Positions 1 to 64,000 of a stretch of DNA of 64,000 nt are shown here, piece by piece. The notes under the pieces were generated by a model, which searched no databases, was not told the DNA's origin, and saw only the letters and a program-made list of their open reading frames with translations. The position numbers and the translations under genes are program-made. Source of the DNA: Spirogloea muscicola (taxonomy: Eukaryota; Streptophyta; Zygnematophyceae; Spirogloeales; Spirogloeaceae); NCBI GenBank assembly GCA_009602725.1, contig WELB01000010.1:1085520-1149519 (forward strand), in the 5' to 3' direction. The stretch's first letter is position 1. Every line of letters starts with the position of its first letter.

Positions 1-2755
1 CGGCACTGCCCCTGCCTCCACCAGCGGCGACCGCGCCGCGGGGCCTGCTGCAGGACCTCATCTCACGCACCCGTGCCTGCTGGTACCAGCCGGTGGAATT
101 TTTTGTGGCGTGGCAGGGTGTTCTCACAGTCATCTATCAGGGCATCCCGCCAGCCTTTGAGGAGGTAAGTGCTTGATAAGGAGTAGGGTCTAGAGGTTAG
201 GTTCAGGGTTTTAGGGTGTAGAGTTTAGGGATTAGGTGCAGACCTCCGGAAGGCCGGCCGGCAGTGCACTGCCCACTACGTCAAGCGCCATTTGCCTCCC
301 AGTAGCAGCCACTATCAGAGATGCTACAGTCCAGGGTTTGTGGAAAGGGATCTGTAAGTAGGGCTTAAGCAGTAGAGAATTGTGAGGATTACAGGTTCAG
401 TGTCTACTTTTCATGCAGAGTCAATCAATGCAGGCCGCCATGGCAAGTGGGCAGCTCTTAAGGGTCTGTAACTGGTAATCACTGGTACGTGCAGTGCTCC
501 TCACACGCTGCTCCTGAGCTGCCTGAAAGCTGCCGTGCAGCTCAAGCTGGCAATCGAGGGGCTGTCACCCGCTGTCGTGCGCGAGAACCCTGGCTCCAAG
601 TGGCCCAAGACCAGCCTGGCCTGCCTGCGCGACGGAGCCCGGTTGAGCCCGTATCAGCTCGTAGCACTGCGGCACATCTGCAGGCAAGCTCCGCCGGCTC
701 TCAGCTGCATTGGTTGTACCCTTTCTGGGGTAAGCTAACAGTCTAGGGTGGTACTTACGAGGCAACATGTCACTGCGTGTCACCACACTCCAAGAATCAG
801 TAGTAGCCAGCACCGAGCTTCAGGGGACCAGTGATTCCAGTCCACTCAAACTTTGGTCCACTCCAAATGAGGGCGGTCAAGCTGTTGGGGATACTCCCTC
901 CGCACGGATGGCTCATGCAGGCCTTCAGAAGTGGAGTGCTGAGCTCAAGCTGTGATTTGAGATTTTGAGCCGTTACTATGGAGGGTCATACAGCTTATAG
1001 CTTGACCTTGTAGCCCTTCAGTCAAGGACTATCTACGGAGTGTTGTAGATAGTCCTTGTCCTAACATCTTGTCCCAAATGTCAATCTTGCAACTTACATG
1101 TATGGATATATTCGTCATACATATGAGTTGCGTCTTAGCTGACAATGGCCATAAGTAAGCTGTGCCAGACCCACGAGTTTGGTTGCGGCCGTCCAAATCT
1201 GTTGCAGCGAAGAAAATGCAGCTCTTGCAGCAGCCCCGCCGATCCTTGTGGACAAGCTATCGGTGGTCACCTACGAGAGCTGCTGCCTGGACCGCACGCT
1301 GGTCGTGGCTGATGTAGCGCTGGCGCTGCCGGTGGATCCCCGCCCGCCCACGAGGGCGCAGCAGGAGGCTGTGCGTGCTGTTGCGGATGAGTTCGCCCCC
1401 GCCAACCTCGACAACTATTGGTTTCACGCAAGCAAGGATGGTGAGACAGCGCTTCTCAAGCAGCTTACGCTAGAGCGTAAGCACTAGCACAGTGAGGATT
1501 ATGACATTTATGAATGACTTCATAAGTGTCAATGTGTTTGACAACTTTAGCGATTCAGTGAAGAAGGATGGTATATAAAGCTCACAACGGCAATTTGTCC
1601 CCTTGGCACAGGCAACCGCTCGCAGCACTACAGGGTGCCCGGGCTGGGGTCCACCATCGTGCATTTTCTCAGCCATAGTCCTCTGGCTTTGGCGCGGTTC
1701 CGTGCGCGTGTGGACGACATGCTGCCTGGCATGTACGACTGGTTCTCTGAGGGCTCACTACACATTACTCTTCGAGCGATCACGTGAGCCAGCCTGGCTG
1801 CAACTTAGCGAGGCCCTGGAGGCAAAACCTTCTGATCCAGCTGTTGAGGGGTCCCACAGACAATCAGCAGTAAGCTGCTTGTCCGAGTTCCATCTGTTGA
1901 GAAGCTGCGATACTTCTGACTTGTGCATTTCTCTCTCATTGTGCGTATGTATTACTCTGGCTGCCGTTCCCCTACTTGTGTGTGCTGCACTGACAATTAG
2001 TCTAGTAGGTGATTGAGCCTCTCGACTACACTGAGATATGGATTGGGTGCACCGCACCAAGCCATTTCTCAAAGTTGCTGCATAAGCTTAGTAAATGCAT
2101 CACTTGCAGGCTGTAAAGGGAACTGGTCGTCAGATCATCAAACTCTGATCAGCTTGAGGGAGTGCGGTTTATTGATTTAGTGGATGACATCAATAATGTG
2201 GTGACAGGGCACCACAGGGAAGAGGGTAATGAGGAAGCATAACTGTATGTGATCATCTCTTACTTCTTACCTCGCTGCACTTGCATCATTCACTATACAT
2301 GACAGCGATTAGGCACATGCTGTAAGAATCTGTGACCCTAAAATATGTGACCTTTATTGAATGAATAAAGAGAATAAAGAATGTCTCTAGTCTATGTCTC
2401 CTATTTCTAAGTACATGTACAGCGTGCGTCATGTTCGTCTCTATGAGGGGACAGCAGATCATGAGTCCAACATGTAAATCTTGCACTTCAGCAAAAGCAC
2501 ATACTGGTGGACAAAATTCCTTCCCCAAGCTTGGACGTCCTAAGAAAGCCGAATGCAGTAATAGCTACTGCCAACTACTCTTGCGCCCGGAGACTCTGGG
2601 TAAGTGTGTGCAGGTATAGATTTATCTGTCCTGCACTTGAATGTCTTGGCAGGAACTTGCTCCGAGTTATAGATGGCCCAGCTATGCTGCACGCCAGGAG
2701 TCTGTGCCATGTGCTGGAGGCTGGTGCCAAGCAAGAACTTGCTCAGGAGCAGTAG
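1..2755 (+). CDS. Unrecognised conserved-looking protein, 3' part of a five-exon gene (5' end outside window)
   Basis: Five exons join with consistent phases: 3-164, 541-683, 1208-1440, 1612-1783 and 2653-2755 (TAG). Introns 1, 3 and 4 are GT-AG; intron 2 starts GC (GCAAGC at 684), the only donor nearby that keeps the frame. The product is about 270 residues and incomplete at the N-terminus. It begins in a segment rich in W, Y, F and V (WYQPVEFF, VAWQGVLTVIYQG), followed by SKWPKTSLACL and, near the C-terminus, a stretch containing VPGLGSTIVHFL and SLHITLRAI. The H-x-T-x-R pattern recalls the half-motif of 2H (LigT-like) phosphoesterases, but only one clear copy is visible, so no function is assigned. 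No signal peptide can be judged. The stop codon lies inside the last exon of the opposite-strand gene A. Coding status is well supported by phase closure; identity is not. Confidence 0.6.
180..240 (+). repeat. Degenerate telomere-like tract in intron 1
   Basis: This intron segment has imperfect repeats of the TTTAGGG type (GGTTAGG, TTTTAGGG, TTTAGGG, ATTAGG) in the first 80 nt after the donor. It is too degenerate and too short for a chromosome end. Similar tracts occur at 60215-60335 and, as CCCTAAA-like runs, near 32930 and 35020. Confidence 0.4.
1024..1057. other. Perfect 13-bp stem, 8-nt loop hairpin in an intron
   Basis: AAGGACTATCTAC (1024-1036) is exactly complementary to GTAGATAGTCCTT (1045-1057) around the loop GGAGTGTT. 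It lies in the GC-AG intron 684-1207 of the first gene. It could be a small RNA stem or the relic of a transposon end; nothing else around it decides. Confidence 0.5.
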
Positions 2756-5624
2756 TTGACTTTGCAGCTGCCACCAAGGGCAAGGCGGCCCTCGCATGCA
2801 ACGTAATCGAGCCACCCATCGGGGCCTTGCTCCTGCCCGCCGCCAAGCGGGTGCTCGCCCGCCGCCGGAGCCATGCTCTGCCGTGGCTGGCCACTCCCCT
2901 TGTACCTACAAAATCAGAGGTCGGGACACTACTATATCGGTATATTTCGGGAACATAATCAGGCAGCGCTATTGAGAATGGAAACGCTGTTAGTCAGTGG
3001 GGTTTCTGCGAGCCTTCTCCTGCACACACCTAATTTCAATTAGTAGCATTGCAGTTGGGCAAGAGCCTGCCAGCAAGTCTCACCCGCTCTTGCACTGGAG
3101 CCCCGCAACACGTTGGTCCTTGAGCAGCTCCTCTACGAGAGCGTCATCAAATGCACGCTGCAAGGCCTCATTGCGGCTGTCCTCGCCTCCTTCGCTGCCC
3201 TCGCTGTCCGTGGCAGTGGCTGACTGCCAGCTGGCACCAAACTCCGCGGCCCGACGGAGTGCCATACGCGTTCGCCAGACTGCCAGGCTCCAGCTCGACT
3301 GCCCGCTTCCTAGAAATGCGGCTGCACGTTTCGCCACCTCCTGCTCCAGCTGCGACACCAGGTGGTTGCCAGGCTGCATGCCGAGGCAGCAACAGCAGCA
3401 GCATCAAGAGGGTCAGACCAGCTGTGCCTTCGTTGCTGCAAAGAGGTCGCGACAACCGGCTGGAGACCGCAAGCTGATGGAGTGCAATGAACCTGAAAAT
3501 TTTCGCGATCAATGCCAAAGAGGGTGCCAATCTGCAGAAGGTCTGGCGTGGAGCCGTCCGGGAAGCACGGCAGCGATGGGCAGCGCCAGAGTCCGGCAAC
3601 GGCAAAGCCTTGTTCCCGCAGAGTCAACACCACCTGCCACGTGGCTCGCAGCTGGAAGCATCAGGGACAGCGTGCCGGTGTCTGTCAGGAGGTGGCACTA
3701 GAGAGGAGAGCGCTGCAGCTTAGGGTCGGCCAACGCAGCGCACTCGGGCGACCAAGTCGCAGCGGCCGCGGCCGGGTAGCCAGCCATCAGTGGCAATGTA
3801 GACGGCGGTGACGTTGTTGCCGGATGCTGCGTCGACAATGGCGTCCACCAGGTCCGGCACCGTCACGAGAACCCCAGCATGATGGGATCCTGTGAACAGC
3901 AAGATGGTGTGATCACAAAAACTGCTGCCAGTCAGCGGCGAGACATGCGATATGGCCATCACCCAAGTGCCGAAACCATGAGGATGTCAGCGGCTGCATG
4001 CTTGTGACGGCCTGACGTGCCTGGTTGACAGCCCTCGTGGTCGGCGAGGTCAGTCCAAGTCACGTTTGCGGGGTGCGATGTCGGGTCGTTGGTGTTGCTG
4101 CCATCCTCGCAGCGCCCGAAGCAAAGGCCCTGCCCATCGCCCGTGCACTCCGCCTCGTTAAACCGCCAGTGCACTGCCAGCAAGACAAGGGAGTAGGTGA
4201 GATTGTGGTACTTGGGTCACTTGACATTCAGGGTTTCACTGATATTCTGACTCGTACGTGCACACACCCTTCATGCTCACATTGGGGTTCACATCAGCGT
4301 ACTTTAGTAGGAGCCTTGAGATGCCCTTCATAAGCACAGCGCGAAGGAAGGCGTTGGAGGGAGGAGAGCATGCCACTGGAGGCCAAGAGCCAGCCTTTGT
4401 TGAGGAGGAAGGGAAGGGAGGGAAGGAGATGCAGGCAGGCGCCGCGGCTGCGCACACACACACTACACGCTTGCCTGCAAGGAAGGCAGTGCCAGTCCCG
4501 AAGACCTGGTCGCAGAGGCGCTGCGCGGCGCGGCTGATGGGCCGCGCGGGGGCGAGGAAGGGCGCGACGGCCAGGTAGGCCCCGCGCCACCGCAGGCCCG
4601 GGAAGATGCCCAGCAGCGCCGCGCAGCGCTCCTGCCGGCCGCCCATGGCCGCCACGACGTCCGCCGGGGAGGTCCAGCGGAGGAAGGCCCAGTTGAGCCG
4701 CAGCTGGCGCAAAGGATAAGAGAGAGGAGGGAGAATTTGAACCTTGATCAGTCATTAAGAAGGAGAAACCCTAGCTGCGAGGAGGACACCGGCAGGAGGC
4801 TGCAGTTAGGCGGCCACCCAACCGACCGTGGAGCGGGCGAGGCTGGCGGGCTGCCACGGCGGCAGCGCCGGGCGCTTGGAGCGCTTGCGCATCTGCCAGA
4901 CGCCGTCGGCGGTGGCGTTGCAGCGGGCGAGGCAGGCGGCGACGCTGGCGACGCGCACGAAGCGCGCGAGCCGCCGCAGGTCGTACCGCTCCCCGACCTC
5001 GTACCCATAGCGCCCGTCCCACCAGCCGCTTGCTGCACAATCCTGAGTGCTAATCACTTGCTGGTTGGCAATCAGCAGTGAAGCCTTCCCAGTCTTTCTG
5101 TCTCCAACCAAGGGAATCTTATCTGTACTCCCTGTTAGACTACATGATTCAAATTCGTAACCCATATCATGACCCATACAGATCTCGTCGGCTTCTCCGT
5201 CTCAACAAGTGGATTGCTGGTCACTATCGGACTTTGAACATATGGTCAAAAGGCGCAGCCTTTGCCTTGTCCGTATATTCCACTCTTCACCGGGCGAGCC
5301 AAGACGAGAACTTTGGCAAACGGGGGCACACGAGAGGCGCCGCCGCCGCCTTTGGCCGCTGAAATGAGCGCAGCCTTGGTGGCGGAGGGAGGGGGCTCAC
5401 GGAAGTGCTTGGCGGGGCCGGTGCGGAAGGGCGGGAGGCAGAGGGTGCGGTTGAGGAGGCGCGCGACGACGGCGGCGGACGCGAACTCCGCCGCCTGGTT
5501 GCCCGACCCCACGAACGGCGTCACAACCGGCACCAGGAACTGCTCCCTCCCCGTCGCCGCCGCCGCTGGGGCCTGCCGACGCGCGCCCCGCGAGCCGCCG
5601 GCGGGGGTCAGCGCCCTCCGCCGC
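2743..5624 (-). CDS. O-fucosyltransferase-like glycosyltransferase, paralogue A (5' end in assembly gap)
   Basis: Eight exons read on the minus strand, in order: about 5624-5395 (up to the gap), 5040-4870, 4712-4480, 4183-4025, 3893-3730, 3633-3489, 3373-3084 and 2905-2743 (TGA). Diagnostic segments are FVGSGNQAAEFASAAVV with LNRTLCLPPF (nucleotide-sugar-site region of O-FucT proteins, Pfam O-FucT), FPGLRWRGAYLAVAPFL, AVHWRF, a Cys-rich LCFGRCEDG, VYIATDGW, and FLGSGQSSWSLAVWRTR. The last exon carries GPDGWLDYVACEGRL and ends CKVNYCS. These proteins usually move fucose from GDP-fucose to protein or glycan acceptors in the secretory pathway; the acceptor here is unknown. Exon order and boundaries match B and C, so all three descend from one gene. 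The N-terminus, with any membrane anchor, is lost in the 5625-6297 gap. The last 13 coding bases overlap the convergent gene's last exon. Confidence 0.75.
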
Positions 5625-6297
5625 NNNNNNNNNNNNNNNNNNNNNNNNNNNNNNNNNNNNNNNNNNNNNNNNNNNNNNNNNNNNNNNNNNNNNNNNNNNN
5701 NNNNNNNNNNNNNNNNNNNNNNNNNNNNNNNNNNNNNNNNNNNNNNNNNNNNNNNNNNNNNNNNNNNNNNNNNNNNNNNNNNNNNNNNNNNNNNNNNNNN
5801 NNNNNNNNNNNNNNNNNNNNNNNNNNNNNNNNNNNNNNNNNNNNNNNNNNNNNNNNNNNNNNNNNNNNNNNNNNNNNNNNNNNNNNNNNNNNNNNNNNNN
5901 NNNNNNNNNNNNNNNNNNNNNNNNNNNNNNNNNNNNNNNNNNNNNNNNNNNNNNNNNNNNNNNNNNNNNNNNNNNNNNNNNNNNNNNNNNNNNNNNNNNN
6001 NNNNNNNNNNNNNNNNNNNNNNNNNNNNNNNNNNNNNNNNNNNNNNNNNNNNNNNNNNNNNNNNNNNNNNNNNNNNNNNNNNNNNNNNNNNNNNNNNNNN
6101 NNNNNNNNNNNNNNNNNNNNNNNNNNNNNNNNNNNNNNNNNNNNNNNNNNNNNNNNNNNNNNNNNNNNNNNNNNNNNNNNNNNNNNNNNNNNNNNNNNNN
6201 NNNNNNNNNNNNNNNNNNNNNNNNNNNNNNNNNNNNNNNNNNNNNNNNNNNNNNNNNNNNNNNNNNNNNNNNNNNNNNNNNNNNNNNNNNNNNNNNN
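5625..6297. other. Assembly gap (673 N)
   Basis: This run of N interrupts the 5' part of O-fucosyltransferase paralogue A. Flanking sequence is very GC-rich and ends in a long C run at about 6303-6318, a likely cause of the gap. Open frames through the gap are artefacts. Confidence 0.98.
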
Positions 6298-6539
6298 GTC
6301 AAACCCCCCCCCCCCCCACCCCGCCCCCTCCCGCCCCTCCCCCGGGAGCCGCACGATCGCGGCGCGGGAGGCAGGGGTGGTGGCCCGTGGGCCGTGATCG
6401 GGCGGCACCGCGGCGCGCGGGGCGGGCCGTGCCGCGGGGGCCGCCGCTTGCTTGGCTTCGGGGCATTCGGCGGACGACATAAATCTCAGCGCCTTCCGCA
6501 TTGATTGGGATGGGCCAAAAGAATTAGAAACGGGCAAGG

Positions 6540-6870
6540 TCTTGCAGAAAGCTTGGCTTTTTCCAGCCCCTATCCTCAATGGGCGAGCCCTTCTTTTTTC
6601 CGGCTCCTCTTTCTTTGGCTTTGAACATTGTCCTTTCTTTTTTGGGCTGGCTTTGCCAGCCCCTCTTCTCTATGGGCTCCTCACTCGTAACTACTGAGTG
6701 GTCCATCCTCCCCCGTTCTGCCATGGCCCGGCAGTCGCTGCTTAGCTCGTAGTTTGGCCCTTCGAACCTTGTCAATTCTTTTCGGGCTGGCTTCTCACAG
6801 CCCTTGCCCCCATTGGGAGAGCCACTTCTTCTATGGGCGAGCACTTTCTTCAAGAAGTGCTCCCCCACAG
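6540..6870 (+). repeat. Nested LINE 3'-tail modules with conserved hairpins
   Basis: At least three tail segments lie head to tail. One contains an 8-bp stem GGGCTGGC (6644-6651) / GCCAGCCC (6655-6662) with a TTT loop. The next is the module that runs from GGCTCCTCACTCGTAACTAC through CTTCGAACCTTGTCAATTC to GGGCTGGCTTCTCACAGCCC and GGGAGAGCCACTTCTTC. The same module follows LINE C-terminal coding sequence at 11398-11720 (minus), which identifies it as retroelement 3' UTR. Confidence 0.7.
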
Positions 6871-7935
6871 AAGGTAGGGGCTGCTGGGAAAGGCCAGCCC
6901 AACGGAATGGACAAGGTCCGAAAGAGCCAGACTGCGCCTACTGAGAATTCACACAGCTAGGCACGAGACCACCGCTGATGGAAGTCGAGTAATCACGAGT
7001 GAAGCAGCAGCGAGTCGGAGCAACTCGCAGCTGGGAAAGAGGCACCCCGCCTAGACCCAGATGCAGCCGCCATGGCGCGGCCTGCTCGCAAGTGGACAGC
7101 GTGAGCCAGGGAGCGCTGGGAAGAGACTGGCAGCCGCATCTGGAAGGGCCGGATGGCGCAAAGAGCAAGGTACTGATCGCCAAGGCGTCAGCAAGTGGGC
7201 ACTCTGTGACCTCTAGTCAGTAAGTGCAAGTCGGGATGGCTGGAGGGCGGAAAGATGTCGCGCTGACGGAACCCGGAGAGGAGCAGCAGGCAAGGCGGCA
7301 CGGCCTGCACGCGAGTGGACAGCCAAGGCGAGGGACCTCTGCAGTGGTGGCAAGGCCGCTCAATAAGCCTTAGTCAGCAAGCCCGAATCAGAGTAGATAA
7401 ATTGCGTCGCCTTGGCGGTACCCGGAGCAAGGCGCTTCCCGCAGAGGGCGATGGCTGTGAGTGGGCCAGCCCAGAAAGAGAGAATGAACAAGGTCGAATG
7501 GGCAGAAAAGCCCAGAAAATAGAAGTGGCTCTCCCAATGGGGGCAAGGGCTGTGAAAAGAAAGAAAGACAGGGCTCGCCCATTGAGGATAGGGGCTGGAA
7601 AAGCCAGCCCAAAAATGAAGGAACACAGTACGAGAAGGGGGCCAGGGGAAGCGCGAAGAAAAACAAGCACAACAAGAAACAAAGCAGCTACGTATGACTC
7701 AGTAACCCCTGCTAAGCAGCCTCAGGTCAGAGAAGCTAGGCTCCTAGAAGTGGGTCCCCTGGCCAGAGCCAGAGGCCGAGAAGAGGGGCTGGCCGGAAGA
7801 AAGGACCCGGAGGTGGATGATCGGATGGTCCAGATCAAAGTCACGCTCGGAGGCGGCAGCCCATGCACGGCCTGCGGCAGCTCGGGCCGCGCCCCCCCCG
7901 AGGCGGAGCCCCCGCAGAACCACAGGCCCGCCGCC
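6871..7935. repeat. LINE-tail fragments upstream of the F-box fragment
   Basis: No gene is recognised in 6871-7450. At about 7455-7760 minus-oriented tail modules recur: a GGGCTGG/CCAGCCC hairpin near 7601, the AATGGGGGCAAGGGCTGTG block near 7536, and the CTCAGTAACCCCTGCTAAGC block near 7699, as in the LINE remnants at 10797 and 33053. The frame open from 7315 into the F-box start runs through this repeat and is not taken as coding. Confidence 0.55.
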
Positions 7936-9320
7936 ATGGACGATCTGCCGGACGTGTGCCTCTCCGCGGTGCTAGAGCGCGCTGCCGCCAGGCCGCGGGC
8001 TCCGCCGGCTTGGGCCGCCATCGTGCGAGTGAGCCGCCGGTGGCGCCGCCGCGCCCGAGCCGCCATCACGGAGGTCTCTCTGCGGGACCGGGCCAGCGGT
8101 TCGGGGTCGCCCTGGCGCCCGGGGGGGTCGGCGATGCTGGGCCCCGCGCTGGTCGCCGCCTTCCCTTCTTCGACGCGCCCGAGTCTCGACTTCAGCTACG
8201 GCCGAGGCCACCGCCACGCCCCCGAACTCGGCCTCCTGTCGGACATCACGACGCTCACCGACTTGCGAGTCAGGCTGGCGGGGGCTCATTATATTGATGG
8301 CGAGTAGCCGCGGTGAGGCCGCGGCGCAGCCTTGTAGCCATCAGCGCGCTCAGCAACATCGTGCAAGCGCTCGCATTGCATGACACGCGTCTTGACTTGC
8401 CCCTGGCTGAGATTGCCGGCTTCAAGGCCCTCGAGAGCCTCTCGATGACCTACTGACGAGCTGCTGGTGATTCCCTCATGCTATTATGTGTCGTCCAATA
8501 CCTCGCTTGCTGCATACTCTACTGCTTCCACGCACCACCGTGTCTGAGCCCGGCAGATCTGTTTCACATGCGGTTGCAGATACCCCAGTGCTGACTTGAC
8601 ATCCTCTCGTCTCAAGCAGATGCAGACATACACGTCATCGCTGCTGCCTGCCGACACCTGACAGGACTCGAGCTGTGGCCCTCCAACAAGTGGCCTGCTG
8701 CTGGCATCACTGACGTCCGCTTGGAATCGATCTCCAAGCACATACCCCAGCTCCGCAAACTCCACCTCCGAGGCTGCCGCAGCATCACGGACGATGGATT
8801 CAGGCAGGTGGCCGTTGGTTGCTTGCTGCTGCACTGATGCTGGCTTGGAGATGATGGCCAGGAATCTGCCCCAGCTTCGCATTTCCTCACCCAACACTGC
8901 TACAGTGTCACCAACGGTGGCATCAGGCCTTGGGTTGGCCTTTGGTTGCCCGCTTCTACAAGACATCAGCATATACGTTTGCCCCAACTTCTCTGCACGA
9001 TCTCTGCATGCGCTTGCTGTAGCTTGCCAGCTTCTGGGCAAACGCATGCAAAGATCGTGCAGAGAAGTTGGGGCAAGTGTTATGCTGATGTCTTGCAGGA
9101 GCGGGCAATGCAGGAGCGGGCAACCCAAGGCCACCTGCCTGATGCTGTCCGTGACGCTGTGGCAGTGTTGGATGTGGAACTTGCGAGCTGGGGCAGATTC
9201 CTGGCAACCATCTCCAAGCTAACATCAGTGATACCAGGCGCCCGACCCTCGTCCAAGTGCCACAGCTCAAGCTCTGTGAGGTGCCGGCAAGCAGCAGTGA
9301 CCATGTGCATGTCATGATCT
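7936..9320 (+). pseudogene. F-box / leucine-rich-repeat protein fragment, degenerate
   Basis: An ATG in good context (GCCGCCATGG, 7936) opens an F-box-like N-terminus (MDDLPDVCLSAVLERA, then WAAIVRVSRRWRRRAR). Weak LRR-like sequence follows (LLSDITTLTDLRVRL; later LPLAEIAGFKALESLSM around 8390-8447) and then a GRR1/FBXL-type LRR block at about 8617-8838 with ACRHLTGLELW, PQLRKLHLRGC and SITDDGF. F-box LRR proteins select substrates for SCF ubiquitin ligases. No continuous splice path was found: the first frame stops at 8305-8307, a stop also follows SLSMTY, and from about 8830 the LRR coding sequence turns back on itself as an inverted copy. This is most simply a rearranged pseudogene lying between LINE tails; a heavily spliced active gene cannot be excluded. 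Confidence 0.55.
8830..9232. repeat. Large imperfect inverted repeat (fold-back) of LRR sequence
   Basis: The left arm, about 8837-9012, is matched by the reverse complement of about 9043-9227. The inner 32 bp (8981-9012 against 9043-9074) differ at one position; the 30-nt loop is 9013-9042. Outer parts are diverged and carry a small duplication (GCGGGCAATGCAG) on the right. More distant similarity extends to 8620 and 9320. A transcript across it would form a long double-stranded stem. Confidence 0.75.
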
Positions 9321-9423
9321 GCATTGATGGAGGTGGTACTTTCATTAGCATTTGATCGGCACCTGACTTTCTCAAACTGCATTCAAAGAAGCACAGACTG
9401 CTAGTCAGTGGCACCAGTTGCAC

Positions 9424-9535
9424 AATTCTCTTCTCTATGGGCGCGCACTTTCTTCTGAGAGCGGTTTTGCTCCTTCTGGACCTTGTCATTTCTTTTCTGG
9501 CTGCCTGTTCACAGCCCTTGTCCCCCTTGGCGGCG
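9424..9535 (+). repeat. LINE 3'-tail fragment abutting the PIG-O fragment
   Basis: The blocks TTCTCTATGGGCGCGCACTT, GGACCTTGTCATTTCTTT and GGCTGCCTGTTCACAGCCC match the tail modules elsewhere. It ends about 30 bp before the PIG-O start codon, after which a GGC/GCG run begins. Confidence 0.6.
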
Positions 9536-9565
9536 GCGGCGGCGGCAGCGTCGGCGGCGGCGGCC

Positions 9566-10579
9566 ATGGCGCGCTCCGCGGAGGCACGCACGCTGCTCGG
9601 CACCCTGCTGTGGCTTCTGCACCTGCACGCCGCCGCCCTCTACCTCTTCACCGCCGGCTTCCTCCTCACGCACGTGGAGCTGCGCGACGTCAGCCTCTGC
9701 GGCAACGTCGCGGACGCCGCCGCCGCCGCTCCAGAGGGCCCTCGCGGAGGACGTGTGGGGAGAGCGAGGTGGGGGGCGTGCTGGACTGCGCCGGCCTTTA
9801 AGCTCGCCATCATCATCATCATTGACGCGATGAGGAGAGCACCTGTTGCTGAGCGTCTCCGGATGTCCCGATTGTGGCTGTCTGTGCTGAATGACCGCTG
9901 AGTGTCAGAGGGTTGACAGTAAAGGCACGAATGTCGTGCGCTTGCTGCAGAGCCGACTTCGCCGTCAACAGCAGCGACTATGGTGCTGGCAGCTCTTCTG
10001 GTGAGTATTTGGTAAGTTGTTGCTCACGATTTCCACTGTCTTTCTCCGACAGAGCTGGTCAAGAGGACAGAAAGCCAACTTGACTTCTTGCGGAGTTGAT
10101 GTTCTCATGCACAAGACGGATCAAACAGGGGTTACACTGCTGGTACTATATAGCAGGTCACTGATGAACTGATGTGGTGCATGGGCAGGAAGCCCGTGGG
10201 TAGGTAGCCTTCCCATCTTCCAGCAGCTAGTGCAGCACGGGAAGAACCCCGCTGCAGTGCTCAAGTCTGTGGCAGACCCCCCAACCACGTCGCTGCAGAG
10301 GCTGAAGGTGAGTCGTACCTTCTTGCACAGTCAGTGGCTTAAGTAGGACACTAAGCTGTGCAGGTAGTACTGACGATACTCTGTCGACACCCCAAATCAA
10401 AGGAGAATTTGTTTGCATCAAGCACCAAGCAGTAGGTACACTGCCTTCGTGACACTTCGTGACACAAGCAAAAGACTGCTCCTGTACAGGGCCTCACAAC
10501 AGGCGGTCTACCCACGTTTGTTGACGTTGGAGATAGCTTCGGGGCACCAGCTGTCACCGAGGACCAGCTCATTTCCCAA
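9566..10579 (+). pseudogene. PIGO: GPI ethanolamine phosphate transferase 3 (PIG-O), exons 1-4 only, truncated
   Basis: PIG-O is the ER membrane enzyme that adds ethanolamine phosphate to the third mannose of GPI anchors. Visible exons are 9566-9834, 9951-10000, 10204-10307 and 10490-10579, with closing phases. Family signatures are the N-terminal membrane segment (ALYLFTAGFLLTHVEL), a GACW motif, the phosphodiesterase start IIIIIDAMR-ADF, DPPTTSLQRLK, and GLTTGGLPTFVDVG with EDQLISQ. This covers roughly the first 165 residues of a protein that normally has about 900-1100. The rest is absent: a normal donor at 10580 leads into about 215 bp of non-coding DNA and then a LINE remnant. The first intron's donor reads GAGAGC where GTGAGC is expected (9835-9840), so a T-to-A change at position +2 probably blocks splicing. 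Introns are retained, so this is a DNA-level copy, not a retrocopy. The start at 9566 has a good context (GCGGCCATGG). Confidence 0.8.
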
Positions 10580-10796
10580 GTGAGTATAAGTCATGCAGTC
10601 GCAGATATTGTCAAACGAGCAACATGTACTGTGCCGGTCATTGAGGTACAGGTCGACACTCAGAGGGAAACTTAATGCCCAACAGTAGATGGGCTGTCCG
10701 TAATTTGGACAATTTAGCGGGCTTGTGCTCTGCGCCACCACCGCGGCCGCCTCACCGCCGGCTGCGCGTGAGCCGACGAACATATAGCAGAAGGGC

Positions 10797-11385
10797 CCGC
10801 CCATCGAGGATAGGGGCTGGAAAAAGCCAGCCCAAAAAAGAATGAACAAAGGACGAGATGGGGCCAGGGGAAGCACTAGGAAGAACAAGCACAGAAAAGA
10901 AACGAAGCAGCTACGAAGCACTCAGTAAACCCTGCTAAGCAGCCTTAGGTCAGAGAAGCTAGGCTCCTGGAAGTGGGTCCCCTGGCCAGAGCCAGAGGCA
11001 GCAGCGAGGGCTCTGCCGGCACGCAGGTGCAGCGCGCGGGCCATAGACCTCCGCAGCGAGACGGCCAAGCGCATGCGGTACACCTGCCCTAGCGACCCGG
11101 CTGCATGGGAGTCCACCGGCTCCCCATGGAAGCGGCGGACAATGGCGTGGCGTGAGAGCCGGTTGAGCAGCTCGTGCCACCGAGCGCCCAGCGCTCCGTG
11201 CGTATCGATGGCGAGCGGGAAGAGCTCGTCTTCTCGCGGGCGATCTGCGTATCTTAGCTCCTTGGCCCGAGCGGCGCAGGCTACCAGCATACCCAGCCTT
11301 GGTGGCACACTGGGCTGGGCGTGAGCGGTCATATTGGTCAGTGGTCACCACGTCCAGGAGAAGATGTGGCCCGCCGACTGGTGGG
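10797..11385 (-). mobile_element. LINE remnant: C-terminal coding end plus 3' tail
   Basis: Reading minus, about 11330-10930 encodes a C-terminal domain with IDTHGALGARW, RRFHGEPVDSHAAG, VYRMRLAVSL and ALHLRAGRALAAASG. It is followed by a tail with TGAGTGCTTCGTAGCTGC and a GGGCTGGCTTTTTCCAGCCC hairpin near 10815. The same segment recurs at 33053-33580 and, more diverged, at 16034-16441. The IDTHGALG block is typical of the very end of non-LTR retrotransposon proteins in green algae (recalled family knowledge, not searched). There is no reverse-transcriptase domain here, so this is a 5'-truncated dead copy. Confidence 0.65.
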
Positions 11386-11397
11386 GTAACATATAAA

Positions 11398-11720
11398 AGA
11401 AGAAGTGGCTCTCCCAATGGGGGCAAGGGCTGTGAGAAGCCAGCCCGAAAAGAATTGACAAGGTTCGAAGGGGCCAAAGTACGAGCTAAGCAGCGACTGC
11501 GGGGCCTGAAGAGGCTATGGCAGAACGGGGGAGGATGGACCACTTAGTACTTACGAGTGAGGAGCCTCACATCCGACAGACTAGCTGCCGGTAAACTATC
11601 CCCTGACGAAAGCCGGAGGCCGCAGCGAGAGCACGGCCAGCACGCAGATGCAAGGCGTGGGCCATGGACCGCTGGAGGGAGACGGACAAGCGCATACGCA
11701 TACATATAAGCCCACGGTAG
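11398..11720 (-). mobile_element. Second LINE remnant with a different 3' tail type
   Basis: On the minus strand about 11720-11600 encodes the same terminal domain in broken frames (VHGPRLASACWPC, SRCGLRLSSGD). It leads directly into the tail module CTAGTCTGTCGGATGTGAGG, CTCCTCACTCGTAA, CCTTGTCAATTC, GGGCTGGCTTCTCACAGCCC and GAGAGCCACTTCTTC. Finding the tail attached to LINE coding sequence explains the solitary copies at 6685, 53180 and 57219. Confidence 0.65.
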
Positions 11721-12369
11721 AAGAAGACCCTTCCAGGCAAAATCGAGCCTTGGAGGTGTGGCTCCGGATCCGACGGCCCGTGACGTCGCCCGGCGGCCCC
11801 GCATCGGACGGCCCTGGCGCAGGGATAGGCTCCGAGAACACGCGCGCGGGGGGTTTCAAAATAGCGCGCCCCCTCCGAGGCCGCCGGATCCGGGCTCGCC
11901 CATCGTACGGCTCAGAGCGGCGCAGTCGGGATCGCAGTTCCGCTCCGCCCAGCTCGCGGTCAGACTGACGGCGGTCGCCGCCGTCGCCGCCGGCGCGGCG
12001 GCGGCGCCGCCANTTCCGATCTCCCCGGCCGGCTTGCCGCGGCAGTGCCGCCAAAGCCGCCGCCGCCCTGCCGCGGCGCTGGCGGCCGCCGGGCTCCTCC
12101 TGGCCCTCGGGATCCTCGCCCACCCGCCTGCCGTCGCCGGGAAGCGCGGCGCGCGCCGATCCGCCCCGGTGCAGTGCCGCCGCTGCTCGCGAGAGCCTCA
12201 AGCGGCACCTGCACTGCGAGCTCTGCTGGCGCAAGCTCTGCCAGCTCCGCCAGCTTCGATCTGCGGCAGCGCTGACTGCGCTCTGCCGCTGGCGTGTGGC
12301 GTGTGGAAGCGCCGCCGAAATTGCCGCTGCATTGCCGCCGCTAGAGACTTGTTGATTTTGCAGCGGCTG

Positions 12370-15019
12370 ATGGACCCTCTCGCTGCGCCGCCGCTGCGGT
12401 GGCAGGCCGCCGAGCTGGTGGAGGAGCCTGGCGGCGGCGAGCGCTTCATACTGCCGGGCCTGACGTCGTTTGTGGGGTCGGGCAACCAGGCGGTGGAGTT
12501 CGTGACAGCCGCCACCATCGCGCGCATCCTCAACCGCACCCTCTGCCTCCTGCCCTTCTTCGCTGGCCCGCTGAAGCACCACGGTGGCCTCCCCTCCTCC
12601 CTCCTCTCAGCGCCCTCTCCACAAGAAAGCCAGCAGACTCGTAATCTATAATCATAAATCCTCGGTTGTAATTGAAGTCAAGGAACGCTGGCATGGTCTT
12701 TGGGGCCGGCGCTTGGGCGCAGCTTGCGGCAGCAGCGCAGCTGATGAACCGCCAGTCGTGCATTTGTGTCATGGCGGCACACAGCCACCGGCTTTTGGGA
12801 TGTGCACTATGGTTTCCACTTCGAGGAGCGCTACGACGCCGCCGCGCTGGCGCAGTTTGTGCGCGTTGCCACCGTGGAGGCCTGCGCCGCCGCCTGCGAC
12901 AGCTCCGTGGACGCTCTGTGGCGATTCCGCATGACGAGCACGTTGCCACCCATCCCTGACTGGAACATCTCTGCCCCGGCGCACCTCAAGGTGCTCATTG
13001 CTGCCAGTGTGGCGGAGGCCGCCAGCCACCTGGGACTGAGCTCGCGTCCTCCGGCTCTGCTAGCTTCCGACTCAGCTCCCACCTCACTCGGAGGCCCTCG
13101 GCCACAATGCAGGAGCTTAAGTGGTCATTCCTCAACTGGGTGCGGCCGGCGGATGTGACGGCCGCACTGGGTGCCGCAAGGGGCCGCTGCACACTCCTCA
13201 CCGGCACCTTCCCGGGCCTTCGCTGGCGCGGCCCGTACCTGGCGATAGCGCGGTACCTGCAGCCGTCCAGACCAGTCGCACGCGCCGCCGCCGCGCTGCA
13301 AGCCGCCGCCTTTGGCAGCCCCCATGCTGCATTTATGGCAGGTCGGTACCACTGGCGATCTGTCGGCCCTTGCCTGGTCAGACAACGTCGCCAGTCATCG
13401 CAGGTCATGACCAAGCCCCCCACAGGTCATGACCTGATTGCTATGTCCCCAGTCCCAATCTCCACCTCCGTCCCCCACCTCCCGCCTTCACCCTCCCTCC
13501 ATTCCTTCGTTTCCTGTGGCCCAGCGCAGTGCACTGGCGTTTTGACGAGAGGCCGTGCGGCAATGTCTCAATCGGTCTCTGCTTCGCGCGCTGCGAGGAC
13601 GGGGCCAACCCAAACGACCCGAACCTCGAGACTGGCGTGCACGAATGGACGGACCTCGTATCGCACGGCGGTTGCATCAAAGGTGCTCGCGACGCCACAG
13701 TGCAGGCCGTGCAGTGGCTTGTCAAGCCTCGGTCAAGGCCGAACTGCTGGAGCAGCGCCCTCAGCTTGGCGAGCGTGGGTCTCATTGCGCTCGCTCTCCA
13801 AACCGTTGCCTGCGGCAGGCTCGCACAGCAAGGGCGTCCATGTGGCTCTGGGCGACGTGACAGCTGCGCTTCTGGACGAGGCTGCAGCCAACAGCCTGCA
13901 GGCCATGTACATCGCCACCGACGGCTGGCTTCGTGGGCCAGACGGCTGCCGCATCTTGGGCCTCGTGAGCCCCTTCCCCCTCTTCGTTGTCATGAGCCTT
14001 GCAATGATCAAGTTGGACGCAGCTGTCGCTCCGTCAAAACACCACTTCGGGCCCTGACCGCAGCCGCCTGCCACATAGGTCAAATCTAATTTGGTGATTG
14101 AATATTTTTGGCTTTCAGGTCATCAACGAGCTGCGTCAGCGCGGCCTCAGAGTCGCAGGGCTCTGGCGGTGCCCCGACCTGCCGCCCATGCCCGACGGCA
14201 GCGGGTTTAACTCTACGGTGCTTGGCCTGCTCATGGGGCTTGACCGGCCAGGTTTCCAGGTCGGCCACAGCCTCTATTGCTGGCAACAAGCTGCAGACAA
14301 GCACGCCTTCAAATTTGACCATGTCACTGATTAAACTTGATATAGCATACAAGTTGCTTTTCAAGTATGGGTGTGTCTGACCTCTTCTCAGCTGGTGGAT
14401 GCTTGATTCCTTTTCTTGTTGATCTCAGAACCCTCATGTAAGATCGCAAATCTCTGTCCTGTAGCAGCCAGGTAATCACGTGGTATCGCAGATCGAGCAG
14501 GAGTTGTGCACGCGCGCGGACGTCTTCGTTGGGAGCGGGCAGTCGACGTGGAGCCTGGGCGTGTGGCGCCAGCGCATGGGCTTGCGCGAGATGTCTGCTC
14601 TGCGCCGCCGGCTCGCCACTTCGAACCTCTCTGGCCCCAACGGCCGGCAGCTCAATGACACCGAGATGGATGCGATGGCAATTGCGCACCTCCTCGACGA
14701 CGACCGCATGGCCGGCCTTGTCTGCAAGAACAGGTGAGCAAGTCTAAGAACCATCAAACTCTCTCGCACTTTTGCTGAGGATTGAACAGGTATGCATACA
14801 CCGACAGACCGATCTTAGCCAGTAGTTGCACATTGATTTGGCTGCTGTGCTGCCGGCAGCCGTGTGGGGCGCAAGTGGGCGCGCGACCACCACTCTTCCA
14901 CCTCGCTGAGCCAGCACAGCATTGCTGAGGAGCAGGGCCCCGACAAATGGCTCGACTTCCTGGCATGTGAGGCTCGCCTGAACAAGGGTGGAACCTGTAA
15001 GGTTGGGCTCTGCTGGTGA
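12370..15019 (+). CDS. O-fucosyltransferase-like glycosyltransferase, paralogue B
   Basis: Eight exons: to 12583, 12785 to about 12990, 13113-13341, 13530-13682, 13817-13965, 14119-14259, about 14470-14733, and about 14861-15019 (TGA). Key segments: LPGLTSFVGSGNQAVEF with LNRTLCLLPFF (donor-site region), FWDVHYGFHFEERYD, FPGLRWRGPYLAIARYL, HWRFDERPCG with LCFARCEDGAN, MYIATDGWLRG, VAGLWRCPDLP, FVGSGQSTWSLGVWRQR, and the terminal DKWLDFLACEARL ending CKVGLCW. The role is inferred transfer of fucose to secretory-pathway acceptors. Upstream, the frame is open from at least 11960 and contains a hydrophobic run (ALAAAGLLLALGILA, 12082-12126) that could be a Golgi signal anchor. No ATG precedes 12370 in that frame and an N at 12013 disturbs it, so the true start is unknown. 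The coordinate given is the first in-frame ATG. Confidence 0.75.
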
Positions 15020-16029
15020 TAGCAAGCTTCAAGTACGCTTGACCTCTTACACGAGACTAAGATTCTGTAAGTGGTGAGTATATATATTTGTAAATGTCAA
15101 GTATGGTATAATGTGGTACCTCCCATTGGAAGAGCAAATAAGTGAGGGTCTTAGGAAATTCTTTTGTATTCTTTGGCACCTTGATCACAAGATCAAGTAG
15201 CAGCATGCATTAGCTTGCCCATTGCTCTGCCTGGGTTTCCATCACATTGCAAGTTGCAATGCCCTCAGGCCAATCTACCTTCCTGTAGAGCAGATTCAGT
15301 GGTCCAGGCTGTGACAGCACAGGACCTATTTTGTCATAATTCTTGGGAGTTTTTTGGATCGCATTTTTACATATTAAACACTTATGACTTACTGTCACTT
15401 GAGGTGGCTCGGTGGGTCAGGTGGCTGAGCATGTAATGTGTAGGCAGAAGCTTGGTTTGGCCTGTAATATGTGATATATCTGGCAGGTGTACCTGTCTCA
15501 AAATAGGCAGCAGTCTTTTTCGGTCTTTACTAAAGCTCATGAAGTGTGTCTGTGCTGCATGGTTGAGAGCATCACATGATGCTATATCCGCCCTCTCATT
15601 TTATGAGTATGAGCGAGTTATGAGGACCGAATTTTGTTAGGCGCTTCTACCTGCTATTGACTTCTAGCATTACTTTGAACTGCTGAGAGTAAGGCTGTAG
15701 GGCATCTGGTTCCTGACGCGCACGATCATTTTAACCACTTGTACTACTGATACTTATAACAAGGACTCATTCAGTGACTACCCTTCCGCCCTTTGACTTG
15801 AAAAACACAGATGAATTTACAGTGGAAGAATGAATCAAATTGGTCCCTATTGGTGTGACTGTCCTCTATCGTATGCATTTCATTGTCGTACTCCACTACT
15901 GCTGGTTGACTTAAGTATATGAAGGATGGCACCTTCGGATGCTCATCTTAGGACGTGGTACGTGATTGGCAGATATGTGACTGTGCTTAAATGAAGTTGG
16001 TGTGGTTGCCAAAGCCAAGTACAGACATA
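15020..16029. other. Intergenic region without recognised features
   Basis: About 1 kb downstream of paralogue B, AT-richer than the genes on either side. No exon-like frame, tRNA or repeat module was recognised before the LINE remnant starts near 16030. Confidence 0.6.
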
Positions 16030-16560
16030 AAGACTAGCAGCCGGAAAGCAGTCCCCCCAACGAAAGCCAGAGGCTGCTAGAGCACGGCCAGCACGTAAAT
16101 GCAAGGCGTGGGCCATGGACTGCTGGAGTGATATGGACAGGCGCATGCGAAACACCTGCACTAATAGGCCAGCGGCCTTCAAGTTGGCCTGATCGCCCCG
16201 CCTGCGGGGCACAGCGCGGAGCGCAAGCCGGGCACAACAGGTCAAGCCACTGATACCCGAACACATCGGCTGCCGGTGGGACGGGCTCCCCTTCAAGCAA
16301 GCGCGGCCAGATTGACTGGTGGCTGGGAGAGGCCAGCCCAAAGGAATGGACAAGGTCTGAAGGAGCCGGAGTGCTAAGGATTGAGACAGCAGCAAGCGGA
16401 CTCCCCTTCCGGGTGGTCCGCGTACTTGGCAGCTCTGCCACGAGCGGCGTCCGCAGCTACATGTCCAGCCTTCGAGGCAGAGAGAAGGCGCGCGGTGCGC
16501 ATCAATTTGACAGGGAGGCCAATTCTAGCCTTACAAATGTCCTGATAACTGGGTAAAGAG
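16030..16560 (-). mobile_element. LINE remnant between O-fucosyltransferase copies B and C
   Basis: Minus-strand coding traces (VFRMRLSISLQQ, MAHALHLRAGRALAAS) at about 16225-16050 match the terminal domain of the other LINE remnants, with frame breaks. A piece of tail (AGGCCAGCCCAAAGGAATGG, near 16331) is attached on the other side, so the copy is rearranged. Confidence 0.55.
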
Positions 16561-16932
16561 CTGGCTAAGGGGGACACTAAATGTCCACGAGTGAGCACAT
16601 GCATATCTGACAAGCTATACTGAGACGCCAAACCACCACCACGCGGAAGCCATTAGCCTGGGCTAATGCACGACCAGCACGCTGGTGTATCGCGAGTGCC
16701 TGGGATTGGAGCGCTCAACCACGCCTGTGGTGACCAAAGGGCCAATACACCATTCATGCAAATGTGCAAGCAATAGCTAGAGCAGGAGATGGGGCTACGA
16801 GGACGACGACGTAGGGAGAAGCGGACAAATGCGGTTTGGAGCCTCAACCGCGCGGGCAGCCCGTTGGACTTATACCAATTTCGACCGCGAAGGCGCCCAG
16901 GAGAGCTGGCCGGGCCTCGCCGCCCGCGGCCC

Positions 16933-16963
<31 letters not shown>

Positions 16964-17392
16964 GGAAGCCACGGTGGACTTCATGATAAAGCCGGCGGGG
17001 GTGACGCCGCCNGGCAGCTGCCAGGCGGCTGGCTGACTACGGCGGCGGCGGCGGCGGCGGCGGCGGCGACGGAGGCGACGGCGACGGGGGTGGCAGCGCC
17101 CGCGGCGGCGACGTGAGGCTCCATATGTCACCTCCACCTGGCGCTGCGCATATCTGTCTCGACGCCCGCTCGAACCGCTGCCATGAGCGAGGCGGCTGTC
17201 AGCCTTACCACCTTCTGGCCAGCAGTCTAGTCGCTTCCTTGCTTCGCACCAAGCTGTTAGCCACTTGGCGCCCCCCATCACTGTCAGCAGGCCCTGGCGT
17301 GAAGACCGCCTTGACCGACTCAGAAAGCTGCAATCTGCGGGGATCAGGATTCGAAACCGCAACTCTCAGATTGTGAAGCGCACCGTTCGCAG
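16561..17392 (+). repeat. GGC-repeat-rich region upstream of paralogue C
   Basis: It contains two (GGC)n tracts, about 16933-16963 and 17040-17070, and a single N at 17012. They can encode poly-Arg, poly-Ala or poly-Gly and support no coding call. Promoter, first exon or first intron of paralogue C probably lies here, because its first recognised exon begins at an acceptor at 17392/17393. Confidence 0.5.
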
Positions 17393-20300
17393 GCCGCGGC
17401 CACAGACGGCGACGCTCGGGCTGGCGATGATGGTGTTACAGACGGCGTTGGCGGCGGCGGCACAGAGGACGTGGCCACAGCGGCGGCGGCGGCTGGCGGC
17501 CAGCAGTTCCTGGTGCCGATCCTGACGCCGCACGTGGGCTCGGGCAACCAGGAGGTGGAGTTCGTGTCGGCCGCTGTCATGGCCCGCGTCCTCAACCGCA
17601 CGCTCTGCCTCTCGCCCTTCTTCTCCGGCCCCAACAAGCACTTTGGTGGGCGCCCAGCAGCCATCGCCTTCCTGCCATTGCTAAGCTTAGCCCGGTCAAT
17701 GCCTGGCTTGTCGACGTTGGCTCAGCTTATTGTGTCTCCTCAAGCCTCTTGCTGTCTCAAAGCATGGGTTGCACCAAGCTCGCAAGTTATCATAGGTACA
17801 TCTCGCAGTAATCTGGTCTGCCGAGCAGGTCATATGTGCTCCCCCCTCCTCTGTGTATCATCGAGCTCCACCAGAGATGCTGGGGTCGAGGCCGTGCTAG
17901 TGTCTGCATCGGCGCAGCCTTACCCTTCTCGCGCCGGCATCAACCAACTTCTGTGTCGCAGGCCCCTCGCATGACTGGAATGGACACTACGGGTTTGAGA
18001 TCGGGGAGCGACACAACCTCCAAGACCTGCAGCGCTTTGTCCGCATCGCAAGCCACCACACATGCGCCGCCAAGTGCAACCGCCGCCTGGAAGCCTACTG
18101 GGCGCTGCGTGAGGAGAGCCACCTCATCTTCCGCGACTTTGAGGACCCCAGCGCCAGCCAAACACGCACCGCCACGGTCGACTCGACAGCTGGACCTGGG
18201 AACCTCATGTGCACCGCTGGCAGGCTCTCTCCCAGGACGTTGCTTGTCACAGCAAGTTCCTGAGTGTTCTCCTACTGCGGCATTGCAGGTCCAGATGGAT
18301 TGGCAGTTCCTGGAATGGTCATCGCCAGCCGACATTGTTGCTGCACTTGGCGACCGCCAGGAGGGTTGTGCTGCCGTTGGGGGGCTCTTCCCGGGCCTGC
18401 GGTGGCGCGGGCCGTACCTCGCCATCTCACCCTTCCTGCAGGCCTCGCGGCCGATCTCGCGGGCCGCCTCGCAGCTGCAGGCCCGAGCGCTGGGCACAGA
18501 GACTGGGTTCATGGCTGGTACACCGCATGCGTCTCCCTGACAGCATAATTCATGCTGGGATACATCTCCATTCCAAATTGGATAGATGATTGAGATCTTC
18601 AGGGATTGTCATTCTTCTCCTCTCAACTGCTGTGAGGGTGTGGACGCTAGTATGTGTCTTTCTGTAGTCCCAAGATTTCGTCAGATGTCACTACTGGGCC
18701 GTGTAAGGGTACTGGTTGCAGCTCCGCCCTTGCCCCAGAATTTGGAGTAGGCTGTTGCAGGCTGGCAGACAATCAGAATGTAGGTAATCTGAGACTGGCG
18801 GTCATTTTTTGGTGCTTATATGTCGCAGTGCACTGGCGGTTCGAGGAGACAATGTGCATTGGGCTGACACTGGGCCTCTGCTTCATCCGATGTGACAATG
18901 GTGCCAATGTGGATGACCCTGCGTTCCTGCCCAAGGCCCATGAGTGGACAGATCTGCACTCACATGGCGGCTGCCCAAGAGGTGCCGCCGCTTCACGGCC
19001 ATCGGCTGCTGCCTTTGGTCTGATCCTAGATTTGAATTCAGGGTGGAGATGCTTTCTTGATGCTTCAGGGACGCCACTTTCAGCTAACTGACCCTGAGTG
19101 GACTATCAATCAGTGCGTGGCCATGTGCCGCCACCTCTTGCAGGCTCCCATCACACAGGCGTGCAAGTGGCAAGGGATGACCTTACAAACGCTATCATCG
19201 ACGAGGCTGCCAAGCACGGCTTAAGCAGCATCTACATTGCCACCGATGGCTGGCTCCGTGGCGACGAGGGCTGCCGCCTCCTCGCCACAGTCAGTTTCGC
19301 GGCCCGCCTTGCCTCGCCCCGTTTCATGTGTGGAGCGTGCACAGGGCCAGGCAGAGCAGTAATAGAGATAATTGCAGCAGGTGCGACTGTACACATGCAT
19401 GATGGATTGTGATAGTAATGTGTGTTCTGATGCTCGCATGAATGTTGGTTTGAGAGCAGCGGGGTAGTTGAAGATCGTGAAGGTTTGCAGAGGATCAATC
19501 AGCCAAGTGAAAACAGCTGCTTTGTCTATGTTGTCAGGTGGTCCTCGACCTGCGCGCTACAGGCCTTAAGGTGGCGGGCTTATGGAACTGCGACATGCTT
19601 GCATCATTCCCGGATGGCACCACTCCCGACCTTTCCACTGTTGGGGCGATGCTCGGACTGGACAAGAAGGACTATAAGGTCGACAATTTCACCTCTGCAT
19701 CCTGCTCTGCTTGCGCTTTGACTCCGTGGCACGTGTCAACTTGCTTGTTACACTGCCGTCTCTGTGGCCCTGAGGTGCAATAGCAGATTTCAGGACATTG
19801 AGGGACGTTTGCCCAGTTGTCAGTGAAGTTCGGTAGTTTGACACAAGGTCACTAGCCTGCAAGCATTGCGCGTCCTGAGCACGTGGTGGTACTTCCGCCG
19901 TGGCAGCCAGGGAACCATGTGACCTCGCTGATTGAGCAGGAGCTTGCGGCGAGGGCGGACGTGTTCCTGGGCAGCGGCCAGTCAACATGGAGTCTGGCGG
20001 TGTGGCGAGCAAGGGCCGGGAAGAGGGCAGCTCATGCCGTTCGGGCGGAAGTGGTGGAGGCGGCGGCTGCAGAGGGGCGGGAGCTCACACAGAAGGAGGC
20101 CGACGATGCCGTCGTGACAGAACTCTTGCAGGATGACCGCATGGCTGGGCTCGCGTGCGGGAACAGGTGCACACGCCCTCTGTCATGCAACTCATGCCAC
20201 TCTTCATGTCTTCCCCAAGACCTGAAATTCCAAAAAGCCAATATTGCCAACATAAATTCCCCCAAAAAGCGAGTCTCTGAATTTGATCAGTCCTCTATCT

Positions 20301-20684
20301 ATCCCGCAAGTGTTCAAAGTCTGCAGCACAGGAGGTGGCCCATGGCGTGTCCTGGCAATGCAGCATTACAGTGGGCTGCTGTGCTGCAGCCCATGCTCAT
20401 GCTGCTCGCCCATTACCGCAGTTCTGCAAATAGGGGTGCTGTGGATCGGCTTGGTTCATATACTTGCTTGTGATCTCGTTTAAGCAGTGAACTAAAACCC
20501 TCGAGCTCGGACCTGGTTGTGTTTCAGCTTCATCAGCAGGAGGTTTCGACAGCACGCACATGAGGGCGTGGCAGGCCAGCACCCGCTCGTTGCCGAGGGG
20601 GGGCCCGATAACTGGCTGGACTTCCTAGCCTGTGAGGCTCGCTTGGAGCATGGCGGCAAGTGCAAAGTGGCCCTCTGCTGGTGA
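17393..20684 (+). CDS. O-fucosyltransferase-like glycosyltransferase, paralogue C
   Basis: Exon order is the same as in A and B: 17393-17646, 17960 to about 18190, 18291 to about 18518, 18831-18980, about 19144-19290, about 19537-19678, about 19910-20165, and about 20528-20684 (TGA). Segments: ILTPHVGSGNQEVEFVS with LNRTLCLSPFF, GHYGFEIGERHNLQDL, FPGLRWRGPYLAISPFL, AVHWRFEETMC, IYIATDGWLRGDEGC, VAGLWNCDMLASFPDG, FLGSGQSTWSLAVWRAR and DNWLDFLACEARL ending CKVALCW. All positions conserved between A and B are also intact here, and no frame break was found in the domain, so it looks functional. The first listed exon starts at a splice acceptor (TTCGCAG); the exon carrying the start codon was not identified. 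Inferred location is the Golgi/ER lumen; the acceptor substrate is unknown. Confidence 0.75.
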
Positions 20685-22332
20685 TGGAGCGAGGCTGTGT
20701 AAACTCGATGTGATCCGTCGTGCGGGACGTGTGCTCAGTCGCTTGATGAAGGCAGTGCATTCGCCCACGCACAGCTGCCTGACAAGGCGACCCAATATTG
20801 GCCAGGCAGCTGCTTTTACATTCATTGTTAGGCGGGCATGCAACCTGGGAGCACAATGTGCCACCCTGACTTGGTTGCACAGTAGGCCCCCCAAGGTGTT
20901 GAGCACAATACGCTCCTCCCAAAATGTCTCATTTGTCCATCAATTCTTTCATCTATGCTCTTTACCACAAATCCATCTGGCATGGTAGCTGCTGCTGGTA
21001 TACGAGGTGGCACATCCCTGGCATGAGAATGGCAATCGCCTGCAAGTGCTTGTCAAGGCTGAGCGCGTCACTGTTAACCAGGACCTGAGTTGTGACTATG
21101 TCGAGGGGTGAACTTGCGCTGCAGGGGCGATGGCGCAGAGGAGTGGCGAAGGCAATGCAGGGCCAGCAGCTGCACGTTTGCATTGTGGGTCCGAGAACCT
21201 GGGAGTACTTTAACAGACTTTGCTGTCGTGAGGGCAGCAGTTGGCTCCTGTCTGCGCTTGGTACCAGAGAAGCGGCTGATGACTTTGAGGTGCGGCTGTG
21301 GAAGTCAGCAGAACCATTAGTAAGTACAGCGACAGTGGAGCAGAGGAGGCTGCTCCTGGGGGCAGTACGTGTGACTGGCGAGCCCAGGCGAATGCAGAGG
21401 TTGAGGTCTGGTGACCAGGTTTGCGACCAGTGGGTCGCATCTGCTGAGCCACTCCAAGACTAGCACGCTTCGAGGACTGACCTTGTGGGCTGACCTTGTG
21501 GGCTGACCGCCTGCTTTTGTCCAAGCGTCTTCTCTCAACGCGTCAAGTTGGCGGCGTGTACGTGAGGCGGCAATGCGCCGTCAACGACCGCAGCCCGAGT
21601 GAGGCGAGGTCGGGCCGCAGTTGTGCAAGAGGCGAAGTTTGGACGTTGCCAAATGGGCCCATTGTGACGGCCAGCAGACGTCTGGAGGTATCTAGCCTAA
21701 CCGCTTCTGGGCCGGAAGACGGTGCCGCAATCTCGACGACGCTTGCCGGTGCCGCGTTCAGGGCCCAGTTGGGCTCGCCACCTCCTCATGGGACGACTTC
21801 TGCGGCGCCTACCATGAGTGACTCCGCCCGTGCGGCAGACACTTTTCCGGACGAATTAGCAGCAAGTGCTTTACTACCAGGTCCATGACCGCCAAATCCT
21901 GTTTCCGAGTCACCATCCCTCCACAGAGAGAGTCGCATAGTAACGGGACAATGTGGAAGAGGGGAGAGGGGGAAGAACGGATCTCAGCCGGGGGCGGCGC
22001 TGGCCGGGGGCGGGGGCCGAGCGGTGCCCCGTGCGGGCGGCAGCGGGGGCGGGTCGCGGGGGAAAGCGGCGGCCCCGCCCTGCGGCCCATGTTCAACGTA
22101 CGGCCGCGACCCATCGACACGGGCCGCGGCGCTCCGGCCGGAGCTTCCTCCCGCGGCCCCAGGCCGGGGAGGGCGCACGTGGGGCCGGTGGGGGGGCCGG
22201 CACCCCGCCGCCCCGGTGACGCCCGCACGTGCTTCACCCGCTCCGGGTGGCACCGCCCCCGGGAGCGGCCCGGGGCTCCAAAAAACTCCCCCGGTCCCGC
22301 CCTGGGTTTAGGGACCTCCGGCACCCCTTTCC
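20685..22332. other. Unassigned region with one possible exon
   Basis: A frame at about 20990-21108 on the plus strand (LLLVYEVAHPWHENGNRLQ, then VTVNQDLSCDYVE) looks exon-like, but no partner exons were found to fix a gene. A 15-bp tandem repeat (CTGACCTTGTGGG unit) lies at 21479-21509. Long open frames at 21496-21888 and 21885 onward follow GC-rich composition and run into the gap. They are not accepted. Confidence 0.35.
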
Positions 22333-23479
22333 ATGGCAGAGCTCCGCCGCCGCCGCGCAGCCGACGCCGCCGCCGGCGCTCATGGCGGCGCGCGCGGCGN
22401 NNNNNNNNNNNNNNNNNNNNNNNNNNNNNNNNNNNNNNNNNNNNNNNNNNNNNNNNNNNNNNNNNNNNNNNNNNNNNNNNNNNNNNNNNNNNNNNNNNNN
22501 NNNNNNNNNNNNNNNNNNNNNNNNNNNNNNNNNNNNNNNNNNNNNNNNNNNNNNNNNNNNNNNNNNNNNNNNNNNNNNNNNNNNNNNNNNNNNNNNNNNN
22601 NNNNNNNNNNNNNNNNNNNNNNNNNNNNNNNNNNNNNNNNNNNNNNNNNNNNNNNNNNNNNNNNNNNNNNNNNNNNNNNNNNNNNNNNNNNNNNNNNNNN
22701 NNNNNNNNNNNNNNNNNNNNNNNNNNNNNNNNNNNNNNNNNNNNNNNNNNNNNNNNNNNNNNNNNNNNNNNNNNNNNNNNNNNNNNNNNNNNNNNNNNNN
22801 NNNNNNNNNNNNNNNNNNNNNNNNNNNNNNNNNNNNNNNNNNNNNNNNNNNNNNNNNNNNNNNNNNNNNNNNNNNNNNNNNNNNNNNNNNNNNNNNNNNN
22901 NNNNNNNNNNNNNNNNNNNNNNNNNNNNNNNNNNNNNNNNNNNNNNNNNNNNNNNNNNNNNNNNNNNNNNNNNNNNNNNNNNNNNNNNNNNNNNNNNNNN
23001 NNNNNNNNNNNNNNNNNNNNNNNCGGCGCTGGCCGCCGCGGAGCGCGGCGGCGCGGAGCGCGATGCTGTGCTCGCCCAGATGGCCGTGTACGCCCGGCAC
23101 GTCGCCGCGGGCCAGGACGCCGCCCAGCAGCGGCTCGGTCTGTGCTCCGCCCTGAGCGAGGCCCTCCATTGTCTGCCTAGCCTGTGGCTCCGCTAATGGA
23201 GCCACTAACATAGTCATAAACACCCTCTGTATGCACCTAACTGGCTGTTACAGCCGCTCTTGTAATATCAGCAGCCGCATTTTTCCATTGTCAGTCATCT
23301 GCAATTGTGGGTTAGCTGCAACGTGGGCGGCAGCTGATGCCCACGTGAAGGCGGTGGTGCTGGTGCCTGCAGTGGACCTTGAGCGACGGGACGCCGTGAT
23401 GCAGGACGCCATCCTGGCCATGTTCACTGCCATCGAGGAGGTCGGCGCTGAGTACCCTCGAATGCAGCTAGTAAGATGA
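22333..23479 (+). CDS. Unrecognised gene interrupted by an assembly gap
   Basis: A possible start at 22333 (MAELRRRRAADAAAG) runs into the gap. After it, 23024 to about 23175 encodes an Ala/Arg-rich helix-prone stretch (ERDAVLAQMAVYARHV). A donor near 23175 (GTCTGC) joins in phase to 23331-23479, which encodes DAHVKAVVLVPAVDLERRD and AMFTAIEEVGAEYP and ends at a TGA. Whether the part before the gap belongs to the same gene is not known. The next gene starts only about 320 bp downstream on the same strand, so this could be its 5' portion with a missed exon; in-frame stops before 23803 argue against that. No family was recognised. Confidence 0.35.
22400..23023. other. Assembly gap (624 N)
   Basis: This run of N lies within very GC-rich sequence. 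Reading frames spanning it have no meaning. Confidence 0.98.
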
Positions 23480-23802
23480 CAATTCCCCATTATGTCCGGC
23501 CTTGGAGCTGACAATCCGGGGAGGGTCTTGTGAGGGCGCAGTGCAAGTTGGCGGAGCAGGGGCTGCCAGCTAGGGGCGACGCCGCCGCTGCCTCCACCGG
23601 CGGTCTCTGGCGCACGCGCATGCTGGACCTCCATCACAGCAGCCTGGCCTTCCTCCAGAAGCAGGTCCTTATCTGGAAAAAGCAATTGTGTCCAAGACGT
23701 GTCTAATTGCAAATTAACATTCTTGGTGTATTCAGTTGCGTGTATGGATGGTCGGTCTCCTTGGTGCCGGAGCTGTGCCGGCAACTCTGACCCACCGGGG
23801 GC

Positions 23803-26533
23803 ATGGGTCAAATTTGTGAGCAGCTTGGAGCGCCTCAGACGGCGTCGGCGGCGGCGGCGGCGGCGACGGAGGCGGCAACACCACAGCCGGCAACAGCATC
23901 ACTGCACTCGGCGGTCACTGAGGCCCCCAGCTTGGGGCACAGAGCCTCACTGAAGGCAGCGGTGCTGGGCGATGTGGACTCTCTGGGCCTGTACCTGGCT
24001 CGGCGGGAGCCGGCCGCCGCAGGCGGCGACGAGGCCGGCGACCCCTGCGTCAAGACAGAGGTCAAGGACGAGGCCATCTCTTGCGCCACTGCCGCCGCGG
24101 CCTCCAATGCTGCTGCCTCCGTGTGGCTGCACCAAGGTGGCGCTGGCGACAGCGCCGCCGCTCCAGGCTGGGGCGCGCTGCTTGATGCCTCTGCCCATCA
24201 GCAGCGGCCGCTGGCGCTGCGGCTGGCAGCAGTCGTGGACAACAAAGGGCGTGGCGTTTGCCGACCTGCCAGCGGCAGCGGTGGCGGAGGCGGTGGCGAT
24301 GGGGGCTCCAGCAGGGGCCTGCATTTTCTGCGGGAGGACCTCCAGGTCCAGGCATGGGATGCGAGCCTCCAGCTGCAACTCGGCATGCCCACGGGTGCCG
24401 CAGAGGTGGCCAGCAGCTGTGGATACGACGTGGACACCGCTAGGCCGGTGGGGCGCTTGTCCGATGGCTTGGTGCAGCGTGAGCCCAGCAGCACTGCGGG
24501 GGAGCCATTGCCGCTTCTGCAGCCGCTTGCTAGAGATGGCGGTCACACGAGAGTGATGGTGAGAGAGTCTTTGACCAGGTGGCAAATTGGCAGGAACCGT
24601 TGTCTCGAGTCAAGCAGTCTTGCTGATGAAGGATACTGACACAATCTGGTCAGCTCTGCCTGGATCACATATTAACTTCTATTGGCAAAGCAAGAGCGCC
24701 AGAAAGTAGACGAGGCAGTGCCGCATGTATTAAGCTGTGCAGGTCTGGCAGCAGCAATTAAGCACAGCTGTGGGCCAGCCATGGTTGCTGAACGACCTTC
24801 ATCGAGCTCCTCTTTGTTGCTGCAGGCGTTACCTGGAGAAGACCGGCTGCAGCAGCAGCAGCAACGCGGCGGGGCGGCAGGCCTTGAGGCAGCCGAGACT
24901 CCCACTATCAGGGAGCCCCCAGCGGTGGCGTCAGCAGCAGCAGCAGCAGTTGGGGGGGGCGCGGCAGCTGAGCGGGCAGTGGGCAAGTCGCCCAGCCAGC
25001 GTGGGAAGCGGCGATGCCCTATCTGCCAGGCCATGATTGCAGGTATCCATCATCGTACTGAAATCAGTTTGCAATGCTCAGCGGAACTGAGATGTGCCTG
25101 CACCAGTTCTTGATGAGCCACAGGTTGGCACCATTGTGCGCGCGGCCCCTATCTCACCATGTTATAACCCTCATGCTCAATCGTTTCTTTGGCTTTCTGC
25201 AGCTGCTGCCGCAGATTGCTCTCACTGCGGCCACATGTTTAGGTAAGCAGCGCTGCCTGAGAAGTACCATGGTCGCCTGACTTGAGCGTGTACTCATCAA
25301 TGTGGTGTTGTGAAGCTGCTCAATGACATTACATTTTCTGGCCTGGCGCAGGCCGTCGAAATGGAACCGGCAGCAGGCGCCTCTCTTCCCGGCAGCGAGC
25401 AAGTGAGTTTAGCTCCTCACGCAAACTTTCATTTCTATCAGGCCATTTCAGGCCTGATAGACACATGACTGTCCTTGGAGTCTCGTCTTAACTTATCGTC
25501 ACATTCTGTATCTGGTGAAGAGTGATCTTCGCGCCTGGCGGCGCCCTTGTTGTGGACGATGTTCTCATTGTTTCCACTTCTAGCATCCCTGGCTGTCCAA
25601 GCTTGCCTTTAAGCATGCCACCACTGCTCATGGGTCACTGGCATAGCCTGCTATAGGGGCCGTCACCCATCCTTGGCCAAGCGTGCTCGAAGCTTGGAAA
25701 TGTGTCTACTGACCTCCACCACGAGACTTGCCTGCAGAGGTGAGGCCAGGGTCGACGAGGCAAAGAAGGGCTCTGCAGCAGCAAATTCCACCTGGCCCGC
25801 GCCACAGGGTGGCGGCGCAGCCTCCGCCACCCTCCCGGCTCCATGGCAGCGGCAGCAGACTGCGCTGGCTGCTGGCCTGGCCAAGGGCAGCCATGGCCGT
25901 GCCGTCGAGAACGGGCGGGCGGACGCCACCACTGCTCACGCCGTTGCGATGGTGCCGTCGCCGGTGGCCGAGGGAGACGCACGCCCACCTCATCACCCTC
26001 CAGGCCCAGGTGGCCACGCCAGGCGCTCCTGGGGGAGCGCCACTGCCGCCGTGTCCGCCGCTGCGCCTGTCCCAAACCAGGCAGGCGGCAGCGGCGGCAG
26101 CGGCGGCAGCGGCGTCGGCATTGGCGTTGGTGGCACAGCCTCAGCACATGAACTTGTGCAGGCAGCTGCGGCACAGCTCGCAGGGCTGAGCCACCAGCTG
26201 AATATGCACCTGCACCAGCAGCATGGCAGTGGCAGTAGCAGCAGGGGCGTCCACCACGTCAACTCGGCCGCTGCGATGGTGGCCGCTTTGGCTGGTAAGC
26301 TCAGCGACGGCGGCGCCCAGCAGCAGCTGCAGCAGCAGCAAGCACTGGGGGCTGCCGCCGACGAGCGGGCTCACAGTGGGCCAGCAGGCATGGCTGCGGA
26401 CTTCCGCATGCGGCCGGCCTCGCACGTGACTCAGGCTGAGGGCGAGTGGAGCGCCAAGCTGCCCCTGCCGAGTGGTGGCGCGCCAATCCTTTCCCACGAC
26501 AAGGCCAAGAGGTTGAAGACCTCCGCTTCTTGA
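23803..26533 (+). CDS. Low-complexity protein with UPF0547-type zinc ribbon
   Basis: Five exons close exactly in phase: 23803-24558, 24826-25042, 25203-25242, 25352-25402 and 25738-26533, giving 619 residues. ATG 23803 follows an in-frame stop just upstream. The centre carries a compact four-cysteine ribbon assembled from exons 2 and 3: KRRCPICQAMI, a short Ala linker, DCSHCGHMF, then basic residues. The CPxC...CxxCGHxF spacing matches the UPF0547/C16orf87 family, whose biochemical role is not established. The remainder is Ala/Gly/Gln/Ser-rich and probably disordered, with a possible sumoylation motif (VKTEVKDE, residues about 84-91) and a C-terminal basic patch (DKAKRLK) that could act in nuclear import. 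The mixture suggests a nuclear regulatory protein, which is inference only. The ribbon being split by a phase-1 intron and followed by two very short exons (40 and 51 nt) is notable. Confidence 0.75.
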
Positions 26534-26934
26534 AGCTGTCTGCCAGCATGCAACCTCCGCATTGCTTATACTTAGCTACGTGCAGGTTCAGCACCTGCAG
26601 TGCCACAATGTCAGCTTTCTTCACCCGTTTTCGGCAATCATGTCTTCAAGGCCTGTGCTTCGACATGCGCTTGTTAGGCTCGACTTTTAGAATCCGTGGA
26701 GCTCTGCATTGGCGTCATGACGAGGCTGCAACTTCCGAAGCAGCCCTTCACTGACATGCGTCTGATGCACGGAGATTGCAATTTCCTTGAATCGCTGCAG
26801 CAAGCAACAAAATTGCCACTCACTCAGCATCGGGGATCCCCTTGGTGTTATGCCGCGCCTTCTTAGGACGTCCGAATGTGCAGCCGACAAGTAGCCATGA
26901 CATCTGCTGTACGCGTCAAGGGCTGGCTGTACGC

Positions 26935-27030
26935 TTGTCAGAGACCCTTTTTCGGGCTGACTGTTCACAGCCCTTGCTCCCTTTGGGAGAGCCACTTTAC
27001 TTTCGGGCGCCTATGGACCTTAGCTCGTTC
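26935..27030 (+). repeat. LINE 3'-tail fragment
   Basis: The blocks CGGGCTGACTGTTCACAGCC and TTTGGGAGAGCCACTTTACT match the hairpin and end of the tail module. The following 270 bp are GC-rich and end in a (CCG/GCC)n run at about 27298-27372; no gene was recognised in them. Confidence 0.6.
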
Positions 27031-27447
27031 CATAGAAGAGAGCTCACGTCTCTTGCCAGACTCCGAGGCAGCTGGCTCGAGACAACCCCACAGGCACAGC
27101 GCCGCGGGCGGCTCGCCGTCGGCGCCGCCGCAATTTGCCGTCTCATGGCGTGGCCCACCATCCCGGCGGCGCTGGCTGCCCGCGGCAGCCATGGCCAGGG
27201 CAGCGGGCGGGAGCTTTGCGGCCCCGAGGCTCAGGCGCAGCGGCAGCGCCGGGGCCGGCTCTGGCCGATAGCGGCAGCCAGCCGCTCTCTATAGCAGCCA
27301 CCGCCGCCGCCGCCGCCGCCGTCGCCGCCGTTGCAGTCGCCGCCGCCGCCGCCGCGGCCGCCGCCGCGGCGCGCGGGTAACGCGCCGCGTGTCCAAGGTA
27401 CAGATATGTATATATACCGTTCAGGCGGAGACGTGAGTGCATGTCAC

Positions 27448-27540
27448 GGAGCGATAGCTCAGTGGTAGAGCAGTCGACTGCAGACGCTGGCGGCGCTCGG
27501 TAGGAATCGACGGGTCCCCGGTTCAAACCCGGGTCGCTCC
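27448..27540 (+). tRNA. tRNA-Cys (anticodon GCA) with a 22-nt intron
   Basis: The cloverleaf closes fully. The acceptor stem GGAGCGA pairs with TCGCTCC, the D stem GCTC with GAGC, the anticodon stem GTCGA with TCGAC, and the T stem CCCGG with CCGGG around TTCAAAC. The seven-base anticodon loop CTGCAGA shows anticodon GCA. Twenty-two extra bases sit at the canonical position 37/38, leaving a 71-nt mature tRNA to which CCA must be added. The intact A box (TAGCTCAGTGG) and B box (GGTTCAAACCC) suit polymerase III. Confidence 0.96.
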
Positions 27541-28168
27541 TAGACCCGGCCCAACACTTGGCTTTTCGTGTTCCGGAACGTGGTAAACAGGAAAAGCTTT
27601 CCCAGCTCACTCAGCTCATCCAGGACTTCCACCTTAAGTGCCTTGAATTTGTACCGAAGCCACCCTGGTACCACTCACTGCCTCTGGGTTGCATACGCAG
27701 TAAACGTGACTCAGCTAAATTTGTGCCCATCAGATCAACTATTTTCTGAAATAAACAAGCAGCAAAGGCCAGAGTATGTGCTTGTGCACAGTAGATACAT
27801 CGCCTAATTCAAGTAAAGCTTGACCAATGGTACAGCGTAAGACCCTCAAAGTCATATTTTCACAAGCTTTGGACTTTTTGCTAATACCAGTTCGCATGAG
27901 ATGATCAAGAAGGATGTGACTAACAACCCAGCTAAAGTTTCCAGCGCTTCCCATGCTTGCAAGCTTTTTATTGGCAAGTTGGTCTATATGGCAAGTGTAC
28001 AACGCATGCCCAGAAGCAGCACCACTTTGAAAGGACGAAGACATGATCCTAAGTAACCAAGCTAACCCCTATTTTTGCAGCACAACCATGCTCACATGCT
28101 TTGTATCAGCTACATGACTTTCATTGCAGACTGAGCAATTGCATGCTCACCAGTCAGATTGCACCCTC
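27541..28168. other. Intergenic region between tRNA-Cys and ESF1
   Basis: AT-richer DNA with no convincing exon or repeat. It should contain the tRNA polymerase III terminator and, on the minus strand, the ESF1 3' UTR. Confidence 0.6.
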
Positions 28169-31100
28169 TCACCTAGACCTGGTTTTCTGACCATTCCTAG
28201 AGTCGCGAGTGTCACACAAGTCTCCGACCTTGCGCTTCAACGACCTGACGAGCGACGTGAGCTCCACCTTCCGCTTTTGCTTGGAATCCAGCGCAGGCAT
28301 GCTCTCCAGCCCACCAGCTTGCGGTTGCCCGTTCAGCTCAGCTCCACTTTGGGTCCACGCGTCTGACGCCCTTCGGCGCTGCTTCTCAGCGAGGATGCCA
28401 AGCTGGCCACTTGACCTGCCGCCAGGAACCAAGCAGCATAGGATGCTTGTCAGTTGTCAGCAAGATAACATCCACAGCGGCAAGAGACATACTGCGGATA
28501 CCTGCTTAATCGGCATTCAGAGAACGTTGAAAGTGCTTGATGGTTTGCCAGGAGGAAAACTCAGCCTACTTGCGGAACTGGGGGTCCGTCGGGTCAATCG
28601 CAAAGAGCGGCGAGCTGTACAGCTGCGCAAAGCGCACATCCTGGTGGTCCACTGTCACCTCCGCAGCTCCTCCTCCATGGCCATCTCTGTCGCCGGCCTC
28701 CTCGTTGTCGCGGCCATTGCTGGCCTTGCCATTCGTCTTCGCCTTCTGCACTGAGGCCTTCTCCTTTCGGCCCCTACTCTTGAGGTTGTACCCCTTGGTG
28801 CTGCCTCCCTCTTGGGTTGCTGGCGCCTCAGCATCCATGACTAGGAGCTCGAGCTCCGCCTGCTCCCGTGCTGCAGCTGCTCGCTCTCGCTTCCTTGCCT
28901 CCCTCCGCCTCGCCCGCTCCTCTGCCGCCGCCTCTGCTGCCGCTGCCGCCTGCGACGCTACCTTTGCTCCGCCTGTCGAGCCCACTTTCACATCACCTCT
29001 CCTCCTGTCTAGGATGCCTCGCTGCCTGCTCGCGCTTGCACCACCTTGCTCCTCTGCTGTGTCTGCAAAAAATGGGTCGTCGAATGCGTCGTCAACCCCG
29101 TCGCCGCGAGCAAAGAAGGGGTCATCGCCCTCGTCCGCAGGCGCGTACATGTCTGCATCATCGCCGTCGTGGACTTCCCCTCCTACAGCCCCTCCTCCTC
29201 CAGCTGCCGCCGCGGCCTCCCTCTTCTTCGCCCGGCGCTTCTCCCGCCGCTTGCGCAGGTACGCATCCCACACCGACTCCACATCTTCTTCCCTCTTCTC
29301 TTGTCGCCGGACCTCCATCTTCTCAGCCAGCTCGCCCAGCCCCGCATTGAATGTGATCTCGAGCTCCTCTCCTTCCTCCTCGTTTCCTTCCTTGCCGCTG
29401 TCGTCCTCATTCTTAACAGCCTCAGCGTCACCATTGCGTTCCATGCGCTGCCGTCCTGTGCTGTTTTCCCCCAGTAGTAGCGCCCGGTACTTTTTACGCA
29501 GCTCAGTCTGCTTGCCCCTGCCGCCATTTGCATCCGGTGTGCCCACAGCAGAGCTCCTCTTCTCTTCTAGCTCCAATTGTTGCCCGCAAGAAGCCTCATC
29601 CTCAGACCCCTCATCACTGCCTGACGTGGATGCCAGGTAGTCCTTGAAGTCCATGTCATTCAACTGCAGTTTCAAACAAGGTACAATTCAGCAGTAGTGC
29701 TATTAAATTCACCTCATTAAACACAGACATACAGTCTTCTTGCACCTTCTGTACCCCTCAAGGCTGAAGGTTTCCAGCGACTCTGAACACTCTTGAGCCT
29801 GCTTGGCGATTGTCCAACCCAAGCGTCCAGGGTGGACCCCAACCTGGGCGGTGTCGAATTTGCATCGCAGCGCCCGCGTGCGTGATGGTTCATCCTCGTC
29901 CCATGTCAGCTTGACAGAGCTGTGCTGTAACGCGCGTGTCTGGAAATTTGGGGCGACATAGTCCTGCGGCACCTGGCATCGCAAACTCACTCAGGAGTGG
30001 GTTAGAAAGCCTCGTGAGGACTTTGTTACTCGCCATATACAGAGTTGGTGAGAGTCCCTCTTAAGTCAGAGCACCTCTATTTGGTATCTCTCATGGCCGC
30101 ACGTTCCTTAGGGACTGGAGATGCCAAGAGTCCAACCCAATGAGGACCCAACACTTGTGGGCCCTCTGTTATGGTGAAAGAATCGTACATCGGTGGCTTG
30201 ATCTCGGAGCTGCCGCGCCTTAAAGGACATTGCATCTGGAATGAACCGCAGGTCCAGCGTATTGGCCGAGCGCTCGAACTCCATGCCATCGCACGCTCGG
30301 TACAGTGCTCCCCCGGTGGCTGGTGAGTCGCACTCCACGACGGCGTAGTAGTACCTGCCAATGTAGGACCCCGGAAAGATATTGGCAGCCAGTCAGGAAC
30401 CTCGGCGTCTCGGCGCCTCTGCTGATGTTGGAAGCTGGGAGTCGAAGTGACACTCTGTGGTTTGGTATTACTACAAGTAGCTGTGACTATGAACCTCACT
30501 GAGCATAGGCATGAACAAAAAAGCATAATAAGAATAAGATTCACGGGGCCAAAGTGATTTCAAACTCCCTCCAGGTCTTAAGATGGGGTAACATCTGAAT
30601 CTCACGCATAATGACCTGAGCTTTGATTTCTCGTATGCCCGCAGCTGCTCCATGTCAATCTCCCCTTCCCCCTGGCTGTCCTCGTCAGCTTCGTCAGCAG
30701 CACCCGGCCGGCCATCACCTGCCGCCCTCCCCCCTCCTCCCTGTGGTTCCACCTCCTCTCCATCGCTCCCTGTCTCTTCACCCCCTTCCCCCTCCTCCTC
30801 CTCACTCTCATCGCAGTCATCGTCGTCACCGTCCTCCTCCCCCACCTCCTCATCTTCACAGACCTCCTCCTCCTCTTCCTCCTCCGCCTCCTCACTGACT
30901 TCGAGGTCGTCCACATTCTGGGCTGCTCCATCTTCCTCCTTGCGCCTCCCTCCTCCCCCAAACAAGACCTGGGGGCCCTGCATCTGCTCTTCCGCCATCT
31001 GCTGGAGGCCAAAGTCCGAGGGGTAGACGGTGACTCGAGCGATGCTGCCGCCCCGGGGCAGGAAGGACCGCAGGATGACCAGGATGTCCACAGCCTGATC

Positions 31101-32876
31101 ACAACAGCAAGTATCTTCGTCACACATCAGCAGAGAGTCATACATGGCGTGCGCTCTATCTTGGAGCTGCTGCCCATACAAGTACGCTCGGACGGCTCAC
31201 AACAACAGGTGTGCCAGCTGATAGTAAACCAAGGCCCCCAAAGCGGGAAGCCCCTGAAAGTATGCAAATTCCAATGCAACATCTGAATGTGGCATCCTTC
31301 TCGCCGACTTGTACAGAGAGCACAGTGCGCAAGACAAGGCTATTTGCTTTGGCTTCTCAACATGCAGATCGCGAGGCCCCCCAGCAAGTGCCAGAGTTTC
31401 GGTTCCATGACATCCACTTGTGAAAGAAAAGCAGCATTGACATTGCTGCAATTGCAAGCTACTGGCAACTGTTTAAATGCTTACAAACGGTTTTGGCGGT
31501 GGCCGGCAAAAGCCGCTCACCAATGGGAAGCTTACGCACGCGCACGTGGTCCCAGTCGAGGTTGACAATTGCCAGCCGCCGCGTCTCCTCCTCCGTCGTG
31601 GCAATTTTCTCACCGCCCTCCTCCGCCTCCTCCTCCTCTTCATTGGATTCCACATCTTCCTCCTCGACCTGCAGTTCAGAATCAACAACCAAAAGCATCG
31701 GCCTCTACGAGTCGCGTTACTTTGGCACTCAGTTCCAAGTGGCACAAGAAAGTTAGGCTCTTGGTATAGGATTGTCAGGTGAGAAGTGAATGCCCGCGCC
31801 CTCTCAGTTTGTTATACAGAGGGCCCACAAGTGTGCAAATTATCAAAGGAAGTGGCTACCGATGTACCAAGGGTGGCTGTGAGAGCTAGCTGAGGTCATG
31901 TGCATCCCTAGGAGGGCCGGACCTCGCTCTCGCTGCTCGCATCTGACGAGGCGGATGCCAGCTCCGAGTCCGCTGCACCCTCGCCCTTGTCCCCAACCCT
32001 CGCGTCTTCGTCGCCAGTAGATTCGCCATCCTCCTCGTCACTAAGAGCATGGGCCAGCACAGTGTCATCGCCATCCTGGGCCAAGCTCTTCTGAGGCTGC
32101 CGGCGCAATCGACTGTTGTGCATGGTGGCACTTCTCCATCCCCTGACTCCCCCCTCATCCGCTTCTCCCCCTCGCTCCGCCCCTCCCTCCTCGGCCTGCT
32201 CCGTGCCCACCGCGGCGCTGTCGTCCCTCTGGGCTGTCGTCGTGGGGCGGCCTCTGCCACTGTCCTCGAGCCGGTAGTACCGCCGCAGGCTGCCCCCAGC
32301 AGACTCCTCGGTGGGTGCGCGACGACGGCCGCGCTTGTCCGCGGCCGCCATGCCCTCGCCGAAGCGGCGCTCCGTGAACATGCCGGCGAAGCGCTCGTCG
32401 ATGGCCACCTGCACGCCGCCGCAGGCCAAGAGCAGCAATCATGGCCTAGCATGAGGACATTCTACGTGAAACCACAGCGCTGAGCACGAGCATTGCATAA
32501 CCAGCAAGCACACTAATCCCACATGGGTTACGGAACGTGTGCCTGCTAAGCTCTAGAACCCCCCCACAACGATGGAGCCGCCATCTGTGGCGTCAGTGCC
32601 AACGCCGTCAGTAGCCCCCCCCCCCCCCCGTTTCCTCCACTGCTGATGGCCGCGGTCGCGACGACGACCGAGCCATGGCGGCCGGCCCGCCTCGGCTGCG
32701 CCCGTCCAAGAGCCGGGCGTCCGCGCCGCACCTTGGTCTTGCCCCGCGGCGGGCGCTGGAACCGAGGGTCCGTGTGCAGCCGTCGGAAGCGCTCGTCGGT
32801 GACGACGGGCGCCGCNCCTGCCGGCGGCCGAGGCCGGCGGCGGCTTCTTCCCCGCGGCTTTCCCGGCGGCCGCCAT
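28169..32876 (-). CDS. ESF1: ESF1-like pre-rRNA processing protein (complete, eight exons)
   Basis: ESF1 is a nucleolar protein associated with U3 snoRNP-dependent processing towards 18S rRNA. Exons on minus: 32876-32732, 32408-31923, 31668-31540, 31094-30616, 30354-30189, 29972-29844, 29663-28570 and 28415-28169. All phases close, giving about 957 residues (human about 850). Family landmarks in order: TDERFRRLHTDPRF and IDERFAGMFTERRF near the N-terminus, RRLAIVNLDWDHVR-AVDILVILRSFLP (start of the RNA-binding-like core), VTVYPSDFG, YYYAVVECDSP, LDLRFIPDAMSF, VKLTWDED, DFKDYLAS, and the C-terminal NUC153-like FAQLYSSPLFAIDPTDPQF. Long acidic tracts interrupt the core (about 30640-30920), as in relatives. 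A single N at 32815 in exon 1 comes with a one-base frame discrepancy: ATG 32876 reads into the DERF block only if one base is removed there. An assembly artefact is likely. ATG 32876 has the context GCCGCCATGG when read on minus. Confidence 0.92.
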
Positions 32877-32924
32877 GGCGGCGGCGGCTGCGGCGGCGGC
32901 GGCGGCGGCTTCTGTAGCTCGACA

Positions 32925-32970
32925 GTGGCCTCTGAACCCTAGACTCTTAACCCACTAAACCCCATGCTCA
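32925..32970 (-). promoter_or_regulatory. Telo-box-like motifs upstream of ESF1
   Basis: About 50-95 bp upstream of the ESF1 start codon the minus strand reads GGGTTTAG, GGGTTAAG and CTAGGGTTC within 35 bp. Telo-boxes (AAACCCTA/TAGGGTTT) are known promoter elements of plant ribosomal-protein and ribosome-biogenesis genes. The match is imperfect and function is inferred from position and gene type. Confidence 0.35.
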
Positions 32971-33052
32971 TAGACTCGAGGTGTGTTGCTCATTGTATCG
33001 CAACATACCACCAATTTATCACACGATGTGGAGGCCTCAGACTACCGCCCTT

Positions 33053-33580
33053 ATGTAGAGAAGGGCTCGCCCATTGAGGACAGGGGCTGGAAAAAGCCAG
33101 CCCAGAAAAGAATGAACAAAGGACGAGAAGGGGCCAGGGGAAGTACGAAGAACAACAAGCACTAAAAAGAAAGGAAGCAGCTACGAAGCACTCAGTAACC
33201 CCTGCTAAGCAGCCTCAGGTCAAAAGACTGAGTTCCTGGAAGCGGGTCCCCTGGCCAGAGCCGGAGGCAGCAGCGAGGGCTCTGCCTGCACGCAGGTGCA
33301 GCGCGCGGGCCATAGACCTCTGCAGCGAGACGGCCATGCGCATGCGGTACACCTGCGCTAGCGACCCTGCTGCATGGGAGTCTACCGGCTCCCCATGGAA
33401 GCGGCGGACAATGGCGTGACGTAAGAGCTGGTTGAGCAGCTTGAGCCACCGAGCGCCCAGCGCCCCGTGCGTATCGATGGCGAGCGGGAAGAACTCGTCT
33501 TCCCGCGGGTGATCTGCGTATTTTAGCTCCTTGGCCCGAGCGGCGCAGGCTACCGCATACCCAGCCTTGGTGGCACACTG
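33053..33580 (-). mobile_element. LINE remnant: C-terminal coding end plus hairpin tail
   Basis: Minus frame from 33578: KELKYADHPREDEF, LAIDTHGALGARW, RRFHGEPVDSHAAGS and VYRMRMAVSL, with ARALHLRAGRALAAASG at the end. The tail carries the GGGCTGG (33084-33090) / CCAGCCC (33097-33103) hairpin. It is the closest relative in the window of the copy at 10797-11385. No reverse-transcriptase part is present. Confidence 0.65.
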
Positions 33581-33584
33581 GGTT

Positions 33585-34520
33585 GGAAACCCTGCAGCGT
33601 TCCCTGGCACGAGCCTTGCATCTTCGTGATGGTCATGCCGTGGCTGCCGCTTCAGGCTCCCAGTCTCTCTGGCCGCGCCTTGTCCTGCTACAGGAGGGCC
33701 AAGACTCCTTACCTGCTTGTTCCCAGCTTGCGGCTGCTGACTGGGAGTCACTAAGCAGGCAATCGTCAGTAGTCTCTAAGCTTCCAGCTCAGTTGGACCT
33801 CGTTCGTTTGTTTGTGGGTAGTACAAGAACCAACAGCTCGTCTGAAGTAAGTCGATGGCTGAAAGAGGCCAGCCCAAAGTAAATAATAAGGTTTGAAAGG
33901 GCCGGGAGGCGCAATGACACGAAAAGCACTCTCTCTGTGGGTTGCCTTTTCACAGCCCCCGCCCCCTTCGCAGAGGAACTTCCTCATCTACATTGAGTAA
34001 TAGCCTGCTGAACCCTGAAGACCTTGTCCATACCTGTTGGGCTCCTACAGCCATCGCCTGACATGCAAAGAGCTGCTTCTTCTTTGGGAGAGCTACTTGT
34101 AATACTCTAGAGAAGACAGCGTTTCAAAATACGGCAACGGCTGTGAGAGGCCAGCCCAAAGGAATGTACAAGGTACAAGAAAGTGCTCCCCCAGAGGGTA
34201 AGGGCTGGTGTAGAGAGACCGCTGGGTGCAGCCCCTCTTCTCTATGGGCGAGCCGTGCTATGGCCGCCGCCTCTCGGTCTCGGCGGAGTGCCTCTTTCCC
34301 TGCAGCGAGCTACTCAGACCTGATGTTGCTCACTCGTGGGTACTGAGCTTCCCTCTGCATCGTCTGTGTTTTGCAGTGTTTTGTAGTGTAGTCCTTTTTC
34401 CGGCTCCTCTTGGCTGGACATTGTCCATTTTTTTTAAGCTGGCTTTGCCAGCCCCTCTTCTCTATGGGCGAGCACTTCCTTTCTTCTTCTCTGTAGGCGA
34501 GCACTTTCTTCCTCTGGGTG
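33585..34520. repeat. Mosaic of LINE fragments in both orientations
   Basis: Immediately beside the previous remnant, a plus-strand scrap (ARALHLRDGHAVAAASGS, about 33600-33655) repeats the same terminal domain in the opposite direction. Tail pieces follow near 33865, 33940, 34150, 34240, 34440 and 34500, including an AGCTGGC/GCCAGCC hairpin at about 34438-34455 and TTCTCTATGGGCGAGCACTT ends. No host gene was recognised. Confidence 0.55.
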
Positions 34521-35089
34521 CAGGATGGGCAAAGAGAGCGTCAGTGTCAGCGCCTCTCCGCGTGGCCGCTAGTCAGCGTCACGCACACGGGGCAACCTGC
34601 GCAAACTCACGTCGGTGGGTTGCCCAAAGTTGCCCAGGGAAAGACTCTTCCAGTAGAGGTGCAATGGCTGTGATAGCTCGACTCAGAAAACCGAACGGAC
34701 GAAGTTCGAAGGGTGCCGGAGAAGCGCCAAAGCACACAGTGGATAGCACAGTAAGTCAAGTGGCCACTGGGTGCTCAATATCCCTGTTGAGCAGCTCAGG
34801 TGCATCTCTGTGTTTGCAGCCAGCGCGCCTGGGAATGAACCGGTGTAGATAAGGCCGCCCCGTCCCGTGAAAATCACGGGCGCGAGCGGGCGGGGGCGCC
34901 AGGTCCAGGTCGGCGTGGCCGGCACGAGTGGCCGGTCTGTGGGCCCATTGGAACGCCGGCCATCCGCGCGGTCCGGAGCCACAAGCCAACGAGGCCGCCA
35001 CCAAGCTGCGGTGGGCCACGGGAGAAACCCTACAACCTAAACCCTGAACCAGGAACAGCTGCGCCTTGTGAAAAAAGAACTGACGCTTC
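34521..35089. other. Region without recognised gene
   Basis: Mixed-composition DNA with a CCCTAAA-like patch (ACCCTACAACCTAAACCCTG, about 35020). No exon series was supported on either strand. Confidence 0.5.
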
Positions 35090-35920
35090 CAGGAGAGGGC
35101 GGTGGCTGTGAGCGGAAAAGAGTTAGCTCTCCCCATGGGGGCAAGGGCTGTGATAAGCCAGCCCCAAAAAAACGGACAAGGTTTGAAGGTGCCACACTGC
35201 GAAGGGGCCAAAAGGGCTATCTCAGAACTTGGGTAGGATGAACCTCTTAAAACCTACGAGTATGGAGCCGAGAGAGCTGTGAGAGGCCAGCCCAGAAAAC
35301 AGAATGAACAAAGCTCGAAGGGGCCAAAGAACGCGCTAAAGCACACAGGGAACCAAGGAGCTACGAAACACTCAGTAACCCCTGTTGAGTTTGGCCATTG
35401 TTTGTTTAAATACACGACAATTCCCTCTTGAGTGGGTCGCCACACGCTTGCACTGCCACTCCACCGTATTGGGCATTGTACATTCCTTTGGGCTGGCCTC
35501 TCACAGCCATTGCCGAAAATTGGAAGAGCTGTTCTCTAAGCGAGTTCTCCCGATTCTCTTCCATTCAGAAAACTGCCCTTTCACAGCCATCGCCCCCGTT
35601 TCGGGAAAAGCTTTCGTTTCCGGTTTTGTTTGGGCTGGCCTTCTTCATTACACTTGAGCTGGCCTCTTACGGCCATCATCCTATTTTGATGGAGCTATTT
35701 CCGTCTTGGCTGGCGTTTGCAGTAAACAGTCCCGTTTGTAATGCTTGTCGAAGCTGTGTATACTTGCTAGGGGGTACAAAACCTCCCCGATCATGGTGCT
35801 TCTGCCCCCTTTGCCTTACTGGCTCTTGCTAATTTGTGAATTTCAGCGCTTTTTGGCCCCTTCGAACCTTGTCCGGAATGGCCTTTCATAGCTCTCGCCC
35901 CCTTCGCACCAGAAAGCTGG
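35090..35920. repeat. Cluster of LINE 3'-tail modules
   Basis: Minus-oriented tails lie near 35130-35190 and 35280-35390. Plus-oriented ones lie near 35480-35540, 35570-35650, 35650-35700 and 35840-35920, each recognisable by TTGGGCTGGCCTCTCACAGC-like hairpins and a following (C)GGAGAGC-type end. Copies are diverged, so several separate insertions are implied. Confidence 0.6.
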
Positions 35921-35989
35921 GCGAGCTCTAGTTGGTGGCAGAAGGGCGTCGTATCTGCCATCTAGTATTCAGGCATCGATTAGCGACCT

Positions 35990-36620
35990 TAATGTTTTGA
36001 CCCGTGGTTACTGAGCGAGTCAATCTGCTGTAGGTGATGTGCGTCTCTAGATGTGCTTGCCTATGTACTTGGCCATTTGGCCTTTGTTTGTTTCAGATAC
36101 ACGAAAATCCTCCTTCGGATGAGCGTACTTCCTTTACATTAGCCCCTCTCAGCCTAGGGCTTCGCTATTCTGTAGGTCCGTTCTTTGCACTACTTCTGCC
36201 TGTTTCGCATGCACAATGGATATGCTCCGCTTGGCCTCCCTGCCACTTCATGCGCATGCGCGCTTTCTCTTTGGAAGGTAAATTGTCCCCAAAAGGACGC
36301 GATGGGTTGTGAGAGAGGCTCTGGTGGCTTCATATGTGGTAGAACTCTATGCTTTCATTCTCGCTCATTGACGCAAGCTGGCCGCTTCACACAGTACCGC
36401 CTCTCAACTCATTTCCCGTCCTCGACGACAGGCAGCAGTGACAGTGCAGTTGCTTTCACGTTCAAACGATGAAAAGGAATGACTCTTCCAAATATTGAAA
36501 TTGACAGTGGGCTCTTCCACAAGAATATCTCGTGTATTTGAAACAAACGAAGGCCAAATGGCCAAGTACAAAGGCAAGCACATCTTAAGACCTACATAAC
36601 CTACAGTAGAGTACACGAGG
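35990..36620. repeat. Second tail type in opposite orientations
   Basis: On plus at 35995-36110, a GACCCGTGGTTACTGAG block leads through AGATGTGCTTGCCTATGTAC to TTGGCCATTTGGCCTTTG. The same sequence lies inverted at about 36505-36620 and direct at 54372-54485. It resembles the 3' UTR of the LINE ending at 54840. GGCC-ATTT-GGCC is again a small hairpin. Confidence 0.6.
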
Positions 36621-37300
36621 GGGCGGAAAGGCTTAGTCAATTTACTCGCCAACTGGCGGTCAGTGGGAGCCCTCTAACCGGCACTCGGGCGGCGGGGGCC
36701 GCCGCCCACCCCCCCAGCTGGCTGCCAGCCCACTCAGGGCATTTGACGGCGGAGAGGATCCCGCAGAATCGCACCTCCCTCTCCCCCCCTCCTCCCGCCT
36801 GCAGTCCACGGCCGTCCTCCCTCCCCCCGCCCACCCTCCTCGCCCGCCCTCCCTTACGTCGCCCCCAGAGGGCAGGCCACGCGCACGGCCGGCCAGCCCC
36901 GCTTGCCCTCCCACTCGAAGCCTTCTTATGTCAGCCGCCGCAGTCTCCCAAAGCCCCAGTCCCCACTTGCTCGCTCCCTCGCACAGCGGCCCTGCCAGCC
37001 AGCCCCGCCGCCGCCGCCGCCCCTCCGCCACAGCCGGCCCTCGCTATCAGCAGCCGCGTTGCTTTGGCAGACCCGACCGCTGCCGGGGCTCGTGACAAGC
37101 GCACTGCGCCTCTCGTCATCGCATCGGCATTGCCGCCGCCCCAGGTGGAGCTGCCGCAGGCGCCAACCTCCTCTGCTCCCGCAGACTCGACTCTCCTTGC
37201 GGACTGCTCCTCGCCAGGTCGCTGGTAGCGCTGCTGCCTTCGCGCTCGGTCGACCCCATTGCGCGAGGGGGCGGAGACTTGACGGCGCGGCGGCAAAGCC
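36621..37300 (+). other. C-rich region, probable promoter/leader of the following small frame
   Basis: It has a strongly pyrimidine-rich plus strand with CCTCC and CCGCC runs. Long frames on both strands here (for instance 36743-37228 on plus) are Pro/Ser/Ala-rich, have no recognisable domain and are attributed to composition. Confidence 0.4.
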
Positions 37301-37435
37301 ATGGAGGAGATCATCGTCGTGCTGCACCGCCTCTGCTCGCACATGGTCAACGTGGTCGCGTGTACGCTCACGGGCGACCACCTGGGCTTTGTGCCGCTTC
37401 CCCTCCTGGACCGGCCGGAGGCCAAGGAGTTCTGA
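37301..37435 (+). CDS. Possible 44-residue protein or first exon
   Basis: ATG 37301 (context AAAGCCATGG) opens a short frame with hydrophobic and regular composition (MEEIIVVLHRLCSHMVNVV, then LGFVPLPLLDRPEAKEF) ending in TGA at 37433-37435. Codon choice resembles neighbouring genes more than the surrounding C-rich DNA does. No similarity was recognised. It could be a genuine small protein, an upstream reading frame, or a first exon whose donor was missed. Confidence 0.3.
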   Translation: MEEIIVVLHRLCSHMVNVVACTLTGDHLGFVPLPLLDRPEAKEF

Positions 37436-39121
37436 TTCAACACAATGCCAACAAGACAGATGGCTCATGGAGAGGCCGGGGGCAGCGCAGTTGCAACCGC
37501 GGCATTGGCCTTTCTTCGCAACTGGTACAGGACGGGATCAATTTCTCCTCAAATTGTGGCGCTCGGCACTCGTGTATTCCCCACAGAGATTGACAGCTAG
37601 ACTTCTCGACGCACGGCCATCGGTAGGCGCGAGACCATGACAGGGGAGCATGCAGCACCTACCAGCAGGACAGCGTGATTGACGCTCATCGGTGCAGGAA
37701 TCTCCTCCCGAGCTCTAGCAGCGAATTCAGCCGGTCTGGCTTAGCCAGCTGCGCAGCCGCCAGCGATGGCACTCATAAAGGGGCCGAGGCTCTTCGAACA
37801 CTCTTGTATAGTGTCCCAATAAAAGACGATTGCACATTCTTTACTCCTGCAATATACTTGTATTGCACGCTTATGGTACATTTCATATTCTCTAGCAGCC
37901 GCCACTGCGCTTATTGCACTAACTTGCACTTGCATAGGAACAACAAGAGCGTACTTGAAACTGTAATTGAAATCGAATTCGAATTACGGGGTGCCACCTG
38001 TGCTGCCTACACGGTCTTGCTGAGAGTATGAAGTAATAGAGGAGAGAGGCCAGGTCTGCAAGTCTCACGGCCTCGTGCAGCCAGTGCTATCCATTGTCCA
38101 GTAACTGTCCATTGCAGTATAGTGTTGGTTGCTGTTAGACATTGGCCTGCAGGCAATGCGAAGGCTGAAAGGTGGGTACTTCGTAGAATATCATTTGCGC
38201 CGTGTCATTGGTAACAGCGTTTGCATTGTCATCTCGTAACAGGAGAATGTACAGCAAGCTATGTTGCTGTAGATTACCGAGTGCTTTGAAGGGTGAAGTC
38301 GACAAGATGGGCGTGCGCTGCGTGAGTCCATCCTTTAATCACTTAAGTCTATCTGCCTTGGTGTATTAGTAATCCGAGCACATGACTTGCTAGAGAGAAA
38401 TGTACAGCATGGGCAGGAGCCAGAGTGCATAGCCTGTTTGCTTGAATGTGCAGCAGAGCGAGGACCTGGAGTCGCCATGGAGTCCAACAACAGTGACAAT
38501 GATGAGGGGCAGAGTGGCTGTCAACAAGCCCGCATTGGCTGGCGACACGTCTCACCGATCCAAGCATGCACTCACGGAGCTGGATGGCTTCGTAGGGGGC
38601 TGTGGGAGAATGGTGCCAGCGGCCGTAGCACATCCATCACAATAGGTAGGAGGTGGTCAAGAGGTGTGAAGCTTTGTTAGCCCCTGCTGCGCTCGAAGAA
38701 CGTTGGAAACCTCCCCAGAAGGGTCCATGGCTGAGGATGACCACTCACCAAAAGGACTCATAAACGTCGTGGGGCAGGACGAGGCCAGCCGAGGATGTCG
38801 GCGCAGGCCCTGGCGACCTGCGGGGCCTCGTGAAGCCCCGAGACAGCTGAGGCATAGCGGAGGAGTGGGGGCGAGGCAGAGGTGCACAGAGGTCGAGAGG
38901 AGGCGGGGCGGTCGCTGGGGAGTGAGCTGAGTACTTCTGAGCTGAGTTGGGAGACGAGCTGCAGGCGGCTACGTGCCGTCATTGCCTCTCTCTCGCTCTC
39001 TCCCTCCTCACCGCGAGCTCGCCGCCGTTGCCGCCGCTGCCGCCGCCGCCGTCGCCGCCGCCGCCGCCTCGAGCGGGGGTATGCGCATCCGGCGGGCGGC
39101 GGCCGGCGCAGCAGGGCCCGG

Positions 39122-39152
<31 letters not shown>

Positions 39153-39372
39153 GGCCTGGTACGCCCCAGCGGCAGCTTTCAGGTGCTGCGGCAAGCAGGG
39201 TTGTGGGATGCAGAGCGGCCGCACGGGACGGCAATGAGGCGGGGCCGTCAGCCTTGCGCGACATGCGAGAGCTTCGGCTGCCGCCGAGCCCCTGCCGCCA
39301 GTGCCTGGCCGTGCATGCCGAGTGGCTGGCACGCCACGCTGCAGCAGCTGACCGCCTTCGCCGTTTCATCCC
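37436..39372. other. Unassigned region upstream of VPS35L
   Basis: No exon series is supported from 37436 to about 38900. From 39010 to 39160 there are (CCG)n/(GGC)n runs that translate to poly-Arg, poly-Ala or poly-Gly. An N-terminal exon of VPS35L probably lies in 38900-39372, but its frame could not be chosen. Confidence 0.45.
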
Positions 39373-42300
39373 ATGTGGCAGCTCTCCGGGGTGTCCTTGC
39401 TGCCGCCATCTTGTGTTGACATCGACCTTGTCACTGCGGAGCAAGCGGAGGCCTTCGAGGACCCGCTGCGGAAGCGGCCGCTGCAGACTGAGCCCCTGCA
39501 TCTGGCCGGCTCAGCCATGGGGGCCGTCTCCTACGACGAGAAGTCGCTTGCCGTGGGTGGCTCCATAGAGGCTCGGTCTGCGGCTGCTGCCACGGAGTGG
39601 GACGCCAGGAAGGGCGCGCTCATGCACCGCTTTGTGTCGTCGGGCACGATCACTGTCTCCACGGTCAGCAATCCGAGCCAGCAGTGACCTGGAGTGCCGC
39701 ACTCTAATTGACAACGTCATAGAGACTCCGATGCCAGTGACATTAACCAGATCTTGGGCCAATGGCTGTCGAGCTCCTGCTGTTGCGCACATTGTAATGC
39801 TGCACTGGGTTGTGCTTGTGGTGGTCACGGTGAACAGACGCTTGACATCATCTCACGCCAGCCAGGAGGTGCAGAGCTCTCCTTTAGCTCCTCTTTCTTG
39901 GATCACTCCTCTTTCCAGCTTCCCTCCACAATGCCGTCCACTGCGATAGCTGGTCCTTCCTCCAGCTATATTGCATTCTGCCAAGGACGGCTCATCACAG
40001 AGATTTTTGGGACTATCGCAGGAGAGTGATCAGCTGTAGGACCTATGCTGACCTCCACTTCCGCTGTTCTGAGAAGGGCCGGCACGCAGCCGCCTGGAGG
40101 AGCTGGAGGACCTCAATGGAGAGGCGCACGCCGCCAAGGTGCGCATGGTGTCGCAGGCGGAGTATGTGGCGCGCCTGCGGGAGCTCAACGATGAGATTGC
40201 TCACGCTTGGCTGCGCAGCGAGCGCGTTGCTGCTCTCCGCCTTGCTATCAAGGTCAGCTACAGCTACAGTCATTCAAAGGAGTAGGGTGTCCTCAGGCGC
40301 TCAACAGTAAATGGTCAGTCCTGTTCTGTATTTGTCCAGAATTGTGCACCTATCATTTGGGGTCTAGGATCAGGTATGAAGTTGAGGAGATCCGGTTCAG
40401 ATTCTTACTGAGAACTCGTTGAGAAGGGGTCTTTAGGGCTGACCTTTGTGTCCAGGCTGATGACTAGCTTCATGTGGATTGGACTGCCAGGTCGCAAAGC
40501 TGCTGGGGGACACGTCGGTGCCACCATTCTATCCGGCACTCTTCGTGCTGGTCACTGATGTCCTAGATACGCTGGGCAGCCTCGTGTGGGCGCGTATCAA
40601 GCAGCGAGCCGAGCAGCGAGACGATGCCATTGGCGCGCCCGTCACACATCTTCCAGGTCTAAAACCTCTCCGGCTTCCAGCTCTTTGAGCAGCACCTCAA
40701 CCTCTGAGGTCTCAGCCCCGACTCTTGGGCCCTGACTTTACCTGGTCTGTCAAGCAAAGACTCTTGATTGCCGCATTCCTTCTATGGTACTAGCGCAGTC
40801 ATGCAAGGAGACAGTGGACCTGATCACGCTCTCCCCTCTGGGCCTGGACAGGCGACAGCAATGAACAAGCGACGGGCACCTCTGTTCCTGCCTCGCACTC
40901 ACCTTGAAGTGCCCTTCCTCCTTTTGTTCAAGCAGCCAACTTCACGCATGAGGACATCCGCCAGGAGGCCAAGGATACGTGCGCCAATTGGTTTTTCAAG
41001 ATCGGATCAATTCGCGAACTGCTGCCGCGAGTGTACGAACTCCCACATCACAGCAGCAAGCGACTACGCTGCTGGTCACCAGAATTCTGTTTGTGTGATG
41101 AGGATTGTGATGCATCAAGTTGGCCCACTAACAGGTCCACATCAATGCACATGCCGACTGAGAGCACGCTGATGCTGGCGGGAGCTTCTGAAGCTTAAGC
41201 CCTACAAGCCCTAGCCCATATACTGGACTTCAGAATCAAAGTTAGAAACTTATCTTCTTGGACTCTGCTATCAGGTACCTGGAGATGGCATTGCTGCAGT
41301 GCATGCATTTTCTGGAGCCCGGTCCGCCAGTGCACGCCTTTCAGCGGCTGACGCTTATGCTAAGGGGCATAGCTGATCCCCTGGCCTCAGCGTACGCCCG
41401 CCTGTACCTCGCCCGCCGAGGGCGGGCCCTCATAACGCCGGCTGCCAGTAAGCCACCCCTCAATCTACAAGCACATTGTGACTGCTAGAGTGCCTACTAT
41501 GGCCAGCCAAGGAGCATTGCTGTGCCCCGGGAGCGCTTTGGTCAGCGTGTGAGTCGAGGCTATGATGGGTACAATGGCCCCTCGTCACAGGCGTTGCTTG
41601 TTTATCCAAGCATCGCAGAAGAGAGCACGAATGCTGGCAGCTGGCATGGCCTCCTTGCAGCCATGGGGGGCCTCCAGCTCTCCATCCCGTCCTCCTTTTG
41701 CTTCCCAGCACAACGTGAGCCATCTCACGACCTTGCGTGTCATGCACCCCGTGCGCTCCACATGTGTCTCTGGTCCGTACGGCTCGATTTGTGGATGCCT
41801 GGGCTCTGTGCATGGCTGTCAACAGGTTCCACTGCAGCATGAACTCATTAAGCTCGTAAGTCCTCTCCTCATCAGTAGCTGCTTGCTACATAGCTACATG
41901 GACCACATGGTGACTAAGTGTGATGTGCGATGATGCTTTGATTGCAGGTCACGTTGTTGCCGCGCTGGAGGACTTTTGCGTTCTTTTACAGAGAGTGCTG
42001 AGGGGGGACGGTCGCATGAAATTCAAGTCTGGCGTGAGCCAAGTGCTGTACTTGCAGCTACTTGAACCGGCCATTGAGTGGCTCTTTCACTGCCTCCTCA
42101 ATAACGCCTCCGAGGTGCGACCCGTAAATGTGTAGCTGCAGGTCATGCACTATGAGCAGCTGCAGATTCTATTGGCATGTCAGTAAATTCCTCTGAAAGT
42201 GGTCACTAGCGATCCTGTTGCAGGTAACCCTGTCATAGAGGTGTGTAAGATGCTATAGATGGATATACCGTGTTTTCTCTCACACAGAAGGACACATCAC

Positions 42301-45300
42301 AGGAAGTACTCAGCCTCTTTGGGATTGGCTTGATCATGAAAGATTGTAAGCACCAACAGCTGATCCACATTTCATTTGGAGATTGCCACCAGGTCGGACT
42401 CTCACACTATTTGCCAATGTCTTCTCAGGAACTAATGGACAGTGTGCTGGGGCTCCTAGGAGTGTCATCCAGGATATCGAGCTCCACAGCCGACAGTTGG
42501 CAAGGGTTGGATGCCCCCAAGTGCACTAGCTTCGGGTTGATCACCTACCAGCTCATCAACCACCTACCGGCCACCTTCATCTCAGTCCGTGCAGTTGACT
42601 TCATTCACCTGGCCGAAGGAGTCGCTGATGTCTACGTTCCTCAGGTGCATTCAGGAGCAAAGGCAGACCAGGACCCATCACATAAAGCAACCTGGCAATA
42701 GTCTTCTACTCTCGAAATAGGCTGTATAAGAAGCTGTTACTCTGAGTTCTGCAAGGGTGCCGTCTTCTCAGCAACCAGGTGGCTATAATTGCCACTGGCT
42801 TGCTTCTTGGAGGAGGAAGCTGAAGCTGTAGCTGTTGTCCACATAGTCATCGTTGACAGCCTTGATGGACTTAGCAGCTCCACACTTGACGCGCAGAGCA
42901 GCACAGAATACTGGAGTTGCTGGGCCGGAGATTGTGCCAGCAGCCACCCAGCCATGATCTGCGCCTGTCAGTCCTTCACAAGGCTTGCAGAGTGAGTAGA
43001 AATCACAGGACGCTCGTCAATAAGCTACGGCTTCAGCCACCAAACTGCAGCTTCTTTTAGTGTTCAGGTTGATGTGTCTAAGTCCCATCTGTGTCCAATC
43101 CAGATGATGGAGCAACAAGTGGACCTGCAATCATACCTCTCAGTGGCAGACATATTCTTAGACTTTTTGCTTCAGCACATAGTTGTGAGTGTGTGCGGCC
43201 CCATGCAATGTTGAGCAGGCGGAGCTTTTGAACGCCTTTTCAAAGTTGCTCGTGACTGCTGCATGCCTCGCGTATGATAGTCCAGCGGCATGTATGCAGT
43301 GAAACTGTGGCACAATGATTTGTCAAGATCAGATATGTTTGGCTCTTTACTCATAGTCGCTTGCAACCTCTTGGTTTTCTTAGTCACGCGCTTACGCAAC
43401 GGCTCCTGTTGTCATGGCCAGCCCAGAGAAGCGGTGCTCAATGAGTTCTTGGAGAAGTTGTGGGGAAGAGTTAGGCAGCTGCAAAAGGTGGAGGACAACT
43501 GCCAGCCATTCATTGAGAGCATGTGCTTCAAGCTCATCACGCATTGCTCAGGACTCAATGATGTCCTTGCGCTGGTAAGCACACCTTTCAAGCAAGATAC
43601 ACATATATGTATAAAGCACACCTGCCAAACCATGTCGACGACCACTATAGTTGCAATGTACAAGATCAAGTCTCATGGGCTTCACTGGACCCTTGTCAAC
43701 AAGCATCAAGAGCTTATGATATTCTATGTCACGTTCGATACTGTTCAGTACCTTATAGTAAGAAAGGCAGCTTACTCTTTATGAAGATGTCGCACATACA
43801 CACGCTGCTGATTGCTGCTGATCACTGCGTGTCTCTAGGCGAGCTTCACAGACCTTCTGGGCAGCCTTTCGGGCGACTGGAGGGTGTCAGCAAACAAGCA
43901 CCTCCTCACTATAGTGGCAAGGTGGCTCCAAGCCACCTCTTTGCTGGTATCCTTGGGTACTGTGGTCCATCGACTACATATAGAATTTTCGCCGGGCTTA
44001 AGGCACCAGTTCAGATAGGCTGAGTCATGGATTAATATCCTCCTGACATGTGTGTGTGCTCACTAATTATTTATCAACAAGGTGAGACTGCTCCAGAAAA
44101 GGTAGCAGGTAGCTATGCCTCTAACGCTTCCCTGCAATGCAAGTGAAGAACTCGCGCTCAAGGTCGTGATTACAATGCAGAGGTGGGCGCTTGAGGGATC
44201 CAGCGTCTATACTCTTCGCTGTGGAAGTGGGCCGCTCGCTGCACAACCTGACGGGGCAAATTGAGGGCAAGGACGAACGCCGGCAGGTTGCGCAGCTGCT
44301 CTGCTCCTTGATACACCAGGTTTGGTGCTGCTTAACGCCATGGTATCTTGCCCTTAATGTTTCAATTAAGCAGCCACGCAAGTTGGCTCCCTGAAGCTTT
44401 GACGGGCTCCTCAGAAACCGATGCTTTGATCATTCACCTGGGGTGATGCTCCGCTTGCAAGGAAGGATATTAGGAGCATCTTGCACATGACCATGCTCCC
44501 TGCATCTGGTAATCTAAAAGACATCGCATGTAATACTGCGGTGCTCTTTGCAGGTTGACCATGGTAATGACCTGGATTCCCACCTGGACTTCCTGGTGGA
44601 CTGCCGGGCCTCGTTCTACCAATTTGACTCCGTACTTGTATGATTGACAGTCACCCTCGCTGATGTATGTGTTGGTCCAATCTCAAACCAAGAAGGGGGT
44701 CATGCGAGCAGTCTATGATCTTCATCGGACGGCCTGAGAGAAGCTCGTCTTTCTGAATTCCTGATAGGAGACCAAACATATCAAATGCTCACACTGAGTA
44801 TAGCAAAGTTGCTCTGGCACCCATTGGCTGACATGGCATGACATATGTTTATAGCATGTTATGTTGTTTACCACTGTCAGGAACAACTTGTCCAGGCTGC
44901 CAACACTCTAGCAATGACGGAATTGATATTGGTCAAAGGGGCCCACAATGACCAGTTGAGAGATTTTGCCAAAGCTTGCATCGCTTTCAGCCACATCACC
45001 ATCCCCTCCATCCACTTGCTGCTGCCAAGGCTTCACTTGTATCTCCAGTCTGCAGAGGTATGAGCAGAAGGACTCCAGGTGGTGAGGCAACAATTTCAGT
45101 GATTAGTATCAAGACTTGACATTGCTATATCAACACATGCCATACAAGCAGACTTGATGGCTCCAGGTCCGTTTGATCATTTAATAAGTATATGTCTGCT
45201 CTTCTTCATCAAGTGGATAGCAGAGGATTGAGAGCACCTTGTTGGTCAATGTCACAGCCTGTGGAGGCTGTGAGGTTTGGCCCTTCTGATAGTAGATCTG

Positions 45301-47869
45301 CCATTCACCTTGCCCTCTCGCAGGTGGCGCATGCAAATGGCCTGCAGTCGCACACCACAGCTCTTCTAGCATTCGTCCTCGCATCCCTGCAGGAAGCCTC
45401 GGAGGGTGAGGATTGCAATCCTTCTTGCTTGGCTACTCAACTACTCAGCAATCAGCTATTCGAACTCACAGTAATATTGTTTTCAGGTAGACCTTCTAGT
45501 ATCCAAGCAAATGAAAATATAATGGCAATGAGGTCAGGTACATACAATATATCATGATGTGTGCAAGAAATACCTCCCTGCTCCACGTTCATAATCATTT
45601 TTATTTGTGTACCCTTTCCAAGCACTTTATATGAGATACCAGTACCAAAGATGACATTTTCATTATGGACATCTTCGTAAGTTGTACCTCACATAAAGTT
45701 CTTGGCAAGGATACGATCACGATGATTATGAACATGGAGGCAGGGAGGTATGTCTTGCACACTTCATGTTGTTTTGTATGTACCCGACCTTGTTGCAGAT
45801 CTCTTTCTCTATTGCTCGGATACTAAAAAGGTCTACCTGACAAGTAACATGGTGGTTTCTCTGCCACCGTCTTTTGGAAGCTCTTGAATGCCTCCCTTGC
45901 AGTCATATGGCGTGGGCCTGCTGCTGCCGCTGAGCATAGAAGTGCATACTTCCTTGACGCACAGCTTCAGAGTTATGAGAACATATAGATGTATTTCAAA
46001 ATCCAAGCTTTCTGCTATCATGTGCTGTTCTGGTGCCCTCAGACTTGCAGCAGATGCTCATACTTGAGTTATTCAGTTTACAGTATGATCGTGGTGTACT
46101 TGCGCAGATTCAGGGATGGAGATGGGCTATAGCTCTTTCCTGAAGAAGCTCATGTCCTTCATCGTACTCGTCAGAGGTATGGCAGAGCCACTGTCTGAGT
46201 AACGCGCTCTGTCCAAGGCAACCCCTGTTTCATGTCAAATGTTTGCTTGTAGTTGTGCCCATCAGAGCTGCCAATTCTGCACCTCAAATACCAAGTCAAC
46301 TCAGTGAAAGGTTGCAGAGCATCTATATGCATGAACTGTAAAGTTGCAGTAATATCAATCAAAGCACATAATCCTATCAAAGCATTCTGCTAATCACTGG
46401 TCTCCTGGTGGAATTTCTCAGACACGCCTGACCTGGAGCCCCACCACTTTCCCAAGTCGCTGCTCGTGGCCATTCAGGCCTTTCCCTGGTACTGATAGCC
46501 GCTAGCTCCTCAACATGTTGCACATCCTTGCCACTTCACATCCCCTCCACATAGCAGTGGTTGAAATGCTCTTTCCTGTTCCACGAGATGTTACTAAGTC
46601 ATGAGTTGCCCATGAGCTTTCTTCCGCCTCCTCATGAAGTAGGAAATCGGTATGCACAGCACAAGGGAGACATGGATGGCAATCTGGAAGGTGCGCATTG
46701 TGACCATAATGAAGCTGGTCATATGCAGGGCTCCTGGTGGCCTTGGAAGCATCTCCGTGTTGTGCTCCTGCCTTGCGATGGTCGCGGCAAAGTACCGAGC
46801 GGCAGAAAGGAAGGACGCTGAGGTAAGTCAGATTTGCTGCAGCACTCATAGACAATGTACTTGAAGTCCCATGGATTTGCCAAGTTGCTCTTCTTTGCAT
46901 CATACATGCCATCCTCCTGGTCCTGTATTTAGTACGCTAGCGATGCTTCGGATGCAGTAGGCAAGGTCGAATTGTTTGGTCAACTCCTGCATACTTCTTG
47001 AGATACAAGTGTGCTCGCCTGCTGAGGCTCAGTACCATGCTGAATTTTTATGATCTGGTCTTTCTTATATCAATTTTATCAATAACCAGATTGTAAAAAT
47101 ACATTTACAACCAAAGGTGTCATATCTAGATTGTCTTTAGTTTATGACTTCGCCTGATTTCCTGCACATGTTCTCATCAGTACCTTGCTGGATTGGAGGA
47201 GCTTGCCACCTTGACAGTGGAGCAGCTCTTGGCGGGCCTCCAGGCAGCGCCGCCTGCGGTCAGTTCACGTTCCTTGTCATGACAGATTAGTCCTATGCGG
47301 CTGGCTGATTGACACTCATGTGAGGATCAGGTCCTCCGTCTCCTTAAGCTACCTTCAACGATAATCCCATGTCAACAACAGCCTTACGCTGTGGTCATTT
47401 GTGCAGCCGCTGCGGGCCCGCAAAGCACTTGAGACCTGCCACGCTCTGCTGGCTGCGCTTGAGGTGTGCCTGCCTCTAGCAAGTAGCCCCACAGGCTGCT
47501 CAACAAATTTCTGACGTTGGATGATACGCCGTTAACATATGAGGGGCCAGGCAGCGCGCACGAAGCTTAGCATCACCCGATTTGTGAAGCAGATCTTCGC
47601 TAGCATTCACAGCTGGTAGCCTTGCCAGCAACTCTTAGCCCTCGTGTCGGCTTGATGTCGCGAAGTCCTGTATCTAGGCTTAGCGTTAGCCTGTTGTTAC
47701 CCAGTGGCCTGTCTTTGTTGTGCAGGCCGAAGACGAGGTGCAGGAGGCATGCTCGGCCCTGCTCCGCGCCGCAGCCAAGTTGCTGCCAAGGACCGACTCG
47801 TACTTTGCCTACATTGAGGCTACTTGCCGCAAGTACTTTGCCAATTCCGCTGACGTGCGAGCCCCATAA
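39373..47869 (+). CDS. VPS35L: VPS35L-like retriever (commander) subunit, about 20 exons
   Basis: VPS35L is the large helical-repeat scaffold of the retriever complex, which recycles endosomal membrane proteins with VPS29, VPS26C and CCC. Recognised exons include 39373-39663 ([28 protein letters not shown]), about 40078-40252 ([25 protein letters not shown]), 40491-40656 ([20 protein letters not shown]), 40936-41032 ([19 protein letters not shown]), 41275-41447 ([19 protein letters not shown]), 41948-42114 ([19 protein letters not shown]), about 42540-42640, 43430-43573, 43838-43950, 44185-44321, 44555-44640, 44881-45057 ([20 protein letters not shown]), 45324-45410, 46090-46175, 47181-47258, 47407-47463 and 47726-47869 (TAA). 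The order and spacing follow the human protein, including WFFKIxSIRELxPR and FITIPSL-like blocks. The first exon and several short middle exons are uncertain. The gene runs convergently toward the bromodomain gene. Confidence 0.85.
45538..45783. repeat. Long inverted repeat in a VPS35L intron (hairpin of about 115-nt arms)
   Basis: The left arm 45538-45655 pairs with the reverse complement of 45665-45783 over essentially its whole length, at roughly 75-80% by eye. The best part is about 45565-45600 (TACCTCCCTGCTCCACGTTC) against about 45720-45752, with one mismatch and one extra base. It lies between VPS35L exons ending near 45410 and starting near 46090, so it would be transcribed with the host pre-mRNA. 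It could be a MITE-like fold-back or a small-RNA precursor. Confidence 0.75.
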
Positions 47870-48473
47870 TCCCACTCTCTTCCACTAGTCTATTTAGTTG
47901 TAGTGCCTAACATCTAGCACAGCAGTGGGGTTTCACGGCGATCCACTAGCCTGCCATGGCTAATCTAGTTCCTCATACTAGAGATGGAGGTTAGCATCGC
48001 AGCCCAGCGATGCCCTCCAGAGCACTTTCACAGCACCATGGACAGCAGTGGTAGACAGGAAGAGCGATACATGCAGAGCAGGCACCAACAAGGATGTCAT
48101 GAGGGACTCTCAATACTGAGCTGTACAGTAGGTATAGACATTTAATACCATGGCCTCTCCTGGCCTTTTGAGGCACACAGCAAGGCCTTTGAGGAATCTC
48201 ATGTCGTCTGACCTAGGGAGTGACATGCAGATGTCAAGCTGAGCAGCACGAGCATATCAGCCAGCAAGCGCGAGACTGGCAAGCTGTAAGACTCTCAAGG
48301 GCTGTTCCGCCTTTTGCATCGGTGCCATGTCCAAGGCCTGAAAGGAAGAAAAGCGCTCTGTCATGCCATATCATGGACAACTGAAGCATAATGGACAATG
48401 ACTACCACCTACGCAAGCATGACTGTCATGCCACATTGTGGACTACTGAAGCATAATGGACAATGATTACCAC
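47870..48473. other. Convergent intergenic region VPS35L / bromodomain gene
   Basis: Apart from the 65-bp tandem duplication that begins at 48358 nothing was recognised; it should hold both 3' UTRs. Confidence 0.5.
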
Positions 48474-48487
48474 CTATGCAAGCATGA
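48358..48487. repeat. 65-bp tandem duplication
   Basis: Unit 1 (48358-48422) and unit 2 (48423-48487) share TGAAGCATAATGGACAATGA and CAAGCATGACTG, with a handful of substitutions. The presumed stop of the minus-strand bromodomain gene (48474) falls in unit 2. Confidence 0.85.
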
Positions 48488-51225
48488 CTGATCGTGCAAT
48501 ACTAGCTGCATTTTCATAGTAGCTAAGCACTACGTAAGGGTGCCCGGCCCTCAATCTGCGCACCTTGCTGAGGGCATCAAGGAGAATGGGGCCCTGGCCC
48601 CCATTCTTGAGCGGCTCACAAGATGATCCTCCCAGGTTGTAGGTGACTCGCTGAAACAGTCTCCCCATGCTACTCTTGCCACCCACCCTCAATGCCCCTG
48701 CTTGGTCAGGCCTGCCACCGCTTCTCGCTTGAGCCATGCCTCCTTCTCCACAGCAACCTCCGGAGTGTTTTGCCTCTATCTCTGCTCTGTCTGCTGGCTC
48801 TTGTTCTTGACTTGGGCAGCCTGGAGTGGGGCTTTCTGCAATCGAAGGCACAGTTGATGGGGCTGCCAGCAGAGATGTGGTCTGTACAAATATGGCCTTT
48901 AAGATTTCTCCGCTACTTCCTCCTACTTCCCTCATGGAGTGGCTGTACATGACATTGGTCCTGGCACAAGATGTCCTATCAAAGTCACAGCAGTCAGTAC
49001 TACTACCTGCTTTACATACTTTTTCTGTCAGATCGCCAACTGGGCCAGGAAGTGGCTGGCACACAGTGTGAACCCTCACTCTTGCGCATCCTGCCTGCGG
49101 ACTATGTATCCTACATGTGTCTGCGGGAGTTGAAGGATGACTTCTTCTGCTATGGTCTGTACAAGCCCCTTCTGATTCTGCAGCTTGGGCCTTGCTAATA
49201 CTTGCAAATCCATGTGAAGGTGAATAAGCTGAATGCCTGCAAAAATGTCCCTGCTTCAGTGACATGCACCGTCGCCTCGAATTGCTCCGAGATCGAGGTC
49301 TCCCAGTTGCAAGAATCAAGCCATCCGCAACAGGAAGATATACTGCCTTCAAAATCTGGGCTCGGGTGACTGGAGTGTGCAGGCTTATGGTCTTGGACTT
49401 CTCCTCCTCATATTTGCATACGTCAGTCAGTGCCTTCAGAGGCTGGCAGTCTCCAGCATCGGCAACTTCCGCTTTATCTACACCCACGACTGAAGAACCT
49501 GGGACCACCACAGGCTCCACGGCAGCAATTTGATACAATACGACATCCTCTTCAAAGATTGACCACAACTCCAGTGCTGTCCTCTGCATACGAGCTCAGA
49601 AGTATCAGTGTGTGTCAGTGTGTGTCTGAGCTACATATGAAGATGTCCTAGTGGAAATTGGAAATGGCCAGTCAAACATATAAGCTCATCAGCTGACAGT
49701 AGGGAGCAAACAGATTCTTCACATTCAATGACAGAAATCAATGATCACTTTGGGTAGTGCTTGGCAGTACTGTATGTTCATACTTGGAGGTCACTGTCTG
49801 CTCTGGCGCACAGTGCTGCATTGCGGAACACTGAGCGGACATCGTCTGCGAAGATCACAGGATGTGTATACTCTCCACAGCTCAGACGTGCCTGGGCAGT
49901 AAAGTTGAATGTCAGCACTTGTTGACATTGACTATTCACTCTTACTGATGAAATAACAGGTCATATGAAGTACAACTTAAAATGCTCTTTGACTGCACAG
50001 ACTGAATTGTGTATATTAAGTTGCATGCTTACCTGTATGCTGCTCAGATCCGAAGGCGTCTTGACCAGTTTCCTGTAGCTGTCAACAGCATCAGGAGGCC
50101 ACTCGCACTTGGAAACAGGGTGGTTGAATTGCTTGCCCAGTCTGAACAGATAGATAGACCAAGACTTCCAAAGAAATAAATGCACAAAAGACACAGTCAT
50201 GTACTGCACATCCAGAGGAAGGTGCTGCCAAACGATATCCAGGCTTCTATCTATTCTCGGCGTAATGAGGTGAAAAGGTAACACGCCAACAAAAGCAGAC
50301 TGGAATTGCATCAAGTGACAAACATACTTGTGACGGTCAGAATAAGAGATACATCAGTAACAAAATAGGCCTGGCAGAGGTGTGTACCGGTGGTTTCGCA
50401 GCCGAAGAAGTACAATGGTGCATGCAGACATGTCCTTTGGTGAAGCAGTCCCCAATCGCTGGCCACCTCTGGTGTTGCGCGTTCTTCTCACGTTAGTCAT
50501 CAGAGCAAGATCCTGGATATAATCACATGAGAGCCTTCTTCTCAGATATGTCATCAAAGCAAGCTCCTGAAAAGTCTCACATTTGAAAGTAGTGAACAGC
50601 TCCTTCATTACTTGCATTGCACGATAGTTATTTTGCACTTCACAACCCCTGTACAAGATGGACATAAATGTCTTCTTAGCCTGCCCTGCCCCACATGCTT
50701 TTTGTTGAGTAGCACCATTCGCTCGGGCAATCAATGTATTGCTACAAATTCTCTTACCTGTTCAATCTCGTGAGGATGAAGGGGCACTACGAAGAATGGG
50801 CGTTTATATGGGAGCCTACGGCCTGCAATGTAATGCACTGAACTTGGCAAAGAAGCCGCTGGTATGGTACTCTTCACTTCAGCAGCTGCTGCATTTCGAC
50901 GCTTCCTGGGAGAGTAGCAGCAAAAGCCAGCAATTAGAGCCTGGACAAGTGGACTCCCTGAATAATTTGGCGTAGACTTAGAGCTCTTCGAAGTACTTCC
51001 ATCTATCCCGAAGCACAAGAGACGCTTCATATCGTGTGTCTTCTTCACCGCTTGTCTAATTGCTGATACAAAGAGATGTAGACCGTCATTAGTAGGGTAC
51101 AGTGTTCTTTTCATTGCCTTCATCCTCAAGAGGAGTAACAAGCAAACAGTCACATCAATGACCTTGCCATTGAGATTTACAGAGAAATTGTTTTGCTTCC
51201 AGACCCCATGCAGACAGTCATCCAT
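48474..51225 (-). CDS. Bromodomain protein (exon limits partly resolved)
   Basis: The bromodomain binds acetyl-lysine on histones and is assembled from exons ending at 50033 and spanning 49891 to about 49810. It carries KCEWPPDAVDSYRKLV, KTPSDLSSIQ (end of exon), ARLSCGEYTHPV and FADDVRSVFRNAAL. The following exon (from about 49587) continues with RTALELWSIFEEDVVLYQ, as expected for the last bromodomain helix. Upstream minus frames (51225-50745: NFSVNLNGKVIDVTV, CYSPRKRRNAAAAEV, FFVVPLHPHEIEQ; 50730-50380) may be N-terminal exons. One contains an in-frame 18-residue duplication. The C-terminal frame to 48474 has no recognised domain and probably hides introns. A GTE/BET-type or other chromatin reader is plausible. 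The conserved Asn expected after the FRNA region lies at the exon junction and cannot be confirmed. Confidence 0.6.
50482..50589. repeat. 54-bp direct duplication (18 codons) in a probable exon
   Basis: Units 50482-50535 and 50536-50589 both start TTCTTCTCA and share TCATC, AGCAAG and CTCCTG blocks. On the minus strand the repeated peptide is ELALMTYLRRR followed by DLALMTNVRRT, in frame with a period of 18. Confidence 0.75.
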
Positions 51226-52340
51226 TATAGAACATCATTGACCTTGTAAAGTTCTGAACGATCTCAAAACAGGTTAGCACCATTGGTCAGGGCTTACCTC
51301 GTGGAGCTAAGCTGCCCATGTCTTGACTGGGGGACTCGCATCCTTGACATCTAGATGCAAGTCCTGTGTCAACTGAGAATCATTTCCTGCTGACGATGAA
51401 GTGGCATGAGCATCTCTGCCACATTCGGCAACTGATCCATGTCAGAGGCAATTTTTGTATTTGTACTGTCAAATCTTATCTTGAATGTCGTCATGGCTGC
51501 CAAGCTTGCCTTGACCAGCGCACAACTGGAAGCACCAGACAAACACACCATGCAAAAGTTTCCAGGAAGAAGTGCACCTGATATATCTATTAATAGATAC
51601 CAAGGAATGTTGCCTGTGGCAACCAATACAGTGAAACCTAACAACCGTCACCAACATTCTAAATGATGGGAGGATTGACCAGACAGATTACTCACCACAG
51701 CACTAGTCCAATTACTCAAATCACAGTGCTTCTCCGAGTAACAATATGTACAGGCCAAACATCATCCTCGGAATCATGCAGGTCACATGACCTGCCTCTG
51801 CCACCTCCACGGCCAGATTCACAACGTGCACGCCGACCAGAGCTGACAGCAGAAGGTAGCAAGCGCCACTGCTGGCCCAGTCCTGTAACTGGTCGTCTCT
51901 TCCCTTCGTTTCAAGTGAAAGGCGACCAGCCCCGCGACAGGCGAAATGTGCCTTTTGATGGCGACGAGCTGACTGGCCAAATGGTGCACCAGAATGTCAC
52001 TCTCTCAGCGTTGACGAGGCTCCTGCAAGGACGCCTACAAATCCATCGAGCGAAATTGTGGACGCGGTCCCAGAGGCCGCTATCGGAGCCCGCAAGCACG
52101 GCCCTCGACCGGGCGAGAAGTTATTGGCGCACTCCCATCACAGAGCCCGCCAAAGGCCTCAGAGGCGCCTTGCTTCCGGGCTGGGCACACCGGCCGCTAC
52201 AGCAAGCCGTCTGCGCCGCCCGCTCGCCCTGCCGGCGCCGCCGCAACCGTCGCGCCGGCGCTGTGGAGCCTCTTGCTCCAGCTTAGTCTGGCTATTCAAG
52301 TTCTGGGAAAGAAGGGTTACGGAGGGAAAGGGGAGGGGGC
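51226..52340. other. Unassigned region with a long composition-driven frame
   Basis: A plus-strand frame at 51663-52286 (207 codons, basic, no domain) starts in AT-rich DNA and ends in GC-rich DNA; it could be an exon but nothing supports it. Promoter sequence of the minus-strand bromodomain gene should lie just above 51225. Confidence 0.35.
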
Positions 52341-52620
52341 TTTTGGGCACTTTGCTGTCATTGGGCTGGCCTCTCACAGACCCTGTCCATTCTTTCCGGG
52401 CTGGCCTCTCCCGTTCTTTCCGGGCTCGAATTGCTGTCATTGCTCGAATTGGCCTCCCTTTCATTTTCATGCGTACCCCGCGCCTTCTTCCCAGCCTTTC
52501 AGTGGTCACTTCCCACAGAAACAGCTCTTCAAATGGAAGGCAATGGCTGTATCTTGCTTTCGAGAGAGAAGCAGCTGATTTTAAACGGGGGCGAGGGCTG
52601 TGATAAGCTCTTCAAACCTG
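52341..52620 (+). repeat. LINE 3'-tail fragments
   Basis: The block TTGGGCTGGCCTCTCACAGA near 52358, a tandem GGGCTGGCCTCTCCCGTTC-like piece, and TTTCATGCGTACCCCGCGCC repeat blocks seen near 54090. They are diverged copies of the tail module. The 52620-53145 stretch that follows holds no recognised gene. Confidence 0.5.
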
Positions 52621-53145
52621 GTATACAGAGTTATAGAAAGCAGAGGGGGACCATGGGAGTCGAAATAAGTGCTGCGATTGTGAGAAATTACTCTTTCATA
52701 TGAGAGCAAAAGCGGCCCGCAATGCGCACGCCTTTCAACATGCGCGATGTGCAGTCGAAAGGCAGGACACTTGTCAAGAAAAGGTTTCGTGTATTTGTCA
52801 GGAGGCGGGAGACTGGGTCCTTGACTGTCCCTACTCAATTTTCCGTGGGTCAATTGTCAGGCAGGGTGCCAGAGTCGCCTCGCTTAAGCTAGGGACGAGG
52901 GCTCCGATGTCATGATTTAGTTGCGCGGGCTGGGCGGGTGGGGGAACGGGGGAAGAAGTGACAGGTGTGTAGGGGCGCGGAAGCAGCGGGTGGAAGTGCT
53001 CGAATGGTGGAGGCCGCCGTTGCGCGGATGTCGGGGGGCCCAAGCAGCCGGCGCGGCTGCTCGGCCCATGCGCCCAGGCGATTCTCCCGCCCGCATCGCT
53101 CGGCGCCGCGGGGACGGCTGCGGTGGAGTCGAGAAGCCCAATGGA

Positions 53146-53400
53146 GTGGAGCAGCCCCTATCCTCGATGGGCGAGCCCTTTTACCGGCAGCTAGTCTGTC
53201 GGATGTGAGGCTCCTCACTCGTAACTACTAAGTGGTCCATCCTCCCCCGTTCTGCCATAGCCTCTTCAGGCCCCGCAGTCGCTGCTTAGCTCGTAGTTTG
53301 GCCCCTTCGAACCTTGTCAATTCTTTTCGGGCTGGCTTCTCACAGCCCTTGCCCTCATTGGCAGAGCCACTTCTTCCAATGGAGTGGAGCAGCATGGGCC
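53146..53400 (+). repeat. Well-preserved LINE 3'-tail module
   Basis: It runs from CCTATCCTCGATGGGCGAGC through CTAGTCTGTCGGATGTGAGG to the hairpin GGGCTG (53329-53334) / CAGCCC (53343-53348) and ends at GCAGAGCCACTTCTTC. It matches the copies at 11398-11590 (minus), 53757-53975 (minus) and 57219-57412 (plus). Confidence 0.75.
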
Positions 53401-53754
53401 GTGGGCGGGTGCGCCCCCTCGCCCGGCAACTCCCCCACCCCCCCCGGCGGGCTCCCCATCCCGGCGCGCGCCGAGACCCCCACTGCCGTGCCGACGGGTG
53501 GCTGCTTGGCACCTGGAGCGGGAAAAGGGCAATCTGTAATGTCGTCCGCCTATTGGAGATGGGATCAACGCACGCTGGGGAACGCCAAAGCGACGGCGGT
53601 CCCTCCCGCCCAACCGACCGACCGACTGTCGTTGCAGAGTGCCGTGACAGGACGAGGCATGTCTGTCCCGCTGGCGCCGCTGGCGCTGAGGCCGCCGGCT
53701 CACTCGCGCCGCCTCCCAGCTCTCGCACGTTCCTTAAGAGACACCTTAGCATAG
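53401..53754. other. Spacer between two oppositely oriented tails
   Basis: About 350 bp of GC-rich, C-run-containing DNA lie between a plus and a minus tail copy. Open frames on both strands (for example 53228-53782 minus) run through the repeats and are not accepted. Confidence 0.4.
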
Positions 53755-54600
53755 AAAGAAGGGGCACTCCCAATGGGGGCAAGGGCTGTGAAAGGCCAGC
53801 CCGAAAAGTATTGACAAAGGTTCGAAGGGGGCCAAACTATGGAGGGGCCTAAAAAGCGCTAAGCAGCTACGAAAGGAGAGGCTATGTCAGAACGGGGGAG
53901 GATGGACCACTCAGTAATTACGAGTGAGGAGCGTCGGATTTGGAGCCTCAAATCCGACAGACTAGCTGCCGGGAAATCATCCCCCGATAAGCACAGGGCA
54001 CCCCCATTAGCATAGGGCTCCGCTTTATGTAGCCTTGTTTTCTTTTCACTAGATTCTGCCTGAACAATGTGTTGGCTTGGATTGGCCTCCCTTTCATTTC
54101 ATGCGCTCCGCGCGCCTTCTCTCTTCTTCGAACTTTGTTCATTCTTCTTTCTGGGCTGGCCTCTCACAGAGCCACTCCTCACAGCCACCGCCCTCTCCCG
54201 GAAGCGTCCTCCTTTTTGGGCTGGCCTCTCACAGCCATCGCCTGATGAGCTGGAAGAGCATTCTTTCTGGTTATTCTCTTGTGGGTCAGCCGATACCGCC
54301 ACCTCATTCTTGGTGAAACTTCAGCACGTGTGACTTCAGCCCGCCAGATTTCGACCCTTCGAACCCGTGGTTTTGACCCGTGGTTATTGAGCGGGTCCAT
54401 CTGCTGTAGGTTATGTAGGTCTATAGATGTGCTTGCCTTTGTACTTGGCCATTTGGCCTTCGTTTGTTTCAACTACACGAACTTTCTTCGGACCTTGTCC
54501 ATGTCAATCAAGCAGGCTTTTCAAAGCCCTCGCTCCCTTACAGTGAGCTCACTTCACTCAAACTGTACCGGAGTCAAGAAAGACAAGAGCAAGTAATGTC
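53755..54600. repeat. Tail modules, minus copy followed by plus copies
   Basis: 53757-53985 is a minus copy of the well-preserved tail. 54050-54240 holds two plus tails (GGGCTGGCCTCTCACAGAGC, GGGCTGGCCTCTCACAGCCA). 54370-54560 holds the second tail type with hairpin GGCC-ATTT-GGCC (54447-54458), followed by a GGCTTTTCAAAGCC hairpin. Confidence 0.65.
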
Positions 54601-54839
54601 ACCCTCCACCTCCTGCTTGCGCTGCTGGCTCTCAAGCTAGCTCTTATTCATTCTTCTCTTCCCAGTCTCTAGCCATTCATCAGCATGCTGGGCGCGCACT
54701 AAGCCAGGCCACTGGCTCTGCGGGGTGGTGCTCCGGCGCCCCATTTAAGGCAGGCAATTGTATGTGCTCATTGGTGGGTACACCACTTTTGGCTCGTGAA
54801 GACTTCGAGTGTACCGTAAAGGAATGGAGTGTGTATTAA
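54601..54839. other. Short intergenic spacer
   Basis: No feature was recognised between the repeat block and the 3' end of the LINE at 54840. Confidence 0.5.
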
Positions 54840-56780
54840 GTGATGGAGGGCCTGAGAGGCCAAGTACGAAGGCAAGCACATTTGAAGATGAGATGTACAT
54901 GACCTGCTGCGTAGCTGACCCGTTCAGTAACCCAAGTCAGTACATAGAGGCGGCTAATTGATGCCCGAATACCGGACGGCACATGACAAGCTCTTGTGCC
55001 ATCAATCACGGCTCGACCGGCTTTCCCCCTGCATACCATCTCGCACGAGATCGTGGGAAGCGGTCCGCTCGCTCCCGTGCGCACAACGGAGCATATGCGC
55101 AGCCAGCTCCGCAGGGTCAGCGTGACGGGCACCGCGCTCGCACTGAGTGACGCCCACGAGGCGGGGAGGGAGGAGGCCCAAGAGCCGGTGAACCGCCGTC
55201 CTGTAGACCTCATCGGGCATGGTGAGCGCCGCGTGGAGTGGGAGCGCTGATAATCACGCCGCCGCCCCTGGGGAAGAGGCTGAGAGGAGCCGGGCGCGGC
55301 CGCGAAGGTCAGACGGGAGGAGAAGCTCCACTACCTGGTCAGAGGCCGCTTCTTCAACCAGCGCCGTGAAGCGGGCCTGGGCACGCAGGTCAGGGGTGTG
55401 GGCGAGGTGGGTGAAAGGGACGATATGCTCCGACATGTTGGGGTGGACCGCCAGGAGCCCGTCGCGGGTAGAGCAGAGGGCAACCTGGAAAGGCAGCTGG
55501 CCGATCTCCACTTCAGCTGCCGCCCGCTCCAGGGCGCGCTGGCCGTGGGCAATAAATCTCTGGCACATAGGGGCTGCAACAAGTGCCCAGCTGCCCATGT
55601 AGGCCGCCTCACAGGCGCCGGCAACTGAGCGGCATCCCAAGCCGCCGCTGCTGGTCGGCAGGCTAGCCTGCAGCAGCGCAGCTGGTGAGGAGAGGAACAC
55701 GGGGTGCTGCACGAGAGTGGCCGCCGACGCGAGGATGCCGGAGTCGAATGCCGCATACGCTGCCTTCACCGCCAATGAGGGGGGGTTGGTGCGGGCCAGA
55801 TAGTGTATCCGCTGCGTGATGCATCTTGTGAGCATAGCGGTCGCCAGCTGCATGTCCTGCAGCGTGTGAAGACGGTCCGCCGGCCGGGGTGTTCCTGCAG
55901 CCGCGCCTGCAGCTGCTCTGTCTCAAAGGCAGGTGCACCGATGGGGGCGCCGAGGAGGGTGAGGCCCCCAGCTGGTGACTGGCAGCCCGAGGGCAGGCGC
56001 AGGTGGGCTGGCAGGCCCTGGGGGGACCAGGCACTGCACTTAGCTTCACGGATGCCCAGGCCGATCGCACCCAGCTGCACTTTGAGGGTAGCGAAGGCTG
56101 CCACGACGTCGTCTGGCGGCCCCACCAACGTGGTATCATCAGCGTACGTGGGGACGAGGACGCCTCGGTGAGCCGCGACCGTTGCCAGCAGCGCACGGTT
56201 GTAAGCCAGCGCGTAGTAGAGCCCCGCCAGCGGATCCCCTTGGCGCGCGCCTGTGGAGGAATGGAGGACCTCCACCCCACCGTGCCCTGTCCGCCACAGC
56301 AAGTCGCTAGGCTGACCGTAGCCCAGCCTGAAGAAGGGTAGGAGGCTGGGGAAGGCCGCCCGCAGCTCCTCTGTGATGACATCCCGGTCTGCGCTGTTGA
56401 ATGCATTCCGGACATCTACCGCCAAGGCCATCCGTCCGGGGTTCAGGTCCAGGGCGGCCCGTACGCCGTGCACGACCACCCATGTCCCCCGCACCACCCA
56501 TGTCCCCCGCACGAGGCTGTGCAAGCTGCCTAGGTGCCGTATCCTCCCTCGCCACCGCCGTAGCCGCCGCGGCGCACGGCGTGGCATGAGGGACCTTGCC
56601 AGCTGGGGGCCGCGCTGCGGACGGCACTCTGCGCGGCGAGCTCTGAGGAGCGCACCGCGCAGGAGCGCGCCGTGCCTTCGCAGGCGGCGGCATGCGCGCC
56701 CGGCGGCACTCAGGCGCTCGAGCGCCCCCGGGGGGCGGCGGCGCCGGCGGCGAGCTAGGCAGCCGTTGGAGGGGTTGGGG
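54840..56780 (-). mobile_element. Non-LTR retrotransposon (LINE), internally deleted copy
   Basis: Minus-strand reverse-transcriptase domain: VHGVRAALDLNPGRMALAVD, DVRNAFNSADRDV, ARQGDPLAGLYYALAYNRALL and the YADDT catalytic box (about 56585-55950). After a frame change come SSGGLGCRSVAGACEAAYMG, a cysteine/histidine end with MLRCAHGSERTASHDLVRD, and a 3' UTR of the second tail type down to about 54840. Upstream, about 56515-56780 matches (inverted) 60655-60965 of the other LINE copy, that is, its 5' region. Between the two, the zinc-finger and N-terminal coding part (about 1.7 kb in the other copy) is missing. The join is marked by an 18-bp direct repeat (56475-56492, 56493-56510). Frame breaks and the deletion make it inactive. 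Confidence 0.8.
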
Positions 56781-57218
56781 GGAGAGTCCCAAAGAAACGC
56801 GGCTACCCAGAAGCAGGGACATCAAATCGACTATAAGTCCAATGTGGGCTTGACTTATGCTCTCTCTGGGCTGGTGATCAAGTGTGAGCTTTCGTTGTGA
56901 GCACTGTCTTGTTGTGAAGCATATACTGAAATTTGTGGCATGAAGCGCCTGCCAACGGCCAGCATCTACCCTGCCATCTCGTTTGGCACTTTCATATGCC
57001 TGTGGCTGACCTTAGATGTATGCGAAATTACGGGTGTGGAGAAGACATTCTGCAGCAGCTGGTGGAGCAGTGTGAAGCAGGCAGTGTGCACAGAAAGGAT
57101 CCCTCTCAAAGGGGACAATCAAGTGGATCGTTTGGAAGCGATTGACGTCCTGACTGTGCCAAGAGCAGTGGTGGAGCACGAACTCCATCCCCATTCTGCT
57201 GCTTAGCACGATAATTTT
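56781..57218. other. Spacer upstream of the LINE 5' end
   Basis: About 440 bp with no recognised gene. A plus frame at 56940-57206 has ordinary composition but no domain. Confidence 0.4.
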
Positions 57219-57412
57219 CCGGCAGCTAGTCTGTCGGATGTGAGGCTCCTTACTCGTAACTACTGAGTGGTCCATCCTCCCCCCTTCTGCCATAGCCTCT
57301 TCAGGCCCCACAGTCGCTGCTAGCTCGTAGTTTGGCCCCTTCGAACCTTGTCAATTCTTTTCGGGCTGGCTTCTCACAGCCCTTGCCCCCATTGGGAGAG
57401 CCACTTCTTCTT
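57219..57412 (+). repeat. Solitary, well-preserved LINE 3'-tail module
   Basis: It begins CGGCAGCTAGTCTGTCGGAT, contains CTCGTAACTACTGAGTGG, CTTCGAACCTTGTCAATTC and the GGGCTGGCTTCTCACAGCCC hairpin, and ends GAGAGCCACTTCTTCTTC. No coding part is attached, so it is an extreme 5' truncation or a tail mobilised alone. Confidence 0.75.
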
Positions 57413-57444
57413 CGATAATGAGCATGCACACATTGTAATGTAGG

Positions 57445-57729
57445 ATGGTGCCCGATTTCTGGACCGATGAGTTGGCCGACTTCCCAGCCTCCGTGTCACT
57501 AGATGCACAGTGTCTTGTGCGCGCACATCAACTGGTACTCCACAAGACATGCAGCAGGCACAGCGGACCGGCTCACGATTGGGAGCGCATCAGTGAGGAT
57601 ATCAAATGGCACGAGCCGGTAAATGTGCCAAAAGACCTCGACTTAAAGAAGCAGCAGCGGGGCGAGGGGGCGAGGGCTGTGATTACAAGCCTTCTTGGGT
57701 ATGGATTTGACATGACCTCAACTCCTTAA
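57445..57729 (+). CDS. Possible 94-residue protein, low support
   Basis: ATG 57445 opens a frame with normal-looking composition (MVPDFWTDELADFPASVSL; HDWERISEDIKWHEPVNVP). Near its end it reads into GGGGCGAGGGCTGTGAT, a piece resembling the dispersed tail module, translated GEGARAVI. No family was recognised; it may be a gene end altered by a repeat or a chance frame. Confidence 0.25.
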   Translation: MVPDFWTDELADFPASVSLDAQCLVRAHQLVLHKTCSRHSGPAHDWERISEDIKWHEPVNVPKDLDLKKQQRGEGARAVITSLLGYGFDMTSTP

Positions 57730-58526
57730 TTATTTTCACTCTTTGTTCATAAATCCAGATTATTCAAGGCAACAACGAACAGTATCACTGGGAGGGTGCA
57801 TGTCCAAGCCAGCAGGGCGTCCTTGCAGAAGGATCCGCCCAGTGGCCTCCACAGTCCGTCCTCTGCTCGTACAGATGTGACTGCGAGCTTTGGCCTCGAA
57901 GCCAATGAGCCCAATCCAAGTGCGGAGAATGTGTTAGCCCACATGGTAACCATATAATAAACTCTAGGTTCTCGATAATGTCAGCGCATGAACCAAGTCA
58001 TCAAGTGGTCAAAGACAGCTCCATGTGGACAAATAGTGTAGCACACAGAGACATCCAAGTCGAGGCAAGCAAAGACTGTATACTCCTGAGCCACACAGCC
58101 TCCAAGCCTGACTTGCACCGCAGGCAGTCCGAAATGCCTGTAGCGGAAAATGCGCACCTACAGTCCAACTAGCAGTGCGCGTCTTCTTGCCCGTGTCCTG
58201 GGACGAATGACGGCCACCAAAGGTGGTGGCAACAGGGGCGGTGGTGGCAGGGGACAGCCTGTCGCTCTCGTTGCTCGCGATCTCAGAGGCCTCAGAGAGC
58301 GGGCAGGACCCGGCTCAGCTGGCTCGTCCGACTCGACACGTGGCAAGCCGCCATCCGCCTGCAGCAATGCAATCGCAGCAATGCAATCAAGGCCCGCCAT
58401 GTAGCCGCTTCAGGTAGTGTCCACTTTGAGGGCGGCAAGAGCTCGGTCGACTGAAATACCAGCATCGACGTGCCTCTTGCAACAGTCCTGGATCCTGACG
58501 GAAACCCTTGCCCTGAGACCGTGATG
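57730..58526. other. Downstream of the methyltransferase gene; no recognised gene
   Basis: It should contain the methyltransferase 3' UTR (minus). Gly- or Pro-rich frames at 58150-58404 on either strand follow a GGTGGTGGC-type run and are not accepted. Confidence 0.45.
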
Positions 58527-60555
58527 TCACATGACCATGATGACACTCTCCTCAAGGTCGAGGCATGCAGCATGTGTCCATGTCTGGGCCTGCAACATCT
58601 GCTTGCAGTGCTGGGAGAGAGGTGGCCACTCACCTGGAGGTCACTGCATGTGGCTGCTGCAGCAGGGCCGGTCTGTGCTCCAGCGCGCTTGCGCTTGCGG
58701 GCGCTGGCCCCGATCACAACGTCACTAGCCGGCAGCAGCGATGGGGAGGACCACTCGAATTCGCGGCGCGCCCGCTGGCAGTGCCGCAGGAAGGCTGCAG
58801 CGCTGTTGGGCTGCCGCTCCATTTCATCGCGGTGCTCCAGGTACGGCAGCACGGCGTCGACCCAGAGCCACGACCCGTCCATGAATCGCACAAAGACCGC
58901 CCGGGAGGCGCCGGATCCCCGCGACCGCGGCCGCCGGCTGCGGGCACTGTCAGGGATGTCCGCATCCGTTGGTCGTGCCGCGGGCCAGTATTTAGGGGAG
59001 TATGGCTCAGGGCACGCCGCCCAAACGAGGGTCCTGAGACACAGCCAGGCGGCGTCGCCTCAGACTTCAAGGCCCTCATGATCAATTTCTGGAGTGAAGA
59101 GCCCGAGTGCGTCATTGTCAAATACGACCACAAAGTCAGGTCAGAAGCTGATGTCGACCTGCATTTTGATCTTTCAGCCCTGATAAAGTCTCCGCAAATG
59201 TCAGCCGCGACCAGTGCAACGGGGTGCATCGTCGTGGCGGCCACTACCTCATCTCAGCGCGCGGCTTTGCCATGTCCCGTTCCTTCAGCCCAAAGGCCGC
59301 GGCAAGTGTCCCGCGCACAGCCGGGTGCAGGTTCCAGCAGGAGTCCCGCATCTTGCGGGCGTAGCGGAGCACGTCGGCAGCGCACAGCCCCTCGCGCACG
59401 AGTGCGCAGACAGCGGCTCCCAGCGGCCGGAACGGCAGCAGCACTGGGGTTTCGGCGAAGCCACTGGCCAGCAGAGCCGTGGCCTCGAACCGCTGGCCGA
59501 TGCCGCGGCCCCAGGCGGCCGCCGGCCACGCCGCCAAGCTGTCCCCAGTGGGCAGCGCGCGGTCTGATTCACCGTGCACGTACTTGTGAGACAGCGGGTC
59601 GGCCAGCCGCTCGCCCAGCCACTGGGCCACGGGCACGCTGACGGCATTGCCGACCATGGCGAAGCGGGCCGCCAGGCCGCCGCCGCCCTCCTTCGATGCC
59701 GACGACGTGGAGCCCTCGAGGCCGTCATCTCCAGCCGCCGCGGTCCAGTCAGGTGGAAAACCCTGCGCGCCAACCAAGGCCGGCCCCGACCAGCCTGCCT
59801 GAGCTCAGCAGCTCCAAGTGCCGTCTGCCCCAGTGCCCTGATGGGCAGCCGAGGCCATGACTGCTGTTGGGCTTGGAGCGGCCAGGCGCCATGGACCTGC
59901 GCGTACTCCGCAGCGGTGATGCTGAGCAGAGCCGCACGGCGGCGGTCCGGAAGCACCAGCATCAGGCGGCGGCCGTTGGTGGTCGTGAGCGTGGGCAGGC
60001 AGTCGCGATTCCCCGGAGCGTCCCAGCACGAGAGGTCCAAGGCGTAGACCGTCGCCGCCGCCGCCGCCGTCGCAGCCCCGGCTTGGCCATCGGCCTGGAA
60101 GCACCGGAAGCAGTCATGCCCGCCACTGCACAGGCCGGACGGCGCGGCGACGAGCACCCTGCAGCCGCGTCAAAGGCCTGGCTGGCGCCGGGGCGGCCTC
60201 TAGGGTCTGGAATAAAGGGCTTTGGAGTTTGAGTTTCAGGGTTGGGGTTTGAAAGATTATTCAAAAGGGTTACGGTTTAAGGTTTAGGTGTCAAGGGGTT
60301 TAAGGGTTCTAAGATTCAGGGGTTAAGGGTTTCCTGGCGGTGCCGCCACCAAGGCGTGGCTTCCCACCAGCAACGGTTTCCCAGCGGCGGCGTCTGCGCC
60401 AGCAGCAGGTCGCGCGGGTCGCCGTAGAGGGCAGCGAGCAGGAAGACGCGGCGGCGGCGCTGCGGCAGGCCGAAGGCGCGCGTGTCGACCACGCGGTACG
60501 CCCACGAGTAGCCCAGCTCCTCCAGCCCCGCCACAAGCAGCGCCACCAGCGGCGC
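58527..60555 (-). CDS. DNA cytosine-5 methyltransferase, C-terminal half with PWWP-like domain
   Basis: It transfers methyl from S-adenosylmethionine to C5 of cytosine in nuclear DNA. Five exons on minus close exactly in phase: 60555-60368, 60158-59897, 59762-59248, 59033-58634 and 58589-58527 (TGA). Exon 1 has motif VIII (RVVDTRAFGLPQRRRRVFLL). Exon 2 has the target-recognition side with LPTLTTTNGRRLML. Exons 2-3 join to EYAQGFPPDWT. Exon 3 has motifs IX-X (RFAMVGNAVSVPVAQWLGE). Exon 4 encodes a PWWP-like fold: LVWAACPEPYSPKYWPAA, then AVFVRFMDGSWLWVDAVLPY and a basic KRKR patch. Motifs I, IV (the PCQ cysteine) and VI must lie upstream of the acceptor at 60556. There an intron meets the 5' end of an antisense LINE about 95 bp away, so they are outside the window or lost. 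PWWP domains usually precede the catalytic part (DNMT3); here it follows. Subfamily not assigned. Confidence 0.8.
60215..60335 (+). repeat. Degenerate telomere-like tract inside a methyltransferase intron
   Basis: The tract has many TTTAGGG/TTAAGGG/TTTCAGGG variants in direct array on plus. The intron runs from 60367 down to 60159, so the tract fills most of it. Not a chromosome end, because coding exons continue on both sides. Confidence 0.6.
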
Positions 60556-60649
60556 CTGCCGGCCACGATCCCAACCGCCGCCGCCGCCGCCAGAGAGCCG
60601 GCGGGCCGCCCCGGAGAATCAGCGGCGCGGCGCGGGCGCCGGGGCNGCC

Positions 60650-63600
60650 GGCTCCCCCCGTTCCTCCCAACGGCTCCCTAGCTCGCCGCCGGCGCCGCCG
60701 CCCCCCCGGGCGCCGCGGCGCCTTGCCAACCCCCCGGGGCGCTCGAGCGCCTGAGCGCCGCCGGGCGCGCATGCCGCCGCCTGCGAAGGCACGGCGCGCA
60801 CCTGCGCGGCGCGCTCCTCGGAGCTCGCCGCGCAGAGTGCCGTCCGCAGCGCGGCCCCCAGCTGGCGGGGTCCCTCATGCCACGCCGTGCGCCGCGGCGG
60901 CCACGGCGGTGGCGAGGGAGGATACGGCACCTAGGCAGCTTGCACAGCCTCGTGCGGGGGACATGGGTCTAGCTGCCCAGCTCACAAGCTGGCTCGGCCG
61001 GCTGCGTTCTAACCCTCGGCTCACTTGTGCCGGGGAGGACAGCGCACTGGCGGCCAGCGCGAGAGCAGTGCACCGGAGCTCCAGGAGCTGCTGCGCTACG
61101 CGCTCATCCCGGGCCCCACCAGGCCCAGGGATGGACGAGGCGGCTGTCCCGACCACGGCCCATACACCATCCGAGATTGCCGTGGAGGGAGGACAACATG
61201 GAGAGGTGCACAGGACCCCCTCCCCCAGTATCCTCTCCCACTGCTTCTCATGCTGCTCTCCTTACGGGCTTCGAGCCCCACCCACAACCAACGCCGTGCA
61301 CCTCTCCCGCGTCTGCAGGGCAGGAAGCTTCCGCAAACCCCCCTGCATCTTGGAGGGGAGGTCGCCGCAGCGGAGGAGCCAGGTGGTGCTTGGAAGTGGT
61401 TGTCGCCATGGGTTCGGCGAGTGGTGGCAGTGGCGCTGGTGATGCTGACGGGCCCGTGGCTGGCGATGCCGCTGTATCAGCTGCACCTGGGAAGGGGAGC
61501 AGGGCCAAGAGAGGACCTCCGGCCCCCTGCGGAGACAACCTCTTGCCCGCCTGTGGTGCTCCGCTGCCGGCTCTGCCGGCGGCGCTGTGCCACCAAGGCG
61601 GGTCTGAGCACGCACGAGCGGGCCTGCATGCGTTCTGCTAACAGACAGGCGCAGCAGGCAGAGGCATCCGCCACCGCTCGGGCTCGCGGAGCCCCCTTCA
61701 AGAGGGGCGATGTCAACACCACCACCAGGGCCTTCGGCAGAACACTGACGGTGGGCGGAGAGCGTGGACGTCTCCGAGATCCTGCGGATGGACCAACGTG
61801 CAGCTCCTACGACACATCCCGTATTGGGCCCCGGCCTCACATACGGCGAGCCCTTTGGCCCCTCCTGACACGTCTGGCTCGTGACAGCGAGGATGAGGCT
61901 GTATGGGCTGTGATTGTGTTGTTTCCGCGACTTTTGCTTGGTCGCCTGCCGCAGGGGAAGGCAGGTCGCAAGGAGCTGCTGCTGCGCCTCCACCTGTTTG
62001 AAGGTGAGGCGTGGCAGCTGCTACTTGCAAAGCACCAAGCGGCTGCGCAACTTGCGCAAGCCAACTATTGGCCCACCACGTCGAAATCTGATATCAAGGA
62101 GGCGGGCAAGCGACGTGCCATCCGATTCGGACAAGCCGGCGACCTTGCCAGGGCTGCCCAAGCCTTGGAGCCCTCCACACCAGCAGCGCATGATGCGGCA
62201 ACCTTGTCCGCACTGGAGCAGCTCCATCCTCTGGCCCCGCGTCATTTTGATGCATGGATGGAGAGCTTCACGCCTGCTCAACCGGTGGACCTGGACCCGG
62301 CTGCCTTCCGTCGGGCGATTGTGAGTAGCCGCAAGGCAGTCACCGGGGGTCCATCAGGCATGCTCTTTTGCACTTGCGGGAGCTGTATGGGGAGGACGAC
62401 TCGGAGGATTTCAATCTGCTGCTTAGGGTCGCACAACATGTTGCGCGTGGAGACCTCACCCAACGTGTAGGCGCAGTCCTCTGCACAAGCAATCTCATTG
62501 CTTTGCAGAAGGACAGCGGGGGAGTGCGTCCTATCTCGATGGGGGAGGTTCTGTCGCGCCTCGTGGGGCGCACCCTAATCATGCAGATCCAGGACGATGC
62601 CCAGGCGCACTTCCATCCCCACCAGTTTGGGGCTGGGATGCAGGCTGGCGCTGAGACCCTGGTGCACGGGGTACGAGCGGCACTGGATGTCAACCCCCAT
62701 TGGCTGGCCTTAAGCGTGGACGTACAGAATGCTCGACTCCGTGGATCGGCAGGTTATAGCCGAGGAGCTAAGGCAATACTTTCCCACCCTCTTCCCTCAC
62801 TTCCGATGCACGTATGGCTCGCTATCTGCATTGTTGTGGGGGGCAGGGAGTTCTCTGGCTGTTTTGCAGTCAAAGACGGGGACACGGCAAGGTGATCCCA
62901 TGGGTGGTTTTCTCTTCTCTCTGGCGCATCACCGTGCTTTGGGCAACACGGCGAGCGCTCACCCTGGCGTTCTCCTTCCGAGTTACGCGGATGATACCAC
63001 GCTCCTCGGCCCCCCAGTGGAGGTGCTGCAAGCTTTCGGCACGCTTCAGCTCCAGCTCCAGCTTATCGGGCTTGGGGTCAATCCGGCTAAGTGCTCCGCC
63101 TAGTCCCCCTTTGGCATCCCTTTTTTCCTCTTCTCCTCGTTGCCTACATCTTGTCAGACTCCAGAGGGCGGTTTGAGGATCTTGGGAGTGCCACTAGGGG
63201 ACCTTTCTCGGAGGGTGCTGTCCTTGCTCGTTTCCAGGGATACATGCAGGTCCTGCCAGAGCTCCCAGGCCTTGGGGACTCTCAGTTGGCAGTGGCCATT
63301 TTGACCAGGAGTGTGGCACAGCGGCCGTGTTACCTCCTGCGTACGGTGCCACCGTCGGTCAGCTTGGATGCTATCTATGCATCCATTGATGTCAAGCCTC
63401 AGCAATGCCTTGCTGAATTGATTGCTCACCCACTCCTAGAGCAGTCTCCAGCAGCACTGGTGCAATGTACGCTGCCCATACATTACGGTGGGCTTGGTTG
63501 TCGCCCCTTGGTCCGCTTATGCAGACCAGTGTACCTTGGCTGCTGGCTAAGGTGGCCTCGTCCGTATCTGGACGATTCCTCCTTGAGCAACAACGTGTAT

Positions 63601-64000
63601 TGGCGCCTCACGTCAGTAAAGTGGTTCAGGGGAGTCTGCCTTTCCAAGTGACTCTCAAAGCATGCCAACTGGACCTCTTTGCCGCATACCCGCCTCTGCT
63701 GAATGAGCCTGTTAGTTTTGCTGCCTGGGCTGACGTTTCTGATGTTAAAATCCACTGCGCTTTTCCCGTGCTGCAGACGAGCAACCACTGGAGCATCTCC
63801 GGAGTCTCCTCCAAGGGGATGCTCGAGGCCAGGCTCGGCTCCTATCTGTTTCGTCTCTGGGAGCGTCTGAGTGGCTCCGCGCTTTGCCTTTGCATGCGGG
63901 CTTGCAGATGGAAAATGCTTTGTTTTGCAATGCTATGCGCAGCCGTCTTGGCTTACCATCCCTGTGCTTGGCAGGGGTGACGCAATGTGAATGTGGGCTT
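60650..64000 (+). mobile_element. Non-LTR retrotransposon (LINE), longer degenerate copy running off the window
   Basis: The 5' region (60655-60965) matches the inverted copy at 56515-56780. Coding traces follow on plus in broken frames. A C2HC-like zinc finger CRLCRRRCATKAGLSTHERAC lies at about 61564-61628, then LPQGKAGRKELLLRLHLFEG and PVDLDPAAFRRAIVSSRKAV. Then comes reverse transcriptase: SGGVRPISMGEVLSRLVGR, LVHGVRAALDVNPHWLALSV, TGTRQGDPMGGFLFSLAHHR and the YADDTTLLGPP catalytic box (about 62980-63020), then IHYGGLGCRPLVRLCRPVYLG. Frame changes near 62350, 62730 and 63100 and a stop after AKCSA show it is dead. The family clade (L1/RTE/Dualen or other) was not determined; no endonuclease domain was recognised. 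Its C-terminus and tail lie beyond 64000. Confidence 0.8.

Follow-up and report, generated by a model that had tools for sequence, protein, structure and literature searches.

UnaL2 is a stringent LINE of the L2 clade, and the stem-loop in its 3′ tail is recognised by the element's own protein. In R2 elements, a structured 3′ UTR RNA initiates target-primed reverse transcription, and template jumping has been described (PMC12222951). Among LINEs encoding a restriction-like endonuclease, whose clades are mostly site-specific, the HERO clade contains many non-specific elements (PMC4640811). Here, we analysed a 64,000-nt stretch of Spirogloea muscicola DNA (the window), in which short, hairpin-bearing modules recur, and find that these are the 3′ ends, truncated on their 5′ side, of LINEs from at least five related families. 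We recognised no earlier description of these tail families among the open-access papers listed in our searches.

An nhmmer search with five seed tails detected 28 related tails in the window (Table 1), in keeping with the dozens of hairpin modules reported in a first-pass annotation of the sequence. The hairpins at 6644-6662 and 53329-53348 and, in a minus-strand element, at 33084-33103 were present as claimed. Near 34438, a hairpin-like site exists, but it reads AAGCTGG..CCAGCCC, which places A opposite C in both outer pairs and leaves the stem partly broken. Similarly, the copy at 6644 has its hairpin, but the GGGCGAGC end does not follow directly: another tail, flanked by duplicated TATGGGC, was inserted in between, and the interrupted GAGC end picks up again at 6839. 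Genome-wide, the exact 19-mer GGGCTGGCTTTGCCAGCCC occurs 1,721 times (836+885) in the 153-Mb assembly, compared to 0+0 for a reversed control. A tRNA was the only match in an Rfam scan of the window.

Table 1. LINE tails, coding ends and target duplications in the window.
Feature	Position	Strand	Evidence
Family A LINE 3′ end (C-terminal coding end, 3′ UTR, hairpin 33084-33103, GGGCGAGCCCTTCT end)	33059-33559	-	97% over 502 nt to A reference, up to its last base; C-terminal peptide 33553-33260
Family A LINE 3′ end with coding end	10789-11291	-	94% over 503 nt; C-terminal match
Family B LINE 3′ end with coding end, ends GGGAGAGCCACTTCTTC	11399-11716	-	98% over 319 nt; C-terminal match
Family A tail, 41 nt, 5′-truncated within hairpin	6554-6594	+	100%
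Family C tail, hairpin 6644-6662, split by B tail; end GAGCACTTTCTTC continues 6839-6851	6592-6677	+	Match to family reference; duplication analysis
Family B tail-only copy within C tail; TATGGGC flanks 6671-6677 and 6832-6838	6678-6831	+	Duplication analysis
Family D-type tail; LINE C-terminus 7145-7056 upstream	6880-6927	-	nhmmer; C-terminal match
Family A tail	7570-7776	-	89%
B tail, 39 nt, truncated within hairpin, adjoins A tail	7521-7559	-	Match to family reference
Family E tail	7433-7494	-	nhmmer 28.8 bits
Family B-related tail, diverged	9476-9530	+	nhmmer 21.6 bits
Family D tail	16299-16403	-	92%
Family B tail	26949-26997	+	90%
D-related tail, diverged	33854-33903	-	nhmmer 17.5 bits
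D-related tail, diverged	34139-34175	-	nhmmer 20.3 bits
Family C tail, hairpin partly broken, AAGCTGGC-TTT-GCCAGCCC	34252-34478	+	92%
E-related tail, diverged	34646-34709	-	nhmmer 19.8 bits
Family B-related tail	35118-35269	-	73%
E-related tail	35272-35318	-	nhmmer 23.8 bits
D-related tail, diverged	35471-35509	+	nhmmer 20.5 bits
B-related tail, weak	35855-35906	+	nhmmer 14.9 bits
Left copy of 17-nt target duplication CAATGGAGTGGAGCAGC; right copy 53377-53393	53139-53155	+	Duplication analysis
Two-tail chimera: A-tail fragment 53156-53179, B tail 53180-53376 (hairpin 53329-53348)	53156-53376	+	Family matches; duplication analysis
Family B-related tail; possibly the 3′ end of a broken LINE with the reverse transcriptase at 55766-56821 (-)	53756-53985	-	79%
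Two family E tails, head to tail: 54128-54206, 54208-54245	54128-54245	+	nhmmer
B-related tail, diverged	54486-54548	+	nhmmer 18.2 bits
LINE reverse transcriptase fragment (RVT_1)	55766-56821	-	E 6.1e-08
Family B tail-only copy; GATAAT flanks 57210-57215 and 57414-57419	57216-57413	+	97%; duplication analysis

The attachment of modules to LINE coding ends was confirmed in the three minus-strand elements that head Table 1. Their assignment to the LINE 3′ UTR was likewise borne out: among 63 LINE C-termini whose match extended to the C-terminal end (E ≤ 1e-5), the first tail lay 90-230 nt downstream in 44 cases and elsewhere in 8, with none found in 11, and the family medians of this distance ranged from 126 to 165 nt. 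In an unbiased sample consisting of the window and 25 evenly spaced loci, for which no match to the C-terminal end was required, a tail was found 90-230 nt downstream in only 10 of 24 cases, elsewhere in 8 and not at all in 6. The first-pass annotation had proposed a shared 3′ end combined with random 5′ truncation as a check and, indeed, 3′ ends tended to coincide while 5′ ends were scattered. Within the unbiased sample, 54 of 101 matches reached the reference 3′ end within 5 nt and 62 within 15 nt (28 of 42 within 5 nt at ≥90% identity), and 5′ ends spread from about 30 nt up to the reference start near 500 nt. The remaining 47 matches, 14 of which had ≥90% identity, stopped more than 5 nt short; some of the 47 are pieces of other families or were split by later insertions. 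Target duplications of at least 7 nt flanked 28 of 106 truncated copies (shuffled mean 4.3, maximum 9; 200 shuffles); these short, variable duplications indicate target-primed insertion. Insertions preferred runs of pyrimidines, which made up 55 of the 80 leading bases among 16 repeats at least 8 nt long, and flanks differed among copies, at odds with the single 28S rDNA site that marks R2 proper.

One element (L072) carries a single 1325-aa open reading frame with a reverse transcriptase domain (Pfam RVT_1, E 8.3e-16). When this frame was compared with the PDB, only three R2 proteins fell below E 0.001 (E ~1e-6); judged by sequence, R2 is thus the solved structure nearest to the LINE reverse transcriptase. 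Apart from RVT_1, a Pfam search to E 1 returned nothing but weak C2H2 models at residues 277-297 (E 0.16-0.61, under the cut-off), at most candidates for the N-terminal zinc finger expected of R2-group LINEs, and hence no AP-type endonuclease before the reverse transcriptase, though a very diverged domain could escape such a search. In NCBIfam, the sole match was a group II intron reverse transcriptase model, far under the cut-off. Given the R2 matches and the lack of an AP-type endonuclease model, the element is probably not a relative of L1 or L2, and the parallel to UnaL2 drawn in the first-pass annotation probably points to the wrong branch. A C/C/H/C set follows the reverse transcriptase with the spacing CX1CX12HX3C, which does not match the CX2-3CX7-8HX4C given for the R2-group CCHC knuckle at this place (PMC5678591). 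The protein most likely contains a putative restriction-like endonuclease, in a region where RRxDLVA and DVxTTD, read by eye, are conserved in six rows of the alignment (A2). A profile of this region matched no R2 structure in the PDB and no Pfam family below E 0.1, and no intact copy of it was seen in the window.

Turning to the hairpin itself, its stem had been described as varying in sequence with pairing kept, and this had been taken as a sign of selection on structure. We aligned 47 tails, hand-picked from 147 candidates (95 of these listed). Loop and stem ends varied, but the description is wrong for the core GGCTG/CAGCC, whose five pairs (columns 36-40 with 49-53) were identical in 41 to 46 of the tails. 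Two-sided, compensatory changes occurred in none of the seven stem pairs, so the argument from a varying stem is not supported; this lack of covariation is the outcome that had been named as speaking against it, invariant pairs being uninformative either way. Although the families were collected and aligned by their hairpin, it is the best-conserved part of the 3′ UTR: among five families found through the hairpin, with the coding section of family B out of register, mean identity was 0.83 over the 20-nt hairpin segment (shuffled 0.47) and 0.48 in the UTR ahead of the tail (shuffled 0.46), and the 13 segment positions other than the 7 anchor bases averaged 0.75 (shuffled 0.49). GGGCTGG..CAGCC recurred in six tail consensus groups found with hairpin-bearing seeds; at least one related family, F, is without a similar hairpin.

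With default settings, RNAalifold predicted no structure for the 47 tails, whereas RIBOSUM scoring yielded the hairpin and a short second stem. Free-energy z-scores were -4.2 for family A, -2.7 for C, -0.5 for B, -0.9 for D, -0.9 for E, +0.5 for D′ and -0.6 for F. Suggestively, an outer helix around the hairpin, with one compensatory change, is possible in families A, B and C (GUCCAU/AUGGGC in C, GUUCAU/AUGGGC in A, UCAAU/AUUGG in B), with A and C sharing the 3′ arm. At a fixed register, this candidate helix was 45.9% paired, and its covariation score was equalled in 2 of 500 shuffles; sliding it by +1 to +3 gave higher scores (0.100-0.116 versus 0.073). Pairing by family, inflated because the register is the best of nine for each, was 84% in B (register 0), 98% in C, 93% in A and 71% in D (all +1), and 71% in E and 67% in D′ (+2). 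The minimum-energy outer helix of family A (CUCGUCC with GGGCGAG) differs from the register common to A and C.

Short length alone could suggest that the modules are SINEs, that is, short elements in their own right, with a separate 5′ end and promoter and a borrowed LINE tail: 48 of the 54 end-reaching copies in the unbiased sample were shorter than 300 nt, and small 5′-end peaks appeared in family B (75-84 nt, 8 of 34) and family E (40-44 nt, 5 of 14). However, there was no fixed 5′ end of the SINE kind, as 5′ ends scattered over hundreds of bases and some lay within the hairpin; part of the B peak stems from copies whose upstream sequence belongs to a sister family, and the E peak, in our reading of the matches, falls on the first hairpin bases, where similarity between families starts. 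We therefore regard SINEs as improbable, and the special mechanism that had been invoked for mobilising tails alone is not needed, since the tails look like ordinary 5′ truncations. Helitrons, which have a CTRR end, a 3′ hairpin and no target duplication, share the hairpin near a conserved 3′ end; they are disfavoured by the CTTCTTC-type end and the target duplications, and an origin from the ends of any DNA transposon is extremely unlikely considering the attachment to LINE coding ends, the variable duplications and the 5′ truncation. Tails also clustered with one another: 25 neighbouring pairs lay within 100 nt (random mean 7.2, maximum 14; 1,000 runs), 19 of them on the same strand. In two cases, tails of two families share one target duplication (window 53139-53393, 17 nt; locus L033, 12 nt), which suggests template jumping. 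Such chimeras could also arise without jumping, by successive insertions in which a later tail enters the CTTC end of an earlier one. This is in line with the clustering; moreover, given the preference of insertions for pyrimidine stretches, that end might conceal a further short duplication. Yet both clear cases show a single duplication of 17 or 12 nt and no visible second one, and end-to-end jumping is a known property of R2 reverse transcriptase, reportedly described by Bibillo and Eickbush in 2004 (cited in PMC12222951), leaving successive insertions not far short of an even chance.

The hairpin, in turn, might be conserved merely as sequence, be it a protein-binding or DNA motif, a trace of recent common descent or a product of tail swapping, rather than through RNA pairing. 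The constant core and the absence of two-sided changes fit this idea, and mirror changes offer a simple statistical design to weigh it: since the DNA of the hairpin reads almost alike on both strands, every change that breaks a pair has a mirror-image change that keeps one, at a similar neutral rate. Family B, which provides the baseline, had 30 pair-breaking versus 30 pair-keeping changes, and family C without its two amplified variants likewise had no pair-keeping excess (303 breaking and ~206 keeping, the latter a rough estimate from the 100 matches listed, all on contigs C1-C4). In contrast, both amplified stem variants of family C change to G-U and retain pairing, with 675 copies versus 17 for the pair-breaking mirror at pair 4, and 24 among the 34 variants listed at pair 6. 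Two out of two would arise by chance in 1 of 4 cases, and these subfamilies thus lend weak support to pairing; in addition, loop length and sequence vary while the arms remain complementary. Conservation as sequence only is a substantial possibility, though the less likely one, and the copying enzyme probably grips the hairpin.

Overall, the modules are very probably, for the most part, 5′-truncated copies of related LINE families that share a 3′ module and encode an R2-like reverse transcriptase, most likely together with a restriction-like endonuclease. At the RNA level, this module would comprise a pyrimidine stretch, the GGGCTGG..CCAGCC hairpin, a further segment, of the GGG(C/A)GAGC type in A, B and C but of different sequence in D and E, and an end resembling CUUCUUC. 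The enzyme would recognise it to begin target-primed reverse transcription; synthesis would mostly stop early, so that mainly tails are inserted, and the enzyme may at times jump from one RNA end to the next. A bolder and rather doubtful extension is that several R2-like families keep the common RNA end, a hairpin closed by the outer helix, as an interchangeable docking module, such that any of their enzymes can pick up and join the tails of the others, with ~70,000 tails and chimeras genome-wide. Should recognition occur at this module, its numerous natural variants would offer a ready-made test set for RNA choice by an R2-like enzyme. The families also add a dispersed R2-like LINE group with very high tail copy number to a branch better known for single-site insertion.

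Among known systems, R2Bm and R2Tg provide the nearest solved reverse transcriptases, but R2 is described as inserting in 28S rDNA (PMC12222951), while the present elements are dispersed over pyrimidine-leaning sites with short, variable duplications. Dispersal of R2-like elements has a counterpart in the non-site-specific elements of the German cockroach, an animal, the abstract on which does not mention hairpin tails (PMC7650587), and the likeness to HERO, by description rather than sequence, lies in dispersed, non-specific insertion (PMC4640811). For the stringent L2-clade LINEs ZfL2-1 and ZfL2-2, which belong to a different clade, recognition of the 3′ stem-loop by their own protein is reported from experiments (PMC4176376), whereas we infer it here. 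Chlamydomonas SINEX elements likewise are short elements with a LINE tail in a green alga; they are given as SINEs of unknown or tRNA origin (PMC3747384), in contrast to the truncated LINE copies found here. The plant L1 lineage described by Ohshima (monocot 1a in ME1; PMC3747384) belongs to the L1 clade and shows compensatory stem changes, unlike the R2-like protein and constant stem core seen here. As in our families, however, a ~50-nt 3′ end with a hairpin is common to several LINE families whose remaining sequence has diverged, and the CGAG reported as conserved in the 3′ flank of its stem is also present in families A and C.

The tail modules are ordinary 5'-truncated copies of LINEs that form an R2-like, dispersed and unusually abundant group and share a conserved 3' RNA module. 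The window yielded 28 tails in a search with five seed tails, from the families A–E whose tails carry a GGGCTGG..CAGCC hairpin; another 55 came from 25 comparison loci spaced regularly along seven contigs (115 kb in total, 24.3 kb of that N). The tail density of about 0.54 per kb extrapolates roughly to 71,000 tails genome-wide. Exact matches to a family C 19-mer and a family B 20-mer numbered 1,721 and 1,615, respectively, in the 153 Mb assembly, where the reversed patterns of both gave no match. All four hairpins named in the first-pass annotation exist, but the copy near 34438 has its two outer pairs broken.

A common 3' end combined with random 5' truncation, as that annotation envisaged, was borne out in part. 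In the unbiased sample (the window plus the 25 loci), 5' ends were scattered between roughly 30 nt and the reference start (475–541 nt), and 54 of 101 matches, a set that includes the D and E references themselves (n=2), reached the reference 3' end within 5 nt (62 within 15 nt); however, 39 stopped more than 15 nt short, some being cross-family pieces or split by later insertions. Among matches with at least 90% identity, 28 of 42 terminated no more than 5 nt from the reference end, and 48 of the 54 end-reaching copies were shorter than 300 nt. We read small 5'-end peaks in B (75–84 nt, 8/34) and E (40–44 nt, 5/14) as mainly limits of between-family similarity. In some copies the truncation falls within the hairpin, which is therefore part of the copied RNA and dispensable in the DNA copy.

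Across all loci, 106 truncated copies that retain a 3' end, mostly picked by hairpin or B tail, were compared at their flanks: 56 had direct repeats of 5 nt or longer, 40 of 6 nt or longer and 28 of 7 nt or longer, versus shuffled means of 25.0, 10.7 and 4.3. Repeats of at least 8 nt favoured a pyrimidine start (55/80 leading bases). Tails were clustered, with 25 neighbouring pairs within 100 nt versus 7.2 expected, 19 of them on the same strand. At one pair of loci (L009/L010), a B copy and its upstream flank occur twice, 364 bases apart, apparently through later tandem duplication of the entire insertion.

Upstream of 121 tested 3' ends lay 29 direct repeats with a length of 9 nt or more, several of these repeats being chance matches between tails; two cases stood out as two-family chimeras. 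At 53139–53393, one 17-nt duplication encloses an A-tail fragment of 24 nt together with a B tail of 197 nt; at a locus elsewhere (L033, about 1500–1863, minus strand), an A tail and a B tail share one 12-nt duplication. Both fit an enzyme that jumped from a first RNA onto the 3' end of a second. Possibly, each instead records a second insertion whose short duplication is hidden in the CTTC end of the first.

A first-look genome search with the C-terminal LINE peptide at 33260–33553 (minus strand) gave 14,915 candidates, with dozens among the best 150 scoring identically. In the loci examined, 63 C-termini had a match that ran to their end at E <= 1e-5; the first tail lay 90–230 nt downstream in 44 (A 17, B 9, C 11, D 5, E 2) and elsewhere in 8, while 11 had no tail inside 1.2 kb. 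For 24 C-termini in unbiased loci, matched end not required, the corresponding counts were 10, 8 and 6. A long copy (L072) has an ORF of 1325 aa containing RVT_1 (Pfam, E 8.3e-16) and C2H2 fingers at sub-threshold level only; its sole NCBIfam match was to an RT model for group II introns, far under cut-off, and its PDB matches below E 0.001 were three proteins of R2 retrotransposons (E about 1e-6). The RT is followed by a C/C/H/C set and by a stretch of conserved residues, RRxDLVA..DVxTTD, in which visual inspection suggests a putative restriction-like endonuclease; this assignment is unproven, because a profile of the region matched none of the R2 chains and the knuckle spacing departs from that published for restriction-like-endonuclease LINEs.

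Compared across five families, the 20-nt segment of the hairpin, anchored on GGGCTGG, had a mean identity of 0.83 (0.47 shuffled), against 0.48 (0.46 shuffled) for the unalignable 3' UTR upstream of the tail, a contrast biased because the families were collected by their hairpins. The 13 non-anchor bases gave 0.75 versus 0.49 shuffled, and coding identity was 0.62–0.81, excluding B, whose section is out of register. Of three further, related LINE-like families, G and H terminate in different hairpins, and F has no comparable one (see table). In 47 hand-chosen tails the hairpin was 85% paired and its core nearly invariant. Covariation in the hairpin, which the first-pass annotation had proposed as a check, was not found: none of the seven pairs changed on both sides across these tails.

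We compared mirrored stem changes: G to A in the 5' arm breaks a pair, while C to T in the 3' arm keeps a G-U. Their neutral rates should be about equal because the hairpin DNA is nearly self-complementary, provided that mutation is strand-symmetric. Family B gave 30 pair-breaking and 30 pair-keeping changes (pairs 2, 3, 6). Family C, net of the exact 19-mer copies, gave 286 and 702 (pairs 1, 2, 3, 6, 7). Its pair 4, for which C to T in the 5' arm is the mirrored change, gave 17 and 675; the pair-4 double change occurred in 3 copies versus 6.7 predicted under independence. The excess in C stems from two amplified subfamilies that both kept pairing, with G-U replacing pair 4 in the 675 copies genome-wide and pair 6 in 24 of 34 variants among 100 matches listed. 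Two of two independent events keeping pairing, a 1 in 4 chance, is suggestive, though not proof, of selection on hairpin structure.

A and C also fold with an outer helix enclosing the hairpin (z -4.2 and -2.7), the 5' arm in the best fold of A differing from that in the register common to both. In this shared register, B could form A-U in place of the C-G of A and C, a between-family compensatory change, alongside one G-G mismatch. Since the fit is poorer in D, E and D', registers were picked family by family, and slid versions outscore the fixed-register structure in covariation, the outer helix as a selected RNA structure is only suggestive.

Long open frames at about 5.2–6.5 kb and 21.8–23.2 kb, in several frames, are due to runs of N.

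Further features in the window
Feature	Position	Strand	Details
Family G tail	36053	+	GGCCATTTGGCC hairpin
Family H tail	54879	-	GGCCTCTCAGGCC hairpin
Family F tails	16522, 52449, 54082	-, +, +	ends CGCGCGCCTTCTC
GATAAT target duplication	flanks 57216–57413		
TATGGGC target duplication	flanks 6678–6831		B tail, itself within a C tail
tRNA gene	27448–27541	+	Rfam RF00005, 57.9 bits
Tandem repeat (family D17)	48358–48487		65-base unit, two copies, 91% alike; no visible tail link
N runs	5625–6297, 22400–23023		

While membership of the UnaL2 (L2) group, to which the first-pass annotation had likened these elements, is unsupported, the PDB matches being R2 proteins, the likeness to stringent LINEs probably lies in a parallel mode of working.
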